64,000 nt of DNA from Flavobacterium sp. MC2016-06 (GTDB lineage: Bacteria; Bacteroidota; Bacteroidia; Flavobacteriales; Flavobacteriaceae), in NCBI RefSeq assembly GCF_009711165.2, contig NZ_WMID02000026.1:14235-78234 (forward strand), given 5' to 3'. The position numbers and the translations under genes were made by a program. This document shows, piece by piece, positions 1-64,000 of the stretch. How positions within the stretch are numbered: the stretch's first letter is position 1; each line of letters starts with the position of its first letter. The notes beneath the pieces are model-generated. The model did no database searches, was not told the DNA's origin, and saw only the letters and a program-made list of their open reading frames with translations.

Positions 1-2393
1 AAAGGTTTTAGATTACCTGTTTGTCCAACAAATCCAACACCAATACGATAATTGATACCAACATTAGCTCCTTCTGAACTGCTTACTAACGAATGATGTC
101 CTGAAAATAAAATATCATTATAAGAAGGAATAGCGGTATTGACAAGATTATCTCCCGGCACACTCCAAGCCTGTTCTGGTCCAAACGGATTATATTTCCC
201 AGAAGCATCTCGAACATCATCAAAATAATCTAAAGTATTGGTGTAAAATAATTTTGACTCAGAATCGTATTCTGAAATTGTTTTTAGTAAGGTTTTCTTA
301 AACGCACCAACGGTATAATTCAGTTCATAACTGCGAACCATTTGATCTTTGTAACGAACTTCTATTTTGCGCAATAACTGATTATTTAACTGCTTAAAAC
401 CCAATCGAGCCGAAACTTGAACGTCTGCTCTATTGGTTTCACCTAAATCACTGTTTTTAACAAAAGTAACGCTGTAATTTCCTTTTTGAGATCCAAAACC
501 AGTATAATACACGTTTTTAAGATAGAGTTCCCCATCTTTTTTATCGTACTCGTATTGTACCGTATTTCCTTTTAAATCAACTTGAAAGTAAAGCGCCCAA
601 TGTCCGATATTTCCAGAAGCATCCTGCAAAACGGCATTTGTTGCTAGACCAGATTCATTTCCTCCATAATAACTGGCAACACCGCTTTTATCTCGTACTA
701 CCCAATAGTAGTTTTTAGGCGAAGATCCTTTTCTAATAATCTGCTGAAAAGCACCTTCACGTCGCGGATAAAATTGTTTGTCTGACGTTCTGCCCACCCA
801 AGTTTCTCTATGAGAATTTGGAATTAAAGCTTCGCCCGCAATAGCATAACTTTCCGTTTCATTTGTTCCATCATATCTTGGCGATCCCCAGCGGGTTTCT
901 ATACTTACTGCAGGTGCCGAAACATCCCAGCCCGTTCCTGCCCAGCTGTGTCCGCCGTCACTATCATATTGTAAATTAAACGACGGCTGCATTCCTCCTC
1001 TTCCGTTTGGTATAACAATATTAAAACCAGTACTCATTGTTCCTCTTCCGTTTGCAGAAGGCGGTGCAATAGACTGAATTCCTACTAACGGACTTGCTGC
1101 TTTTAAATCTTTTATGCTTGTTGGTGTATAACCCGAAGTTTCTGGCGACTCAGGCATTTTTATAATTCCGGCAATAAAATCGGTAAAATGGGTAGTTTTC
1201 GCAATTATGATTCCTTTTTTAATATCTAAAGAATCCTTGCCTACTTCCTGCCAAAGACGTTTGTTTTCATCAAAATAAAATACATTAATATCTTTTTCTG
1301 TATAGCCTTCTGGAATGGCTTTTTTATCAAACGGAAGCGATAAACGCACTGCTTTTTCAAAAACAGTTCCGTGTGGCAATAACCTAAAACCTGCATTAGT
1401 TCCTGTAACATTGACCATTGCCGAGTTTAAAGGCGCAATATCTATTTTACGTAATCCGCTTACCGAAACCTTAACATCTGCTTTTAATGCTCCTGCTGGA
1501 AAAACAGCTAAGAAATCTTTGTAGGAAAGTGTATTTTCGGTCTGAAAATTTATGATTTTAGCAAAACTTTCCTTTGCATTTTCAAGCGGTCTAAAACCAT
1601 CAACTTTTAAAAATTTATTGAGTTTTATTTTTTCATTGGTAATAACGCCTGCCGTTGTTTCTTTATAAACCGTAATAGATTGATCTGAATTTAAATCTTT
1701 ATCGTCTAAAATCAATTCAAATTCTGGTTCATTTACATTGACTTCTACACCGCCAATTGTCATTTTTTTGATTTGCGAAGGAAAATTAGTTCCTTTGATG
1801 TAGTATTTATTTTCTGATTTTAATAAAGTATAATGATGAGAAAGCGCAATTGGTTTGTATACAATTCGAACATTTTTTATTTTATATCCGTTTGCAATTC
1901 CTTCTGGAGCGGTAAACAATAAAACATTATCTCCTTGTCTAAGCGACTTTTCTGAAAGCAGTTCTGATTGAGACGTCCAATCGTTATTTTTAGATAAAAA
2001 TTGTCCTCCAATACTTGCCTGATTGTTTAAGCTTCTTGAGATTGAAGCCGATTGATCATAACCGTATAATTCGTATTCTAAATACGCACTTTCATAAACC
2101 GAAGGCATTTCATTTATTGCAAGATGAAAAACATTATCGTATGCATCGTCAACGTCAGATTCATCTTTTACACCAATAAAACCTTCTTTAATATCTGCAT
2201 CAAATACTTTTGTTGTTTTTACTGCTTTTGATGTTGCTTCAACTGATTTTGAAACTGCTGCAGTTTGTTCTTTTTTATTTTCACTTTTAAGAAAATCGCG
2301 CGTAAACAAAGCCGCTAAATTGTAATGCTTAAAATTTAGTGCAAACAAAAATGAACTTACTAAAAGTACAGGAATTATAATTTTATTTTTCAT
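1..2393 (-). CDS. SpvB/TcaC N-terminal-like, Rhs-type giant secreted protein (partial)
   Basis: An open frame runs from an ATG at 2393 leftwards off the window without a stop, giving about 797 residues of a longer protein. It starts with a signal-peptide-like segment (MKNKIIIPVLLVSSFLFA). Around residues 285-400 there is a ZU5-like stretch (FPAGAL, LLPHGTVFEKAVRLSLP, then THFTDFIAG). From about residue 440 on it matches the SpvB/TcaC N-terminal pattern: GFNIVIPNGRGGMQPSF, then GTGWDVSAPAVSIETRWGSP and YAIAGEALIP. Proteins with this start usually carry Rhs/YD repeats and a variable C-terminal toxin or effector, but that part is outside the window. SpvB-like Tc-toxin and Rhs families are the basis of the name; toxin activity is not shown here. 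A 376-base gap holding a palindromic repeat separates it from the T9SS gene upstream. Confidence 0.75.
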   Translation of the reverse strand, partial: MKNKIIIPVLLVSSFLFALNFKHYNLAALFTRDFLKSENKKEQTAAVSKSVEATSKAVKTTKVFDADIKEGFIGVKDESDVDDAYDNVFHLAINEMPSVYESAYLEYELYGYDQSASISRSLNNQASIGGQFLSKNNDWTSQSELLSEKSLRQGDNVLLFTAPEGIANGYKIKNVRIVYKPIALSHHYTLLKSENKYYIKGTNFPSQIKKMTIGGVEVNVNEPEFELILDDKDLNSDQSITVYKETTAGVITNEKIKLNKFLKVDGFRPLENAKESFAKIINFQTENTLSYKDFLAVFPAGALKADVKVSVSGLRKIDIAPLNSAMVNVTGTNAGFRLLPHGTVFEKAVRLSLPFDKKAIPEGYTEKDINVFYFDENKRLWQEVGKDSLDIKKGIIIAKTTHFTDFIAGIIKMPESPETSGYTPTSIKDLKAASPLVGIQSIAPPSANGRGTMSTGFNIVIPNGRGGMQPSFNLQYDSDGGHSWAGTGWDVSAPAVSIETRWGSPRYDGTNETESYAIAGEALIPNSHRETWVGRTSDKQFYPRREGAFQQIIRKGSSPKNYYWVVRDKSGVASYYGGNESGLATNAVLQDASGNIGHWALYFQVDLKGNTVQYEYDKKDGELYLKNVYYTGFGSQKGNYSVTFVKNSDLGETNRADVQVSARLGFKQLNNQLLRKIEVRYKDQMVRSYELNYTVGAFKKTLLKTISEYDSESKLFYTNTLDYFDDVRDASGKYNPFGPEQAWSVPGDNLVNTAIPSYNDILFSGHHSLVSSSEGANVGINYRIGVGFVGQTGNLKP

Positions 2394-2769
2394 ATGCAAA
2401 CTACATTAATCAACTATAAGTCAATTTTTTATTTTTTTGTTTTTTTGTTTTTTACTCGTTGAGTATACTTTTTAACACATTAGGAACATAGATTTTATAA
2501 GTTCAAAAACAGGCATTTCACTTATTTAAAACGCACATAGCTCTCTATGCAAAAGAAATGTGTTCCTTTTTGTATGCTCTTTTTTTAATAAAAATCATTA
2601 TGCTCAATTAAAAAAAATCTGCGTAAATCTGCGTCTTCGCGATAGCGAATCAGTCTCATCCGTGTTCTATATGCAGCATTTGAATGAGACACCGATAAAA
2701 CAGATTTACTTCGTAAAGACGCTGCTAAAACGGATTTTTTTATGATTTACAGCAATAGACTTTATTCTA
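2394..2769. other. Intergenic spacer between T9SS protein and SpvB-like gene
   Basis: I see no gene here. The part next to the SpvB-like gene is AT-rich with T-runs (about 2425-2455) and could hold its promoter, but I found no clear TAnnTTTG box on the minus strand. The rest is taken up by one long intergenic repeat (2611-2741). A short open frame over this repeat is a by-product, because the second repeat copy near 30 kb encodes the same peptide stretch. Confidence 0.5.
2611..2741. repeat. Intergenic repeat family H, copy 1
   Basis: A segment of about 131 bases begins AAATCTGCGTAAATCTGCGT and ends AAGACGCTGCTAAAACGGAT. It recurs in inverted orientation, with a few mismatches, at 29926-30061. 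The two ends are imperfect inverted repeats of each other, so the RNA could fold into a long hairpin. It lies between genes and has no transposase. Confidence 0.8.
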
Positions 2770-4734
2770 TTACTTTACAATAACTTTAAAAGTCTTTGTT
2801 CCAAAATCTGAATTTACCGTAACCAGATACATTCCAGAAGATGCTTGAATGGCATCATCATAGATATAATTTTCAATTTGCGAAAATTGCTTTTGTTTAA
2901 TCAAAGTTCCGTTTGGTGCATAAACCGTAACTGTTGCATTTGTTTTGTGTGCAAACTGCATCGCAATTGTATAGTGACCGTCAACCGTTGGGTTTGGATA
3001 TAAAATCAAAACACTTGCGTCCGGATTTTCTTTTCCATCGGTTGCAACTGCAATTTTGCTTGACGTTTTACATTCTTGATCGTTTAATAATCGCAGCTCA
3101 TAATTACCGGCTTGATCTACCAAAATCTTAGGATTATTATCCATAAAATTACCTTCATAATACCATTGATATTCATAATTACCTTCAGGTAAACCAAGAC
3201 TTGCATCAAGAATTAAAGCATTTCCGTTTGTTAATTGATATTCTGATTTTAAATTAGAGAAAGTTCCTTGTTTATCGGCTACAAAAACGGTTTCTGAATA
3301 TAAATTCCCTTTCGCATCTCTTACGATATAATCATAATTTCCAGAAGAAAGTTTAACGCCCGAATTGCTTTTTGCCGATTGATTCCATTGTTTTACAACA
3401 GCATCACTTCCTTGTTTTTTTACCGTTACCGTAAATGGACCTTCGCCGCCTTCAATCGTATAATTTAATTCGCCCGAAGCACTCACGCCGCAATCTGCCT
3501 GCGTAATCCAGACACGGCTAAACATTTGAGGGGCAACTTTTATAGTGAATTTTGCTGTACCTTGTTTTTGTAAATCCCAGTTAAAATCTTTCAAAACCAG
3601 TTTTTCTTTACTCGAAGTACTTCCAAGTTTGATATATTCTGAATTAGCTTCGTCGTAAGTTCCTTTTCCAGAATGATCTACTAACAACCAATAATACGTG
3701 TCTTTAGGTAAAGTTCCTTTAATATATTTGGGATCAAAACTCCAATCCATCGATAAATCAGAAGAACCGTTAAAATCCAATTGCCATTGTCTGTCAACGC
3801 CTATTGGTTCGCCTTGCTCCTGTTTTTTTATCAAAAGCGTTTTTGCGTTATCACTCCAAAAAGCAAAATAATTGTTGGGAATTTTGTTGGTTTTACTTTT
3901 AAGTTCCATTGTCAGCAAACCTTCATCGACCATATTACTGCTTTTTACCTGCAATAAACCGCTAACGTCGTCTCTACCAACTCCAGTAATCGAAGAGGTA
4001 AAACCTTTGTGTTTTTCAATATCCCAAATTGTTAGACCAGAACTATTAAGGTAATTTTTGATGTCTAACTGCGAAAGCGAAACTCCATATTTTATAGCAA
4101 GATAACTCGCTACTTTTTGGGTTTCAACTCCTGATAAAACTCGGTTGTAAACCAGAATTTCACTTATATTTCCGTTAAATTCATCTGGAGGTAATTTTTC
4201 AAATCTAGATTTTAAACCAATCGAAAGTGATGATGGTTTTGCAACACTGTCGGTAATATTCTGCTGAAAAAAATGAATATTCGCCTTGAGCGGTTTCACC
4301 TTTTCTGCATACGACTGATAATTGTATTTTTTTAAATCTGCCAGACGTTTATTTGTGGCTGCAGAAATTGTTTTTTTAGTATCGTCTATTGTCCATAAAA
4401 GCTGTTCTTTCAAACTGTCTTTTACTTTGTAAACCATAAATAAAGTTTGTCTTCTTTTGCTGTCAACGCCCAAAGGCAGAATTAAAGAATCCTGCGCCGT
4501 ATCAAAAACAATACTCGGGTTAAAATTAAAAGCTGCTCCTTTTTGAGTATTAGTTGGTATTTTACCTTCTTTTTTAGTGAGACTTTCCCAATAATAAGCA
4601 TCGCCGTTTACTCTCGATTTAATCCAAAAATCAGGTTCCTGTACATTTCCAGGCAGCACTTTTTGCTGTGAAAAAATCAAATTTCCAGTCGCTATTGATA
4701 CTAAAATTACTAATGAAAAAATCTTCTTATTCAT
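2770..4734 (-). CDS. T9SS type A sorting-domain surface protein
   Basis: A 654-residue exported protein with a signal peptide (MNKKIFSLVILVSIATGNLIFSQ). The middle has the concanavalin-like and DUF8202-type pattern common in flavobacterial surface proteins (NGNISEILVYNRVLSGVETQ, then a YLNSSGLTIWD and ITGVGRDD stretch). The last 75 or so residues are a type A T9SS C-terminal sorting domain (ILYPNPTVDG, ASSGMYLVTV, final KVIVK). The family is translocated by the type IX system and anchored on or released from the cell surface. Its ligand or role cannot be told from the sequence. It starts 29 bases after the stop of the beta-barrel gene at 4764, so the three genes 6211 to 2770 probably form one operon, followed by the SpvB-like gene. 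Confidence 0.85.
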   Translation of the reverse strand: MNKKIFSLVILVSIATGNLIFSQQKVLPGNVQEPDFWIKSRVNGDAYYWESLTKKEGKIPTNTQKGAAFNFNPSIVFDTAQDSLILPLGVDSKRRQTLFMVYKVKDSLKEQLLWTIDDTKKTISAATNKRLADLKKYNYQSYAEKVKPLKANIHFFQQNITDSVAKPSSLSIGLKSRFEKLPPDEFNGNISEILVYNRVLSGVETQKVASYLAIKYGVSLSQLDIKNYLNSSGLTIWDIEKHKGFTSSITGVGRDDVSGLLQVKSSNMVDEGLLTMELKSKTNKIPNNYFAFWSDNAKTLLIKKQEQGEPIGVDRQWQLDFNGSSDLSMDWSFDPKYIKGTLPKDTYYWLLVDHSGKGTYDEANSEYIKLGSTSSKEKLVLKDFNWDLQKQGTAKFTIKVAPQMFSRVWITQADCGVSASGELNYTIEGGEGPFTVTVKKQGSDAVVKQWNQSAKSNSGVKLSSGNYDYIVRDAKGNLYSETVFVADKQGTFSNLKSEYQLTNGNALILDASLGLPEGNYEYQWYYEGNFMDNNPKILVDQAGNYELRLLNDQECKTSSKIAVATDGKENPDASVLILYPNPTVDGHYTIAMQFAHKTNATVTVYAPNGTLIKQKQFSQIENYIYDDAIQASSGMYLVTVNSDFGTKTFKVIVK

Positions 4735-4763
4735 AATACTCCTGATTTTAAGATCATTATTTA

Positions 4764-5495
4764 TTAAAAATTACCCAAGTCATCAAAGTCAAATGAATAC
4801 CCAATAATTAATGAAATACTGTTGATTTTATTTTTGTTTTCACTGTATCGGTGACCGTTTTCTTCGGTTGCCAAAGCATCAGTAAGTCCTAAAGTATAGC
4901 GTGCTCCGATAGAAAAATTAGAACTGAATTCGTAACCTGCAGAAAGCATTCCGTAGAAATAGTTTTTTCCTGTAAGTGATTCTTTCAATACCTTTTGCAC
5001 ATTAGCGTCAGGTTCAAAATAAACACCTGAATCTGCAAATATTTGTTGAGCATTAGAGGTATATTTTATATTATCACTGGCTAAATTAAAACCTACATAA
5101 GGTCCTGCTCCAATATAAAATCCTTCTACAGGATAATATTTAAACTGTGCACCCACATTTAAATAACTGTATCCGAAAGTCATTTTATATTTAAGTCCTT
5201 TTACGTCTTCATAATTTAGATCTGTTCCTTGACCCGAATACGAAACTTCGGTCTGGATTGCCACTTTTGCATACGGATATTTCCAATTGATTACAAATCC
5301 GGCTGTACCGCCAAATTTCCCTTCTTCTTCCAAAGTATAACCTTCGTAAATACCTTTTGGGACTATTACATCTGGAAGATTAGACATTTTAGAATAAATT
5401 CCACCTGCAAAAAGACCATACGTAATCTCTCTATCACCTTGTGCAAAAAGCGTTTTTGTGCTTACTAAAAGAAGAAGCAAAATAAATTTTTTCAT
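4764..5495 (-). CDS. Outer-membrane beta-barrel protein, paralogue 2
   Basis: A small porin-like barrel of about 243 residues with a signal peptide (MKKFILLLLLVSTKTLFAQ) and alternating amphipathic strands ending in an aromatic residue (final DDLGNF). It fits the PF13568-type outer-membrane beta-barrel group. I chose the ATG at 5495 because it places the signal peptide at the start; an in-frame ATG at 5516 overlaps the upstream stop (ATGGTAA) and would add seven residues. It is a tandem paralogue of the next gene: both carry an ITYG motif followed by SNLP, and matching YVGF/YGIS and GYEF/GYEL stretches. Function is unknown; with the T9SS protein it may build or support a surface complex. Confidence 0.8.
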   Translation of the reverse strand: MKKFILLLLLVSTKTLFAQGDREITYGLFAGGIYSKMSNLPDVIVPKGIYEGYTLEEEGKFGGTAGFVINWKYPYAKVAIQTEVSYSGQGTDLNYEDVKGLKYKMTFGYSYLNVGAQFKYYPVEGFYIGAGPYVGFNLASDNIKYTSNAQQIFADSGVYFEPDANVQKVLKESLTGKNYFYGMLSAGYEFSSNFSIGARYTLGLTDALATEENGHRYSENKNKINSISLIIGYSFDFDDLGNF

Positions 5496-5509
5496 TTTTT
5501 TTATTGAAA

Positions 5510-6211
5510 TTACCATTGATGAAAACTATAGCCTACAGAAAAACAAATGACACTGCTTTTATTTTGATTTTCGATAAACTGAAAAGAAGAAGCGTTACTT
5601 TTTACCACATCTTTTACGCCCAAATAATAGCGTAAATCAAAGTGAATACTCTGATGCAGTTCATACCCTACAGCAAAACACAGCGAAAAATCATCTGTAC
5701 CATCAAGACCGTCTTTATAAAACTGTCTTGTAGCAACATCGTACATGCCGCCTGCTTCATTTGAGGTATACGTAACATTATTGGGAGATAAACTGATGCC
5801 GTAAAAAGCACCAAAACCTAAATTTAAACCTTCGTAAGGATATACTTTGTACAAAGCTCCAATTTGTAAATAAGAATAATGCAGTCCTAATTCAAATTGT
5901 TTTCCCAGGGCATCTCGATACGTAACTTTTTCGCCGGCTTGTCTAAACAAAAGCTCAGGCTGTATGGCTACGCGGGTATCGTAAAGTTTAAAATTCAAAA
6001 AAAAACCACCTTCTAAACCATAAGCACCTTTACTTTCCATAACACTATTATCAAAAGTATTATCTCGGCCTTTTATACTTTCCGGCAGGTTGCTGATTTT
6101 AGATTGCAGCGCGCCAAACTTGAGACCGTATGTTATATTTGATTCATTTTGACTATAAAGAACAGTGTTAAAAAAACAACAAAAAATTGATAAGTATAGT
6201 ATTACTTTCAT
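5510..6211 (-). CDS. Outer-membrane beta-barrel protein, paralogue 1
   Basis: A 233-residue protein with a signal peptide (MKVILYLSIFCCFFNTVLYSQ) and barrel-like strands ending in VGYSFHQW. It shares the ITYG start, the SNLP motif and the overall length with its downstream neighbour, so the pair arose by tandem duplication. It is the first gene of the likely operon OMP-OMP-T9SS protein. The family (PF13568-like) includes proteins of unknown function and T9SS accessory-type barrels; nothing here decides between these. Confidence 0.8.
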   Translation of the reverse strand: MKVILYLSIFCCFFNTVLYSQNESNITYGLKFGALQSKISNLPESIKGRDNTFDNSVMESKGAYGLEGGFFLNFKLYDTRVAIQPELLFRQAGEKVTYRDALGKQFELGLHYSYLQIGALYKVYPYEGLNLGFGAFYGISLSPNNVTYTSNEAGGMYDVATRQFYKDGLDGTDDFSLCFAVGYELHQSIHFDLRYYLGVKDVVKSNASSFQFIENQNKSSVICFSVGYSFHQW

Positions 6212-6518
6212 TCGGAAAATTTTTGCGAATATATGTATTAATTATTTATATATAAGATCAAACAATCGTTAAAATAGGGACAAAATCCGTCAAAAAGCTC
6301 TTTTTATTGTTAAACAGCAAAAACACCACTAAAATTACAAATTTGATTTTTTTATTCTTTTAACACTATAATACTGTAAATCATTATCTTAAAAAATATA
6401 CTATATGTATAATTTTGAAATTAAAAAAACGTAGAATTCATTTTAAATTTAACGTTAGAGCAACTGTATTCTTTAAAAAAAAATTAAATTTGACAACCCT
6501 AAATCCAAGACTTTCATT
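6212..6518. promoter_or_regulatory. Divergent promoter region, with a TAnnTTTG box at 6485-6492
   Basis: This 307-base AT-rich spacer separates two divergent genes and holds no open frame. TAAATTTG at 6485-6492 on the plus strand fits the Bacteroidota -7 box (TAnnTTTG) and would start transcription about 20 bases before the mechanosensitive channel gene. I see no clear TTG -33 element at the usual distance, so this is a weak call. Confidence 0.4.
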
Positions 6519-8867
6519 ATGATCCAAAAAAGAAATTTAATTTATTTATTAGCCTTACTAGCGGTATTCTTTACTGCACCACTTTCTTACTCTCAGACCT
6601 CTAAACCTAAAAAAGAAAGCCGTTCAAAACTATTTGAAGAAACTACGACTGACAGCGATTATCTGACTGCTATAGAAAAAGCTTCTGCTGCAATGGAATC
6701 TGCTTTTAACGATGCCGATTTTAAAGGCGACACGCATCAATTATTTGGTGACATTAAAAGAACGCAAAGCAAGCTTGATCTTATTTTAACGAGCTTAAAA
6801 GGAGCTAATCCAAATGTGCGCAACCAGCAGATGTATAAAATTGTTCTGAAAGAAATCGAGCAGCAGCTTGATGAACAAAATACCGCTATAAATCTCCGAA
6901 ACAGTAATCTTGAAAAAATTAAAACCCGTCTTATTGATTTACGTAAGGATAAAAACTTAGTTACGCTTATAAAAGATACTATTCGCAGACAGCAGTTTAA
7001 AAAAGAATTTGCCAATCTTAGAAAAAGATATTTAAGCACGGATAGCTTAATGACCAAAAATCAAGGGATTTTAAACAATAAAAAAAGAATTACGGTAGAA
7101 AGAAGAATTGCCGTTTCTAATGCTTTAGTAACCGTTGATAATAATCTTGAAAAATCAGGAATTAGTATGCTTAAGAAAGAATATCCTTCTTTGTGGAGCA
7201 TCAATGATTCTGTTGGTAAAAAAGCTGTCAGCCAAAACATTAAAGCAAAAATAATAATAGAAGAAAATGTTGCGGCATACTATATAACTTATAAGGCCGG
7301 AGGTTTAATTACTTTACTCTTTTTTATGGGATTACTGGCTTGGTATATCTCCAGAAATCTGAAATATTTAAAAAATAATGGTTTTATTGAAAACCTTTCT
7401 CTTCTTGATTTTAAATATCTAAATCGTGGAATTATTGTGCCAATTGTGGTTATTGGTCTTAATGTTGCGGTTGTAAGCAATTTGTACGCTCCTGCTCTCT
7501 TCTTAGAGCTTTTACAGCTTCTTTTGTTGGGAGCCTTGACCATATTATTCAAAAATAAGTGGTCTGGAAATGCTATGCGAAACTGGCTTCTGCTTTTAGG
7601 ATTGTTCTTTACGCTTTGTTTTCTAGACTTGTTTATCAGCGTTGGATTAGTGCAGCGTTGTGCTTTTATTCTCATCAATATTTTAGGAATCCGTTACGGT
7701 TTTGTACAGATTAAAAGCATCAAAAATGAGCTTTACATCAAAGGATTCTTTAAATGGGCCAGTATTATTTTTATAGGCCTAAATGTTTTGTCTATACTTC
7801 ATAATCTTTTTGGAAGAGTTTCGCTGTCTAACATGGTTACGATTACCGCTTTTGTATCTCTTACTCAGATTATTGCGTTGAGTGTACTTTTAAAAATTAT
7901 TTTAGAAATTATCCTTTTACAAATCTACACAACCCGCCTTAAGCGTGGTTTGGAGAAGATTTTTGACTATGAAAGCCTTTCTGATACCTTAAAAAAACCT
8001 TTCATTATCGTAATTACTTATATGTGGGTTGTTGTAATTACGTCTAATTTGAATGTTTGGGAATCGCTGCGAACTTCTTTAGCTGGATTACTGAGCCGTC
8101 CGATTACTGTTGGAAGCATTACTTTTACTTTAGGAAATGTTGTTTTGTTCTTTATTATTATCTGGACAGCACATTTACTTCAAAATTATGTGGCTTACTT
8201 TTTTGGTGAAGTTGAGGATGAAAACGAAGAAAATATCAATAAAAGACAGCATTCTAAATTACTCATTACAAGACTTGTTGTTTTAATAAGCGGTTATCTT
8301 TTGGCTGTTGCAGCTTCTGGAATGCCGTTAGACAAACTAAGTATTCTTTTGGGTGCTTTGGGTGTTGGTGTTGGACTTGGTCTTCAAAATGTCGTGAACA
8401 ATTTTGTTTCGGGGATTATTTTAATTTTTGATAAACCAATTCAGATTGGTGATGTTATCGAAATTAGTAATGAATCTGGCCGCGTAAAATCTATGGGGCT
8501 TAGAACGACTAAAATTAATGCGCCAAATGGTTCTGAAATTATTATTCCGAATGGTAATTTATTGTCTCAAAATATCACCAACTGGACGTATACGGATAAT
8601 TTTAAATTGGTAGAAATTGCAATAGAAATTACTGGTGATGTAACTCCAGACGATATTAATACAACGGTTTTTGAAGCGCTAGAAAGTCTTACTTCTGTAA
8701 ACAATGATAGAACACCGCAAATTTACTATACCGCAATTTCTGATGGAAAATTTAAACTACAGGTTAAATTTTGGTGCAGTATTTACCGTACTGAAGAAAC
8801 AATAAGCAGTGCGCGACAAGTACTTTTCAGTAATTTTAAAGCAAAAGGTTTAACTTTTTCGACTTAA
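6519..8867 (+). CDS. Large MscS-family mechanosensitive ion channel
   Basis: A 782-residue protein with a signal peptide (cleavage near YSQT). A long charged, coiled-coil-like periplasmic region follows (to about residue 250), then many membrane segments and a C-terminal MscS core. The pore helix is at about residues 604-640 (LGALGVGVGLGLQNVVNNFV), followed by the beta-domain signature (FDKPIQIGDVIEI and INAPNGSEIIIPNGNLLS). This architecture resembles MscK/KefA and other multi-helix MscS proteins, which open under membrane tension to relieve osmotic downshock. The gene stands alone on the plus strand and ends at a hairpin shared with the convergent aminotransferase gene. Confidence 0.9.
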   Translation: MIQKRNLIYLLALLAVFFTAPLSYSQTSKPKKESRSKLFEETTTDSDYLTAIEKASAAMESAFNDADFKGDTHQLFGDIKRTQSKLDLILTSLKGANPNVRNQQMYKIVLKEIEQQLDEQNTAINLRNSNLEKIKTRLIDLRKDKNLVTLIKDTIRRQQFKKEFANLRKRYLSTDSLMTKNQGILNNKKRITVERRIAVSNALVTVDNNLEKSGISMLKKEYPSLWSINDSVGKKAVSQNIKAKIIIEENVAAYYITYKAGGLITLLFFMGLLAWYISRNLKYLKNNGFIENLSLLDFKYLNRGIIVPIVVIGLNVAVVSNLYAPALFLELLQLLLLGALTILFKNKWSGNAMRNWLLLLGLFFTLCFLDLFISVGLVQRCAFILINILGIRYGFVQIKSIKNELYIKGFFKWASIIFIGLNVLSILHNLFGRVSLSNMVTITAFVSLTQIIALSVLLKIILEIILLQIYTTRLKRGLEKIFDYESLSDTLKKPFIIVITYMWVVVITSNLNVWESLRTSLAGLLSRPITVGSITFTLGNVVLFFIIIWTAHLLQNYVAYFFGEVEDENEENINKRQHSKLLITRLVVLISGYLLAVAASGMPLDKLSILLGALGVGVGLGLQNVVNNFVSGIILIFDKPIQIGDVIEISNESGRVKSMGLRTTKINAPNGSEIIIPNGNLLSQNITNWTYTDNFKLVEIAIEITGDVTPDDINTTVFEALESLTSVNNDRTPQIYYTAISDGKFKLQVKFWCSIYRTEETISSARQVLFSNFKAKGLTFST

Positions 8868-8874
8868 TAATTAC

Positions 8875-8963
8875 TGTCATTGCGAGGAACAAAGCAATCG
8901 CACTAACAATAAACCGCAAAGTTTGATTTAGCAAGTGTGATTGCTTCGTTCCTCGCAATGACA
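8875..8963. repeat. Intergenic inverted repeat family A, copy 1
   Basis: The arms are TGTCATTGCGAGGAACAAAG and the facing GCTTCGTTCCTCGCAATGACA-type arm, with about 40 bases between. Close copies are at 40332-40421 and 49578-49665. The element lies just after the channel gene stop and could fold as a long hairpin in either transcript. Confidence 0.85.
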
Positions 8964-8993
8964 ATACTGTGAGAAATATAAAAATAAAACATC

Positions 8994-9031
8994 AAAAAGC
9001 CTTTAAATATCACTATTTAAAGGCTTTTTTT
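8994..9031. terminator. Bidirectional rho-independent terminator
   Basis: A 15-base-pair perfect stem (8994-9008 with 9015-9029, core AAGCCTTTAAAT) has a 6-base loop. It has T-runs on the plus strand and A-runs that become T-runs on the minus strand. It sits between the convergent mscS-type and aminotransferase genes and can stop both. Confidence 0.85.
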
Positions 9032-9051
9032 CTACAAATTAATTAACCAAT

Positions 9052-10551
9052 TTATTCTAAGCAAAACCATTCTTTTACTTCTTCGGCAATGGTTTCTTGT
9101 ACTATTAGATTCTCAAACTCATTTGTCGCCGAATTGTACTGGTATACTTGCTGCCATTCATCACTATTTAAAACCACATTTTGTATGGCTTTACAAACAA
9201 ACAAAAGTTCTTCGTTTGTCATTGTTGGATGAAGTGAAAAACGCACCCAGCCTGGTTTATTGCTTAGATTTTTCTGTAAAATTCCGTTTGTAATTGCTTT
9301 AGATTCTTCTTCATCAATATCAAACAAGGTATGTGCATACGTACTTGCGCACGACCAGCCTCCGCGAACTTGAATTCCGAAGCGATCATTTAAAAGCCTT
9401 ACAACTAAATTGTAATGAATGTTTTCTATCGTAAAAGAAACACAGCCAATTCGCTCAGTATTAAGATCTCCTAAAATAGATAATCCTTTTATTTTTTTGA
9501 GTTCAGAAAAACAAAGTGTCAATAATTCTGTTTCTCTGTTTTTCATGTTTTCGATTCCCATTTGTGTTTTTAGTTCCAAACACAAAGCCGTTCGCATCAC
9601 TTGCAGAAAACCCGGAGTTCCGCCATCTTCTTTGACTTCTATGGGATCGCTGTAATGAAAACCTCCCCACGGGTCTGTACATTTCACGTTTCCGCCTCCG
9701 GGATTATCTGGAAAATCGGCTTTATATAATTTTTCATTAAAAACTAAAACACCGCAAGTTCCTGGTCCGCCAAGAAATTTATGCGGCGAAAAGAAAATCG
9801 CGTCCAATCCTTTTTCTGGATCTTCGGGATGCATATCCATCGAAACATAAGGTGCCGACGCTGCAAAATCTACAAAACAATAACCGCCGTGTTGGTGCAT
9901 TATTTTTGCCAATTCGTAATACGGCGTAATAATTCCTGTAACATTAGAACAAGCCGTAAACGAACCTATTTTTAAAGTTCTACTTGCATATTTTTCAAGC
10001 TCTTTCGCAAGTATTTCTGGATCGACTAAATTGTTTTCATCCGAAGGTAAAATCACAACATCTGCAATGGTTTCGTACCACGGAACTTGATTGGAATGAT
10101 GTTCCATGTGAGTGATAAAAACAACAGGGCGTTCGTCTTCATAATACAACTTTATGTTGTAAATATTATCCATTTGTCGCAAACCCATAATGCGTTGCAG
10201 CTTCGACAAAGCGCTTGTCATTCCTGTTCCTGTTGTAACCAAAACATCAGATTCATTGGCGTTTACATGATTTTTGATTAAATTTCGAGCATATTGATAC
10301 GCGTAAGTTGAAGCTTTTCCTGTTTCACTCGAAAAAGAATGTGTATTGGCGATCATTGGTCCAATTTTATTGCGCATTATGTCTTCAATTGGCGCGTATA
10401 AACGGCCGCTTGCAATCCAATCTGCGTACAAAACTTTTTGTATTCCGTAAGCCGATTTGAATGTATGATTTACGCCGATTGTGTTTTCTCTAAATTTAGA
10501 AAAATGCTTTTCTAAACCTGTCAAAATTGTATTTTCTGCAAGAATTTCCAT
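9052..10551 (-). CDS. Class V aminotransferase / cysteine-desulfurase-like PLP enzyme
   Basis: A 499-residue cytoplasmic PLP enzyme of the aminotransferase class V fold. The PLP lysine is K258 in FFSPHKFLGGPGTCGVLVF. The ring-stacking histidine region is THMEHHSNQ (about 148-154) and the cofactor aspartate is in CFVDFAA (about 228). A cysteine in a flexible C-terminal region (GGWSCASTYAHT) lies about where cysteine desulfurases have theirs, so sulfur transfer is possible but unproven. It starts 22 bases after the DsbD-like gene and is the last gene of the ECF-controlled run. Being next to thioredoxin-like proteins and a DsbD homologue suggests a link to sulfur or thiol chemistry. That link is inference. 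Confidence 0.8.
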   Translation of the reverse strand: MEILAENTILTGLEKHFSKFRENTIGVNHTFKSAYGIQKVLYADWIASGRLYAPIEDIMRNKIGPMIANTHSFSSETGKASTYAYQYARNLIKNHVNANESDVLVTTGTGMTSALSKLQRIMGLRQMDNIYNIKLYYEDERPVVFITHMEHHSNQVPWYETIADVVILPSDENNLVDPEILAKELEKYASRTLKIGSFTACSNVTGIITPYYELAKIMHQHGGYCFVDFAASAPYVSMDMHPEDPEKGLDAIFFSPHKFLGGPGTCGVLVFNEKLYKADFPDNPGGGNVKCTDPWGGFHYSDPIEVKEDGGTPGFLQVMRTALCLELKTQMGIENMKNRETELLTLCFSELKKIKGLSILGDLNTERIGCVSFTIENIHYNLVVRLLNDRFGIQVRGGWSCASTYAHTLFDIDEEESKAITNGILQKNLSNKPGWVRFSLHPTMTNEELLFVCKAIQNVVLNSDEWQQVYQYNSATNEFENLIVQETIAEEVKEWFCLE

Positions 10552-10573
10552 TTTTTATCTTTTTTAAAAAAGC

Positions 10574-12586
10574 TTATTTTTTAAAGTTTTTAATTCCAGA
10601 ATTCAGCCAATTGTAATAGTTTTCAATATCTGGATTATAAGCCGATGGTTCTGCAAGATTGGCGCTGTTGTGATCTACAAGTACATAAAACGGCTGTGCA
10701 TTTGCTTTGTAGGTTTTAATCTGTAAATCGCTCCATTTGTTCCCAATAGTTTTAATCTTCTTGCCTGTCGTTTCAGAAACATACTGCTCGTTTTCTGCCA
10801 ATTCTTTTTTGTCATCTACATACAGCGAAATCAAAACCAGATCGTTTTTAAGAACGCCTAAAACTTTTGGATCTGACCAAACTAATTCTTCCATTTTTCT
10901 ACAGTTTACGCACGCATATCCTGTAAAATCTAACAGAACTGGTTTTCCTGCTTTTTTAGCAAATGCCATTCCTTTGTCGTAATCATGAAAAGTGATGATG
11001 TTTTGTGCGCCATATTCTGCACCTTCTGGAAGAGCTTCTTTGCCTGCAGTTTCTGTATTTCCAGAACCGCCAATTCCGTTTGGAGATTCACTGTAATGCA
11101 TTGGCGGCGGAAAACCGCTGATAAGTTTAAGAGGTGCACCCCAAAGTCCAGGAATTAAATAAATAGTAAAACTTAAAACCAGGATTCCGAAAGTCAATCT
11201 TCCCACAGAAATATAGTTTAATGGAGAATCATGCGGCAGTGTAATTTTTCCGAATAAATAAAGCGCTAAAACGCCAAAAACAGCAATCCAGATCGTAATG
11301 AAAACTTCTCTTTCTAACCAATGTAATTGCAAAACCAAATCGGCATTAGACAAAAATTTAAAAGCCAAAGCCAGTTCTAAAAAGCCTAAAACTACTTTTA
11401 CGGTATTCAGCCAGCCACCCGATTTTGGCAAAGCATTCAGCCAGCCCGGAAATGCGGCAAATAATGAAAATGGTAACGCTATTGCGAATGAAAAACCCAA
11501 CATTCCGACAATTGGAGCGATTCCGCCTTTTGAAGCTGCTTCGACCAATAGAGTTCCTACAATTGGTCCTGTACAAGAAAAAGAAACAATTGCTAACGCC
11601 AAAGCCATGAAGAAAATACCAATTAATCCGCCTCTATCCGCTTGCGAATCTACTTTGTTTGCTAAGGCATTTGGTAACATTATTTCGAATGCACCTAAAA
11701 ATGAACAGGCAAAAACAACCAATAAAATAAAGAAAATCAAATTGAACCAAACATTGGTTGAAAGTGCATTTAGAGAATCTGCTCCAAAAACTGCTGTTAC
11801 AATCGAGCCTAATAAAAAATAAATGATAATGATTGATAAGCCGTAAATAAAAGCATTGCGAATTCCTGCTACTTTGGTTTTACTTTGTTTGGTAAAAAAA
11901 CTCACTGTCATTGGAATCATTGGGAAAACACAAGGCGTTAACAATGCTGCAAAACCAGATAAAAAAGCAATTATAAAAATGCTGATTAATCCTCTAGATT
12001 CTGTTTTTTTAGCTGGATTTGAAACTGTCGTTTTTACTTCTTTTTGAACTATTTCTTCTTTTGCTGCAGTTTCATTTTCTGCAATTGCATCTGTTGTATC
12101 TGCATTTACTTTTTCTGCTGCAGCCGTTTTCGGTGCATTCGGAATTTTAAATTTTAATTCTTCAGATGACGGCGGTAAACAATTGCTGTCATCACAAACC
12201 ATAAATTCAACTTCTGCTTCAATATTGGCAATATTATCTGAAGTAAATTTTATCTTTTGTGTAAAAAGTGCTTTGTCTTCAAAATATTTAATTTCCATAT
12301 TGAAAATTTTATCTTGAACTTCATGTCCTTTTTCTTCTGTTGTTTTTCCGATAAGTTCGAAACTTTTATTCGGATTTTTAAACGTAAAAGCAGTTCTCGA
12401 CGGACCTCCTTCTTCAATAAATTGTCCGTACAAGTGCCAGCCCGATTGTATTTCGGCCTGTGCTTTTAGAAGATATTCTTTCTCTGAAATTTTCTCTACA
12501 GAGGTTTTCCATTTTACTGGATTATACATTTGTCCAGACATAAAGGTGCTGCACAAAAGCAAAAAAGCAATGGTGATATTTTTCAT
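10574..12586 (-). CDS. DsbD-like protein-disulfide reductase (cytochrome c biogenesis type)
   Basis: About 670 residues from the ATG at 12586, which opens a signal peptide (MKNITIAFLLLCSTFMSGQ); an upstream in-frame ATG at 12646 adds 20 unlikely residues. Three parts are visible in order. First is an N-terminal DsbD-alpha-like domain with CDDSNC. Second is an eight-helix CcdA/DsbD membrane domain with redox cysteines in LLTPCVFPMIP and SFSCTGPIVG. Third is a C-terminal thioredoxin domain with GYACVNCRKMEEL. The family moves electrons from cytoplasmic thioredoxin across the inner membrane to periplasmic thiol proteins. The two TlpA-like proteins encoded upstream are natural partners. A hairpin at 12601-12635 lies just before the gene. 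Confidence 0.9.
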   Translation of the reverse strand: MKNITIAFLLLCSTFMSGQMYNPVKWKTSVEKISEKEYLLKAQAEIQSGWHLYGQFIEEGGPSRTAFTFKNPNKSFELIGKTTEEKGHEVQDKIFNMEIKYFEDKALFTQKIKFTSDNIANIEAEVEFMVCDDSNCLPPSSEELKFKIPNAPKTAAAEKVNADTTDAIAENETAAKEEIVQKEVKTTVSNPAKKTESRGLISIFIIAFLSGFAALLTPCVFPMIPMTVSFFTKQSKTKVAGIRNAFIYGLSIIIIYFLLGSIVTAVFGADSLNALSTNVWFNLIFFILLVVFACSFLGAFEIMLPNALANKVDSQADRGGLIGIFFMALALAIVSFSCTGPIVGTLLVEAASKGGIAPIVGMLGFSFAIALPFSLFAAFPGWLNALPKSGGWLNTVKVVLGFLELALAFKFLSNADLVLQLHWLEREVFITIWIAVFGVLALYLFGKITLPHDSPLNYISVGRLTFGILVLSFTIYLIPGLWGAPLKLISGFPPPMHYSESPNGIGGSGNTETAGKEALPEGAEYGAQNIITFHDYDKGMAFAKKAGKPVLLDFTGYACVNCRKMEELVWSDPKVLGVLKNDLVLISLYVDDKKELAENEQYVSETTGKKIKTIGNKWSDLQIKTYKANAQPFYVLVDHNSANLAEPSAYNPDIENYYNWLNSGIKNFKK

Positions 12587-12600
12587 TTTTTTTTGATGTT

Positions 12601-12635
12601 TTAAGAAAAAGAGCTGTCGGCAAAACAGCTCTTTT
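12601..12635 (-). terminator. Hairpin terminator or attenuator after the M16 peptidase gene
   Basis: An 11-base-pair perfect stem (12607-12617 with 12625-12635, core AAAAGAGCTGT) is followed on the minus strand by a TTTTTCTT tract. It could end or attenuate transcripts coming from the M16 peptidase gene before the DsbD-like gene. Confidence 0.75.
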
Positions 12636-12729
12636 AGGTCTTTCACAGAAAATTGCTTACTAATTCAGATTCTAATTAAAAATGATGAAAGACGACTATT
12701 AAAATTAATTTTAGATTTTAGATTGCTCG

Positions 12730-12762
12730 AACTTTGTCAAAGTTTAAAACTTTGACAAAGTT
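12730..12762. repeat. Palindrome family C, copy 1
   Basis: A perfect palindrome whose half is AACTTTGTCAAAGTT; each half is itself a small inverted repeat. Five other copies lie in gaps of this window (15639, 25803, 30421, 44999 and 50992). It sits between the DsbD-like and M16 genes. Confidence 0.9.
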
Positions 12763-12813
12763 GGCGAAGCTGATTTTTAATTTTTAATTCTCAATTTTTA
12801 ATTGATAAAAAAT

Positions 12814-15606
12814 CTACTTCAAAGGATTGCCTTCTTTGTCAAGTGAACCTGATTTTATGATAATCATTTTGTCTAATTGAATGTATTTTTTAACGGCATC
12901 ATTCACTTGCTCTAAAGTCACTTTTTGAATATCTTTTGGATATTGTTCGATATAAGATGGTTCTAAACCTCTTTCTATAAAACTTAAAATAGTTCTAGTC
13001 ATTCCGTTTGTAGTTGACATTCCAACTTTAAAACTTCCGATTAAATTGGTTTTCTTATTTTCTAATTCTTCTAAAGTAATGCCGTCTTTTACCCATTTAT
13101 TGACTTGAATCATTGTTGCGTCTAATCCTTTTTGAAATAATGTTGGATTAAAAGAAGCATTTACAAACCAATAACCTCCTGTATTTATATTTCCTCCTAA
13201 TCCTGATGAAATATTATACGTTAGTCCGTCGTTGTCACGAACAGTCTGCATTAAACGTCCTGCAAATCCAGCTCCTAAAGTATAATTGGCAATGTAAAAC
13301 GGAATATAATCGGCGTCGGCTCTTTTTAATCCTGTGTATTGTCCGATAAACAATTCGGCACTTGGTTTTTCTGGAATCGTAACGACTTCTGTTTTTGAAG
13401 CTGTTTTTACGGCTTCTTCAAATTTCATATTTTCTACTACGCCGCCATTCCAGCCTTTGAATGATTTTGTTAAAGAAGCATTTAGATTAGCGCCTTCTGT
13501 ATCGCCTACAATTACTAAATGCATTGAAGCTGGTCCGAAATATTTTTTATGGAATGCTTTTATTTCTTCTAATGAAGCATTTTTGATATTATCTAAATCT
13601 GTTTCGATACTTGAATCGTAATTTGGATTTCCTTTTGGATAAATCGCCTGCGTCAATGCAATACTTCCTCTTTCATTTGGATCATTTAGATTTTGCTGCG
13701 TGTTTCCTATAAATTGTTTTTTCAGGTTTTCAAATTCTGTTTTGTCAAATAACGGATTACGTAATTCTTCTGCTAATAATGTAATTACTTGATCTAAGTC
13801 TTTTTTCAGACATTTAAAACCAATATTAATTTTAGTTGTTGAGGCATTTACATTCAGATTTACGCCTAGTTTTTGCAGTTTTTCTGAGAATTTAAATTTA
13901 TCATTCAGCGTTGTTCCTTTGGCTAACATTGAAGTTGTTAAAGAAGAAATCATCGGATTTTTAGTTTCGTTTGCAAAGTTTCCTAACGAAATACTGGCTG
14001 CAACGGTTACAAATTCTTTAGCGGAAGTTTTTACCGAAACAACATCTATTCCTGATACTTTTTCTCTTTTATAAGCCGAAGTTCCTTTTTCTGAAATAAT
14101 AACATCGGCTGCATCTGTTGTTCCCGCGATTTTATTATTCTCATTTATTGCATTTTCAACTGCTTTTTCTTCCAGATTATGTCTTGGATCTCTGTAATAA
14201 AATGGTCCATTTTCTGCTGTATAATTGCTGGATTTTGCTTGATCCTGCCCTTGATTTCCTGCTTGTTTTGGAATAAAATAAGCGGTTGTACTTTGATCTT
14301 CTACTAAGTATTTTTGAGCCACACGCAAGACATCTGCCGGCGTTACTTTTTTAAGTCTGTCTACTCCCGTTACATAATCTGTCCAATCGCCTGCTGCAAT
14401 TGCTTCGGTTAAACCAGAAGCTACAACTCCAGAACCGTCGCGACTTAAAATCGTTTGTGCACTAATCTGTGCTACTACGCGGTTTACCTCATCTTGTGTC
14501 ACGCCCTCTTTTAGAATTTTAGCAATTACTTCGCTAATTTTTGCATCAATAACTTCGTGTTTAGAAGAAGTTGGAAATCCAACACCAATCGTAAAAAGTC
14601 CAACTTCCTTAAAGTTAGTAGCATTAGCATACGTGTAAATTCCCATTTGAGTATCTACAAAAGTTTTGTTTAAAATTGCAGATGGTCCAGATCCGATGAT
14701 TTCTGCCAAAATGTTTAACGCAGGAAGATCTTCGTGTAATGCGCCTGGAATTTTGTAAGCTTTGTTGACTACGCCCAATTCTCCTGGTTTTTTAATCACA
14801 ATTTTACGAGGTCCAAATTGCTGCGGTTCTTCGGTATAAGGCTGTGGCATTGCATTTGGTGCTTTTGTGATTTTACCGAAATAGGTTTCGATTAATTCAA
14901 AAACATTCTCTTTCTTAAAATCTCCAATAATGGTTAAAGTTGCATTATCTGGCCAATAATAGGTATTGTAAAAATTGCGCAATACTTCTATCGGTGCTTT
15001 TTCAATATCCGATTTCCACCCAATTGTATTGTGGTGATAGGGATGTGCAATATAAGCTGCAGCCCAAGTTTCTTTGTCTAACAAGCTGTTTGGATCGTTT
15101 TCGCCACGCTCAAATTCATTACGAACCACAGTCATTTCTGCTTCTTTATCTTCTTTTAATAATAAAGAATTACGCATTCTGTCGGCTTCAATTTGTAAGG
15201 CCAATGCAATTTTATCGCTTGGTAATGTTTCAAAATAATTGGTTCGATCGTACCAAGTCGTCGCATTTAGCTGTGCACCTGTATTTTGCAATACATCGGT
15301 AATTGTATTTCCGTTCTTTTTATTGAATGTTTTGGTTCCTTTAAACATTAAATGTTCTAAAAGATGCGTTGATCCTGTGTTGCCTAATACTTCATTTTTA
15401 GAACCTACACGATATACTATTTGTACAGTTGCAACGGGCGATGCATTGTCTTGCAAAAGCAGTACGCTCATGCCGTTTGGTTCGTATAAATATTCTTCTA
15501 TACCGCCTAACTCTTTTATTTTCTTAAAGTTAACCGATTTATTTTGCGCAGAAATTAAGGTGCAGAATGCTAGTGAGCAATAGCCCAGAAAGATGTACTT
15601 TTTCAT
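12814..15606 (-). CDS. M16 family zinc metallopeptidase (two-domain)
   Basis: A 930-residue exported protein with a signal peptide (MKKYIFLGYCSLAFCTLISAQ). The inverted zinc motif HLLEH is at about residues 81-85 in GSTHLLEHLMFKGT, and the third zinc ligand glutamate is in the VVRNEFERGEN region. A second M16 unit in the C-terminal half lacks the motif (typical of the inactive half), with the usual GGGLAG/R-Y substitute region read as GAGFAGRLMQ. The family degrades peptides of modest length inside a closed chamber. In this operon it is the one clear catabolic enzyme, which supports peptides as the SusCD cargo, by analogy with RagAB. Periplasmic location is inferred. Confidence 0.9.
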   Translation of the reverse strand: MKKYIFLGYCSLAFCTLISAQNKSVNFKKIKELGGIEEYLYEPNGMSVLLLQDNASPVATVQIVYRVGSKNEVLGNTGSTHLLEHLMFKGTKTFNKKNGNTITDVLQNTGAQLNATTWYDRTNYFETLPSDKIALALQIEADRMRNSLLLKEDKEAEMTVVRNEFERGENDPNSLLDKETWAAAYIAHPYHHNTIGWKSDIEKAPIEVLRNFYNTYYWPDNATLTIIGDFKKENVFELIETYFGKITKAPNAMPQPYTEEPQQFGPRKIVIKKPGELGVVNKAYKIPGALHEDLPALNILAEIIGSGPSAILNKTFVDTQMGIYTYANATNFKEVGLFTIGVGFPTSSKHEVIDAKISEVIAKILKEGVTQDEVNRVVAQISAQTILSRDGSGVVASGLTEAIAAGDWTDYVTGVDRLKKVTPADVLRVAQKYLVEDQSTTAYFIPKQAGNQGQDQAKSSNYTAENGPFYYRDPRHNLEEKAVENAINENNKIAGTTDAADVIISEKGTSAYKREKVSGIDVVSVKTSAKEFVTVAASISLGNFANETKNPMISSLTTSMLAKGTTLNDKFKFSEKLQKLGVNLNVNASTTKINIGFKCLKKDLDQVITLLAEELRNPLFDKTEFENLKKQFIGNTQQNLNDPNERGSIALTQAIYPKGNPNYDSSIETDLDNIKNASLEEIKAFHKKYFGPASMHLVIVGDTEGANLNASLTKSFKGWNGGVVENMKFEEAVKTASKTEVVTIPEKPSAELFIGQYTGLKRADADYIPFYIANYTLGAGFAGRLMQTVRDNDGLTYNISSGLGGNINTGGYWFVNASFNPTLFQKGLDATMIQVNKWVKDGITLEELENKKTNLIGSFKVGMSTTNGMTRTILSFIERGLEPSYIEQYPKDIQKVTLEQVNDAVKKYIQLDKMIIIKSGSLDKEGNPLK

Positions 15607-15638
15607 TTTTGTGATTTTGAGGTTTTTTAGCGATATAT

Positions 15639-15671
15639 AACTTTGTCAAAGTTTAAAACTTTGACAAAGTT
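15639..15671. repeat. Palindrome family C, copy 2
   Basis: A perfect palindrome with half site AACTTTGTCAAAGTT, identical to copies 1 and 6. It lies between a TlpA-like gene stop (15687) and the start of the M16 gene (15606), so it sits in the middle of a likely polycistronic transcript. Confidence 0.9.
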
Positions 15672-15686
15672 TCATTTTTTTACTGT

Positions 15687-16838
15687 TTAAGATTTACTAA
15701 AAATCTCTTTTAGTTTTGATTGCAGTTCTTCTTCTCTAAGATTTTTAGCTACAATTTTTCCGTCAGGGCCAATTAAGAAATTGGTTGGAACTAATTTTAC
15801 TCCGTATAAAAGAGCTGCTTCATTTTTCCATCCTTTTAAATCAGAAACGTGTGTCCAAGTAAGTCCGTCTTTTTCGATTGCTTTTTCCCAAAGGTTCTTT
15901 TTATCGTCTAGAGAAACACCTAAAACATCAAATCCTTTATCGTGATACGTTTTGTAAGCCACTACAACATTTGGATTTTCTTTTCGGCATGGTCCGCACC
16001 AGCTTGCCCAGAAATCTACTAATACATATTTTCCTTTGTAATCTGATAATTTTACTACTTTACCGTTTACATCTGTTTGAGAAAATTCTGGAGCAGCAAC
16101 ACCTATTGCAATTTTAGCAGCCGCATCTATTCCTGTTTTTATTTTTTTTCCGTAAAAAGATTTTTGTATTTCCGGTGTCAAAACAGCATAATATTTTTGT
16201 ACTTGTTCTGGAGTTCCGTAAGTCACCAAACGATCATCTATCAATAGAGCTCCTGCTACTTTATCTTTGTGAGATGTAATGAATTTACCTGTAAGATCGT
16301 CTGCATAAGTCTGCAAATCTTTCCATTTTTTATCCATCATTGTAACCTGCTCTTTTGGAAGTTTTCCGTTTTCTAAGGTTTTATTTTTTTCAGCAATCTT
16401 ATACAATGAATCTGATAGTTGATAAATTGGTCCAGCAATTTTCTGAATCTTTTTAAATTCGTTGCTGTAATACGATTTATAGATAGAATCTTGTTTTGCT
16501 CCTATAAATTTACCGTTGTAAACAGAATCTTTTTTGGCTGTAAAAGTGATTGTTTCGTTGTCTAATACAAAAGTATTGCCGTATTGCGCTCCTTTTAGTT
16601 TAATACTGTGTATCATTGGTTCGGTTACTGTTCCTGTAAAGGTAAATTTACCGTCTACAATTTTTGCCGAATCTATGGCTTTTGCGGTGTCGCCAGCAAT
16701 TTCTAGATACGCCATTCCTGTTTTTACACCTTCAAAGTTTCCGTTTATGGTAAACTCTGTTTTTTTGTCTGAACAAGCTGTAATCGCCGCAGCTAAACCT
16801 AATACAAACAGGCTGTTTTTTAAAATTTGATTTTTCAT
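15687..16838 (-). CDS. TlpA-like thioredoxin lipoprotein with DUF4369
   Basis: A 383-residue lipoprotein: the signal peptide ends in the lipobox AAAITACSDKK. Residues about 25-130 match the DUF4369 region common in Bacteroidota (FTINGNFEGVKTGMAYLEI). A C-terminal TlpA/ResA-type thioredoxin fold carries the active site VDFWASWCGPCRKENP. Such proteins reduce periplasmic disulfides and draw electrons from DsbD/CcdA. The gene lies 36 bases after a paralogue with the same architecture. The target is unknown: it could be a transporter component, a cytochrome apoprotein or imported substrate. Confidence 0.85.
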   Translation of the reverse strand: MKNQILKNSLFVLGLAAAITACSDKKTEFTINGNFEGVKTGMAYLEIAGDTAKAIDSAKIVDGKFTFTGTVTEPMIHSIKLKGAQYGNTFVLDNETITFTAKKDSVYNGKFIGAKQDSIYKSYYSNEFKKIQKIAGPIYQLSDSLYKIAEKNKTLENGKLPKEQVTMMDKKWKDLQTYADDLTGKFITSHKDKVAGALLIDDRLVTYGTPEQVQKYYAVLTPEIQKSFYGKKIKTGIDAAAKIAIGVAAPEFSQTDVNGKVVKLSDYKGKYVLVDFWASWCGPCRKENPNVVVAYKTYHDKGFDVLGVSLDDKKNLWEKAIEKDGLTWTHVSDLKGWKNEAALLYGVKLVPTNFLIGPDGKIVAKNLREEELQSKLKEIFSKS

Positions 16839-16874
16839 TTTTTGATATTTTTTATATGAAATTTAAACGTCAGA

Positions 16875-18068
16875 TTATGATTTAAATAACTCTTTTAATT
16901 TTGCTTCTAATGCTTCTCCTCTTAGATTATCTGAAATAATTTTTCCGCTTTTATCTACCAAAAATGTAGCTGGAATTGCTTTCACATTAAAAACATTACT
17001 CACTTTGTCATCATCAAATAAGTTTGGCCATGGCATATTTTCCTGAGCTAATGCTTTCTGCCATAATTTATCTTCTTTATCAATCGAAATACTCAAAATT
17101 TGAAATCCCTTTTCTGAATAAGCGGCATAAGCAGTTTTTAAATTGGGAATTTCTTTACGGCATGGTCCGCACCAAGAAGCCCAGAAATCAATCAATATAT
17201 AGTCTTTTCCTGCTGCAATCTCTTTTAGACTTAGCGATTTTCCATCTTTGTCTTTTAGATTAAAGGCAGCAACATTTGTTCCTACTAATATTTTAGGATT
17301 TACTTCTTTATCCACAAGCTGTCCGTAGTAACTTTTTTTGGCTATTGGTGAAAGTTTATCAAAAATAGTTTTTTGTTCTGGTGTTAAATAAGAGAATTGG
17401 GTCATCATAAAAAATCCTCCCCACCAAGTGTCTTTATGCTTTACAATTAAATCTGTTGTAGTTTTTTCTACTTTATCAAAAAAGGCTTTTTCTTTTGCCT
17501 CAAAAGCTTTCCATTCTGGACTATTTCCTATAGAATCGGTCAGTTTTTTATTTCCAGATACTCTCGCTTTTCCATATGCTTCACCAATTGCTTCATATCC
17601 TTTATGATAGTCTGCGTAATCTTTTTCTAATTCATTTCTGGAAGCTACTGTTTCTTTTTTGTAATAATCATCAGATTTAGATCCAGAAATAACTTCATTA
17701 CTAAAAGTAATTCTTGCATCATTATCTTTTGATATGACTGCATCTGCAGTTAAAGTTATTTTAGAATTTTCTAATAAAGCATTAAGATATCCTTTGCTTT
17801 TACCAAATTCGAAATAAAATAAACGAGGCTCATTTAGTTTTCCTTTAAAAGAAAATTTCCCTCCTTTTAAAGTAGTTTCTGCAACAGCTGGCTCGCTTGA
17901 ATGCGTTGCTCCGGGAATTAATTTTATCGTTGTTCCGTCTTCAAGACCAGTAATCGTGCCTTCAAGAACGTAACCTTGTGTAATCGTTTTTTTTGTCTGT
18001 GCCTGAAAAGTTACAGTCAAAAATAGACATAGGCTTAGCGTTAAAATCTTAGATTTAAGTGTTTTCAT
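16875..18068 (-). CDS. TlpA-like thioredoxin with DUF4369, exported
   Basis: A 397-residue paralogue of the following gene. It has a type I signal peptide (MKTLKSKILTLSLCLFLTV and FQAQ) in place of a lipobox. A DUF4369-like first half is followed by a TlpA domain with IDFWASWCGPCRKEIP. Having one soluble and one lipid-anchored thioredoxin side by side suggests different positions for the same chemistry. It is separated from the susD gene by a strong hairpin, so its expression may be lower than that of susCD. Confidence 0.85.
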   Translation of the reverse strand: MKTLKSKILTLSLCLFLTVTFQAQTKKTITQGYVLEGTITGLEDGTTIKLIPGATHSSEPAVAETTLKGGKFSFKGKLNEPRLFYFEFGKSKGYLNALLENSKITLTADAVISKDNDARITFSNEVISGSKSDDYYKKETVASRNELEKDYADYHKGYEAIGEAYGKARVSGNKKLTDSIGNSPEWKAFEAKEKAFFDKVEKTTTDLIVKHKDTWWGGFFMMTQFSYLTPEQKTIFDKLSPIAKKSYYGQLVDKEVNPKILVGTNVAAFNLKDKDGKSLSLKEIAAGKDYILIDFWASWCGPCRKEIPNLKTAYAAYSEKGFQILSISIDKEDKLWQKALAQENMPWPNLFDDDKVSNVFNVKAIPATFLVDKSGKIISDNLRGEALEAKLKELFKS

Positions 18069-18083
18069 CAGTTTGATATTTTT

Positions 18084-18132
18084 TTTTAGAAAAAGCTTCC
18101 TTTTTAGAAAATCATCCTAATAAGGAAGCTTT
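18084..18132 (-). terminator. Hairpin between susD and the first TlpA gene
   Basis: An 11-base-pair perfect stem (18092-18102 with 18122-18132, core AAAGCTTCCTT) has a 19-base loop and is followed on the minus strand by TTCT and a T-run (18081-18087). It is likely a partial terminator that lowers read-through from susCD into the redox genes. Confidence 0.7.
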
Positions 18133-18139
18133 AGTTTTT

Positions 18140-19546
18140 TTATTTAGCTACGTTTTGAGTTAAAGTTCCATTTCCTGGATTTTTTACAGCGCCTTGCGGG
18201 AAAGGCATCGTCCATAAATGAGAGTCTGACGATAAGGTATACGTTGTACCATTTTCAACTTTAGAAAAACTTACTTTATAAACTCCTTCTGCATTTAAAC
18301 GACGTGCATCTGCAAACGGAATCAACGTTAAAATAAGTTCGTTATTCTTAGTTTTAAAGATTGCATTGAGCGCTGTTGTTTTATCAGTAGTTGTTATATC
18401 TTGATAAGAGGCTGGCAGTATACGGGTTTTACGAACGGTATTTAAAAGCCCTAAAGCATCGCTGATTTGTCCTGCACGTGCCAGACATTCTGCTTTTATT
18501 AAGTAAATTTCAACAGTTGTAATTCCTCCAAAATTAAACATTCCAGACAATGTTGTTCTGTAATACGTTTCTGCACCAACGGTTCTAATTTTCCAACGTG
18601 ACAGAAAACGAGCATCTCCAGCTTCAAAACGCTGCGCACGCGCTATCGGGATATTTCTTTCTACATTTAAATACGTAAGATCGCCATGACGAAACGTATA
18701 GTTTTCTACATAATTATAGCCCATTGGCGATGGTGTAGTCGTATAAGAATTTGGAACATCAATAACAGCCTTATTAGCAGTATAATAAGCAGTCCAATCG
18801 TATAGTTGATTGTTTTCTGCCAATGCCAAATCTGCATATTTTAAAGCTTCTGTGTAATTATTCATCTGCAGATAAACACGTGCATAAAAAGCATAACCTG
18901 CACCTAAATTAGGATGTAATGCGGTTTGAGATACTTTTGGTAAATAAGGCAGGGCATCTTTAACATCAGCTAAAATAAAATCATACATTTCCTGAATGGT
19001 TACTTGTTTACTTGGCGCATTGATATCTGCACTAGTAATTAAAGGCACCGATAATTTAGTTGAAGCTGTAGAAGCGACATAAGTATCTGCATAAAAATTA
19101 ACCAAATTAAAATAATTCATGGCACGCAACACTTTTGCTTCTGCCCAAACTACTCTTTTTTGTTCTTCTGTAGCTTCGGTTGTCGTTAAAGCATTTTCAA
19201 TAATTAAATTAAAGCTTGCAATTCCTGCATAACTTCCATAATAAGTCGTTTCATCAGCTTGGTTTAAAACGACACGATCTGCTGTTTCATCCCAATAATA
19301 ATTGGCTTTTGTCAATCGGTAATATGCCAAATCGGCTATTGTTCGGTATCTATCATTCATTAAATTTACCGCTTGTTCTACATTCACGCTTTGATTGGTA
19401 TATTCGTCGCGTAAAAAAGCTTCAAAATCGGCCAATGTCGTTGGGGTTTTATATCCCTTTGGCACATCATCCAAATAATTATCGCAAGAGGTAAAAGTTA
19501 TGCCTGCTACTAATAAGCATAAAATACTATAATATATATTTTTCAT
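18140..19546 (-). CDS. SusD/RagB-family nutrient-binding lipoprotein
   Basis: A 468-residue outer-surface lipoprotein with lipobox AGITFTSCDNYLDDVPKG, the usual SusD start (C-D-x-Y-L-D). TPR-like helices follow, with typical motifs (AEAKVLRAMNYFNLVNFYAD, EIYLIKAECLARAG). It caps the SusC barrel encoded 17 bases upstream and delivers ligand. The ligand is not sugar-typed by sequence. The neighbours (M16 peptidase, TlpA, ECF control) make a peptide or other non-glycan ligand more likely. Confidence 0.9.
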   Translation of the reverse strand: MKNIYYSILCLLVAGITFTSCDNYLDDVPKGYKTPTTLADFEAFLRDEYTNQSVNVEQAVNLMNDRYRTIADLAYYRLTKANYYWDETADRVVLNQADETTYYGSYAGIASFNLIIENALTTTEATEEQKRVVWAEAKVLRAMNYFNLVNFYADTYVASTASTKLSVPLITSADINAPSKQVTIQEMYDFILADVKDALPYLPKVSQTALHPNLGAGYAFYARVYLQMNNYTEALKYADLALAENNQLYDWTAYYTANKAVIDVPNSYTTTPSPMGYNYVENYTFRHGDLTYLNVERNIPIARAQRFEAGDARFLSRWKIRTVGAETYYRTTLSGMFNFGGITTVEIYLIKAECLARAGQISDALGLLNTVRKTRILPASYQDITTTDKTTALNAIFKTKNNELILTLIPFADARRLNAEGVYKVSFSKVENGTTYTLSSDSHLWTMPFPQGAVKNPGNGTLTQNVAK

Positions 19547-19563
19547 CGTGTAGTCTTTTTGAA

Positions 19564-22500
19564 TTAGAAATTAACGTTTACACCAAATACAATACTTGGA
19601 GATTGGTAACCACCTAAAAGAAATTTAGCGTCTCTGCTTTTTGCTACTGTAAAAACATTTTCTGCATTTAAATTGAAACGAATACCGTCTAATCTCACTT
19701 TTTTCATAAGAGCTGAAGGCATTTGATATGCAAGGGAAACATTGCTTAATTTTACGTTTGAAGCATCAAGAATATTAATATCGGCATAACGATAAATATC
19801 ACGAGAATCACTGCTAAAATCTGAATCATATTCGTACACGGCACGAGGTATATTGGTAAATGCCTCGTCACCTGGTTGCTGCCAACGGTTTACAATGTTT
19901 TTATTTACAACTGTAATGTCTGCTACATAAGAACCTAGTGCTTGTGAATAATTATTATTCAGCATTGGTAAAAATGTATTTCTAATTTTATGACCTAACG
20001 CATATATAAACAAAGCCGAAAGTGAGAAGTTTTTATAATTTACGGAAGTATGAAAAGAACCGCTTTGTTTTGGTACTGTTGATCCATAATCGTGTATTGC
20101 ATCTAAATCTGCTGGATTGTAAACGACTGCATTTCCAGAGGCATCATAAACTTGCGGCAAACCTTTAGCACTTAAACCTGCCCATTTGTACCCATAAATA
20201 GAATTGTAATTTTTACCGACTCTAGGATAAGCTGATGGGTAATCTAATTGCAGATAATACACCGGAGCTTCTACATTTACATAGTTTACTTCGTTTTTGT
20301 TGTAGGCATATAAAATGGATGCATCCCAAGAAAAAGAAGGTGTTTTGATGATGGTTCCTCTTAAACTAACTTCAACACCTTTGTTTGTCATTTCTCCATT
20401 ATTCAATGTATAGGTATCATATCCAAATCCTTCTGTTGGAATCCCAACACTATTGGCTAATAAATCTTGTCCTTTTTTGTTGTACACATCAAAAGTTCCG
20501 CTTAATCTGCTTTTGAATAATGAAAAATCTACACCTATATCTGTTGTTGTGGTTTTCTCCCAAGATAATTCTGGATTTGGTCTTGCATTAACTGATCCTT
20601 GAATACCGCCAACATTTGGATTTGCACTGTAATATGCTGTTAAATACGGTGCTGAATCTTTGGCAATATTTCCACCAATACCGTATGAAGCACGAAGTTT
20701 AAGCATATCTACCCAAGAAACGTCAAAAAAGGATTCTTTATCAATATTCCATCCTGCTCCTGTAGACCATGTTGGTTTGTTTTGAAATTTATTGTCTGTT
20801 CCCCAAAGATTAGATCGGTCTAAACGTACACTACCTGTTAGCGAATATTTTTTACTATAGGTATAACCTCCTGTTCCGTAAAATGATACGTAACGATTTA
20901 CTAATTCTTTTTCTAATGAAAAGTTTTGCTGTGCTATAGATCCTCCAAAAACAGTTCCATAAACTTTAAGCAAATCTGCTTGATTTACAGGTGTAAATGA
21001 CAGCGTCTGCTCATCCCAGCCGTAACGTGTATTATTACCGTATTCTAATTTTGTATGACGGATTTCCATACCTGCAATGGCAGAAAAATCGTGTACCTCG
21101 CCAAATGTTTGATTAAAATTTAACTGCTGACGGAAGTTGTAAGCATTCGTAAATTGGTCTGCATCATTTATAATATCACCATAAGGCAAATTATAAACTG
21201 CTTTATTATTTACAATAGTTGCTAATCCGTTTACTTGACTTCTTACACTAAAAGATTCTTTATCTCTTAACTGGCTTGCGCGATCTGCACTATATTCGTA
21301 CTGAAACATTGCATTATAACTAAATGCATTACTAAACTTTACATTGAATTTTGCGAATGTTCTGTTGGAGAAATTTTTATTCTTTGTTAAATTTCTTCCC
21401 AACTCATCCATTGGTGTAATATCCATATTATAAAGACCATAAGTCTGCATAGACTGCAGTGTATAATTATTATAACGTGAAGCCGCAGTTGAAGTAAAAT
21501 TAGAACCGTCTGCATTTACCAATTGATTGTATGGCTGAACTTTATAATCTTGCTGCGTTAAAGGATTATAACTTTGTGTATCTCCTTTACTGTAATTAAT
21601 ATAAGTGCCTAAATCTAAAGATAACCAGTTGTTAATCTGAGTTGTGTTTTTTAAATTGATACCTACCGATTGGTTTTCAGTATATTTATCTTCAAATTTA
21701 TTTCCTTTATAAGTCAACGAAGCGTTGAAACTATTTTTTTCTGTTGCAGAACCCAGACTCACATTTTGCTGTGTAAAATACTGATCGCGTTTAGCGTATT
21801 TAGCAACATCATCGTAATATTTATAGCCTATTCCAGCTAGACTATTCAAACGATTGTTCATTTCTGTCTGCGAAATATTTCCTGCATAACCGTTTAAAAT
21901 CGCCTGCATTCCCTGACTTGTAAATGCTGCACTGCTTAGTAATGATTGTGCATAAGAACCGCTGTTTGTTCCTTGAAGATTTGGATTTCCTGCTGCCCAG
22001 CCTTTTTCTAAACCTATAATATCTGCCGAGTCAGTAAGATTTCCAGTATAATTTCTATAAGGTGTAACAGTTAAATTACTAGAAAATGATACGGTCGTTT
22101 TACCTTCTTTTGCTTTTTTGGTCGTAATTACCACAACGCCATTTGCTGCACGTGCACCATAAATAGAAGATGCTGCAGCGTCTTTTAGGACTGTGATACT
22201 TTCTATGTCTTCTAAATTCAAATTTGGAAGATTTTCTTCTATAGTAGAATAAGGCGTTAATTTTGTGTTTTCTACAGGAAAACCATCAATTACATACAAA
22301 GGTGTAGTTGCCCCAAGCATAGAAGTCGTTCCTCTAATTTTTCCGTCTTGATACCCTACAATACGTCCTTCTAATATTTTATCTAAGCCGCTTAAACGCT
22401 GCTCTTTATAATCTTCAGCCTTTAATTTTGAGAAAGATCCTGTTACTTGTTCGGCTTTGATGTTTTGGTAACCTGTTACCATAATCTCTCCTAACTGAAC

Positions 22501-23133
22501 GGTATCTTCTTTTAGTATTACGTTAATTACGCTTTTGCCCTCTACTTTAATTTCTTGTCTAATGTATCCTAAATAAGCAAAAGCCAAAGTAGTTTCGCTG
22601 TTTACCGCAATAATCTGATATTCACCATTAAAATCAGTTTGAACTCCTCTTCCTGAACCATTATCAGAAATTGCAGCACCAACTAAAGGCATTCCTTTTT
22701 CATCAGTAACTCTACCTTTTACAATAAAACCCTGAGCTTCTTTTACACGAACAGGCTCTGCTTCTGGTGCTTTTTTAGGTGTTAAAACAATATGGTTTCC
22801 CGAAACTTTAAAATCGGTACCTGTATTTTTAAAAATAGTATTCAGTATGGTTTCCATAGAAACTCCATTTAAACTAACGTCTATTTTTCTATCTAAATCG
22901 ACCGATTTTACATTGTATACAAATCTGTAATCTGTAGTATATTCTATTTTTTCTATGACTTTTGCAACGGTCATATTATTGGCACTAAAAGACATCTTTG
23001 CTTTCTGAGAGTAGGTTACTCCAGCCTGCATTACTGTCAAAGTGGTCAATAAAAATAATGTGGTTAATTTCATTCTCAAATCAAATTTCAAAAAAGGCTT
23101 GTCGAACCTTATTCTGTTCAATAGTTTTTTCAT
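19564..23133 (-). CDS. SusC/RagA TonB-dependent transporter with STN signalling domain
   Basis: A 1189-residue TonB-dependent barrel. After the signal peptide comes an STN domain (about 48-118: AKMSFSANNMTVAKVIEKIE and a GTDFKVSGNHIVL end), then a CarboxypepD_reg-like domain (about 135-215). The plug follows (LSGLDKILEGRIVGYQDGK, TPLYVIDGFPV, ASSIYGARAANGVVVITTKK), and a C-terminal beta-barrel ends in VNVNF. STN domains pass ligand binding to a FecR anti-sigma factor and free an ECF sigma factor; both partners lie just upstream. The first methionine gives a long N-region; an internal Met at residue 21 would give a more usual signal peptide. Confidence 0.92.
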   Translation of the reverse strand: MKKLLNRIRFDKPFLKFDLRMKLTTLFLLTTLTVMQAGVTYSQKAKMSFSANNMTVAKVIEKIEYTTDYRFVYNVKSVDLDRKIDVSLNGVSMETILNTIFKNTGTDFKVSGNHIVLTPKKAPEAEPVRVKEAQGFIVKGRVTDEKGMPLVGAAISDNGSGRGVQTDFNGEYQIIAVNSETTLAFAYLGYIRQEIKVEGKSVINVILKEDTVQLGEIMVTGYQNIKAEQVTGSFSKLKAEDYKEQRLSGLDKILEGRIVGYQDGKIRGTTSMLGATTPLYVIDGFPVENTKLTPYSTIEENLPNLNLEDIESITVLKDAAASSIYGARAANGVVVITTKKAKEGKTTVSFSSNLTVTPYRNYTGNLTDSADIIGLEKGWAAGNPNLQGTNSGSYAQSLLSSAAFTSQGMQAILNGYAGNISQTEMNNRLNSLAGIGYKYYDDVAKYAKRDQYFTQQNVSLGSATEKNSFNASLTYKGNKFEDKYTENQSVGINLKNTTQINNWLSLDLGTYINYSKGDTQSYNPLTQQDYKVQPYNQLVNADGSNFTSTAASRYNNYTLQSMQTYGLYNMDITPMDELGRNLTKNKNFSNRTFAKFNVKFSNAFSYNAMFQYEYSADRASQLRDKESFSVRSQVNGLATIVNNKAVYNLPYGDIINDADQFTNAYNFRQQLNFNQTFGEVHDFSAIAGMEIRHTKLEYGNNTRYGWDEQTLSFTPVNQADLLKVYGTVFGGSIAQQNFSLEKELVNRYVSFYGTGGYTYSKKYSLTGSVRLDRSNLWGTDNKFQNKPTWSTGAGWNIDKESFFDVSWVDMLKLRASYGIGGNIAKDSAPYLTAYYSANPNVGGIQGSVNARPNPELSWEKTTTTDIGVDFSLFKSRLSGTFDVYNKKGQDLLANSVGIPTEGFGYDTYTLNNGEMTNKGVEVSLRGTIIKTPSFSWDASILYAYNKNEVNYVNVEAPVYYLQLDYPSAYPRVGKNYNSIYGYKWAGLSAKGLPQVYDASGNAVVYNPADLDAIHDYGSTVPKQSGSFHTSVNYKNFSLSALFIYALGHKIRNTFLPMLNNNYSQALGSYVADITVVNKNIVNRWQQPGDEAFTNIPRAVYEYDSDFSSDSRDIYRYADINILDASNVKLSNVSLAYQMPSALMKKVRLDGIRFNLNAENVFTVAKSRDAKFLLGGYQSPSIVFGVNVNF

Positions 23134-23263
23134 ACTTTTAAATGTTTTTAATTGTGGTTGGTTAGTTGACTGACCGCTTATTCTACCGGGAAATGTTGGC
23201 GCATTTTCCGGTTTTTTGCTTCATAACGGTCCTTTTTCTGGATTTTGCTACATAGGCTTTTTT

Positions 23264-23355
23264 TATTTTAGATTGTTGATTTTAGATTTTAGATTATTCT
23301 AAACTTTTTACTAATCACTTTTTACTAATCACTTTTCACTAATTACTAATTACTT
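23264..23355. repeat. Low-complexity direct repeats before susC
   Basis: Short direct repeats of ATTTTAGATT and of a 14-base unit ACTTTTTACTAATC follow each other, the last unit touching the end of the anti-sigma gene. The stretch is simple-sequence-like and prone to slippage. It lies in the 216-base gap that should hold the susC promoter. Confidence 0.6.
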
Positions 23356-24501
23356 AATAATAATCTGATCTCCATTTATTTTATAATCAATAGAATAACT
23401 ATCGCTGAAATATTTTAAAACTACTTCTATTGGTTCATTGTCAAAACGAGCGTTGAAAATTTCTTTTCCCAGCATTTTATTTCTGTTGATAAATGTGACA
23501 TTATAATTACGTTCTAGTTTTTTGATAATGGCATCAAAAGAGGCATTTTTAAAAACTAAACTTCCTTTTACCCAAGACGTGTAATAATCGGTATTGACAC
23601 TTTCTGTTGTAATTTTCTGCTGACCTTTTATATTGGTACCTTTTAATCCCGGCGTTAAATACGTCTGATTGTCTGCGGCTTTTTTGTCTTTGTAAAGCGA
23701 AACTTTTCCTTCTACCAAAACTATATCTGTCGTAACATCTTCTGTATAAGTACTTACGTTAAATTTCGTTCCAAGGACTTCTACATTTACTTCCTGCGTA
23801 TTTACGGTAAACGGATGTTTCTTGTCTTTTGAAACTTCAAAAAAGGCTTCACCAATTAAATACACTTGTCGATTTTGATTTTTCTGAAACTTCACCGGAA
23901 ATCTTAAAGACGATCCTGAATTTAAATGTACTACTGTTCCGTCTGATAATTCGATTTCAAACTTCTTTCCGTATGGAATTCGCAATGTATTGTAAACTAA
24001 TCTTCCATCTGAGAAAGCATCGGTATAAACCAATTTACCTTTGGTTTGTCTTCCTATTACTTTTCCGAATTTATCAGTAAGATTTCTGCTCGTTGCTGGA
24101 TCTAGTGTTTCTACCGATTCGTTGTCTAACTGTAAAACAATTTCATCTTCTTTTGGAATTACTACATTTGGTTTAGCTTTTAAAACATCGCTGCTTTTAT
24201 AAAAATAAAAACACCCTAAGACTACAACCAAAATTGCGGCGTATTTATAATACGATGAAAATCTTCTCTTAACAAAAACATTACTTTCTGCTTGCACTCT
24301 TTCTGTCAATTGTTTTCTCACTTCACTTGAATCAAATTTGTGCATCGCAGCATCTATTGCAAAATTGGTTTTTACAAAATCCTTAAACACAGTTTGATTC
24401 TCTTCGTCTTCCAACCATTTTGTCAAGGTTTCTATTTCTTCTTGACTTGCTTGATTGGTGATGAATTTCACAATTAACCGTTCTGACTTTTTCACTGTCA
24501 T
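23350..24501 (-). CDS. FecR-family anti-sigma factor
   Basis: About 383 residues from the ATG at 24501, which has an AGAAGT-type ribosome-binding stretch before it; an in-frame upstream ATG at 24540 is less likely. A short cytoplasmic anti-sigma domain comes first, then one membrane helix (YYKYAAILVVVLGCFYFYKS). The FecR domain follows (LRIPYGKKFEIELSDGTVVH, LNSGSSLRFP, GEAFFEVSKDKKHPF), and a C-terminal DUF4974 (FKNASFDAIIKKLERNYNVT). It holds the ECF sigma factor encoded divergently and receives the signal from the STN domain of SusC. It lies 216 bases before susC. Confidence 0.93.
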   Translation of the reverse strand: MTVKKSERLIVKFITNQASQEEIETLTKWLEDEENQTVFKDFVKTNFAIDAAMHKFDSSEVRKQLTERVQAESNVFVKRRFSSYYKYAAILVVVLGCFYFYKSSDVLKAKPNVVIPKEDEIVLQLDNESVETLDPATSRNLTDKFGKVIGRQTKGKLVYTDAFSDGRLVYNTLRIPYGKKFEIELSDGTVVHLNSGSSLRFPVKFQKNQNRQVYLIGEAFFEVSKDKKHPFTVNTQEVNVEVLGTKFNVSTYTEDVTTDIVLVEGKVSLYKDKKAADNQTYLTPGLKGTNIKGQQKITTESVNTDYYTSWVKGSLVFKNASFDAIIKKLERNYNVTFINRNKMLGKEIFNARFDNEPIEVVLKYFSDSYSIDYKINGDQIIIK

Positions 24502-24793
24502 TTTACTTCTTTTTAATATTATTACGAAGCTAAAAAACAAAACCCTAACAATTTGATAAAGTTTTTTTCATTTTGATGAATTTTTTATTATTTGAGCGTT
24601 TTTTCGTTCAATTTAAAATTTCAAAAACTATACTATTTCTATATAGTTAATAAAACAAATCATATATCTTTGCCTTTTCAGTTGGTTTTTTATTTGTAAT
24701 AAAATTCAAATAGAAAATAAACAAAAAGCAGTTTTTTGGCAAATAAGCAAGCATTTTTGATCGTGAAAATTATAAATTTATATATTTGTTTCT
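24502..24793. promoter_or_regulatory. Divergent promoter region for anti-sigma and ECF sigma genes
   Basis: On the plus strand, TATATTTG at 24781-24788 fits the -7 box, with a TTG at 24757-24759 set 21 bases upstream, inside the reported Flavobacterium spacing range. Transcription would then start at or next to the ATG at 24794, giving an almost leaderless message. A second -7 match, TATCTTTG, lies at 24665-24672 without a clear -33 partner and would give a normal leader of about 115 bases. Confidence 0.45.
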
Positions 24794-25390
24794 ATGAAAA
24801 CCGATGATTACAACGATAACGATATACTAATTGAGTCTCTTAGAAATGGAGATGAAAAAGCCTATACGTACCTCATCGATACTTACCATCATAAACTTTG
24901 CGTGTATGCTAACAGCCTGGTTAAGAATGTTTACAGTGCAGAAGATATTGTCCAGAATGTTTTTATAAAGGTTTGGGAACAACGTACAAGATTAAAAACA
25001 GATCACGCCTTAAAGAGTTTTCTCTATAAATTGGTTTACAATGAATTTATTGATTTGTACCGAAAAAATCAATCTTTGTTTTCTCTAGAAAAATCGTATT
25101 ATGATGCTCTGAACGGTATTATTCAGGAAGATGAATCGGAGTCTTTTCAACGAATTCTGAATGTTGTGAATAAGGAAATTCAGAACCTGCCTCCAAAATG
25201 CAAAGAGGTTTTTATTTTGAGTAAAAAAGAAGGCTTGACTAATATCGAAATCGCCGAACATCTTGACGTTTCTATTAAAACTGTTGAAGCTCAAATTACA
25301 AAAGCATTTTCTATACTTCGTTTATCATTAGAAGAAAAAATAAAAAGCGTTCTGTTTTTATTGTTTGGGAAAAGGAAACTCTTTGTTTAA
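24794..25390 (+). CDS. ECF RNA polymerase sigma factor (FecI-like, Bacteroidota type)
   Basis: A 198-residue sigma-70 family protein. Region 2 is at about 20-90 (YTYLIDTYHHKLCVYANSLV, then AEDIVQNVFIKVWEQR). Region 4 is at about 130-185 (LPPKCKEVFILSKKEGLTNI, then AEHLDVSIKTVEAQITKAF). It is the positive regulator that should drive susC and the genes after it once released by the FecR protein encoded divergently. The pair plus an STN-SusC is the classic Bacteroidota cell-surface signalling unit. The C-terminus is short and hydrophobic (VLFLLFGKRK), as in this subfamily. Confidence 0.93.
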   Translation: MKTDDYNDNDILIESLRNGDEKAYTYLIDTYHHKLCVYANSLVKNVYSAEDIVQNVFIKVWEQRTRLKTDHALKSFLYKLVYNEFIDLYRKNQSLFSLEKSYYDALNGIIQEDESESFQRILNVVNKEIQNLPPKCKEVFILSKKEGLTNIEIAEHLDVSIKTVEAQITKAFSILRLSLEEKIKSVLFLLFGKRKLFV

Positions 25391-25410
25391 ACTTTGTGGA
25401 TAATTGGAGC

Positions 25411-25532
25411 GGAGACGCACTGCTGTGCGCCTCTACAGTAAAAAAAATGACGCCTATTGATTTTTCAACAATAAAATTAGCCCATTAAATTTCCACAATT
25501 TATTCCGTAGAGGCGCACTGCTGTGCGTCTAC
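25411..25532. repeat. Composite element E, copy 1 (paired GAGACGCACTGCTGTGCGCC units)
   Basis: Two units, GAGACGCACTGCTGTGCGCC at the left and GTAGAGGCGCACTGCTGTGC at the right, face each other across about 70 bases. The whole element is repeated with changes at 25658-25778. Each unit can also form a small hairpin (GCGCAC with GTGCG). Confidence 0.85.
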
Positions 25533-25657
25533 AACCCAATTGGACATTACGATGTTCCATTTTGCAATAATTGAAAAATTACGATATTGCGTTTATGTTG
25601 ATTTTTTCCAATTGAACGTTATAATATTTACGTTTATTTTGGATCGGTTACTGTGCG

Positions 25658-25778
25658 GGAGACGCACTGCTGTGCGCCTCTACAGTAAAAAAATGGTGCA
25701 TATTGGTTTTCAACAATAAAAATAACACCCATTAAATTTCCACAATATATTCCGTAGAGGCGCACAGCAGTGCATCTT
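25658..25778. repeat. Composite element E, copy 2
   Basis: This is a direct copy of the element at 25411-25532. It has the same inner text (ACAATAAA, CCCATTAAATTTCCACAAT, ATTCCGTAGAGG) with scattered differences, and a right unit flipped at its core (ACAGCAG for ACTGCTG). Confidence 0.85.
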
Positions 25779-25802
25779 ACATCACGTTTATAATACAAAA
25801 AA

Positions 25803-25831
25803 CTTTGTCAAAGTTTTAAACTTTGACAAAG
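25803..25831. repeat. Palindrome family C, copy 3
   Basis: The palindrome CTTTGTCAAAGTTT with its mirror arm lies 14 bases after the stop codon of the esterase gene (minus strand) and could form the 3' end hairpin of that message. Confidence 0.9.
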
Positions 25832-25845
25832 GCAAAAGAATTCAA

Positions 25846-27768
25846 TTATTTTTTATCCTTTAATGAAGCTTCAAATGGCGAAGCAGGTAAATTTTCTTTA
25901 TTATACAAATTTGCTCCTTCTGGATTATCTGCCCAAGCGTATCTTACTTTTATAGGATTTGCAATTGATGCATTTGAAACTATAATTTTATCGCCTTCTA
26001 TAACGGCATCTGCCCAAACAAATTTTCCGTCGTTTCCTGCAATTGCAAAGCCTTTTAGCGGTGTATTATTTTTAGCAATTAATCCTGATCCAACATCTGA
26101 AAAACTCAAGATCAGTTTATTTTCTTTTTGTTCTAATGCTTTAAAAGTTGGACCGGAAGCAACTAAATTTTTCTCTCCATAAACCAGTTTTCTCGCTTGA
26201 AGCGAAAGTCTTTTTCCAACATCGTATTTATTTAATGGATGAATGTCGTTCCATTCGCCTAAATCTATTGTAACCGCCAATCCTGTGTTTGGAATTGCTA
26301 ATGTATTTAACTGCTGCTGTCTTAATGCTGCCCAATTACTTTCGCCTGGTTCCATTTTTACGTCCATAAAATTAGTAAGTTGTACAACTAAAAAGGGTAA
26401 TTTTTCGTTATTCCATTGTGTTCTCAAATTGTCAATTAAGGTTTGCATTAAAGAAAAATATTCAGACGGGATTTTGGTGCTTGATTCGCCTTGATACCAA
26501 AGCACGCCTTTTATTGGATAATTTTTTAATGGCGCAATCATAGCATTATAAAGCCCGACTGGTTTCCATCTCACGAAAGTTTGTCCCGGTAACGGCAGCA
26601 TTTTTGCTCCTAATTTATATTTCCATAAACCTTTTAAATCAATTGTATCATTCCCTAAAGTCAGTTCGTATGGTTTATCGGTTACAAAACCACCTCTTCC
26701 TGTATTATTTATTACTCGAATGCTGATTTCGTTTTTGCCTTCTTTTAAAAAATTAGCATTAAATGAATAAATTCTTGGCGGATACATATATGATGTTGTT
26801 CCGACAAAACTACCGTTTACGTAAACTGAATCGGCATCGACAATTCGGCCTAAAACCAATTTTGCCGTTGTTGCATTTACTTTAGCAGCCGTAAACTCTT
26901 TTCTAAACCAAACTACTCCGTTTACATTTCCTAATTCACCGTCTGCCCAATATCCTGGAACATTCATTGTTTTCCAATCTGAATCTTCTAGTTCTGGTTC
27001 TGACCATTTTTTTAAACCAATATCTGTAGAGTTTGCCAATTGGTACCAATTGCTGCTTACTTTTTTATCGTTTTCGTCTATCTTTTTTTCTAAAGTTCCG
27101 TCTTTAAATTTCATGTATTCCTTATCGTATTCTGGAAACTTTCTAATTCCTGCTTCGCTTATCCATGATTCGGCTGGCGAACCGCCCAAAGCGCTGTTGA
27201 TTATTCCGATTGGAATTTTATATTTTTCATAGATTTCGCTTGCAAAAAAATAACCAACTCCCGAAAATTGTAAAACGCTAACTGGATTTGCTGAAATCCA
27301 TTCGCCTGACGAAAAATCAACTCTTTCGTTTGCAAAATAATATTCATCGGGTACTAAAAACTGTCTGATATTCGGATTTTCAGATTTTGCGATTACGTCT
27401 TTATATTTATCCTTCAAACGATCCATTGGAAGTTCCATATTCGATTGTCCAGAGCAAAGCCAAACGTCTCCAAAAAGAATATTTTTCAATGTAATTGTAT
27501 TACTAGCTTTTAAGGTCATTTCGTAAGGACCGCCTGCTTTTTGTGACGGCAGAACGATTGTCCATTTTCCGTCTTCGCTGGTTGTCGTTTTGTACGTTTT
27601 ATGATTAAAATCTAGTTCGATTTTTTCTTTTGGCGACGCCCAGCCCCAAATGTTTACTTTGGTATCGCGCTGTAAAACCATTCCGTCGCTTATTAAACGT
27701 GGTAGTTTTATTTGGGAATATAGACTTACACTTAAAAGGAACGTAAAGAATAATGTTGTTTTTTTCAT
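25846..27768 (-). CDS. Sialate O-acetylesterase-type (SGNH) esterase, likely acetylxylan esterase
   Basis: About 640 residues from the ATG at 27768, which opens a signal peptide (MKKTTLFFTFLLSVSLYSQ); an upstream ATG at 27810 adds 14 residues. The SGNH nucleophile is in VWLCSGQSNMELPMD. A later block carries GVLWYQGESST, and the catalytic Asp-His pair is in the GEWNDIHPLNKYDVGKRLS region. A galactose-binding-like jelly roll lies between (WFRKEFTA, LGRIVDADSVYVNGSFVGTT). The family is named for sialate 9-O-acetylesterase, but members in xylan loci remove acetyl groups from xylan. The setting here favours that, as inference. It is the last gene on the left of the xylan region. Confidence 0.88.
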   Translation of the reverse strand: MKKTTLFFTFLLSVSLYSQIKLPRLISDGMVLQRDTKVNIWGWASPKEKIELDFNHKTYKTTTSEDGKWTIVLPSQKAGGPYEMTLKASNTITLKNILFGDVWLCSGQSNMELPMDRLKDKYKDVIAKSENPNIRQFLVPDEYYFANERVDFSSGEWISANPVSVLQFSGVGYFFASEIYEKYKIPIGIINSALGGSPAESWISEAGIRKFPEYDKEYMKFKDGTLEKKIDENDKKVSSNWYQLANSTDIGLKKWSEPELEDSDWKTMNVPGYWADGELGNVNGVVWFRKEFTAAKVNATTAKLVLGRIVDADSVYVNGSFVGTTSYMYPPRIYSFNANFLKEGKNEISIRVINNTGRGGFVTDKPYELTLGNDTIDLKGLWKYKLGAKMLPLPGQTFVRWKPVGLYNAMIAPLKNYPIKGVLWYQGESSTKIPSEYFSLMQTLIDNLRTQWNNEKLPFLVVQLTNFMDVKMEPGESNWAALRQQQLNTLAIPNTGLAVTIDLGEWNDIHPLNKYDVGKRLSLQARKLVYGEKNLVASGPTFKALEQKENKLILSFSDVGSGLIAKNNTPLKGFAIAGNDGKFVWADAVIEGDKIIVSNASIANPIKVRYAWADNPEGANLYNKENLPASPFEASLKDKK

Positions 27769-27786
27769 TTGATGTTTATTTTTTTT

Positions 27787-28156
27787 GCCACGAATTACAC
27801 TAATTTTCACTAATTTTTTTGTGTTCTGTTTTTATTGAATTAAAAAGTAATTCGTGGAAATTTGTGTAATTCGTGGCGAATATTTTTTCTTTTTTGCCAC
27901 AGATTAAAAAGATTACCACTGATTTTTTTTAATCTTTTTAATCTGTGGCGAATATTTTTTCTTTTTTGCCACAGATTAAAAAGATTAGCACTGATTTTTT
28001 TTTAATCTTTTTAATCCTTTATCCCGATAGCTATCGGGAGTGGCTTAATATTTTTTTCTTTTTACCACGAATTACACTAATTTTCACTAATTTTTCTTTG
28101 CTCTGTTTATTCAATTAAAATAGTAATTCGTGGAAATTTGTGTAATTGGTGGCGAA
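27787..28156. repeat. Array of four large inverted repeats (family F)
   Basis: Four hairpin-forming elements follow one another at about 27787-27878, 27896-27950, 27968-28046 and 28065-28156. The outer two share CCACGAATTACACTAATTTT arms; the inner two share GCCACAGATTAAAAAGATTA arms. Each arm meets its mirror image in the same element. The third has its right arm interrupted by the palindrome CCCGATAGCTATCGGG (28022-28039). With 28165-28191 the array fills the 435-base gap between the GH35-like and esterase genes, where I see no gene. Confidence 0.85.
28022..28039. repeat. Palindrome family G, copy 1
   Basis: The perfect 18-base palindrome TCCCGATAGCTATCGGGA replaces part of the right arm of the third family F element. 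An identical copy is at 44865-44882. Confidence 0.85.
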
Positions 28157-28164
28157 CTAAAATA

Positions 28165-28191
28165 CCTAACAGGTTTTGGAAACCTGTTAGG
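28165..28191. repeat. Palindrome family D, copy 1
   Basis: CCTAACAGGTTTT and its mirror arm, 27 bases, lie 12 bases beyond the stop of the GH35-like gene. The copy at 54175-54201 is the same, including flanking bases. Confidence 0.9.
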
Positions 28192-28203
28192 ATAGATAAT
28201 TAC

Positions 28204-29832
28204 TTATTCGTACGTGTACAGTTTTATTTTTTGAATTTCGTAATCGCCTACTGAAATTCTAACATGTCTGCCTTGATGGGTTTGATCTCCGTTGAAATGG
28301 CGGATTGTTCTCCAAACATCATTGTCAAATTTACCTTGATCTACTTTTAAGATTCCAGCGTTTAGAGTATCATTTTTTAAAGGTTTAAAAGTTACTACAA
28401 TTCCAGAACCTGCGATGTAAAATTCGTCTGGTGCAATTTCAATGATAATAGCGCTCGACATTGGCCAAGTTGCCTCTTTTGCTCCGTCTGACCAATTTAA
28501 AGTATAATCATGTTTGAATGTAAATTCGTAATTGCCTAATTTGATAATTTGTACTGCATTTTCTTTGTCTAAAAGTACACCTTCAATTTTATTAACTCCT
28601 TTGTATTGCTCGATTGTCGGCGTTAATTGTTTTACTAAATCGTATATTTTCCCAAGCGGTTCTTTTTTACCGTCTTCAACAGATTCTATAGAAAAAGGCG
28701 AAAAACCAATAGCTTCATAATGTCCAATCGCGTACAATCCCTTGAAAGGTGCTGTCACATCAAACTTGTGTTCGGGAATAAACAACGGATCTCCTTGACG
28801 GGTAAATAAATCATTCCAATGTTTAAAGTTTGGATTGTAAAAATCTGGTGCTAGAAAATCTATATTGTTTCCTGCAGCTTTCCAAACGTCCATTACGTGC
28901 GGTAAAGGGCCTGCGCTTGGATATTGACCTGGCTTTTTTTCGGGCGCGTTTAAGGCAGCGTTTACATACATCGGAATTCCGTATGCGTCTTTTCCTGCTT
29001 TGGTAACTTTATTGGTGAATTTTGAAAAATACCAAGCCATAAAAATTTCATCTGTCTGAAGTCCTTTTCCAAAAACAGTTTCCCAGTTTCCAGAAGTTTT
29101 AAAACCATTTTTTTTCCATAGTTCTAAAAATTCGGGTACTAGTTTTTCTTTGTTTTTCTGGAGGTATTGCAATAATTCTTTTGGCACTTCTTTTTGGAAT
29201 GCTTCATTGGCTAATGGATGATAATCTCTTGCGGTTGGTAACATTCCGATTTCATTTTCTACTTGAATCATGATCACGGTCTGCTCTTTTTGATCAAAGT
29301 TTTTTATGTGTGCCATTAATTTCTGGAAGATATTTATATCGGCCTGTAAATTGTTTTCGCTAAAAGGCGTTAAAATCTCATGACTTTGATTCTTATCGTC
29401 TTTGATTCTCGGATATTTTTTCTGATTTAATTTTACCCAAGCCGGCGCATGGCTCGACATGCTGTTTTTCCATGATCCAAACCAAAGAAAAACCAATTTC
29501 AGGTTTTCTCTTCTGGCTCTTAGAATCAAATCATCAACTAAAGAAAAATCAAATTTGCCTTCTTCTGGCTCAATCAATTCCCAATAAATTGGAGTTAAAA
29601 CGGTATTCAGATTCATGTCGGTCAACTTTGTCCAAATTGGCTCCATGCTTTCCATGCTTGTTGCTGAGGAATTTCCTAATTCACCGCCACGGATCAGAAA
29701 TGGTTTTCCGTTGACTATTAATTGTGTTTTGTTTCCTTTTTTTTGAAGGCTTGGTATTGCATTTTGACTTACGGCCAATTGCGTTACTAATATTGCTGCT
29801 AAAAGAAATCTGTTTTTTGGAATATTAAACAT
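28204..29832 (-). CDS. GH35-like beta-galactosidase family enzyme with C-terminal DUF5597
   Basis: About 542 residues from the ATG at 29832 (signal peptide MFNIPKNRFLLAAILVTQLA, VSQ); further upstream ATGs at 29859 and 29901 are possible. The TIM-barrel has the GH35/GH42-type acid in VIMIQVENEIG and the likely nucleophile in PLFIPEHKFD, with the strand motif LKLVFLWFGSWKN. The last 140 or so residues match the DUF5597 extension found with such enzymes. Family members remove galactose. Within a xylan locus it may remove galactose or a related sugar from side chains, or act on arabinosides; the substrate is not decided by sequence. A 727-base repeat-rich gap lies upstream. Confidence 0.75.
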   Translation of the reverse strand: MFNIPKNRFLLAAILVTQLAVSQNAIPSLQKKGNKTQLIVNGKPFLIRGGELGNSSATSMESMEPIWTKLTDMNLNTVLTPIYWELIEPEEGKFDFSLVDDLILRARRENLKLVFLWFGSWKNSMSSHAPAWVKLNQKKYPRIKDDKNQSHEILTPFSENNLQADINIFQKLMAHIKNFDQKEQTVIMIQVENEIGMLPTARDYHPLANEAFQKEVPKELLQYLQKNKEKLVPEFLELWKKNGFKTSGNWETVFGKGLQTDEIFMAWYFSKFTNKVTKAGKDAYGIPMYVNAALNAPEKKPGQYPSAGPLPHVMDVWKAAGNNIDFLAPDFYNPNFKHWNDLFTRQGDPLFIPEHKFDVTAPFKGLYAIGHYEAIGFSPFSIESVEDGKKEPLGKIYDLVKQLTPTIEQYKGVNKIEGVLLDKENAVQIIKLGNYEFTFKHDYTLNWSDGAKEATWPMSSAIIIEIAPDEFYIAGSGIVVTFKPLKNDTLNAGILKVDQGKFDNDVWRTIRHFNGDQTHQGRHVRISVGDYEIQKIKLYTYE

Positions 29833-29925
29833 ATTGTTTATTTTAATATTAAAAATCATTGATGTCTGATAAAATTTTTCTAAGAATATGCTAACTGCCA
29901 TTTACAATAGGCTTTAGAATGATTT

Positions 29926-30061
29926 AAAAAAAAATCCGTTTTATCTGCGTCTTTACGAAGTAAATCCGTTTTTATCTGTGTCTCAATTCACCTGTTGCAT
30001 ATAGAACACGGATGAAACTGATTCGCTATCGCGAAGACGCAGATTTACGCGGGTTTTTATT
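29926..30061. repeat. Intergenic repeat family H, copy 2
   Basis: This is the reverse complement of the element at 2611-2741 with few mismatches (for example ATTCGCTATCGCGAAGACGC is shared). Its ends are imperfect inverted repeats. Confidence 0.85.
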
Positions 30062-30114
30062 TTAATCGGACAATAAATTGTTTTGATTCTGCTGTAAAAG
30101 TTAAGGAATAAATA

Positions 30115-30156
30115 ATCCATACTATAAATCCTTTGTTGTGGAATTATAGTATGGAT
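30115..30156. other. Isolated perfect hairpin
   Basis: ATCCATACTATAA at 30115-30127 pairs perfectly with TTATAGTATGGAT at 30144-30156 around a 16-base loop. It has no T-run next to it, so a simple terminator is unlikely. No second copy is visible in the window. Confidence 0.7.
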
Positions 30157-30240
30157 ATCTGTTGAGTGTGATTTTTCTAACCAATTTTCTACAATCTTGT
30201 CACGCAGATTTTGCAGATTATAGAGATTCAATTCGCTCTT

Positions 30241-30330
30241 TTTGTCATTCCGAGGAACGAGGAATCTCCACAAGAATCTCCACAAAGATGGCTTAGCAAA
30301 TGAAGATTCCTCGTTCCTCGGAATGACAAA
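30241..30330. repeat. Intergenic inverted repeat family B, copy 1
   Basis: TTTGTCATTCCGAGGAACGA and its mirror arm, about 90 bases in all, resemble family A in layout with a different core (AGGAATCTCC). Related copies are at 45086-45220 and 54052-54156, and a half copy at 30366-30394. Confidence 0.8.
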
Positions 30331-30365
30331 TACTGCATTTAATAATCAGTATTTGCTCTCGAGTT

Positions 30366-30394
30366 GATTTCTCGACTTCGCTCGAAATGACAAG
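30366..30394. repeat. Family B half element
   Basis: A single arm with GATTTCTCGACTTCGCTCGA followed by AATGACAAG matches the right arm of family B elements without a left partner nearby. Confidence 0.6.
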
Positions 30395-30420
30395 CTTTAC
30401 GCGTAAACTATGTGTCTTTA

Positions 30421-30451
30421 GCTTTGTCAAAGTTTTAAACTTTGACAAAGC
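30421..30451. repeat. Palindrome family C, copy 4
   Basis: The 31-base palindrome GCTTTGTCAAAGTTT with mirror arm lies 109 bases beyond the GH10 xylanase stop on the minus strand. Confidence 0.9.
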
Positions 30452-30559
30452 TTCTCGTAATACTAAAACTTCTTACGTATCGACTTCTGCAAACATAGGA
30501 TGACAAAACTATGTCTCAATCTAATAGAAAAAAAATAATCACACTCAACTATTTTAAAA

Positions 30560-32764
30560 TTAAGGTTTTACTAATTCACCTGAAAATCCTAAACTTACAT
30601 CTTTTCCTGCAAGTCCGTCTGCTGTACCTTTGTAGGCATGTTTACGAACGTAGTTTGCATCCCAAAGATTTGGTGATTCGTCAGGAAGCCAGAATTCGTG
30701 TTCTTTAGAATTATCTGAAACTCCCCAAATTGTTACGCCATATTGCTGTGCTACAGGAATGTATTTTTTGTACATGTCAATAACATATTGATACATTGCT
30801 GCTTGAGATGCCTGTTGTTCTACAGTTGGTGCATTGGTTCCTAATCTAACGTCTAACTCAGAAATTTTGATTAGTTTTCCTGATGCCGCTAGTTTTTGGA
30901 ACATTTGTACAATTAGATTTTTATCTGTAGTAAGACTAATGTGCATCTGTGTTCCGATACCGTCTACTGTGCCGCCTTTGCTCTCAATATATTTTACATA
31001 CTCTATTAATCCGTCACATTTGTCTAATCTAGATTCTAGGTTGTAATCGTTTATGAAAAGCTTGTCGGTTGTGTTTCCGTACTGACGTGCTAATTTGAAT
31101 GCGGTTACCGCATAATCTTTTCCTAAGTATTTTACCCAAGAGAAATAATCTGCTGCTGTATCGCCTTCGTTTCCTGATCTTAATGTTCCATCTTCTTTCA
31201 TTGGCTCGTTTACAACATCCCAAGAGAATACTCCAGTTTTGTAATGTGTCATCATTTTAGAAATCCAATCTGTCATGGCATCACCAATGATTTTAGTTTT
31301 TTCAGCATCGGTTTTATCAATCGTAATTGGAGCTGTTGCACCGCCTCCAGAAGTTTCTCCTGTGGTTACTAAAACATTATCAATATAATACGTTCCAGCA
31401 ACACCCCCTAAATCAAAATTGAAACCTGTTTCTGTTCCTGCGGCTGTAATTTTCCATTCGACCAATTTCCAAGTTGGTGAAGTTACTTGATCGCCTTGGT
31501 ATTGTGCAGATCCGCCAACTGTTGAACAGCGTACTGATCCTGCTGCTTCTGAACGAATCATGTATGAAATGGTATAACTTTTTCCTGCTGTTAATGTAGA
31601 AGTGAAATCGGTATGAATCTGCGTTTTCCATTGGTTTCCAGTATCAGTAGTTGCGTTTACTACTTTCATCGCACCATTTCCTTCGTACGCATTTGCAGAA
31701 GCTGCAAGGCTTAATGCATCTGTTGCTCCGTTGTATTTTGACCATCCGCTGATATCGGTATTAAAATTACCATTGGCAACCATATTAACTACTGTAGCTG
31801 CAGCGTCTAAATCTACAACAGCAAAACTGTTCACATCTATTAAATAGGTTACGTTTGGTAGGTATCCTAAGTCTAAATTGAATTTAAATTTGGTACTTCC
31901 TGTTTTAAAATCTCCTGGTGCTAACTTAATTTTAACTTGCTGCCAAGACGATGTTGTTGCAAAAGCTTCAACCCAGCTTCCTCCTGTATTGTACCAATCT
32001 TTGTAAGGATATTGATTTGTTAATGATGCATCAAACGAAATACGTCCTTTTCCTGCAACATCTGATTTGATATAAAATGAGATTTCATAATTATGTCCTG
32101 TTACAATTGGAACATCTGGAGATGTTAATTGTAAGCTGTATGCTGCAGCAGATGTTGTGCTTGACATTAATTGTATGGCCGACGATGTATTTGTTAATCC
32201 TGAATTACTGACTACGCTGATTCCTTTTCCTGGATTATTTCTTGCCCAGTTTGTAAACGTTCCGTTTTTTAAACCTGCATTGTCTAAAATATTTGTACCG
32301 CTTGAACCTGGAATTACGGTTGGTGCGATTATACTATTTAGATAACTCGCATTTTGATTGGAATGCCAAACTAAAGTGTGTCCAAAAACTCTTAAACCTG
32401 CTGCTTTTGTTTTAGCAAGAAAAGCATCTACGGTTGTAAAGTTGATTTCTCCTTTTGAGTTTACCATTGCACCGTGTTTCATTTCGTAACCTGGTGTAAC
32501 CTCATCAAAATTTTCGTTTACAATTTTTCTATACGTTTCATTGTTCATGTATAGATCAATCCCAATTCCGTTTCCTAATGCAAAATCGGTATAGGTTTTT
32601 AGTGCATCGTAACGACCAATTTTTTCTACTAATGCTAACGGAAGTTCAGCGCCAGTTACTTCGCCATGTGTTGGGTCTTTTTCCCACTCCATTAAATTAT
32701 CATCGCAAGATGAAAAAATCAATAATGACGTGGCTATTATAGGTATAATATATTTATATTTCAT
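30560..32764 (-). CDS. GH10 endo-1,4-beta-xylanase lipoprotein with internal carbohydrate-binding modules
   Basis: A 734-residue lipoprotein (lipobox SLLIFSSCDDN). The GH10 barrel is split: the first part ends near TLVWHSNQNASYLN (about 131-143) and resumes near ITIDKTDAEKTKIIGDAM (about 485). The acid/base is E520 in FSWDVVNEPMKED and the nucleophile is E636 in IKISELDVRLG. The roughly 330-residue insert has two CBM4/9-like beta-sandwich repeats (NGTFTNWARNNPG and NGNFNTDISGWSK starts, each ending in a LDLGYL- or FDLGGV-type strand). Split GH10 enzymes of this kind are typical of Bacteroidota xylan loci and sit on the outer surface. The gene lies 12 bases after the surface-binding protein gene. 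Confidence 0.95.
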   Translation of the reverse strand: MKYKYIIPIIATSLLIFSSCDDNLMEWEKDPTHGEVTGAELPLALVEKIGRYDALKTYTDFALGNGIGIDLYMNNETYRKIVNENFDEVTPGYEMKHGAMVNSKGEINFTTVDAFLAKTKAAGLRVFGHTLVWHSNQNASYLNSIIAPTVIPGSSGTNILDNAGLKNGTFTNWARNNPGKGISVVSNSGLTNTSSAIQLMSSTTSAAAYSLQLTSPDVPIVTGHNYEISFYIKSDVAGKGRISFDASLTNQYPYKDWYNTGGSWVEAFATTSSWQQVKIKLAPGDFKTGSTKFKFNLDLGYLPNVTYLIDVNSFAVVDLDAAATVVNMVANGNFNTDISGWSKYNGATDALSLAASANAYEGNGAMKVVNATTDTGNQWKTQIHTDFTSTLTAGKSYTISYMIRSEAAGSVRCSTVGGSAQYQGDQVTSPTWKLVEWKITAAGTETGFNFDLGGVAGTYYIDNVLVTTGETSGGGATAPITIDKTDAEKTKIIGDAMTDWISKMMTHYKTGVFSWDVVNEPMKEDGTLRSGNEGDTAADYFSWVKYLGKDYAVTAFKLARQYGNTTDKLFINDYNLESRLDKCDGLIEYVKYIESKGGTVDGIGTQMHISLTTDKNLIVQMFQKLAASGKLIKISELDVRLGTNAPTVEQQASQAAMYQYVIDMYKKYIPVAQQYGVTIWGVSDNSKEHEFWLPDESPNLWDANYVRKHAYKGTADGLAGKDVSLGFSGELVKP

Positions 32765-32776
32765 TTTGATGTTTTT

Positions 32777-34144
32777 TTAGTTAGAGAAATCATTGTAAAC
32801 CGGTGTATCTAATGGCACTATTCTCCAGTTGTCTGTGTATACTTTTACTGAAGTTGCTTTGGCAGCAAATTCTACTTCGCTCGCATTTCCTGTAACATTT
32901 GACAATTTGATATCTGAATTTTCAAAATAGATACCAAAGTTCTGATAGGTTGCTGCTTCACGATAGGCCAAAACGGTTTCGAAAGTAAATGAATCTTTAG
33001 ACCATGCATAAACTTTGTTTAACGGAATGGTAACGGTTGTCCAACCTGTAGTTTTGTAATCAACCGATTTTCCGTCTACAATCCAAGGCACATAATTATA
33101 AACTGCGCCTGCCCATTCACCTCCATTAAAATTATTAATCATACATATTTTTAAAAATCCTGAATCTTTCCATGCTTCTGGCACATAAACATCAAACTGA
33201 AATGCTACTTTATCAAGCGGTGTGCTTGCTGGAATATAAGGTGTTAATTGAGTTCTCCAATTATCAACTCCAGTTCCTGCTGTCCAAACTTCAGACTGGC
33301 GGTTAGCGCCTGCTGTAAAAGCAGTCATACGCGCTGGGTGATGCGGTACATATTTTCCTTGAGAAGTGTTTCCTGTTCCTAAAGCTAGCGACTCTAAATC
33401 TCCTGGAAGAATCATACTTGCTCTGTCCCAAGATCCTTGACTTCCTTTTCCATCAAAATCTATTAGAACTCCTTTTTTGAAGTTGAAATAAGCTGGTGAA
33501 TAAACGCCTCCGTTTGAACTTTGAGCAAATATTGAACCTCCATTGTCTGACATGCCGCTTGGAACTGTTACAGTGAATGATTCTCCTTCTTCATCTGATG
33601 TGATTCCTGATGTAACTTCTACATTACCCGGGAAAATTACTTTGCTTACTTCAGTTAGACCTGTTCCGTAAACTGTAATTTTTTCACCTGGGTTTGGCAT
33701 TGTATTCGAAATACTGCTGATTGCTGGTTTTGATGAACGAATTTCGAATGGAAATACAAATTCTCCATTATCGTTTACAAAACGTATTGTGTTTCTAACA
33801 GTTGGATCTGCATCTATTGTTGGTGTGTCTGAAGAAACATTAACTAACATCGAATTGTCTGATACAAAAACTACATTAAAATAAGTGGAATATCCGTTGA
33901 TATAAACTCTTTTTAGTCCTGTAAATCCCGAACCTTCTATACGCAATGCCTGCCCTAATCGTGCAAAGGTTACTTCTCTGTCTGGTACAGATGAGTTTAC
34001 ATCTTCCAGATATACTTTATTGATTGTTATGGTACCGCCTTGAGAATCACTATTGTCACAAGCTGTAAATAACATACCGAAGATCATCGTCAAGCTAAGA
34101 AATGCGAGAGATGCCCAATGCTTTTTATTTAAAATATATTTCAT
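32777..34144 (-). CDS. Surface glycan-binding lipoprotein with IPT/TIG domains
   Basis: A 455-residue lipoprotein (lipobox GMLFTACDNSD). Two IPT/TIG-like immunoglobulin folds follow: about 33-125 (GQALRIEGSGFTGLKRVYIN) and about 130-225 (PNPGEKITVYGTGLTEVSKV). A C-terminal beta-sandwich of about 230 residues has scattered tryptophans (WDRASMIL, WTAGTGVDNW). It sits where xylan loci encode the surface glycan-binding protein after SusD. It is likely to hold xylan for the GH10 enzyme and SusCD. It has no catalytic motif that I can see. Confidence 0.85.
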   Translation of the reverse strand: MKYILNKKHWASLAFLSLTMIFGMLFTACDNSDSQGGTITINKVYLEDVNSSVPDREVTFARLGQALRIEGSGFTGLKRVYINGYSTYFNVVFVSDNSMLVNVSSDTPTIDADPTVRNTIRFVNDNGEFVFPFEIRSSKPAISSISNTMPNPGEKITVYGTGLTEVSKVIFPGNVEVTSGITSDEEGESFTVTVPSGMSDNGGSIFAQSSNGGVYSPAYFNFKKGVLIDFDGKGSQGSWDRASMILPGDLESLALGTGNTSQGKYVPHHPARMTAFTAGANRQSEVWTAGTGVDNWRTQLTPYIPASTPLDKVAFQFDVYVPEAWKDSGFLKICMINNFNGGEWAGAVYNYVPWIVDGKSVDYKTTGWTTVTIPLNKVYAWSKDSFTFETVLAYREAATYQNFGIYFENSDIKLSNVTGNASEVEFAAKATSVKVYTDNWRIVPLDTPVYNDFSN

Positions 34145-34180
34145 ATACTTTTTCTTTTAGATTGATTATTTTTTTGAATA

Positions 34181-35812
34181 CTAGAATAAGTCTTTTATTC
34201 TTTCTTCGGTAAATTGATATGGAACGGAAGCTTCTCTCAATAACGGATTCTGAACCAATTCTGATTCTGGATAAGGCATTAGAAAAATACTGGCATCTAT
34301 TGCGCCTATAGAACGTGAACTTGTGCTTTTTGCAGCATCTACGCTTACTGTATTTGTTGCAGCATCGTAAAGAATTGGTGTTATAGTTCCTCTATTTTGA
34401 GCGGTTATATAGTTTACTACTTCTTGTTGTTTGTAATATGATCTGCGTACTAAGTCATACCAATATTGTCCTTCCATACATAATTCTGTTCTTCTTTCGT
34501 GGATGATATCTGCGTAAGTAAGGCTTGTTTTAGGATCTAAACCTGCACGTACACGCAGTTTGTTTACGCCTGCTAAAGCTGCAGCGTCTGCTGTTGATGC
34601 ATTGTTTCCTAAAGCGGCTTCTGCATAATTTAGATACACTTCTCCTAAACGTAACATGTAGGTGTTTAAAGCGGAATTCATACGTGTGATTTTTGCATTG
34701 TCTTTTGTAGACCCAACAACTCCTTTTTTAACGTTAAGAAAATCGGCAGTATGATCTACAGTGTAGCCTCCATTTGCTTTGTTGATTTCTGCATAATGAT
34801 CATCATCTGCCATCCAGGTTGCTTTACGGCGAAGATCTTTTGATTCGTATTCTTTTAAAACATCATAAGAAGCTCTTGTCCAATATCCCCAAGCGGCATC
34901 GTCTCCTGTAATATCAGAACCTAATGCAAAATAAGCTTGTTGTGTATTGTTTACGCCATAATCTCCGTTTGGAACCCATTGTAAAGCAAACATAGATTCT
35001 GGATTGTTGTTGTTGTCTACCATAAATAAGTCAGCATAATTGGGCATTAAGCTGTAAACACCAGAATTGATTACTTTTTCTGCTGCTTTTTTAGACAAAT
35101 CAAGATATTCTTGACTGCGTGTACCGCTGTTTGGGTTCTCGCTTAATCCTGAATACGATAAGTATACACGAGATAACATACCAAAAGCGCTGTATTTTGT
35201 TAAACGTCCAGCCTGCCCAGCTGATTCTGGAAGATATTTAGCTGCATATTCTAAATCGCGTATTGCAAATTCGTAAACATCTTTTACCGGATTTTTGTTG
35301 ACAATAGGGTTTTTAACCAATTCTCTTGGGTCTGTAGAAATAATTACATCTCCCCATAAAGAAGCTAAATACCAATAAGCAGTTCCTCTCATAAAACGGG
35401 CTTCGGCAATATATTTGTTTTTTACCGTTGCGCTGACTTCGCTTTCTGTAATACCAATAATTACATTATTAGATTGTTGTACAACATTGTACAAAGATCC
35501 CCAAGCCGAAACTAAAGGCCCTGTTAATCCTGTTTCAGACAAATCTGTAAAGGGATAAACATAATCTGAATAGGGAGCGTACAAATTATCTGCGCGTCCG
35601 TCTCCTAAACCGTAATAAAATTTATCATTAAAATCGAACCAAACTTTATTGTATAACGGGCCTGTTGCAGCCTGAAAATCAGCTTCGGTTTTATAAAAGT
35701 TTTCTTTTGTAATTAAATCATCTGGTTCAACATCTAAAAGATCACTACAACTAGTCCAAACCAATGGCAATGCGATCAAAAGAACCGAGTAAAATATTTT
35801 TTTAGTTTTCAT
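34181..35812 (-). CDS. SusD/RagB-family xylo-oligosaccharide-binding lipoprotein
   Basis: About 543 residues from the ATG at 35812, which opens a lipoprotein signal peptide with ALPLVWTSCSDLLDVEP; the ATG at 35839 would overlap the susC stop. Typical SusD features follow: YIAEARFMRGTAYWYLASLW, an EVYLNYAEAALG helix, and MEGQYWYDLVRRSYY near the C-terminus. It starts 13 bases after susC. It caps the SusC barrel on the outer surface and is part of the xylan PUL core, followed by the surface glycan-binding protein and GH10 xylanase. Confidence 0.93.
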   Translation of the reverse strand: MKTKKIFYSVLLIALPLVWTSCSDLLDVEPDDLITKENFYKTEADFQAATGPLYNKVWFDFNDKFYYGLGDGRADNLYAPYSDYVYPFTDLSETGLTGPLVSAWGSLYNVVQQSNNVIIGITESEVSATVKNKYIAEARFMRGTAYWYLASLWGDVIISTDPRELVKNPIVNKNPVKDVYEFAIRDLEYAAKYLPESAGQAGRLTKYSAFGMLSRVYLSYSGLSENPNSGTRSQEYLDLSKKAAEKVINSGVYSLMPNYADLFMVDNNNNPESMFALQWVPNGDYGVNNTQQAYFALGSDITGDDAAWGYWTRASYDVLKEYESKDLRRKATWMADDDHYAEINKANGGYTVDHTADFLNVKKGVVGSTKDNAKITRMNSALNTYMLRLGEVYLNYAEAALGNNASTADAAALAGVNKLRVRAGLDPKTSLTYADIIHERRTELCMEGQYWYDLVRRSYYKQQEVVNYITAQNRGTITPILYDAATNTVSVDAAKSTSSRSIGAIDASIFLMPYPESELVQNPLLREASVPYQFTEERIKDLF

Positions 35813-35825
35813 TGTTGGTAGTATT

Positions 35826-38800
35826 TTAGAAGTTAACATTTAATCCAAGAGTCGTAATAGTTGGCGATGGATAACGTCCGTTATCAATACCCGATAAAAG
35901 TGCATCCTGATTAAGAGATCCTACTTCTGGATCATATCCTTTGTACTTTGTCCATGTTAGTATATTCTGCATGTTTGAATATATTTTTACATTAGAAATT
36001 CCCCATTTAGCGTATAAACTTTTTGGAAGATTATATCCGATAGAAATATTTTTTAATCTAACATAAGAACCATCTTCTATAAATCGATCACTAAAACGGT
36101 AGTTTGAAGAAGATGAAGCAGACGAAGCTCCAATTCTTGTCATATTTGGATCTCCGCCAACAATTTGTACGTTACGATAATCGTTTGGACCATCTGGATC
36201 GATTAATCCTAATTGTGCATATCCTAAAGCAGATTTCAATAAGTTGGTATTTTCACGCGGGTTTTCTAACCAGCGTCTTTGGTAGTTTGCTACATCATTT
36301 CCGTAAGAACCTGTTACTAATATATTAACATCAAATCCTAAGAAAGAGAAAGAGTTGTTTAAACCAAAAGTAAAATCAGGATTAGGATTACCAATATATT
36401 GTCTGTCTTTTTCGTTGATAACACCATCATTATTAACATCTTTAAAAATGTAATCTCCAATCCAAACGCTGTTTTCTCCAATCTGCATACCTTCTGGGAG
36501 TGCGGTTGGTTTAACCGTTCCGTCTTTATCTTTATAATAGAAATCAGTAGCTTTTTCAAAACGTCCAATTACTTTATAGCCGTAAAATTGTCCAATAGCT
36601 TCACCAACTGCAGTACGCGTTACCACTGTAACATCAGAACCTTGCTGAATGGTTTTATTTAAAACGCCGCTTTCTGTATTAAGAGCCAAAACTTTACTTC
36701 TATTCATAGAAAACGTAAGATTAGATTTCCATGTAAAATTGTTTCTCTCCATGTTTAAAGTATTAATAGTAAACTCGATACCTTTATTTTCAAGAGATCC
36801 AACATTTACCCAAGGCGCAGAAGTAGATCCTTGTCCTGTTGTACCAACGTACGCCGGAAGTGGCAATGCAAGTAATAAGTTTTTTGTTTTCTTATAATAA
36901 ACATCTGCAACAAGCTCTACTCTATTATTAAAAAGACCAACATCTAAACCAGCATTGCTAGAATAAGTAGTTTCCCATTGCAAGTCTTTATTGGCTGTAT
37001 TGGCAGCCAATAATCCTGTTCCCCAATTGGTGGCAGAAGCACTGTATGTTGAGGTATAAGCATTGTTTGGTACATTTTGATTACCAACAGCTCCCCATCC
37101 TAAACGTAATTTTAAGTTATTAACCGTAGTGCTATTTTTTAAGAAGTTTTCATTCGAAATTTTCCAAGCTAAAGCTGCCGATGGAAACCATCCCCAACGA
37201 TTTTCTTCAGCAAATTTTGAAGAACCGTCTCTTCTTATAGTAGCCGTTAATAAATATTTGTCATTATAAGAATAAAACAATCTTCCGAAATAAGAACTAA
37301 GAGCGTTTGTACTGCTTCCGTTTGAGTTTTTAGCCGTTGTTGCATCTCCAGCATTCAAATCTGTAGCACCGTTTGTTAAATATCCAGATCTGTATCCGTA
37401 TAAATTTTCCCAGTGAGATTCTTGCATTTCTTCTCCAAGCATCACATTAATCGTGTGAGCATTAAATGTTTTATTGTACGTTAAAAGATTATTCCAGTTC
37501 CAATAATCACTGTTCGATTTTGTTCTGCTTCCTTCTCTTACTTCATTTACCAATGCTCCAAAAGTATATGATGGACTAAAAGTGTAAGCATTAGAAAAAC
37601 CGTAATCTAAAGCATAAGTTGTTTTGAATTTAAGGTCTTTTGTAAAGCTAATTTCGGCATACGTATTAGCTCTAATATCGTAGCTCTGATTATGATTGTC
37701 TCTAATTGAAGCTAAACCAATTGGATTATTTTGTACAAATTCTGTGGTATCCGAACCATCAAAAGTTCCATCGGCATTACGAACTGCAACGTTTGGAGTT
37801 TGTTTAAGCGCTGTTAGAATTAAATCATTATCAGAAACGGTAGTTTTTTGACTCGTCTTACTTAAAGCTAAATTTACTCCAACTTTCAAAAAACTTTTTA
37901 CCTGAGAATCTACAACTGCTCTAAGATTGAAACGATCAAATGAAGAACCAACCGCAATACCGTCTTGATCTAAATAACCAATTCCCATTGCGTACGTTGT
38001 AGCGTCTGTTCCTCCAGAAGCCGATAAATTATAGCTTTGCATCATAGCAGTTGTAAACAATTCTTTCTGCCAATCTGTTCCTTCACCCAATAAATCAGGA
38101 CGGATAAAACTATTATCACGCTGTACAATTCCCATGTCTGCACGTGTATTTTTAAGAGTTCCGTATTCTTTTAGATTAAGTAAATCTAAGTGTTTCGGGA
38201 TTTCCTGCCATCCTACATAACTATCAAAATTTAGCGAAAGATCACCTTTTTTACCGCGTTTAGTTGTAATAATAATCACTCCGTTTGCCGCTCTAGAACC
38301 GTAAATTGCTGTTGCAGAAGCATCTTTTAATACATCCATAGAAACAATATCGGAAGGGTTGATTGCTGCCAGCGGATTTGTATTTACAGAACTTGTTGAT
38401 CCGTCGATAATAACACCGTCGATTACGAAAATTGGTTCGTTTGATCCGTTTAATGAACTTATACCACGAATACGAATAGAAGAACTTGATCCTGGCGCAC
38501 CGCTGTTCTGTTGAATTTGAACACCCGCCGCACGTCCTTGTAAAACTTGATCTATTGTAGTCGCTACTGATTGTTGTATTGCCGCGGCAGAAACAGAAGA
38601 AATAGCACCCGTTAAGTCGCCTTTTTTCATCGTACCGTAACCTACAACAACCACCTCTTTTAAGTCGTTTAAGTCTTCTTCAAGAGTAATATCAATTTTA
38701 GTTTTAGTTCCAACTGCTACTTCTTTAGATCTATAGCCTATAAAACTAAAAACTAAGACTCCGTTGGCTGGTAAAGTTTTTAAGGAGTACGTTCCATCAA

Positions 38801-38993
38801 AATTTGAAACTGTATTAATAGTAGTTCCTTTTACAATAATATTCACTCCTGGTATCGGTCCGTTACTATCAGAGACAGTTCCCGACACAGTGGTTTGAGC
38901 GTTTACCGCAGCAGAAAATACCAGCATAAGGAACAAGAAGCCCAAATTTTTAAAGTATTTTGATTTGCTTTTAGTAATTAAAAAGTTAGTCAT
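35826..38993 (-). CDS. SusC-family TonB-dependent transporter, xylan PUL
   Basis: A 1055-residue barrel without an STN domain. After a signal peptide (ending AAVNAQ) comes a CarboxypepD_reg domain (about 34-110: VSGTVSDSNGPIPGVNIIV). The plug follows (TIDQVLQGRAAGVQIQQNSG, EPIFVIDGVIIDG, ATAIYGSRAANGVIIITTKR), and the barrel ends TTLGLNVNF. The lack of STN separates it from the ECF-controlled SusC at 19564. It is the first gene of the PUL. A promoter-like pair TTG-N19-TATATTTG lies about 110 bases upstream, with the -33 TTG inside a CAATCGGTTG operator. Confidence 0.95.
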   Translation of the reverse strand: MTNFLITKSKSKYFKNLGFLFLMLVFSAAVNAQTTVSGTVSDSNGPIPGVNIIVKGTTINTVSNFDGTYSLKTLPANGVLVFSFIGYRSKEVAVGTKTKIDITLEEDLNDLKEVVVVGYGTMKKGDLTGAISSVSAAAIQQSVATTIDQVLQGRAAGVQIQQNSGAPGSSSSIRIRGISSLNGSNEPIFVIDGVIIDGSTSSVNTNPLAAINPSDIVSMDVLKDASATAIYGSRAANGVIIITTKRGKKGDLSLNFDSYVGWQEIPKHLDLLNLKEYGTLKNTRADMGIVQRDNSFIRPDLLGEGTDWQKELFTTAMMQSYNLSASGGTDATTYAMGIGYLDQDGIAVGSSFDRFNLRAVVDSQVKSFLKVGVNLALSKTSQKTTVSDNDLILTALKQTPNVAVRNADGTFDGSDTTEFVQNNPIGLASIRDNHNQSYDIRANTYAEISFTKDLKFKTTYALDYGFSNAYTFSPSYTFGALVNEVREGSRTKSNSDYWNWNNLLTYNKTFNAHTINVMLGEEMQESHWENLYGYRSGYLTNGATDLNAGDATTAKNSNGSSTNALSSYFGRLFYSYNDKYLLTATIRRDGSSKFAEENRWGWFPSAALAWKISNENFLKNSTTVNNLKLRLGWGAVGNQNVPNNAYTSTYSASATNWGTGLLAANTANKDLQWETTYSSNAGLDVGLFNNRVELVADVYYKKTKNLLLALPLPAYVGTTGQGSTSAPWVNVGSLENKGIEFTINTLNMERNNFTWKSNLTFSMNRSKVLALNTESGVLNKTIQQGSDVTVVTRTAVGEAIGQFYGYKVIGRFEKATDFYYKDKDGTVKPTALPEGMQIGENSVWIGDYIFKDVNNDGVINEKDRQYIGNPNPDFTFGLNNSFSFLGFDVNILVTGSYGNDVANYQRRWLENPRENTNLLKSALGYAQLGLIDPDGPNDYRNVQIVGGDPNMTRIGASSASSSSNYRFSDRFIEDGSYVRLKNISIGYNLPKSLYAKWGISNVKIYSNMQNILTWTKYKGYDPEVGSLNQDALLSGIDNGRYPSPTITTLGLNVNF

Positions 38994-39105
38994 AAATGGT
39001 TGATTTAATTAGTTAATAGTATGGTTTAGTTAGTTTTTGTTAATGGGTTTATCAGCTGTGTTTTATCCAAGCAGAATTTAACATCTAATAGTTCATTGTT
39101 TTGAA

Positions 39106-39135
39106 CAAATATATATAAAAAACAATAATACGCAA
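39106..39135 (-). promoter_or_regulatory. susC promoter (TTG-N19-TATATTTG)
   Basis: On the minus strand, TTG at 39135-39133 is followed after 19 bases by TATATTTG at 39113-39106, a full match to the Bacteroidota -33/-7 layout. The start of transcription would be near 39099 and leave a leader of about 105 bases. The TTG is the end of the operator at 39133-39142. Confidence 0.7.
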
Positions 39136-39142
39136 TCGGTTG
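39133..39142. promoter_or_regulatory. CAATCGGTTG operator O1 (susC promoter)
   Basis: A ten-base near-palindrome with a central CG, as in LacI-family operators. It overlaps the -33 element of the susC promoter, so a bound repressor would block RNA polymerase. The same 10-mer is at five other places in the xylan region. Confidence 0.65.
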
Positions 39143-39483
39143 TGTTAATTATTTTTAGTAATTATAAAAAAATACAGTTTTAAAAAAACATTATATATAT
39201 TTATATCATTAAAATATTGATTATTATTTAAAAACCCCTATTCGGTTTACGAAAACGTTAGAGATAATAAATCGTTTACTTCAAAATCTTAAAAAAAACA
39301 TAAAAAGAGGAAAATCAAATATTTTTTTAACCCCTATATCGTTTTAATTCCATTTGAAATAGTAAGAGGTGTAAAAAAATTGAATAGAGTATTCAACAAA
39401 GGCAGATAATAGAAGTTTTTACGTGCTCTATCACACTATTTTAGATTGAAAACCTATGAATTTTCAAAAAAGGACTAAAAAGG

Positions 39484-39493
39484 CAATCGGTTG
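39484..39493. promoter_or_regulatory. CAATCGGTTG operator O2 (distal, susC gap)
   Basis: Identical to O1 and 351 bases further from susC, directly after the transaldolase terminator. It might be an auxiliary operator for a looped repressor complex. Confidence 0.55.
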
Positions 39494-39503
39494 TTTATTT
39501 TGT

Positions 39504-39541
39504 AAAAAAAATCTCCCTTTAAACAATTTTAAAGGGAGATT
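39504..39541 (-). terminator. Rho-independent terminator of the transaldolase gene
   Basis: A 14-base-pair perfect stem (39510-39523 with 39528-39541, core AATCTCCCTTTAAA) with a 4-base loop is followed on the minus strand by seven or more T (plus-strand A run 39504-39510). It ends the gene at 39570. Confidence 0.9.
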
Positions 39542-39569
39542 AAACGATACTGAAATATTATTAAAACGC

Positions 39570-40226
39570 TTATAAATTCATCTTTTTAGCGTCTTCAACA
39601 AATTGTTTTAATCCAATGTCTGTTAATGGATGTTTTAAAAGTCCTTTTATAGCAGACAATGGCCCCGTCATAACATCAGATCCTATTTTTGCACAATTTA
39701 CAATGTGCATCGTATGTCTAATAGAAGCAGAAAGAATCTGTGTTTCGTAATTGTAATTATCATAGATTTCTCTGATCTCAGAAATTAAATGCATTCCGTC
39801 TGTAGAAACATCATCTAATCTTCCTAAAAACGGAGAAACATAAGTAGCGCCCGCTTTTGCAGCTAATAACGCCTGCCCAGCAGAAAACACCAAAGTAACA
39901 TTAGTTCTTATTCCTTTAGACGAAAAGTATTTACAAGCTTTTACACCATCGCCAATCATTGGCAGTTTTACCACAATCTGCGGATGTAAAGCAGCAAGCT
40001 CTTCTCCTTCTTTTATCATTCCTTCATATTCTGTAGAAATTACTTCAGCAGAAACATCGCCATCCACAATATTACAAATGTCTAGGTAATGCTTTAATAT
40101 ATTTTCTTTTCCTGTAATTCCTTCTTTTGCCATCAAAGACGGATTCGTCGTAACGCCATCTAAAACACCCATAGCCTGAGCTTCTGCAATGTCTTGTAAA
40201 TTCGCAGTATCAATAAAAAATTTCAT
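39570..40226 (-). CDS. fsa: Transaldolase / fructose-6-phosphate aldolase (TalC/FSA family)
   Basis: A 218-residue member of the short transaldolase group (FSA/TalC). The start [20 protein letters not shown] and the [14 protein letters not shown] motif are typical. The Schiff-base lysine is in [12 protein letters not shown], followed by [19 protein letters not shown] and SPFLGRLDD. Short forms act either as transaldolase in the pentose phosphate pathway or as fructose-6-phosphate aldolase. A transaldolase role would draw off pentose phosphates formed from xylulose 5-phosphate, which fits the neighbours. It ends at a strong terminator and is preceded by 700 bases of repeats, so it is probably a single-gene unit. 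Confidence 0.88.
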
Positions 40227-40290
40227 AGTAGTTTGTTTTAAGTTTGGTTAATAGTGGTTGTGAATCGTTTTTATTTCAACAATTTATTCC

Positions 40291-40316
40291 GTAGAGGCGC
40301 ACAGCAGTCCGTCTAA
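40291..40316. repeat. Family E unit (left of nested element A)
   Basis: GTAGAGGCGCACAGCAGTCC, preceded by AACAATTTATTCC, matches the family E unit with one core change. Its facing partner is at 40466-40493. Confidence 0.8.
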
Positions 40317-40331
40317 CGTATTCACATTATT

Positions 40332-40421
40332 TGTCATTGCGAGGAACGAAGCAACCTCGCTAACAATGAAAAATAAAGCTTAGATCTAGCAAATGTGATT
40401 GCTTCGTTCCTCGCAATGACA
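40332..40421. repeat. Intergenic inverted repeat family A, copy 2
   Basis: TGTCATTGCGAGGAACGAAG with mirror arm, about 90 bases, lies between two family E units that face each other, so it seems nested. Confidence 0.85.
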
Positions 40422-40465
40422 AGATTGTGGAAAAAAATTAAGGAATAAATGTAGATTTTCTTTAT

Positions 40466-40567
40466 GTTAGACGCACTGCTGTGCGCCTCTACGGAATAAA
40501 TTGCCGAAAAATGGTCAATAAATTATCCGTATTATTTTTATCGTAGAGGCGCACAGCAGTGCGTCTC
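40466..40567. repeat. Composite element E, copy 3
   Basis: The units at 40466-40493 (TAGACGCACTGCTGTGCGCC) and 40543-40567 (GTAGAGGCGCACAGCAGTGC) face each other over about 50 bases, like those at 25411-25532. Confidence 0.85.
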
Positions 40568-40876
40568 CCGCATGTATAATAAAAAAAAATCCAGTGAACG
40601 AAAATGTGCAGTCCGATGATTTCTATACTTCAAAAAACATTTAATGAAAGAATTAATCCCTTAAATTTCACTAAACAGATTTCATTTTATCATTTACAGC
40701 ATAAAAAGAAACAGTAACTAAACCTTCAACTATTCCTCTAAAATACGGTAGTTCAAAAACTACTCTCATAATCTTCCTGCACATTTTCTTCGTTTCACTT
40801 TAAAATAATCTTTGAAACAGCTTTGAAGTCATTATAACTTTCTACAGCTATAACATTGTGTTTATTTCTTTTAACA

Positions 40877-40909
40877 AGACCTAACAGGTTTTTAAAACCT
40901 GTTAGGTCT
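40877..40909. repeat. Palindrome family D, copy 2
   Basis: The 33-base palindrome AGACCTAACAGGTTTTT with its mirror arm lies 17 bases after the xylose isomerase stop codon. It may form the 3' hairpin of the xylR-xylB-xylA message. Confidence 0.9.
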
Positions 40910-40926
40910 CAGTAAAATTTCACCAA

Positions 40927-42252
40927 TTAAATATATTGGTTGATGATATTTTCAAACAATTCTTGTTTACCGCTTTGTAAAGTTAATTCACCATTTTCGT
41001 GAGCGATATTGTAAAGATCTTTAAGGTCTAATTTTCCGTTAGCAAAATCTTTTCCTTTTCCAGAATCAAAAGAGCTGTATCTTTCCGTTCTTAGTTTTTC
41101 GTAAGACGAAGAAGTAATAATTTTATCTGCAGTCAATAAAGCTCTAGCAAAAGTATCTGCACCACCAATATGAGCGTGGAAAACATCCTCAATATCTGTA
41201 GAGTTTCTTCTAATTTTTGCATCAAAGTTTACACCGCCGCCTTGTAAGCCACCAGCTTTTAAGAAAACAAGCATTGCTTCTGTAGTTTCTTGAATGTTAT
41301 TTGGAAATTGATCTGTATCCCAACCGTTTTGGTAATCTCCTCTATTAGCATCGATACTTCCTAACATTCCAGCTTTTGCCGCAACTTCCAATTCATGTTG
41401 AAAAGTATGCTGTGCCAAAGTAGCGTGGTTTACTTCAATATTAATTTTGAAATCTTTATCTAAACCATACTCACGTAAAAATCCGATTGCCGTTGCAGAG
41501 TCAAAATCGTATTGGTGTTTAGACGGTTCCATTGGTTTTGGCTCAATAAAGAACGTTCCTTTAAAACCTTGTGCTCTAGCATAATCTCTAGACATTGCTA
41601 AGAATTGCGCCATGTGGTCTAATTCTCTTCCCATATCTGTATTTAGCAAAGACATATAACCTTCACGACCTCCCCAGAATACATAGTTTTCTCCATCTAA
41701 AGCAATCGTAGCATCCAAAGCCAATTTTACTTGACCACCAGCTCTTGCCACCACATTAAAATCAGGATTTGTAGCCGCTCCGTTCATAAATCTTGGATTT
41801 GAGAAACAGTTTGAAGTTCCCCAAAGTAATTTAATTCCAGATTCCGCTTTCTTTTGTTTTAAGTATTCTGTAATGGCAGCAATACGTTTTTCAGATTCTG
41901 CAAATGTTGGTCCTTCAGCAATCAAATCATAATCGTGGAAACAGAAATAATCAAATCCCATTTTGCTGATAAATTCAAAAGCAGCATCTGCTTTATCTTT
42001 TGCAGCCTGTAATGGATCTGATGATTGATCCCAAGCAAAATTTTGAGTTCCAGGTCCGAATGGATCGCTTCCTTGTCCGCAGAAAGTATGCCAATAAGCG
42101 ATTGCAAATCTAAAGTGCTCACGCATTGTTTTTCCAGCTACAACTTGATCTGGATTGTAATATTTAAACGCTAAAGGATTATCAGATTCTTTTCCTTCAA
42201 ACTTAATTTGTCCTATACCTTTATAGTATTCTTTATTTCCTAAAGTTATCAT
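40927..42252 (-). CDS. xylA: Xylose isomerase
   Basis: A 441-residue cytoplasmic enzyme that converts D-xylose to D-xylulose. The catalytic histidine is in [15 protein letters not shown]. The metal-binding residues are in [35 protein letters not shown], and the GSIDANRGD and NGWDTDQFP stretches. The [12 protein letters not shown] signature is present. Length and motifs fit the class II (long) type. It starts 7 bases after the xylulokinase gene and is the last gene of the regulator-xylB-xylA operon. Confidence 0.98.
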
Positions 42253-42259
42253 TTTGCTA

Positions 42260-43744
42260 CTATTTATTTGTTAATATTAATTCTAATTCTTGTTTCCATT
42301 TTTGATACGCCTTTTCGTAAGGTTCTTTGTTTTTTAGTGGTAAAAAAGTCATTACGTGATCGTTGGTTGTAATACTTGAACCAAATTTATTGTAATCACC
42401 ATCTTTTAAACCAACAGCTCTCGCCGCGCCGACTGCACCAGTTGTATTGTAAATTTCTATTTCGTGGCCAATAAGAGTTGCAACCGTATTAGAGAAAATT
42501 TCTGAACGGAATAAATTATCATTTCCAGCTCTAATCACATCAATTACAGCATTATCATCTTTCAAACATTCCATTCCGTACACAAACGAAAAAGCAATTC
42601 CTTCAAGAGAAGCTCTAAACAAATGAGAATTGTTGTGAATGTTTAAATTCAAATTCAAGAAATGTGTTCCGATGTTTTTATTATTAAACATACGTTCTGC
42701 ACCATTCCCAAACGGAATGACTACTACTCCATCAGAACCCACAGCAATTTTTGATGCTTTACGATTCATGGTTTCGTAAGTCTCCGTTCCCATATTATTA
42801 CGCAGCCATCTGTACTGAATTCCAGCTCCGTTGATATTTAAAAGTTTACCAATTCTTGGTGCTTTTTCTTCGTAATTTACGTGTACAAAATTGTTTACTC
42901 TTGTGCTTTTGTTTCCAGCAGACATTTCGCTTACCGCATAAAAAACACCCGAAGTACCGCCTGTAGCCGCAACTTCACCTGGATTTAAAACATTCAAAGC
43001 TAAAGCATTGTTTGGCTGATCTCCTGCTCTATAAACAACCGGAATCCCGCTAGGAAGCCCAGATTCTTTCGAACCTTTTTCGTTTAAAACACCTTGATTC
43101 GTAAAATTCTCTACAATATTTGGCGTCAAAGATTGGTCGATTCCGTAATAATCTAAAAGCCAATCGGCTACTTTATTGTCTTTGTAATCCCAAAGCATTC
43201 CTTCAGACAAACCATTTTTTGTTGTCGTGATTTCGCCCGTAAGTTTATACGCGATATAATCTCCCGGAAGCATGTATTTATAAATTTTATTGTAAATCTC
43301 AGGCTCGTTTTCTTTAACCCATTTTAGTTTAGAAGCCGTAAAATTTCCTGGAGAATTTAATAAATGCTCCATACATTTTTCTTTTCCAAGTTCTTCATAG
43401 GCTTTATTGCCAATTTCTACCGCTCGGCTGTCACACCAAATAATAGAATTTCGAAGCGGACTTCCGTCTGCATCAACAATCACCAATCCGTGCATTTGAT
43501 ACGAAATACCAACGCCTTGAATTTTTGAAGCTTCAATATTTGCTTCACGAATTGCTCTTTTTGTTGCGGTACAAATGTGCTGCCACCAAATTTCAGGATC
43601 TTGTTCTGCCCAATCCGAATGCGGAGAAACAATCTCCATTTCATTTTGAGGTTCATTCAAAACAATAATTTTCTTTCCTGTTTCTGCTTCAACTAAGGCT
43701 ACCTTAACCGAAGAACTTCCAATATCATATCCTATATAATACAT
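42260..43744 (-). CDS. xylB: Xylulokinase
   Basis: A 494-residue FGGY-family kinase that makes xylulose 5-phosphate. The ATPase start is [19 protein letters not shown]. Typical blocks are [29 protein letters not shown] and [18 protein letters not shown], and a C-terminal nucleotide-binding [18 protein letters not shown] segment. It lies 3 bases after the GntR regulator and 7 bases before xylA, giving a compact operon. Confidence 0.95.
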
Positions 43745-43747
43745 AAC

Positions 43748-44758
43748 TTATAATGATTCTCTTACTATTAAATTTGTTGGCACGTAACACTGAACAACCT
43801 CATCGCGTGTGATAAACGCAGCTGCTTTTGTTCCTAATTCTTTAAAATCAGTTGATACAACTGAAATTCCTTTGTATATAAATTTCTTCATCGGCGTTTC
43901 GTTATACGACAAAAAACCAACGTCTGTTCCGGGTTCTAAATCTTTCTCTTTACATTGTTCCAAAAAGTGTCCCAAAATCCTATCGCTCACACTGATATAA
44001 GCAATTCCTTTTTCAATATTGAACTCTTTTGGATCGGTAATAATTTTATATTCAAAATTAAAATCAGCACAAAATTTCTCAAAATACGACGCTGTTTCTT
44101 TCGGATGATTGGTATATTTTGGATATACAAATTGTATATTTTTATACTTTCTAAACAAATTAACCGCTGGTATCAAAGACTCATAAAATGCTTTTCCAAA
44201 ATCTTGAAAAATGTAATTATTATCCTTTTTCGAATGAATATTCCAATCGATCAAAAGCAGTTTTTCTTTTGAAATTGCCGACAATGTTGGAACAACTTCT
44301 TTATCATCAAAATTCATCACCACATATTTATAATACTTCCCAACACTATTATTAATTATAGTTTTAAAAACATCAATATTATAATGATGAAACTGCACAT
44401 CTGTAATCACATTATCTGCCAGATTATTGACAAACGAATGATATAAAACTTCTTTATACGCTTTGAAAGTATCCAAAACCAAAAGTACTTTTCTCGTTTC
44501 TCCCGAAACATAATAACCTTTATTCGGCACAGAATCGATTACTTTTTGCTCTTTCAATAGCGAGTAGGCCTTAAAAACCGTATCTCTCGACAACTGATTG
44601 GTCTGGCAAATACTATTTACCGACGGCAGTAATTCTCCTTTCTGTAATATGTTCTCTGCTATCGCATTATTAATTCCGTTTACCAATTGCTGATACTTCG
44701 GAATGTCACTTTCATGATTAATAACAAAGACAAATTTCTCCTGATTCTCGTTCTTCAT
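43748..44758 (-). CDS. GntR-type transcriptional regulator with sugar-binding-like C-terminal domain
   Basis: A 336-residue regulator. The winged-helix GntR domain is at about 18-86 (IPKYQQLVNGINNAIAENIL, KGELLPSVNSICQ, LSRDTVFKAYSLLKEQKVID, then PNKGYYVSG). The C-terminal domain resembles the periplasmic-binding/LacI fold (YIFQDFGKAFYESLIPAVNL, FLSYNETPMKKFIYKGISVV). Regulators of this GntR-plus-LacI layout control pentose genes in Bacteroidota and Firmicutes (AraR/XylR-like). The operon with xylB and xylA points to xylose or xylulose as the effector. A short inverted repeat, CATAC-N12-GTATG (44756-44777), overlaps the start and could be its site, but that is weak. Confidence 0.88.
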   Translation of the reverse strand: MKNENQEKFVFVINHESDIPKYQQLVNGINNAIAENILQKGELLPSVNSICQTNQLSRDTVFKAYSLLKEQKVIDSVPNKGYYVSGETRKVLLVLDTFKAYKEVLYHSFVNNLADNVITDVQFHHYNIDVFKTIINNSVGKYYKYVVMNFDDKEVVPTLSAISKEKLLLIDWNIHSKKDNNYIFQDFGKAFYESLIPAVNLFRKYKNIQFVYPKYTNHPKETASYFEKFCADFNFEYKIITDPKEFNIEKGIAYISVSDRILGHFLEQCKEKDLEPGTDVGFLSYNETPMKKFIYKGISVVSTDFKELGTKAAAFITRDEVVQCYVPTNLIVRESL

Positions 44759-44850
44759 ACTGTTCTGTTCTGGTATGCTAATGTAGCTGCAAGTATCCGA
44801 TAAAAAAAATAGTTTTTGTTAAAAAATGTTAGTTTTAATTTTAATAATTT

Positions 44851-44950
44851 GGGCGTGTGTCCTGTCCCGATAGCTATCGGGAGGCTATCCGTTTCAAGTC
44901 CTCGCTCTTCCTTCGTCAGGCTGTGGGCTTTCCACTACTATCCCTCACGC
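44851..44950 (-). ncRNA. Candidate structured RNA or conserved flavobacterial intergenic element
   Basis: On the minus strand the element runs from GCGTGAGGGATAG to GGACACACGCCC. GCGTG at its start can pair with CACGC at its end. An internal hairpin forms from GTGG-AAAG-CCCAC. A GGATAG motif recurs near the middle (ACTTGAAACGGATAGCC), and the palindrome CCCGATAGCTATCGGG forms a tip hairpin. GC content is clearly above the surrounding AT-rich DNA. I remember similar GAGGGATAG and GGACTTGAAACGGATAG strings in other Flavobacteriia intergenic regions, but not a firm family name. It may be a structured RNA of the Flavo-1 kind, or a mobile repeat. Confidence 0.35.
44865..44882. repeat. Palindrome family G, copy 2
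   Basis: TCCCGATAGCTATCGGGA, identical to 28022-28039, lies in the candidate structured RNA element. Confidence 0.85.
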
Positions 44951-44998
44951 AAACAAACTTCTAAAAGCTCCTTCGGAGTATCATGTTTAAGTGCCTTA

Positions 44999-45029
44999 CC
45001 TTTGTCAAAGTTTTAAACTTTGACAAAGG
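44999..45029. repeat. Palindrome family C, copy 5
   Basis: CCTTTGTCAAAGTTTTAAAC with mirror arm, 31 bases, in the gap between the GntR regulator and GH43 genes. Confidence 0.9.
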
Positions 45030-45085
45030 TTTGCGTAACAATATTAATGAATAATCAAAAATTCAACACAAACGTTCTCGCCATT

Positions 45086-45220
45086 TTTGTCATCCTGACG
45101 AAGGAAGGATCTTCGTTTACAACATCCACAATATTGTCATTTCTTCAAAATCAAAATTATTTTTTTTTAATCTCTTTGCGGAGCTTCTTGCGAGGATTCT
45201 TCGTTCCTCAGAATGACAAG
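45086..45220. repeat. Family B element, copy 2 (degenerate)
   Basis: TTTGTCATCCTGACGAAGGA at the left and a right arm with GATTCTTCGTTCCTCAGAAT then GACAAG. The core is longer and more degenerate than in the copy at 30241-30330. It ends 22 bases before the GH43 stop. Confidence 0.65.
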
Positions 45221-45241
45221 ATTCTGCACAAACTCCTTCAT

Positions 45242-46975
45242 TTAAAAATGATTACTAGAAGCATACATCGCCAAATAAGTTCCCACAAATCCTCCAGCTT
45301 CTTTCGTACTCAAAATAACGCCATCAATATCTTTTGCTAATAAAATCCACTCTCCTTTTGAACTCGTTTTATAATAAAAATCATAAAAACGTGCTCTTCC
45401 TTCTATCTTCAAATACAACTCTTTTGCTTTTGAATTGATTTCACTTTTTGCAATAATCTCCGATTTTCCGTTATCATTTTTAATTGCTGCTTTTTCTAAA
45501 AAAACTTCTTGTTTATTATTCGCATTTAAACGCTTTCCAATCAATAAAAAATGTTTTTCATTTTGAAAAGCAACTAAACCTGCAGCTTGCAAAGTATCTG
45601 TCGTTGTGAATTCTAATTTTGTCGAAGCTTCAAATTTTAAATGCTGTTGTCTTCTTCCAATAAAAGAAAAATTAGTTTCAGTATGAATTGATTCTTTTCT
45701 GGCTTTTATAGCTAGTTTTCCTCCTTTTAAATCATACCATTTTTCAAGTGGCGTTCTAATAAAACTCCATTTTAAATCTAATTTATCAGAAGTAAAATCA
45801 TCATGCGAAGTAAAATTTCCGCTTAATGGTTCTGTTTTTTCTTTTGATAATGGCAAATTTGGTCTTTTATTTATCATCGGAATTGGTTGATTTCCTCCAA
45901 CAATTTCCGGCCAGTTGTTTTTCCATTCCACAGGCATCATAAAAGTTTCTCTTCCTGTATTGTACAAATCCATTCCGTAAGGTCGGCATCCTAAAAAAAC
46001 CGTCCACCAATCGCCGTTCGGCAATTCAACAAAATCAGCATGACCCGTTGTAGAAACTTCATTTTTACGATTCGGATCTAAGTTTTTCTGCGTCATTATT
46101 GGGTTATTCGCATAACTTTCATAAGGTCCAAAAATGTTTTTACTTCTAAAAACAACTTCAGAATGATTAAATCCTGTTCCGCCCTGCGCGCAAATTAAAT
46201 AATAATATCCTGCTTTTTTAATAACATGCGGGCCTTCAATCCAAACTGGTTTTATTGCCATATCGGTTCCTCCGTTAATCACCAATTTTGCTTCGCCAAC
46301 CGTTTTTTTATTCGCTACATCATATTCAAACATATAAATAGCTCTGTGCCCGTCGTGAACCGAAACATTATTTGGCGGTGGCCCGTTGTGCGTGATATAC
46401 GCTTTACCGTCTTCATCAAAAAACAAATCAGGATCAATGCCTTTTACATTTGGAAGCGCAATTGGATTTGACCAAGGTCCCGCAGGATTTTTGGCCGTAA
46501 CAATAAAATTACCAACGCCGCTAACATTCGTACAGATTACATAAAAAATTCCTTTATGGTATCGAATCGTTGGTGCAAACATACCTCTAGACAAACTAGA
46601 ATTATTAAAATCTCCTTGTTCAGGGCGTGTTATTGCATTTCCAATCTGTTTCCAGTTTACTAAATCTGTACTTTCAGAAATAGGCAATCCTGGGAAATAA
46701 CAAAAGGATGAATTCACCAAATAAAACTTATCTCCAACCCTGCAAATACTCGGATCTGGATAAAATCCTGCTAAAATCGGATTGTAATATTCGCTGTCAG
46801 ATTTCGATACATTCACGTAAGCATCATCTTTTCCTTTGTAATCAAACCAATCAAAAGAAGCATAATTTGATTTTGCAATCGGTTGTTTTTTTTGAGAAAT
46901 AATTTTACACGGAAGAGTTGCAATAATCAATACAATTAAAGCACTTTTAAGATTTATTTTTGCTGTTTCGAACAT
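45242..46975 (-). CDS. GH43 beta-xylosidase with C-terminal concanavalin-like domain
   Basis: A 577-residue exported enzyme with an N-terminal hydrophobic signal (LIVLIIATLPCKI). The five-bladed propeller carries the three catalytic acids: the Asp in ILAGFYPDPSICRVG, the Asp in GIDPDLFFDEDG and the Glu in VWIEGPHVIKKAGYYYLICA. The last 190 or so residues form the beta-sandwich typical of GH43 beta-xylosidases (WSFIRTPLEKWYDLKGGKLA). It likely removes xylose or arabinose from xylo-oligosaccharides in the periplasm. It is 21 bases after the second GH43 gene. An exact CAATCGGTTG lies inside the N-terminal codons (46876-46885). Confidence 0.92.
   Translation of the reverse strand: MFETAKINLKSALIVLIIATLPCKIISQKKQPIAKSNYASFDWFDYKGKDDAYVNVSKSDSEYYNPILAGFYPDPSICRVGDKFYLVNSSFCYFPGLPISESTDLVNWKQIGNAITRPEQGDFNNSSLSRGMFAPTIRYHKGIFYVICTNVSGVGNFIVTAKNPAGPWSNPIALPNVKGIDPDLFFDEDGKAYITHNGPPPNNVSVHDGHRAIYMFEYDVANKKTVGEAKLVINGGTDMAIKPVWIEGPHVIKKAGYYYLICAQGGTGFNHSEVVFRSKNIFGPYESYANNPIMTQKNLDPNRKNEVSTTGHADFVELPNGDWWTVFLGCRPYGMDLYNTGRETFMMPVEWKNNWPEIVGGNQPIPMINKRPNLPLSKEKTEPLSGNFTSHDDFTSDKLDLKWSFIRTPLEKWYDLKGGKLAIKARKESIHTETNFSFIGRRQQHLKFEASTKLEFTTTDTLQAAGLVAFQNEKHFLLIGKRLNANNKQEVFLEKAAIKNDNGKSEIIAKSEINSKAKELYLKIEGRARFYDFYYKTSSKGEWILLAKDIDGVILSTKEAGGFVGTYLAMYASSNHF
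46876..46885. promoter_or_regulatory. CAATCGGTTG site O6, intragenic
   Basis: A full match to the operator 10-mer about 90-100 bases inside the GH43 gene. The flanks (TTTGCAATCGGTTGTTTTTT) are like those of the intergenic sites. It may be chance or a roadblock site. Confidence 0.35.
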
Positions 46976-46996
46976 ATTTTTTATCTCGATTTAAAA

Positions 46997-48022
46997 CTAA
47001 TCCTCTTTTCCGTAAGGATCAATCGTTACAATTGAGCCATCTTCAAGATAATCTATTTTGGTAACTTTCATACTTCTTAAATGTGTTACTCCTTTTGATA
47101 AACTTGAGTCGTGGTAAAATAAATACCAATCGTTATCGACTTTACAAATAGAATGATGTGAAGTCCAGCCCACAACAGGATTTAAAATTCTGCCTTGATA
47201 AACAAACGGCCCGTACGGATTATCGCCAATCGCGTAACAAATAAAATGCGTATCGCCTGTAGAGTACGAGAAATAATATTTTTCGTTGTATTTATGAACC
47301 CAAGAAGCTTCAAAAAAACGACGATTATTATCACCTGCTAATAAAACATTTCCATTTTCGTCCAAGATTTTAATTTCTTTTGGTTCTTCGTCAAACTCCA
47401 GCATATTAGCTGTCAATCTAGCTGCAATTGGTCCTAAAGCTTGCTCTTTTCCAGAAGGTTCTTCGTGATCAACATTGTATTTATTGTTTCTATAATTTTG
47501 AAGCTGACCGCCCCAAATTCCTCCAAAATAAATATAATATTTTCCATCTTCGTCTTCAAAAACAGCTGGATCAATACTATAACTTCCTTTAATCGCTTCT
47601 GGCTCTGACTTAAAAGGTCCAACTGGAGAATCGCTTACTGCAACTCCAATTTGGAAAATTCCGTCTGGACGTTTAGCTGGAAAATACAAATAATACTTTC
47701 CGTTTTTGTGTGCAGCATCTGGCGCCCACATTTGTTTCTCGGCCCAAGCAACTTCATCTACATGTAAAGCAACTCCGTTATCTACAGCTTTAGAATCGAT
47801 AGTTTCCATCGAAAAAACGTGATAATCTTCCATTCCGAAATGATCGCCATTATCGTTAAATGGAATTCCTGCATCAACATCATGTGAAGGATAAATATAG
47901 ATTTTACCGTTGAATACATGTGCCGACGGATCTGCTGTATAAATGTGAGATACTAAAGGCTGTGAAATCGCTGCTTTATTAATCTGTTCAAAATTAATTT
48001 GTTCAATACTATCTTCCGGCAT
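46997..48022 (-). CDS. GH43 glycosidase, likely cytoplasmic xylosidase or arabinofuranosidase
   Basis: A 341-residue single-domain GH43 without a signal peptide. The catalytic acids are visible: the Asp in YTADPSAHVFNGKIYIY, the Asp in SYSIDPAVFEDEDGKYYIY, and the Glu in NNRRFFEASWVHKYNEKYYF. Lacking a leader, it probably splits imported xylobiose and other short oligosaccharides inside the cell, next to the symporter encoded 29 bases upstream. The substrate choice between xyloside and arabinofuranoside is not decided. Confidence 0.9.
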   Translation of the reverse strand: MPEDSIEQINFEQINKAAISQPLVSHIYTADPSAHVFNGKIYIYPSHDVDAGIPFNDNGDHFGMEDYHVFSMETIDSKAVDNGVALHVDEVAWAEKQMWAPDAAHKNGKYYLYFPAKRPDGIFQIGVAVSDSPVGPFKSEPEAIKGSYSIDPAVFEDEDGKYYIYFGGIWGGQLQNYRNNKYNVDHEEPSGKEQALGPIAARLTANMLEFDEEPKEIKILDENGNVLLAGDNNRRFFEASWVHKYNEKYYFSYSTGDTHFICYAIGDNPYGPFVYQGRILNPVVGWTSHHSICKVDNDWYLFYHDSSLSKGVTHLRSMKVTKIDYLEDGSIVTIDPYGKED

Positions 48023-48051
48023 ACTGCTATTTTTATGTTTTTAATTAATTT

Positions 48052-49485
48052 TTAATTTCTTCTTTCTTTCAAGTCTGATTCAATCTGAACCTCCATTTTT
48101 TTATCAATTTTATAGAAACACAACAAGCCGCATCCTACTAAAAATGGAATGGAAGGAAAAACACTCACTAATAATTTGATTCCGTTTATGGCTGTATCGG
48201 TTTGAACTGCCGAATTTGGTACATAATCAAAAGATCCTAAAAGCAAAGTTGTTAAGGAACCTCCAATACTTAAACCTGCTTTTAAACCTACCATCATGGC
48301 TGAAAATATAATGGCTGTCGCGCGACGGTTATTCAACCATTCTGAATAATCGGCAACATCTGCAATCATCGCCCAAAGAATTGGAATTGTGATTCCGTAG
48401 AAAAATCCGTGTAAAATTTGAGAGATAAATATCATCGGAATATCTCCTGCTGGAAAAAAATAAAAGGCCAGAATAAATAAAGTCGAAATGAACAAGAATG
48501 TTCCAAAGACGTTTCTTTTTCCGTATTTATCGGCTAAATTTTTAGACAATGTAATTCCGACAATCATAAAAATAATCCCGCCCGCATTAAATAGTCCGAA
48601 ACCTGCCGCAACGGGATCATTCCCAAAATGATTCAATCCAATACTTGATAATGTATCTAATATCGGCTGAATAAAAAGTGCTAATTCTTCTTTATTAACG
48701 TAATTTTCAAAATAATACACATAAGAACCACCTTTCATTGCCAAGGTAATAAACACCAAAGTTGTCAACGAAAGCATGATTAGCCAAGGTTTATTTTTTA
48801 CTAAATCGCTTAAATCTTCTTTGATGCTTGATTTTTGTTCTGGTTTTGGAATAATACGCTCTTTTGTAGTCAAAAAAGTGATTAAAAGCATTATCGTTCC
48901 TACGATTGCTAAAACTGTCATTACTTTTTCGATACCAACCGCTTTGTCTCCGTTTCCTGCACTTTTAATGATTCCAAGCATAAAAACCTGAACGAAAAAC
49001 TGTGCAAACATAACTGCCACAAAACGGTAAGAAGACATACTGTTTCTTTCTTTCATGTCGCCCGTAATTACACCGCTTAGAGCAGAATACGGTAAATTGT
49101 TACTTGCGTAAAACAATAGTAAAAATGTATAGGTTATTACCGCATAAATTACTTTTCCGTGGTACGAGAAATTAGGTGTTGAAAAAGCTAATAATGCCAC
49201 GCATCCTAAAGGGATTGCGGTTACTAAAATCCAAGGTCTAAATTTTCCCCATTTTGTGCTTGTTCTGTCTGCTAACACTCCGATAATTGGATTAAAAATA
49301 AAAGCAGCGATTAATCCGACTATTAACATGATTATAGAAGAATCTGTAGGCGATAATCCGTAAATGTCAGTATAAAAATAAGCCAGATACGTCATCAAAG
49401 TCTGGAAAACTAAATTGGCAGCCAAGTCGCCTAAGCTATAACCGATTTTTTCTTTGATGGATAATTTTTGGGAAATTTGATTCAT
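48052..49485 (-). CDS. GPH-family (MFS) sugar:cation symporter
   Basis: A 477-residue inner-membrane protein with about 12 hydrophobic segments. The GPH start (LSIKEKIGYSLGDLAANLVF) and the signature loop NPIIGVLADRTSTKWGKFRPW are typical of the glycoside-pentoside-hexuronide symporters (XylP, XynT, YicJ type). It heads the symporter-GH43-GH43 operon and would import xylo-oligosaccharides or xylosides. Two CAATCGGTTG operators lie 215-305 bases upstream, around a TAAATTTG box. Confidence 0.93.
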   Translation of the reverse strand: MNQISQKLSIKEKIGYSLGDLAANLVFQTLMTYLAYFYTDIYGLSPTDSSIIMLIVGLIAAFIFNPIIGVLADRTSTKWGKFRPWILVTAIPLGCVALLAFSTPNFSYHGKVIYAVITYTFLLLFYASNNLPYSALSGVITGDMKERNSMSSYRFVAVMFAQFFVQVFMLGIIKSAGNGDKAVGIEKVMTVLAIVGTIMLLITFLTTKERIIPKPEQKSSIKEDLSDLVKNKPWLIMLSLTTLVFITLAMKGGSYVYYFENYVNKEELALFIQPILDTLSSIGLNHFGNDPVAAGFGLFNAGGIIFMIVGITLSKNLADKYGKRNVFGTFLFISTLFILAFYFFPAGDIPMIFISQILHGFFYGITIPILWAMIADVADYSEWLNNRRATAIIFSAMMVGLKAGLSIGGSLTTLLLGSFDYVPNSAVQTDTAINGIKLLVSVFPSIPFLVGCGLLCFYKIDKKMEVQIESDLKERRN

Positions 49486-49577
49486 TTGGTTGGTAAGGTT
49501 AGTTTTTGTTTATGTAAGCAAAAGTGGTTTTTATTTTTATAATTCTATTTATTCTTTTTTCAATTTTATCGCAATCT

Positions 49578-49665
49578 TGTCATTGCGAGGAACGAAGCAA
49601 CCTCACTTGTTAGGTCAAACTTTGTAGCTCATTGTTAGTGTGATTGCTTCGTTCCTCGCAATGAC
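49578..49665. repeat. Intergenic inverted repeat family A, copy 3
   Basis: TGTCATTGCGAGGAACGAAG with its mirror arm, about 88 bases, close in sequence to copies 1 and 2. Confidence 0.85.
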
Positions 49666-49700
49666 CAAATCGCTAAAAATCAATCTCATTTTATTTTAAA

Positions 49701-49710
49701 CAATCGGTTG
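49701..49710. promoter_or_regulatory. CAATCGGTTG operator O3 (symporter, proximal)
   Basis: Exact operator 10-mer on the plus strand, about 30 bases downstream of the TAAATTTG box at 49747-49740. Confidence 0.6.
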
Positions 49711-49778
49711 TGTAAAATTATACAAAAAAACATATTATGCAAATTTAGATTACTTTATTTCAAGAATATATTTAAAAA

Positions 49779-49788
49779 CAACCGATTG
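49779..49788. promoter_or_regulatory. CAATCGGTTG operator O4 (symporter, distal)
   Basis: The same 10-mer on the minus strand (plus reads CAACCGATTG), centred 78 bases from O3. The two lie on either side of the TAAATTTG box. Confidence 0.6.
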
Positions 49789-49829
49789 TTGTAAAATATT
49801 TAAAATTTAACTTTTTTAAGGTACATAAA

Positions 49830-50945
49830 TTATTGTTTTACTTCCTTTAACTGCATTACACTGTAATACGCTTTTTTAGGTTTTAGCTTTGTATCAAACA
49901 ATAATGGGTAATTTGTTCTTCCTTTTATCGGCCAATCGTTTAACCAAGATTGCCCGTCATGAACTCCCCAAAAAGTTACGCGGCTTATTTTATCTTTATG
50001 CTTTAAAAATAATTTAAAAATAGACGCATAGCGTTCTGCTAATTTCGTTTGAATAGAATCTGGAAGTGCTTTTGGATAGGGATTCATTTTTGCACTTCCT
50101 TCAAAATTCTGATTAACATCTGCTCCTTTTAAATCCCAAGGATTTGGCAAAACGGTAATGTCTAATTCTGTAAAAGCAACTTTTAATCCCAATGCCGAAT
50201 AAGCCAAAATACTTTTTTCAATTTCTTCTATTGATGGACTTTCTAATCTCCAATGTGCTTGAATACCGACACCGTCAACTTTTCCTCCGGCTGCTCTAAC
50301 TTTTTTGATCAAATTAATAGTTCCTTCTCTTTTTGCTGGTGCTTCGTTATTGTAATCGTTGTAATATAAATCCACTTTTGGATCTGCTTTTGCTGCTAAT
50401 TTAAAAGCATCTGCAAGATAACTTTCGCCAAGCGTATTCAAGAAAATCGATTTTCTTAGTGTTCCATCATCGTTTAAAGCTTCATTGACAACATCCCAAG
50501 AATTAATACTGCCTTTGTATTTAGAAACAATCGTTGTGATGTGATCTTTCATAAACGCTTTCATTTCGGCACTGTCTTTTATTTGTTCCATCCAAGGCGC
50601 GAGCTGGCTGTGCCAAATCAAAGTATGTCCGTGAATAAACATTTTGTTTTTCTTTCCGTATGCTACAAATTTATCACTCAGCGTAAAATCGTATTTGTCT
50701 TTTGCTGGATGTACAAACATCGATTTCATGATGTTTTCTGCCGTTATCGCATTAAATTCTTTATGAATTAAAGAATCTTCTTTGACATTTTTTTCATTAA
50801 TCTGATCTGCGCTTAAAGCAGTTCCGATATAAAAATCGCCTTTGTAACTGTTTTTTAAAGAAGTCGTTTTTTCTGATTTCTGGGCATTACAACTGCCTAG
50901 AATAAAAAGAGATAACAGCGGTAAATAGTGGTTTATTAATTTCAT
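49830..50945 (-). CDS. GH10 endo-1,4-beta-xylanase, compact form
   Basis: A 371-residue lipoprotein (lipobox FILGSCNAQ) that is a plain GH10 barrel without insert. HGHTLIWHSQLAPWM is conserved. The acid/base is in SWDVVNEALNDDGTLR and the nucleophile in VAFTELDITVLP. The downstream WGVHDGQSWLND motif completes the GH10 pattern. With the larger surface enzyme at 30560 this makes two endo-xylanases; this one probably cuts imported oligosaccharides in the periplasm. That division of labour is inference. Confidence 0.95.
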   Translation of the reverse strand: MKLINHYLPLLSLFILGSCNAQKSEKTTSLKNSYKGDFYIGTALSADQINEKNVKEDSLIHKEFNAITAENIMKSMFVHPAKDKYDFTLSDKFVAYGKKNKMFIHGHTLIWHSQLAPWMEQIKDSAEMKAFMKDHITTIVSKYKGSINSWDVVNEALNDDGTLRKSIFLNTLGESYLADAFKLAAKADPKVDLYYNDYNNEAPAKREGTINLIKKVRAAGGKVDGVGIQAHWRLESPSIEEIEKSILAYSALGLKVAFTELDITVLPNPWDLKGADVNQNFEGSAKMNPYPKALPDSIQTKLAERYASIFKLFLKHKDKISRVTFWGVHDGQSWLNDWPIKGRTNYPLLFDTKLKPKKAYYSVMQLKEVKQ

Positions 50946-50991
50946 TTTTTATTGTTGTTTGGTTGATAGTTATTGCTTTATAGTGTGTTTT

Positions 50992-51024
50992 AACTTTGTC
51001 AAAGTTTAAAACTTTGACAAAGTT
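50992..51024. repeat. Palindrome family C, copy 6
   Basis: The 33-base palindrome with half AACTTTGTCAAAGTT lies between the GH10 and GH115 genes (106-base gap). Confidence 0.9.
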
Positions 51025-51051
51025 TTGCGCATGCTGAATCAACTTCATGCA

Positions 51052-53928
51052 TTATTCTTTCCTAAAACTCTCCAGCGGTCCTAAATACGAATCTCTTAAT
51101 TCGCCAGTTTCTGTTTCTATTACAATTTTTTGAAGCACTAATGCCGGATCGACAGCAAAGATTTTCAAAACGTGATTCCCCGATTTTTCGATAGAATGAG
51201 TTGACGTTATAATTTTGATATTATCTGAAACTGCTTTACTCCAACTCGCTTCAGAACTATCAGCATTTAAATTCATTATTTGCGGTTTTTCAGAATCGAA
51301 AGCAATACCATATTTTAAACCGTCTCCAGTTGTAAAATTAATGGTAGGCGAAAAATAAGCGTGAACTTTTACTGTTCCGGTGCTGAAAAAATGAATGTTA
51401 TATTCTAATCTTGGCGAAGCTTCGGTAACTTCAATTCTTTTTATATTTGAAGGTTTTAATGTTACACCAGATTCCGTCTTTCCAATATTTGGAATTGTTG
51501 TCCATTGAAATGAATTTCCATTTAATGCTTTTGAATAATTTGCTGCTTCGATTGAAATATAACCGTCATTCTCAACAAAACCTTGAATTTCATTCAAATC
51601 GGCATTATTGATATTTACCGAAACTTCAAATTCTTTTTTATTGACTACAATTATAAACTGAGTTTTAGTAATTTCTTTTGGTGCTTTTTTCCAATCTATA
51701 GCAACTGTAATTCTTTCTTCTTTTTTAATTTTTCCTTTAGTTTTCGAAAATATAATCCAATCGTTATCAGACTTTATTTTAAAAGAAAAAGCCTTTATTC
51801 CTAGATTGAGTAAATCGACATAAGATGCTTTATTTTCAAAAGAACTAAACATTGGCAGAACAATCTTTCTAGTACTATTTGGTCTATAAATATTTTCAGT
51901 GTTTTCAACAGTTATTTTAGGATCTGTGCCTTTATATGAAAAAGTAATTGCTGTTTGTGGAATTACATTTGTTTTAGGTTCCTGCCAATTGGTATATCCA
52001 ATGTGCGTCTGAGCCATCATATGATTCCATTTTCCGCCAGCTAATTTAGTGTGGTAATAATTGGTAAGCAGACTGTCTTTTACAAATAAGTCTTTTACTA
52101 TTTTAGTATATTGGTTTCCAGCAATTCTTCCTTGGTCTACATACAACTCATTTTTTGCCGTTGCAGCATAAAGCTCATTTAAGTTTGAACTTGCTAAAAC
52201 TGGATATAAAACCAATTGATAAAAAGCATCTTTATATTCTGGTTTTAATTTTTCATTAATTGAATTGGCTTTGTCTACGAGTTTTTTATAATCGGCAATA
52301 ACACGATCTGATTCGTTATAATTAACAATGCTGTATGTTTTTGCGTCTAATAATTCTGGTTTTCTTCGCGCGTTGTATTTGCTGTATAATTTTATTAATT
52401 GCCCAATTTCTGATGCGTATTCACTTCCGAAATTTTGTTCCGCCCATTGCGTATAATATTGGTCTAAATTTCCTGCATTGAATTTTTCTGGATTCCACGC
52501 CATGTCTAAGAAAAACTCCGTTGGAAATTCCATTGGTTTTATATCGCCGACATTTACAATCCATATTTTATCGACTCCATGCTGATACGCCAAATCCATT
52601 TGTTCCCAAGTTCGCTCGATTTGGTTGGTGTTTATCCATTTGTAATTTCTTGGTCCGCCAACATAATCGTAATGATAATAAATACCATAACCGCCTTTTC
52701 TTGGTTTTGCGTCTAATTCTGGTAATTTTCTAATATTTCCCCAATTGTCATCACATAATAAAAGTGTTATATCGTCAGGAACCCGCATTCCTTTGTCATA
52801 ATAGTCTTGAACTTCTTTGTAAAGCGCCCACATTTGCGGTGTTTCTTCAATTGGTTTTTTCGTTACTTCTTTTATAATATCGCGTTGTGTTTTTACAATA
52901 TTTTCCAGAAGATCAATTGCGGTTCCCTGCGTCATAGGTTCGTCGCCATCTCCACGCATTCCTACGGTTACAATAGTTTCTTTATTGCCCATTCTTTCAA
53001 TTCCTTCTTTCCAAAAAGACTTTAAATTTTCTGAATTAGTGCTGAAATCCCATTTTCCTTTATCGGCTTTTGCCCATTCGGCGTGCGCTCTCGCCAGCGG
53101 TTCGTGATGAGAAGTTCCCATAACAATTCCGTATTCGTCTGCTAAAACTGCATTTTGGGGATCATCCACATAAAACATTCTTCCCCACATCGAAGGCCAC
53201 AAATAATTGCCTTTCATTCTTAAGATTAACTCAAAAACTTTGTCGTAAAATTGAGCGTTAAAACCTCCGTATTTTTCAAATGCCCAGCCCGATAAAGCCG
53301 GCGCTTCGTCATTGATAAAAATTCCTCTGTATTTTACTTTTGGTTCTCCGTTAGAATGAATCCCTGGTAAAACATGCAGTTCTGACTGTTTTTTCACAGG
53401 AACATCTGCCCAGAAATACCAAGGCGAAACTCCAATTTGACTAGACAAATCGTAGATTCCGTAAATCGTTCCTCTTTTGTCTGAACCTGCAATTACTAAG
53501 GCTTTTTTGACTCCATAAAACGGATTTTCGACAATCTGGGTTGTAAATTTTTCCCATTTTCCACGAAGCTGATTAGCATCAATTTTTCCTTCTTTTGCTA
53601 ATTGATCTATAATTTCGCTTTTTCCAAGTGTACCAATAATGACAACAAAGTCCTCTGCTTCTGCTATTCTATTGATCTTTTGCAACTGTAAATCTGAAAC
53701 TCGAAAAATATCATTTTCTAAGTCTTGTGCAACTTTTTTAACTCCAGAAAAATCATTTTGACTGACTAAAATTGCAGCCGTTATTCCTTTTGAAACTAAA
53801 GGGAAATTTTTGGCGGAAGCTGCATTTACTACATATTTCTCTCCATTTATGGCATAAGTTTGCATGCTTATTCCGAAGAAGAAAAGCACTAACATTTTTA
53901 GATTAAATTGAGATTTTATGTTGTTCAT
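51052..53928 (-). CDS. GH115 xylan alpha-1,2-glucuronidase
   Basis: A 958-residue exported enzyme with a signal peptide (MLVLFFFGISMQTYA). The N-domain has the GIYDLSSQIGVSPWYFWADV motif. The catalytic barrel carries the GH115 hallmarks (FINDEAPALSGWAFEKYGG, MKGNYLWPSMWG, GIVMGTSHHEPLARAHAEW, LLLCDDNWGNIRKLP). A long C-terminal beta-rich region follows. The family removes 4-O-methylglucuronate from inside and end positions of xylan, unlike GH67, which acts at chain ends. Both are present here, which fits full use of glucuronoxylan. Confidence 0.95.
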   Translation of the reverse strand: MNNIKSQFNLKMLVLFFFGISMQTYAINGEKYVVNAASAKNFPLVSKGITAAILVSQNDFSGVKKVAQDLENDIFRVSDLQLQKINRIAEAEDFVVIIGTLGKSEIIDQLAKEGKIDANQLRGKWEKFTTQIVENPFYGVKKALVIAGSDKRGTIYGIYDLSSQIGVSPWYFWADVPVKKQSELHVLPGIHSNGEPKVKYRGIFINDEAPALSGWAFEKYGGFNAQFYDKVFELILRMKGNYLWPSMWGRMFYVDDPQNAVLADEYGIVMGTSHHEPLARAHAEWAKADKGKWDFSTNSENLKSFWKEGIERMGNKETIVTVGMRGDGDEPMTQGTAIDLLENIVKTQRDIIKEVTKKPIEETPQMWALYKEVQDYYDKGMRVPDDITLLLCDDNWGNIRKLPELDAKPRKGGYGIYYHYDYVGGPRNYKWINTNQIERTWEQMDLAYQHGVDKIWIVNVGDIKPMEFPTEFFLDMAWNPEKFNAGNLDQYYTQWAEQNFGSEYASEIGQLIKLYSKYNARRKPELLDAKTYSIVNYNESDRVIADYKKLVDKANSINEKLKPEYKDAFYQLVLYPVLASSNLNELYAATAKNELYVDQGRIAGNQYTKIVKDLFVKDSLLTNYYHTKLAGGKWNHMMAQTHIGYTNWQEPKTNVIPQTAITFSYKGTDPKITVENTENIYRPNSTRKIVLPMFSSFENKASYVDLLNLGIKAFSFKIKSDNDWIIFSKTKGKIKKEERITVAIDWKKAPKEITKTQFIIVVNKKEFEVSVNINNADLNEIQGFVENDGYISIEAANYSKALNGNSFQWTTIPNIGKTESGVTLKPSNIKRIEVTEASPRLEYNIHFFSTGTVKVHAYFSPTINFTTGDGLKYGIAFDSEKPQIMNLNADSSEASWSKAVSDNIKIITSTHSIEKSGNHVLKIFAVDPALVLQKIVIETETGELRDSYLGPLESFRKE

Positions 53929-54211
53929 GTTTTTATTTTTAACACATTAGTCTTTCGTTGTCGTGACCTACAGGTTTTAAAAACCTGTTAGGTCTTTTTT
54001 AAGGTTTTCCTCTCCATCTCGGGTCTAATCTTTCAAATCATTTCCTCTTGTTTTGTCATTTCGACGTAAGGAGAAATCTTCACAAGTAGCTCCGCAACGA
54101 AAATCCAATCTTTGTAGAGTTTCTCATGGAGATTTCTCGTTCCTTGAAATGACAAACAGAACGGCTATAGAATACCTAACAGGTTTTGGAAACCTGTTAG
54201 GATAATAATCA
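53929..54211. repeat. Gap with palindrome D copies 3 and 4 around a family B element
   Basis: Palindrome D at 53965-53994 (GACCTACAGGTTTTAAAAAC type, followed by a T-run) and at 54175-54201 bracket a degenerate family B element (54052-54156). The 283-base gap between the uxuA and GH115 genes has no gene. Confidence 0.8.
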
Positions 54212-55384
54212 TTACAAATTCAACTTATAAGCAATTCCCATTTCTAAACCTCTTAATTCGGCAAGACCTTTTAATCTTCCAACGAGAGAATATCCAGGAT
54301 AAGTTTCTTTTTCTTCGTCAACCGTATGCAGAAATCCATGATCGGGGCGCATTGGTAAACTCACTTTTCTTTGATTCATTAAAACCAATATTTTTTCTAC
54401 AATCGCAGCCATTTTAGCATCTCCGCCTAAATGTTCCGATTCTCTAAAAACATTTTCGTTTTCTCTAATGGTATTTCTTAAATGCAAAAAATGAATTCGA
54501 TTTCCGTAATCATCAATTACTTTTTCGAGATTAATTGTTGGATTTGCACCCAATGAACCTGTGCAATAGCACAAACCGTTTGCATTTAAAGGCACGGCTT
54601 CAAAAATTGCTTTTAGATCATTTTCTGTAGAAACAATTCTAGGCAATCCTAAAACCGAAAATGGCGGATCGTCTGGATGAATCGCTAATTTCGAATCGTA
54701 TTTTTCTGCAACTGGAGCAACTTCTGATAAAAAGTAAATCAGGTTTTCTCTAAGTTTGTTATTATCAATATGACTATAATTATCTAAAAGCGAAAGAATT
54801 TGCTCTGCGGTAAAATTTATTTTGCTTCCCGGAAGTCCCAATAATACATTTTTGAAAAGCAATGCTTTTTCTTCTTCCGAAAGTTTGCTTCCAAATTCCA
54901 ACGCGTTCTCTTTTTCTATCTTCGAATAATCATTTTCCGAATTGGGTCTTTTCAACAAAAAAACATCAAAATAAGTAAACGCCTCCTGATTGTATAACAG
55001 CGCTTTACTTCCGTCTTCATTGACAAAATTATGATTGGTACGAACCCAGTCTAAAATTGGCATAAAATTATACGTGATAATTTTAATACCACATTCCGCT
55101 AGATTTTTTAAGCTTATTTTATAGTTTTCAATGTATTGAAGATAATTTCCGTCAGCTCTTTTTATTTCTTCATGAACGGGCAGACTTTCTACAACTGTCC
55201 ATTCTAAACCTGCATTTTTGATAATTTCTTGTCTGGCTTTTATTTCCTCAACTTCCCAAATATCACCAACAGGAATATGATGCAAAGCCGTAACAATTCC
55301 GGTTGCTCCAGCTTGTTTTATATCAATCAGTTTTACATTGTCGCTTGGTCCGAACCAGCGCATTGTTTGCTGCATTTTTATCAT
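54212..55384 (-). CDS. uxuA: Mannonate dehydratase
   Basis: A 390-residue cytoplasmic enzyme that turns D-mannonate into 2-keto-3-deoxygluconate. It follows the UxuA pattern closely: MRWFGPSD at the start, KQAGATGIVTALHHIPVGDI, KLAIHPDDPPFSVLGLPRIV, CTGSLGANPTI and RPDHGFLHTVDEEKETYPGY. The conserved HPDDPP and MRPDHG blocks hold metal-binding and active-site residues. The start could also be the ATG at 55375, which aligns better with other members. It acts on the glucuronate released by GH115 and GH67. Confidence 0.96.
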   Translation of the reverse strand: MIKMQQTMRWFGPSDNVKLIDIKQAGATGIVTALHHIPVGDIWEVEEIKARQEIIKNAGLEWTVVESLPVHEEIKRADGNYLQYIENYKISLKNLAECGIKIITYNFMPILDWVRTNHNFVNEDGSKALLYNQEAFTYFDVFLLKRPNSENDYSKIEKENALEFGSKLSEEEKALLFKNVLLGLPGSKINFTAEQILSLLDNYSHIDNNKLRENLIYFLSEVAPVAEKYDSKLAIHPDDPPFSVLGLPRIVSTENDLKAIFEAVPLNANGLCYCTGSLGANPTINLEKVIDDYGNRIHFLHLRNTIRENENVFRESEHLGGDAKMAAIVEKILVLMNQRKVSLPMRPDHGFLHTVDEEKETYPGYSLVGRLKGLAELRGLEMGIAYKLNL

Positions 55385-55441
55385 ACTAACTACTTATTAA
55401 AAACAGTTACAAAGTCTATTTTCTAATTATTTATTATTTAA

Positions 55442-55472
55442 TCTCGCAAAGTCGCTAAGACGCAAAGTCTTT
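55442..55472. repeat. Single repeat-like string
   Basis: CTCGCAAAGTCGCTAAGACG followed by CAAAGTC resembles frequent flavobacterial intergenic repeats and the core of family H (AAGACGC). Only one copy is seen in the window, between the uxuA and SDR genes. Confidence 0.35.
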
Positions 55473-55514
55473 TAAATAAAACTTTACAAGCAATTTCCAG
55501 TGTCTTTTTGTTTA

Positions 55515-56252
55515 TTAAAAGCCGATGCTGTTACCGCCATCAACTGGCAAAACAGTTCCTGTTGTATATTTTGATTCGCTTAAAGCGAAATAATATACGG
55601 CATCGGCAATATCTGATGGTTCTCCTAAAAAGCCCATTGGCGTTCTTCCTAGCACTTTATTTTTTCTTTCAGGATCGTTGTCCAAAGCTTTTGCTGACAT
55701 TTTGGTTTTTATGAATCCTGGAGCAATACAATTAACACGAATACCAAGTGGCGCCAATTCTACAGCCATTGCTCTTGTCATAGATTCTATCGCGCCTTTA
55801 CTTGCCGAATACGCAATTACTTTTGGAATTCCGTATTGAGATGCCATCGAACTGATGTTTACAATACTTCCTCCTCCATTTTCTTTCATGTTTTTTACCA
55901 CTTCTCTGCTTACCGCAAAAACACTCAAAAGATTAGTGTGAATTATAGACAAGAAATCTTCGTCGGTAACGTCTACAAATTCCTTTTTTAGGTTGATTCC
56001 AGCATTGTTTACCAAAATATCAATTGGCCCATTTTTAGTTAAATTTTCAATCATTGCGGGAATTCCGGCAAGATCATTTAAATCGAATAAAACCGGAATT
56101 GCATTTTCTCCAATTTCCTTGCAAGCTTCTTCTGTTTTCTCTTTTGTTCTTCCTATGATATAAGTTTTGATACCATTATCACATAATTTCTTTGCTGTTG
56201 CAAAACCCAAACCTGAGTTTCCTCCTGTTACAATTGCAGTTTTTGTGCTCAT
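55515..56252 (-). CDS. SDR-family oxidoreductase, likely fructuronate/mannonate reductase
   Basis: A 245-residue short-chain dehydrogenase. The NAD(P) motif is TGGNSGLGFA. NNAG is at about 88-91, and the catalytic Ser-Tyr-Lys is NISSM and YSASKG. The typical end PVDGGNSIGF is present. In Bacteroidota such SDR proteins beside uxuA replace UxuB and reduce D-fructuronate to D-mannonate; the KduD-type 2-deoxygluconate reaction is an alternative. It lies between the uxuA and GH67 genes, 18 bases from GH67, which supports the first role. Confidence 0.85.
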   Translation of the reverse strand: MSTKTAIVTGGNSGLGFATAKKLCDNGIKTYIIGRTKEKTEEACKEIGENAIPVLFDLNDLAGIPAMIENLTKNGPIDILVNNAGINLKKEFVDVTDEDFLSIIHTNLLSVFAVSREVVKNMKENGGGSIVNISSMASQYGIPKVIAYSASKGAIESMTRAMAVELAPLGIRVNCIAPGFIKTKMSAKALDNDPERKNKVLGRTPMGFLGEPSDIADAVYYFALSESKYTTGTVLPVDGGNSIGF

Positions 56253-56270
56253 ATTTTTTTATTTGTAAAA

Positions 56271-58421
56271 TTAATTTCCTGGTGCAAACGGGAACTTCAA
56301 AGATTGGAAATATTCTAAAGACTGCGTTGGTTTTTCAACTCCAATTGGAAGCTCTTTACCAGAATATTGTTGAAAATATAACAAACACGCATCTCGCCAC
56401 CATTTTGCTTCTTTATATTGAATATTTAACAACATCTGAACTTCTTTAAAACGTTGGCTGTCTACATATTTCTCGATTTTATTCCAAGTTTCCTGCATCG
56501 CTTTTACCTGATTTACACCTTCTTGATATTTTAGAGCCATTCCGTCCCAAAGATTATGACCGTCTTTCAGTTTATAATCCCAAGGAACATGATGAAACCA
56601 TAGTAAATCCTTTTCTGGACAGGTTTCTAAATTATCAAAAATTTTCGCTGCTTCAGGTGCGTATTGTGCCACAGCATTTGTTCCAGTTTTTGATCGGTCA
56701 AAACCAATTCCATTTTTATCGGCTTTATGATAATATACCGGATTCCATTCTGGTCTTGACAAATTGCTTACCCACGGTCCCGGCCCGTAATGATGTCCTG
56801 TATCCATAATATGATGTAATCCTAAAGGTGTCATATAATTTACAACCGCTTCACGCGAATTGATCATCATTTCTTTTACGGGACGAATAAAATTTTCATC
56901 GTTACAGAAAGTACTTCGCAGCCATTCGTCAGCAATAATTTCAGAATCTAAATACGGATTCCAAGCCAATCTTCCGAAGCCGTACCAATTTGCCTGCGCA
57001 AAAGGATGTCCTGTCCAATTAATATCATTTCCGATATTGGCAACGCCAGCAATTCCGGTGATTTTATTTTTATATAAAGTGCCATCAACAACTTTTGCAA
57101 CCGTCGATCCTTTGCCTTTTTGATACGTATCTGATTCTAAAACTTCTTGAAATAATTTAGGCAGATAAACCAAATGCGTGCTGAAACCCAAATATTCTTG
57201 TGTAATTTGAAACTCCATCATTAAAGGTGTTTTTGGTGTTGCACCAAATAACGGATGAAAAGGTTCTCTAGGCTGAAAATCGATTGCTCCGTTTTTTACC
57301 TGAACAATTACATTTTCTTTAAATTTCCCATCGTAAGGTTGAAATTCTGCGTACGCTTGTTTTGCACGATCGTTTGCATCATGTTCTGAATATACAAAGG
57401 CACGCCACATAATTATACCGCCAAATGGCGCTACAGCATCGGCCAGCATATTGGCTCCGTCAACGTGGTCTCTGCCATAATTTTGCGGGCCAGGCTGTCC
57501 TTCTGAATTTGCTTTTACCAGAAATCCTCCAAAATCTGGAATTATTGTGTAGATTTCTTTTGCTTTAGCTTTCCACCAATTCGCTATAGCTGCATCTTTT
57601 GGATCTGCCGTTTTTAAACCTCCAATTTCGATTGGAGCAGAAAAACGGGCAGTTAGATAAACCTTTATTCCGTAAGGTCTGAAAACTTTGGCTAAAGCTT
57701 CTACTTTTTCTAAATATTGCGGAGTCAAAATCAATGCATTTGCATTTACATTGGTCAAAACAGTTCCGTTGATTCCTATCGAGGCATTCGCTCTAGCGTA
57801 ATCAATATAGCGTTGGTCTATAAAATCGGGTAATTTCTGCCAATTCCAAAGTGAGAATCCGGCATAACCTCTTTCGACTGTGCGATCTAAATTGTCCCAA
57901 TGATTTAAGATTCTGATATTCGTTTTTGGCGAATCAATTATGTCTAAATTTTGAATTGATTTGTTGGTTTGAATCAATCGCAAAAAACTATAAATGCCGT
58001 ACAAAACCCCCACATCTTTTTTTCCGCTGATTAAAATGTGCTTTTTATTTTTTATGGAAATAGATTTTATAATAAATCCTTCGTCATTAATTTGATTAAA
58101 ATCGATTTCTGAAGCTTTTTGAATTTCTGAATTTAATGAAGATTCTGAGCCTATAATAATGGAAGAAGCTTGGTCTAATTTTGATTTAACCGTTATTTTG
58201 GTTCCAAGCATTTCTGTCAAACCATTTTCTAATTCTTTAGAAGAAGTAACAGCAGTTTCAGAATTCCCTAAAGAAACAATTCCCTGAATATCAGAAAGGT
58301 ATTTTGTTCTTAAATCAGTATTTGCAATTTTATCGTATTGAAGCCATAATTTATAGTCTTTTTGAGCTGATGCTGAAAAAGAGATTATAAGAAACAGGAA
58401 AATTAATCTTAATGAAATCAT
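56271..58421 (-). CDS. aguA: GH67 alpha-glucuronidase
   Basis: A 716-residue exported enzyme (signal peptide, FSASAQ). The GH67 catalytic acids are seen: the Glu in FLVKANSEGQPGPQNYGRD, the Asp in NGAIDFQPREPFHP, and the Glu in PLMMEFQITQEYLG. Other blocks include NHWDNLDRTVERGYAGFSLW, and a C-terminal WHHVPWDYKLKDG region. The enzyme removes (4-O-methyl)glucuronate from the non-reducing end of xylo-oligosaccharides. It is the first gene of the aguA-SDR-uxuA unit and has a CAATCGGTTG operator 126 bases upstream. Confidence 0.96.
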   Translation of the reverse strand: MISLRLIFLFLIISFSASAQKDYKLWLQYDKIANTDLRTKYLSDIQGIVSLGNSETAVTSSKELENGLTEMLGTKITVKSKLDQASSIIIGSESSLNSEIQKASEIDFNQINDEGFIIKSISIKNKKHILISGKKDVGVLYGIYSFLRLIQTNKSIQNLDIIDSPKTNIRILNHWDNLDRTVERGYAGFSLWNWQKLPDFIDQRYIDYARANASIGINGTVLTNVNANALILTPQYLEKVEALAKVFRPYGIKVYLTARFSAPIEIGGLKTADPKDAAIANWWKAKAKEIYTIIPDFGGFLVKANSEGQPGPQNYGRDHVDGANMLADAVAPFGGIIMWRAFVYSEHDANDRAKQAYAEFQPYDGKFKENVIVQVKNGAIDFQPREPFHPLFGATPKTPLMMEFQITQEYLGFSTHLVYLPKLFQEVLESDTYQKGKGSTVAKVVDGTLYKNKITGIAGVANIGNDINWTGHPFAQANWYGFGRLAWNPYLDSEIIADEWLRSTFCNDENFIRPVKEMMINSREAVVNYMTPLGLHHIMDTGHHYGPGPWVSNLSRPEWNPVYYHKADKNGIGFDRSKTGTNAVAQYAPEAAKIFDNLETCPEKDLLWFHHVPWDYKLKDGHNLWDGMALKYQEGVNQVKAMQETWNKIEKYVDSQRFKEVQMLLNIQYKEAKWWRDACLLYFQQYSGKELPIGVEKPTQSLEYFQSLKFPFAPGN

Positions 58422-58771
58422 TTACTAAATTTAATTTATTCTTTAAAATACTTTATTCTGAATGAATCAATATTTTACAACATAATAAAAGTATTTGATA
58501 AAATTTTAATCTAAAAAATACATTATTAAAAATAAAACAACAATTGCAATCGGTTGCGTAAAAATATAGTATTGTTATTTAAGAAAAAAATTTTAGTAGG
58601 CTTTTTTTAAATAAAATGATGTTAAAGTCAAAAAATAGGTTTCTAGATTGGATTTAAAGTTTTGTAGTGATGAAAACTATTCTTTAAAACAAAAGATATT
58701 CAGTACTTTTGAAGTTATGCAGTCAATCTGAGTCTCTCCGCTTATTATAACTGCCGCAAAATGAAATTAAT
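58422..58771. other. Divergent gap between the GH67 and AraC genes
   Basis: This 350-base gap has the operator O5 (58547-58556). On the minus strand, 17 bases after a TTG (58540-58538), is TATTTTTT (58520-58513), a near match to the -7 box. TACTTTTG at 58704-58711 on the plus strand is a -7 candidate for the AraC gene. No other gene is seen. Confidence 0.45.
58547..58556. promoter_or_regulatory. CAATCGGTTG operator O5 (GH67)
   Basis: Exact 10-mer, 126 bases before the GH67 start and just upstream of a possible weak promoter. Flanked by TTG and CGTAAA as in O1 and O3. Confidence 0.6.
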
Positions 58772-59560
58772 ATGCAGTCACCTAAAATGCATCACCAAGA
58801 ATTTGAATCTCCTGAAGAACTGCGAGATGCCATAAAATGCTTTTGGTATCACAGAAAAGATTTTGGAGAACATCAATCGTATTTTGAGGTTGTTCCTGAT
58901 GGCTATGCTGAAATTATTTTTTATTTTGGAAATACTTTAAGCATTTCTTACAATGGAGATTTACAACCATTGCAATCTCCTTTTATGATGGGACTTCTTA
59001 ATCAGCCTGCACGTTTTAGCACAAAAAATTATTTAGAAATTCTTGCCATCAGATGTTTTCCTTGGACGGTGTTTGATTTACTAAGTCTGCCGTCTGGCAA
59101 AGATGAAGTGTCTCTATTTGAACATCCTATCGCAGCGTTACAGCCTTTTTTAATTGAATATATTGAAGCTGGAAAAATTGATGACGCAATTGCTTATTTA
59201 AAACACTATTTCTTAAACCTTCGTTCACACATTACGATTGACAATACTCTTTTTAAGGCAGGAACTGCTATGAGAGAATCCAACGGTAATCTGCCTGTGA
59301 GTGAGTTAGCCGCTTCGGCTCATGCTACCGTTCGCACATTAGAAAGGAAGTTTAAACAATCTTCTGGTTTTACACTTAAAGATGTATCTAGTTTGGTGCG
59401 TTTTGAACAGGTACGAAATCAATTAATGACTGATCCAGAAACCAATATTGCGGGCTTGGCTCATGAACTGGGTTATACAGATCAATCTCACTTAAGCAGA
59501 GAATTTAAACGTTACAGCGGTACTACACCCGGTATATTTGCCAGAAAAGCAAAGAAATAA
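58772..59560 (+). CDS. AraC-family regulator with DUF6597-type N-terminal domain
   Basis: A 262-residue regulator. The N-terminal part (ELRDAIKCFWYHRKDF, FEVVPDGYAEIIFYFGN) matches the DUF6597 sensor domain. The C-terminal AraC helix-turn-helix pair is at about 155-258 (LPVSELAASAHATVRTLERK, then IAGLAHELGYTDQSHLSREF). The ligand is unknown. It lies directly before a flavin monooxygenase gene on the same strand, 86 bases away, and probably controls it. It is unlikely to belong to the xylan system. Confidence 0.88.
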   Translation: MQSPKMHHQEFESPEELRDAIKCFWYHRKDFGEHQSYFEVVPDGYAEIIFYFGNTLSISYNGDLQPLQSPFMMGLLNQPARFSTKNYLEILAIRCFPWTVFDLLSLPSGKDEVSLFEHPIAALQPFLIEYIEAGKIDDAIAYLKHYFLNLRSHITIDNTLFKAGTAMRESNGNLPVSELAASAHATVRTLERKFKQSSGFTLKDVSSLVRFEQVRNQLMTDPETNIAGLAHELGYTDQSHLSREFKRYSGTTPGIFARKAKK

Positions 59561-59646
59561 AAATTGACCGTAAACAGCGATTTTGTCGCATTTGTACAAG
59601 CGTAACGCAGCAGTATTTTAGAATTTTGTCTTTCAATAATTCTTAT

Positions 59647-61179
59647 ATGAAAGATATACTTAAAAACACAAACTCTGCTCCTAATCATACTATTTACGAT
59701 GTAATTATTTCTGGTGCAGGACCTGTAGGCTTATTTCTTGCCTGCGAACTGGCTTTGGCTAAATGTTCTGTACTTGTACTCGAGAAAGCTGAAAATCCGA
59801 ACTCTACCTTAAAAAAACTTCCGTTTGGAATACGCGGTCTCTCGGCACCTTCTATTGAAACCCTTTTCCGTCGCGGACTGCTAAATGATCTTGAATTACA
59901 CAAACATTTTAAAAATCCGCATGCAGGACAAGAAAATCGTCAGGCAGGACATTTTGCTGGTATTCCGTTTTATGCAGATCATATTGATTATTCAAAATGG
60001 AAATATCGTCTGCCAAGCTCAACAGCAACTATTTTGCTGTCTGAAATGGAAGAGCTGGAAAATGTGTTTATACGTCGTGCAGAAGCTTTGGCTGTAACAA
60101 TTAAACGCGGATTTGCTATTACTGATTTTCATCAAACGGAAGATAGTGTAACGGTTCTGTCGGACAATGCATCTTTTCATGCTAAATGGCTTGTGGGTTG
60201 TGACGGCAGCCGCAGTATTGTACGTAAAGCTGGTGGTTTTGAATTTGCTGGTACTGAACCTGAGTTTACTGGATATTCTGCTCATGTTGATATTACCGAT
60301 TCTGAGAAGTTAAATCCGGGTAGAAATGTAACGTCAAAAGGTATGTATTTACAATCACAGCCGGGCTACATTATATTGCAGGATTTTGATGGCGGAGCAT
60401 TTCATAATTCTGAAATACCTATTACACTTGAACACTTGCAAGACGTACTGCGCCGTGTTTCGAATACCGATGTTACGCTTACTAAACTGCATATTGCTAC
60501 TACTTGGACAGATCGCGCTCGCCAAGCAACAACTTATCGCAACGGACGAGTTCTTTTAGCTGGTGACGCTGCGCACATTCATGCGCCATTGGGCGGTCAA
60601 GGTCTTAATCTGGGACTTGGCGACGCGATGAATCTTGGCTGGAAACTCGCAGCAACGATTCAAAATAAAGCGCCAGAAGGTTTGTTAGACAGTTATTATA
60701 CTGAACGATATCTTATTGGTGAGCAGGTCTTAGATTGGTCTCGCGCTCAGGTTTCTATTATGAAACCAGATCCGCATGCTCGCGCACTGCATGCTATACT
60801 GCGCGACTTAATACATACACCAGATGGTGCAACTTATATTGCAGAACGCGTTTGGGGTATTCATACTCATTATAATCTTGGCGGTAATCATCCTTTAATA
60901 GGTCACAGTGTTCCTAATTTTGAATTTGAAGATGGTACAACAATTGGAGATTTAATGCACAATGGTTTAGGCATATTACTTGACTTTGGCAATACTATTT
61001 TTCTAAAAACTTTGGCTGAGGAATATGATTCAATACAATATATTTCGGCGAAGGCGAAAGAACAATTCGGATTGAGTGCTGTTCTTATTCGTCCTGATGG
61101 ATTTATCGCTTGGACTTCTGATGGTGAAACTGATGAACAATCTCTAAAAGAAGCTGTTATGCGTTGGTTTGCTAAATAA
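59647..61179 (+). CDS. FAD-dependent class A monooxygenase (aromatic hydroxylase-like)
   Basis: About 510 residues from the ATG at 59647; an in-frame TTG at 59626 would add 7 residues and is not needed. The FAD motifs are clear: VIISGAGPVGLFLACELALA at the start, the DG motif WLVGCDGSRSIVRKAGG at about 185-200, and the GD motif LLAGDAAHIHAPLGGQG at about 298-313. It fits the FAD_binding_3 phenol or rifampicin hydroxylase type and has a C-terminal thioredoxin-like tail (AVLIRPDGFIAWT). These enzymes hydroxylate aromatic substrates or inactivate aromatic antibiotics with NAD(P)H. The substrate is unknown. Confidence 0.88.
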   Translation: MKDILKNTNSAPNHTIYDVIISGAGPVGLFLACELALAKCSVLVLEKAENPNSTLKKLPFGIRGLSAPSIETLFRRGLLNDLELHKHFKNPHAGQENRQAGHFAGIPFYADHIDYSKWKYRLPSSTATILLSEMEELENVFIRRAEALAVTIKRGFAITDFHQTEDSVTVLSDNASFHAKWLVGCDGSRSIVRKAGGFEFAGTEPEFTGYSAHVDITDSEKLNPGRNVTSKGMYLQSQPGYIILQDFDGGAFHNSEIPITLEHLQDVLRRVSNTDVTLTKLHIATTWTDRARQATTYRNGRVLLAGDAAHIHAPLGGQGLNLGLGDAMNLGWKLAATIQNKAPEGLLDSYYTERYLIGEQVLDWSRAQVSIMKPDPHARALHAILRDLIHTPDGATYIAERVWGIHTHYNLGGNHPLIGHSVPNFEFEDGTTIGDLMHNGLGILLDFGNTIFLKTLAEEYDSIQYISAKAKEQFGLSAVLIRPDGFIAWTSDGETDEQSLKEAVMRWFAK

Positions 61180-61219
61180 AAGACTGCTGCATATATTAAT
61201 CTAATGGAATAAATTAATG

Positions 61220-61262
61220 CGAGTTCTCAATTTGTAAGCACAAAAACTTACTATGAGACTCG
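61220..61262. terminator. Hairpin between convergent monooxygenase and LacI genes
   Basis: CGAGT at 61220-61224 and CTCA at 61226-61229 pair with TGAGACTCG at 61254-61262. An inner GTAAG/CTTAC stem (61234-61238 with 61247-61251) extends it. There is no T-run, so this may be a weak terminator or an RNA end structure for both convergent genes. Confidence 0.5.
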
Positions 61263-61265
61263 TTG

Positions 61266-62306
61266 TTAATTGTTTATTTTTTTGTTTGATGATTCTCTAA
61301 CAAGTACTTCTGTATTTAAAAATGTGATTTCTTTAACATCATCATTTTTTGAAGATTTTAAATTTTTGATGATAATTTCGGCTGCAGCTTTTCCCATTTT
61401 CTCTGCAGGATGCGTAATTGTAGATAAATTAGGATCTATAATTTCTGAAATTGGGTCATTATTAAAACCTATTATTGCAATTTCATCTGGCACTTTTATG
61501 CCACGTTTTTTAGCGGTTTGTACTGCGCTTACAGCAATAATATCTCCAGGTGCAAAAAGTCCGTCTGGAATTGGATCTAAATCAAATAGTTGATTACTTG
61601 CTTTTACTCCTTCTTCGTACGTAACCGATTTTAAATTGATAATCAATTCTTCGTCAACTGGAAGGTTGTGATCTTTAAGAGCTTCTATATAACCTCTTTT
61701 TCTTTCGCTGTAAAGATTTCCTAATTCAGAACCAGCCGTTAAATGTGCAATTCTAATACAGCCTTGTTCGATAAGATGTTTTGTTGCTTTATAACCTGCC
61801 GAATAATTATCGATCACTACTCTAAAGGTGTTATAATCTTTGGGAACTCTGTCTACAAATACCAGCGGAATATTATTATTTGAAAACTGCTGAAAGTGCG
61901 CCGTATCTCTTGTCTCCATTGCCAGAGAACAAATAACACCGCTTACACGATTGCTGTATAAGGACTTGGCCATATTTACCTCTTCATAATATGAGTCATG
62001 CGACTGCATAATGATTACGGTATAATCTGATTTTTGTGCTGTAATTTCGATACCGCTAATTAAAGAGGATAAAAAGGGCTGTGTTACGGTTGGAATTAAA
62101 ACTCCAATTGTTTTGGTTTTGTTACCACGCAGACCTGCCGCCAAAGTATTGGGAACAAATCCCATTTCTTCTGCCATTTTTTTTACTTTTTTTATGGTCT
62201 TATCACTTATGGTGTGATGGTCTTTTAACGCTCTTGAAATCGTTGATGTAGCCAAATTAAGTCTCTCAGCAATATCGTAAATCGTTACGTGTTTATTTTC
62301 TTCCAT
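61266..62306 (-). CDS. LacI-family transcriptional regulator
   Basis: A 346-residue regulator with an N-terminal helix-turn-helix at about 8-30 (TIYDIAERLNLATSTISRAL), the hinge GFVPNTLAAGLRG, and a periplasmic-binding core (IGVLIPTVTQPFLSSLISGI, FVDRVPKDYNTFRVVIDNYS, LFAPGDIIAVSAVQTAKKRG). LacI proteins bind palindromes with a central CG. The repeated CAATCGGTTG sites in the xylan genes fit such a protein, so this is the best local candidate for the xylan repressor. It is not in the same operon as those genes. The effector is not known; xylose or xylobiose is a guess. Confidence 0.93.
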   Translation of the reverse strand: MEENKHVTIYDIAERLNLATSTISRALKDHHTISDKTIKKVKKMAEEMGFVPNTLAAGLRGNKTKTIGVLIPTVTQPFLSSLISGIEITAQKSDYTVIIMQSHDSYYEEVNMAKSLYSNRVSGVICSLAMETRDTAHFQQFSNNNIPLVFVDRVPKDYNTFRVVIDNYSAGYKATKHLIEQGCIRIAHLTAGSELGNLYSERKRGYIEALKDHNLPVDEELIINLKSVTYEEGVKASNQLFDLDPIPDGLFAPGDIIAVSAVQTAKKRGIKVPDEIAIIGFNNDPISEIIDPNLSTITHPAEKMGKAAAEIIIKNLKSSKNDDVKEITFLNTEVLVRESSNKKINN

Positions 62307-62628
62307 GAAATAAAAAATATCAGACGTAAATATAATCTATTTTCCGACAAGATTATATTTGACCTACTCATTAGTAATCACGTTTTCTTTAAAATTTAAA
62401 ATTCTTGAGTGCTCTCAAAATTTTAAAAGTTAACCTATGCATTTATTAATCTTATTTTTTTAGAATCTTGTCATTTTTTTATCACAATTATAAATAATAA
62501 TTTTAATAATGAAAATTAAACTCATTTCCAGTAAAACAAATCAAAATTATTCTACTCGAAATAAAACACTTACAATACATTTATGAAAGTTAAATCCGTA
62601 TTTTTATAAAACACAAAACAATTAACAT
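62307..62628. promoter_or_regulatory. Divergent control region between LacI and hydrolase genes
   Basis: This 322-base AT-rich gap has two inverted repeats. AAATATAATC at 62328-62337 pairs with GATTATATTT at 62351-62360, close to the LacI start. A second hairpin, 62395-62409 with 62414-62427, has a TTGAG/CTCAA core. The first may be a site for the LacI protein itself or for another regulator. I found no CAATCGGTTG here. Confidence 0.5.
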
Positions 62629-63648
62629 ATGCGCTATCTCTTAATTTTATTTACATTTATAACTACTATTTCATGTAAAAATGAAACCCATTCAACAGCA
62701 ATTTCTAATTATTTCACTTACGAATCTAAAGATTCTGTTGAAGCGGCAGGAATCAGACTCATCCCAATAAAAACACCAGTTGGAGAATTTAAAGTCTGGA
62801 CAAAACGATTTGGAAATAATCCTAAAATAAAAATACTCTTGTTACATGGCGGGCCAGCTATGACACATGAATACATGGAATGTTTTGAAACATTTTTTCA
62901 AAGAGAAGAATTTGAATTTTATGAATACGATCAACTAGGATCTTATTACAGCGACCAGCCAAAAGATAGCTCTTTATGGACAATAGATCGTTTTGTAGAC
63001 GAAGTAGATCAAGTTAGAAAGGCAATTGGAGGAAATAAAGACAATTTTTATCTACTAGGAAATTCGTGGGGCGGTATACTTGCAATGGAATATGCCTTAA
63101 AACATCAACAAAATCTAAAAGGATTAATTGTTGCTAATATGGTAGCAAGTGCACCCGAGTACGGAAAATATGCAGAAGAAGTACTAGCTAAACAAATGAA
63201 ACCAGAAATTCTAGCAGAAATAAGAGTACTGGAAGCTAAAAAAGATTTTAAAAATCCGCGCTACATGGAATTATTAATACCAAATTTCTATCAAAAACAT
63301 TTATGTAGATTAAAAGAGTGGCCTGATGGCTTCAATCGAGCGAGTAAACATGTAAATGGAGAAATTTATACATTAATGCAAGGTCCGAGCGAATTTGGTA
63401 TTAGTGGACGACTAGCTAAATGGGATATTAAAAAACGACTTCATGAAATTTCAATTCCAACACTCATGATTGGCGCCAAATACGATACAATGGATCCAAA
63501 AGCCATGGAAGAACAAAGTAAATTAGTGCAAAAAGGAAAATTTTTGTACTGTCCTAACGGTAGTCATTTAGCAATGTGGGATGATCAAAAGGTGTTTATG
63601 AATGGTGTGATTAAATTTATTCATGATGTTAACAACAATGCTCTTTAA
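62629..63648 (+). CDS. Lipoprotein alpha/beta hydrolase, proline iminopeptidase-like (S33)
   Basis: A 339-residue lipoprotein (lipobox FITTISCKN). It follows the S33 pattern: HGGPAMTHEYMECFETFF (oxyanion region, HGGPG in relatives), YDQLGSYYSDQP, the nucleophile serine in YLLGNSWGGILAMEYALK, a DTMDPKAMEE acid region and the His in CPNGSHLAMWDD. Relatives remove N-terminal proline from peptides or act on small amides and lactones. Surface or periplasmic location is inferred from the lipobox. It is a single gene transcribed away from the LacI gene. Confidence 0.9.
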   Translation: MRYLLILFTFITTISCKNETHSTAISNYFTYESKDSVEAAGIRLIPIKTPVGEFKVWTKRFGNNPKIKILLLHGGPAMTHEYMECFETFFQREEFEFYEYDQLGSYYSDQPKDSSLWTIDRFVDEVDQVRKAIGGNKDNFYLLGNSWGGILAMEYALKHQQNLKGLIVANMVASAPEYGKYAEEVLAKQMKPEILAEIRVLEAKKDFKNPRYMELLIPNFYQKHLCRLKEWPDGFNRASKHVNGEIYTLMQGPSEFGISGRLAKWDIKKRLHEISIPTLMIGAKYDTMDPKAMEEQSKLVQKGKFLYCPNGSHLAMWDDQKVFMNGVIKFIHDVNNNAL

Positions 63649-63678
63649 ACAATAATCGCTAATAATAAACAATATGAC

Positions 63679-63864
63679 TTATTCCGGATCCCTTTTTGCA
63701 TAATCCCCAGTTTTTGCAAGTGATCCCATTTAGATCGCAATTTAGAGGAGTTAGAAATATAGATTTTTTCTTATTCAGATTATCCAATCTTTTTGCATAA
63801 TCCCCAACTTTTGCAACTGATCCGTTTTAGTGTTGATCCAACTTTTACAACTGATCCCGAATAA
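63679..63864. repeat. Degenerate repeats resembling IS termini, beside the rrn operon
   Basis: Two units begin CTTATTC and contain TTTTTGCATAATCCCCA, then TTTTGCAA-TGATCC and TTTAG (about 63679-63733 and 63770-63830). A third, shorter unit (GTTGATCCAACTTTTACAAC) follows at 63831-63864. Multiple related terminal repeats are a mark of IS21-type elements, but no transposase is in the window, so this is a remnant or a regulatory repeat. Confidence 0.4.
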
Positions 63865-63883
63865 ATTTGCAAATTCTATAAGC

Positions 63884-63919
63884 AAAAAAAAATCCTCATC
63901 AAATAAATGATGAGGATTT
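63884..63919 (-). terminator. Rho-independent terminator of the rRNA operon
   Basis: A 12-base-pair perfect stem (63890-63901 with 63908-63919, core AAATCCTCATCA) has a 6-base loop. On the minus strand it ends in a long T-run (plus-strand A run 63884-63892). It lies just after the 5S rRNA 3' end. Confidence 0.92.
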
Positions 63920-63924
63920 AAAGA

Positions 63925-64000
63925 AAGGCGACGACATACTCTCCCACAAAACTGCAGTACCATCTGCGCAGGCGGGCTTAACTACTCTGTTCGGGATGGG
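63925..64000 (-). rRNA. rrf: 5S ribosomal RNA, 3' part (partial)
   Basis: The reverse complement of the last 76 bases reads CCCATCCCGAACAGAGTAG then TTAAGCCCGCCTGCGCAGAT and GGTACTGCAG, ending GGGAGAGTATGTCGTCGCC. This is the conserved core and 3' end of bacterial 5S rRNA, of flavobacterial type. The 5' part lies beyond the window. The minus strand is the coding strand, so the 16S and 23S genes should lie to the right. Confidence 0.95.

Follow-up and report, generated by a model that had tools for sequence, protein, structure and literature searches.

The control of PULs in Bacteroidota has mostly been described via HTCS, SusR-like and ECF/anti-sigma systems. In Xanthomonas and Caulobacter, XylR, a repressor of the LacI type, is described as controlling xylan loci that include TonB-dependent transporters; xylose or short xylo-oligosaccharides relieve the repression (PMC13282271, PMC10380989). 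In Bacteroides, the LacI-family regulators UxuR, UxaR, KdgR and UxmR are assigned to uronate catabolism, and xylose regulation to an NrtR-family XylR (PMC3878776). A flavobacterial xylan PUL, that of Gramella flava, contains a named lacI gene, and the section naming it describes no operator or regulon (PMC5306329). Among LacI-family operators, 1173 of 1303 are reported as even palindromes with a central CG (PMC4052901).

Here, a stretch of 64,000 nucleotides from Flavobacterium sp. MC2016-06 (the window), which encodes a LacI-family protein together with xylan genes, was analyzed. It is highly probable that CAATCGGTTG, or better RCAATCGGTTGY, is the operator of this protein, serving repression at the GH67, GPH-GH43 and susCD promoters. 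By description, the system resembles XylR of Xanthomonas and Caulobacter in its repressor type and in its targets, xylan loci that encode TonB-dependent transporters; however, those organisms belong to another phylum, the xyl-box appears different from the operator found here, and xylA is part of the XylR regulon, whereas no site stands in front of the window's xylA/xylB/GntR cluster or in any of eight XylA loci of other genera. The four Bacteroides regulators, also set beside it by description, are LacI-family proteins of Bacteroidota like the window LacI but are listed for monosaccharide pathways. HTCS control in Bacteroides and Prevotella concerns the same substrate, but here the main loci carry the LacI operator instead, and an HTCS gene lies by a GH8 gene on another contig (C18). 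Among the open-access papers listed in literature searches, none was seen to name this operator, which is weak evidence of absence. The window genes concerned are:

30560..32764, minus strand, GH10 with CBM4/9 (Pfam)
32777..34144, minus strand, surface glycan-binding protein (Pfam)
34181..35839, minus strand, SusD (Pfam)
35826..38993, minus strand, SusC-type TonB-dependent transporter (TIGR04056)
43748..44758, minus strand, GntR-HTH with periplasmic-binding-type sensor, xylA/xylB cluster (Pfam)
45242..46975, minus strand, GH43, beta-xylosidase type (GH43a; Pfam)
46997..48022, minus strand, GH43 (GH43b; Pfam)
48052..49485, minus strand, GPH-family sugar symporter, first gene of a putatively operated operon (TIGR00792)
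49830..50945, minus strand, GH10 xylanase (GH10a), without a site of its own (Pfam)
51052..53928, minus strand, GH115 alpha-glucuronidase (Pfam)
54212..55384, minus strand, UxuA mannonate dehydratase (Pfam)
55515..56252, minus strand, SDR oxidoreductase, a probable member of the GH67 operon (Pfam/NCBIfam)
56271..58421, minus strand, GH67 alpha-glucuronidase, first gene of a putatively operated operon (Pfam)
61266..62306, minus strand, LacI-family repressor, proposed reader of the operator (PF00356 and PF13377)

Six copies of the 10-mer CAATCGGTTG are present in the window (39133, 39484, 46876, 49701, 49779 and 58547), whereas 100 dinucleotide shuffles contain 0.09 on average and never more than 2. 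All six positions and strands given in the first-pass annotation, which had estimated fewer than 0.1 chance copies per 64 kb, were exact. As it had also reported, five copies are intergenic and the 10-mer is a near-palindrome with the central CG typical of LacI-family operators. The sixth copy, at 46876, lies within the GH43 ORF 45242-46975. One pair of the palindrome is mismatched; some orthologous positions have a perfect form, CAACCGGTTG or CAATCGATTG. The sites and predicted promoter elements are:

39106..39113, minus strand, predicted -7 box TATATTTG of the susC promoter, a perfect TAnnTTTG 19 bp after the operator TTG (TTG-N19-TATATTTG)
39133..39142, plus strand, susC operator 1, exact 10-mer, sharing bases with the predicted -33 element (minus-strand TTG, 39133-39135)
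39484..39493, plus strand, distal second susC operator, exact 10-mer, 351 bp upstream of the first
46876..46885, plus strand, site within the GH43a ORF at its 5' end, exact 10-mer and 12-mer, about 90-100 bp after the start codon
49701..49710, plus strand, promoter-distal (downstream) operator of the GPH-GH43b-GH43a operon, exact 10-mer
49740..49747, minus strand, predicted -7 box TAAATTTG for the GPH operon, flanked by the two operators, a perfect TAnnTTTG
49779..49788, minus strand, upstream operator of the GPH operon, exact 10-mer, 78 bp from its partner
58547..58556, plus strand, operator of the GH67-SDR-UxuA-GH115-GH10a operon, exact 10-mer; the site before GH67 is kept in relatives

The intragenic site at 46876 is doubtful or auxiliary as an operator, and its counterpart is not among the sites listed for a close relative (G075). 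In the whole genome (6.17 Mb), the 10-mer occurs 20 times, and it is too unspecific by itself because 10 of these copies lie away from xylan-type loci, nine of them within ORFs 100 aa or longer. Exact matches to the degenerate 12-mer RCAAYCGRTTGY number 11 (one for the reversed control): the window has six, contig C20 three and C18 one, and a palindromic form lies within an ORF on C2. The asymmetric 12-mer RCAATCGGTTGY is found at 10 places (control 0), each of which belongs to a xylan-type locus, with six copies in the window, three in a GH3/susCD cluster and one before GH8. An even spread through the genome, which had been named as a refutation, is not seen for the refined 12-mer motif.

The sites are also kept at fixed genes. 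Among congeneric loci, a site lies upstream of GH67 in 53 of 53 (14/17 in other genera), of the GPH symporter in 36 of 37, of susC in 8 of 8 and of susC2 in 6 of 6; no site was detected upstream of GH10a (0/56), UxuA (0/56) and GH115 (0/16). GH3 orthologues carry sites in 14 of 14 cases (GH3 in other genera, 11/13) and GH3 paralogues in 1 of 16. Upstream of GH67 and of GPH (37 aligned GPH loci), the 12-bp window with the highest conservation is the operator. A second susC site lies 308-350 bp further upstream in all seven other susC loci, and the two GPH operators are exactly 78 bp apart in 21 of 37 loci and 79 bp in one (14 further loci have one site and another has none). Helical phasing of the paired operators is not claimed, because the susC spacing varies (308-351 bp) and the 78-bp GPH pair falls within a conserved stretch of sequence.

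Operators were also seen to overlap predicted promoters (consensus TAnnTTTG, PMC9723704). The arrangement TTG-N19-TAnnTTTG was observed 15 times versus 0.31 expected, and the N20 form three times in other genera. Three of the ten sites in this genome, those at susC (N19), susC2 (N19) and GH8 (N18), include the -33 TTG and so overlap a target promoter in the manner of sugar-catabolic repressors, the other seven having no perfect TAnnTTTG at N18-N19. The predicted susC -7 box is the most conserved stretch upstream of susC (8 aligned loci). The GPH -7 box lies 31 bp after the upstream operator TTG, a spacing found 21 times versus 0.30 expected in the named loci. Since the TTG of the TTG-N19-TAnnTTTG promoter of susC falls within the operator, repression by occlusion is suggested there. 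In the proposed mechanism, a LacI dimer would, when inducer is absent, occupy single or paired operators at the GH67, GPH-GH43 and susCD promoters and, outside the window, at the GH3/susCD divergent promoter; RNA polymerase would thereby be blocked: the susC operator contains the -33 TTG, and at GPH two operators bracket the promoter. A cytoplasmic sugar from glucuronoxylan would then release LacI, and this inducer may be xylose or a xylo-oligosaccharide, or a glucuronate-type product.

That LacI represses rather than activates is what we infer from this geometry. Activation, or both activities in one protein, would fit the upstream GPH operator, about 40 bp upstream of its -7 box, and the GH67 operator, upstream of a less clear promoter (no perfect TAnnTTTG at N16-N23 after it), but it is unlikely in view of the -33 TTG held by the susC, susC2 and GH8 operators, the second GPH operator downstream of its -7 box, and ligand-free binding, reported as the norm for most LacI-family proteins (PMC4052901).

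As for the reader, the protein at 61266-62306 falls in the LacI/GalR family (PF00356, 41.9 bits against a cut-off of 27; PF13377, 106.1 bits against 26.5). Its closest solved relatives by sequence, CcpA (7.6e-48), a global catabolite regulator, and PurR (1.2e-32), are distant; another solved relative, 3ctp, is presumably a pentulose complex. Among 299 congeneric genomes, the 63 with an orthologue of this LacI had a mean of 7.30 sites versus 1.48 in the 236 without it (control 0.9), and at least three sites were present in 61/63 versus 49/236. For genomes of at least 4.8 Mb, the means were 7.93 (n=46) and 2.09 (n=11). There are exceptions: two LacI-containing genomes (G031 and G203) have only one and two sites, and, against reading by LacI, 19 of the 236 genomes without it have at least five, one of them 11. 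A close GH67 (at least 70%) is present in 61 of the 63 LacI-containing genomes and in none of the rest, and co-occurrence alone therefore cannot separate the reader from the gene set; four genomes without LacI whose GH67 is 54-57% identical had no site in the 7 kb searched in each. As the first-pass annotation would expect, loci that keep the LacI gene keep the motif: 74 of 80 named LacI loci have a site (the other six have none in the DNA examined), as do 19 of 21 LacI loci in other genera, where LacI is 52-75% identical (reversed control 0). Its choice of this protein as the reader is supported by co-occurrence, linkage and the presence/absence comparison with GntR given below, and the window LacI very probably binds the operator.

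Autoregulation is reported for 72% of studied LacI-TFs (PMC4052901) and is no defining requirement for LacI-type sugar-catabolic repressors. No site was found upstream of lacI in this genome, and autoregulation was rejected since most loci lack one there (a site in 18 of 81 congeneric loci, none in 63, and in 6 of 21 loci of other genera).

Reading by another LacI-family protein, or by several paralogues jointly, is improbable. The genome encodes seven LacI genes (the window LacI and six others), 11 of the 63 LacI-containing genomes have two close copies with a nearly identical recognition helix, and LacI homologues 39-42% identical adjoin palindromic CAATCGATTG sites at 3 of 3 loci, so that related proteins may read related operators; however, across genera the sites show linkage to the window LacI alone, and the asymmetric operator form follows its group. 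The GntR-type regulator (43748-44758), which the first-pass annotation had named as another possible reader, is encoded within the xylan locus and present in 56 of the 63 LacI-containing genomes, but it is very unlikely to own the operator and was rejected by presence and absence: all seven genomes with LacI and without GntR keep at least three sites (3-10), none of five with GntR and without LacI has any (one of these is 68% complete and one 89%), and the start of the GntR cluster has no site in 7 of 10 loci and distant ones (333-478 bp) in three. It probably controls xylAB instead. The window AraC regulator (58772-59560) was also rejected as the reader, with no match in 80 LacI loci at the thresholds used. 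A chance, mobile or structural repeat, to which the short and identical copies might point, was rejected and is scarcely conceivable given the shuffles, conservation of only about 12-16 bp between divergent flanks, and sites at fixed genes across genera.

No hybrid two-component regulator, which would mark an HTCS-controlled xylan PUL, was found in the 35 window ORFs covered by a Pfam scan; its reported absence holds for these ORFs but not for the genome, where the HTCS gene on C18 starts 53 bp downstream of the operator-bearing GH8 gene. GH8/HTCS was rejected as a conserved regulon member because an exact site occurs in only 1 of 19 GH8 orthologues; with one mismatch allowed, 18 of the 19 loci together contained one exact and one near site. 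The idea of one switch over the whole locus stands as an operator regulon across the xylan genes, but the LacI switch is not the whole story because xylA/xylB/GntR have no site and an HTCS belongs to the wider regulon here. We tentatively raise, as a possible extension, a xylan repressor common to the flavobacterial family, with operator and promoter fused: the right half-site would provide the -33 TTG of a Bacteroidota promoter (TTG-N18/20-TAnnTTTG), with the same bases serving polymerase and repressor, together with distant second susC operators and GPH operators bracketing the promoter 78 bp apart, and in this strain it might stand above the HTCS in a two-tier xylan control.

A LacI-type sugar-sensing switch is of a familiar kind, and this one appears to have been retained across a bacterial family that feeds on plant fibre. 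The one-component LacI regulon takes in xylan loci that lie apart from one another and is found again in several genera of Flavobacteriaceae, which makes it a directly testable model; it predicts genes acting together on glucuronoxylan and would give Flavobacterium genetics an inducible operator. It would also separate polymer breakdown, under LacI, from xylose catabolism, probably under GntR.

All six copies of CAATCGGTTG reported by the first-pass annotation (39133, 39484, 46876, 49701, 49779 on the minus strand, and 58547) were recovered, and 100 dinucleotide shuffles of the window gave a mean chance expectation of 0.09 copies. The window codes for xylan-breakdown enzymes (two GH10, two GH43, GH115, and GH67), uptake proteins (SusC/SusD, a surface glycan-binding protein, and a GPH symporter), sugar-metabolism proteins (a transaldolase-like protein, xylose isomerase, xylulokinase, UxuA, and an SDR), an AraC-type regulator, an FAD monooxygenase, and two candidate readers of the sites:

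61266-62306, minus strand, LacI-family protein (LacI), the proposed reader
43748-44758, minus strand, GntR-type regulator (GntR) of the xylA/xylB cluster

The SusD, SusC (with STN domain), FecR, and ECF sigma genes at 18140-25390, which adjoin thioredoxin-like genes, are an anti-sigma-regulated transporter separate from the xylan regulon. In the whole source genome (6.17 Mb, 121 contigs; the window is C26:14235-78234), CAATCGGTTG occurs 20 times, and its supposed tie to xylan genes held for ten copies at xylan-type loci but not for the ten elsewhere, nine of which lie within ORFs. Extension by one base on each side, giving RCAATCGGTTGY, removed this background (10 places; none for the reversed control), while allowing a central YCGR gave 11 places, the additional one being palindromic and within an ORF on contig C2. 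On contig C20, three sites occupy the region separating GH3 from the divergently transcribed susCD genes.

The best named relatives of LacI come from Flavobacterium records. Each of 80 named loci, which belong to a smaller number of genomes with two loci apiece in some, carries a LacI relative (82-97%). Retention of the site alongside the LacI gene was borne out in 74 of these loci, which have at least one site. Within 500 bp upstream, sites were found before GH67 (53/53), GPH (36/37), susC (8/8), and a second susC type (6/6), and none before GH10a (0/56), UxuA (0/56), GH115 (0/16), or XylB (0/7), which fits GH67, GPH, and susC each being the first gene of an operon. In the alignments upstream of GH67 (53 rows; 0.99 vs. 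a median of 0.74) and GPH (37 rows; 0.99 vs. 0.56), no 12-bp window is better conserved than the operator, and in the susC alignment (8 rows) the -7 box ranks first. In 30 genomes with a LacI orthologue, sites were present at 14/14 GH3 orthologues (at least 73%) and 1/16 paralogues (at most 46%). Upstream of GPH, 49570-49670 holds an inverted-repeat-like sequence (cattgcgaggaacgaagcaa and its complement) that is a gap in the relatives' consensus, and a similar stretch occurs near 45060-45230. The AraC-type regulator and FAD monooxygenase (58772-61179, between GH67 and lacI) were both unmatched throughout the 80 loci under the thresholds applied, so the pair resembles a local insertion.

LacI orthologues (E <1e-150, identity at least 66%; next class at most 42%) were detected in 63 of 299 congeneric genomes, which are related and thus not independent samples. 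RCAATCGGTTGY averaged 7.30 copies in these (at least three in 61/63) and 1.48 in the 236 others (at least three in 49), with reversed-control means of 1.03 and 0.90; among genomes of at least 4.8 Mb, the means were 7.93 (n=46) vs. 2.09 (n=11). GntR, found in 61 of the 299, is very improbable as the reader instead, since seven genomes with LacI and without GntR each have 3-10 sites, whereas five with GntR and without LacI each have none. Counter to reading by LacI, at least five sites occur in 19 of the 236 genomes without it, and in several of these the listed positions are spread across different contigs. Close GH67 (at least 70%) occurs in 61 genomes, every one with LacI, which limits the co-occurrence test; no site was found in 7 kb around GH67 of 54-57% identity in four genomes without LacI. 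The recognition helix is nearly unchanged across 80 congeneric LacI proteins. Two close copies (at least 66%), apparently sharing one operator type, exist in 11 of the 63 genomes (G229, G006, G063, G216, G248, G066, G060, G049, G184, G111, and G054).

Across the family, LacI was matched in 24 of 249 genomes with a cut-off of 1e-90. When 20 kb around each of 21 loci outside the genus (LacI identity 52-75%; 19 genomes, one truncated hit excluded) and five further loci (39-44%) were analyzed, sites appeared in 19/21 of the former, and the reversed control in none of the 26. Sites precede GH67 in 14/17 cases, GH3 in 11/13, and XylA in 0/8. Two loci at 43-44% lacked sites, and in three at 39-42% (L216-L218) the sites were all of the palindromic CAATCGATTG form; here the LacI homologue adjoins an SDR gene, and these loci are possibly a second, related regulon.

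The -33 element of flavobacterial promoters is TTG, the triplet that also terminates the operator. Sigma-A promoters of flavobacteria carry TAnnTTTG at -12 to -5, according to PMC9723704. For 353 distinct oriented half-sites in the 80 loci, which are related and were pooled over all genes, a perfect TAnnTTTG followed the terminal TTG at N19 in 15 cases (0.31 expected from every TTG of those loci) and at N31 in 21 (0.30 expected). The source genome has the N18-N19 layout at 3/10 sites (susC, the C20 susC, and GH8); in other genera, N20 occurred three times, the expectation of 0.03 being calculated for N19 only. At GPH, the two operators flank the predicted -7 box (49740-49747). These layouts suggest that LacI represses by occlusion, with second operators assisting. 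The suggestion of one switch over the whole xylan locus stands for GH67, GPH, and susC but not for the window's xylA cluster, which has no site, so that xylose catabolism is probably controlled by GntR.

Published reports describe LacI-type XylR as a repressor of Xanthomonas xylan loci and Caulobacter xylose genes (PMC13282271, PMC10380989), the LacI-family regulators UxuR, UxaR, KdgR, and UxmR in Bacteroides (PMC3878776), and a named lacI gene in a Gramella flava xylan PUL (PMC5306329); given these precedents, the mechanism is already of a known kind. Among the matches listed in searches of open-access literature, none described this regulon, its operator, or its spread in Flavobacteriaceae. 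One site on contig C18, conserved at just 1/19 GH8 orthologues, lies 75 bp before a GH8 gene that is followed by a hybrid two-component regulator (HTCS):

L044:4939-9075, HTCS gene, 53 bp beyond the GH8 gene that has the operator

If GH8 and the HTCS gene share a transcript, an HTCS would come under LacI control in this strain.
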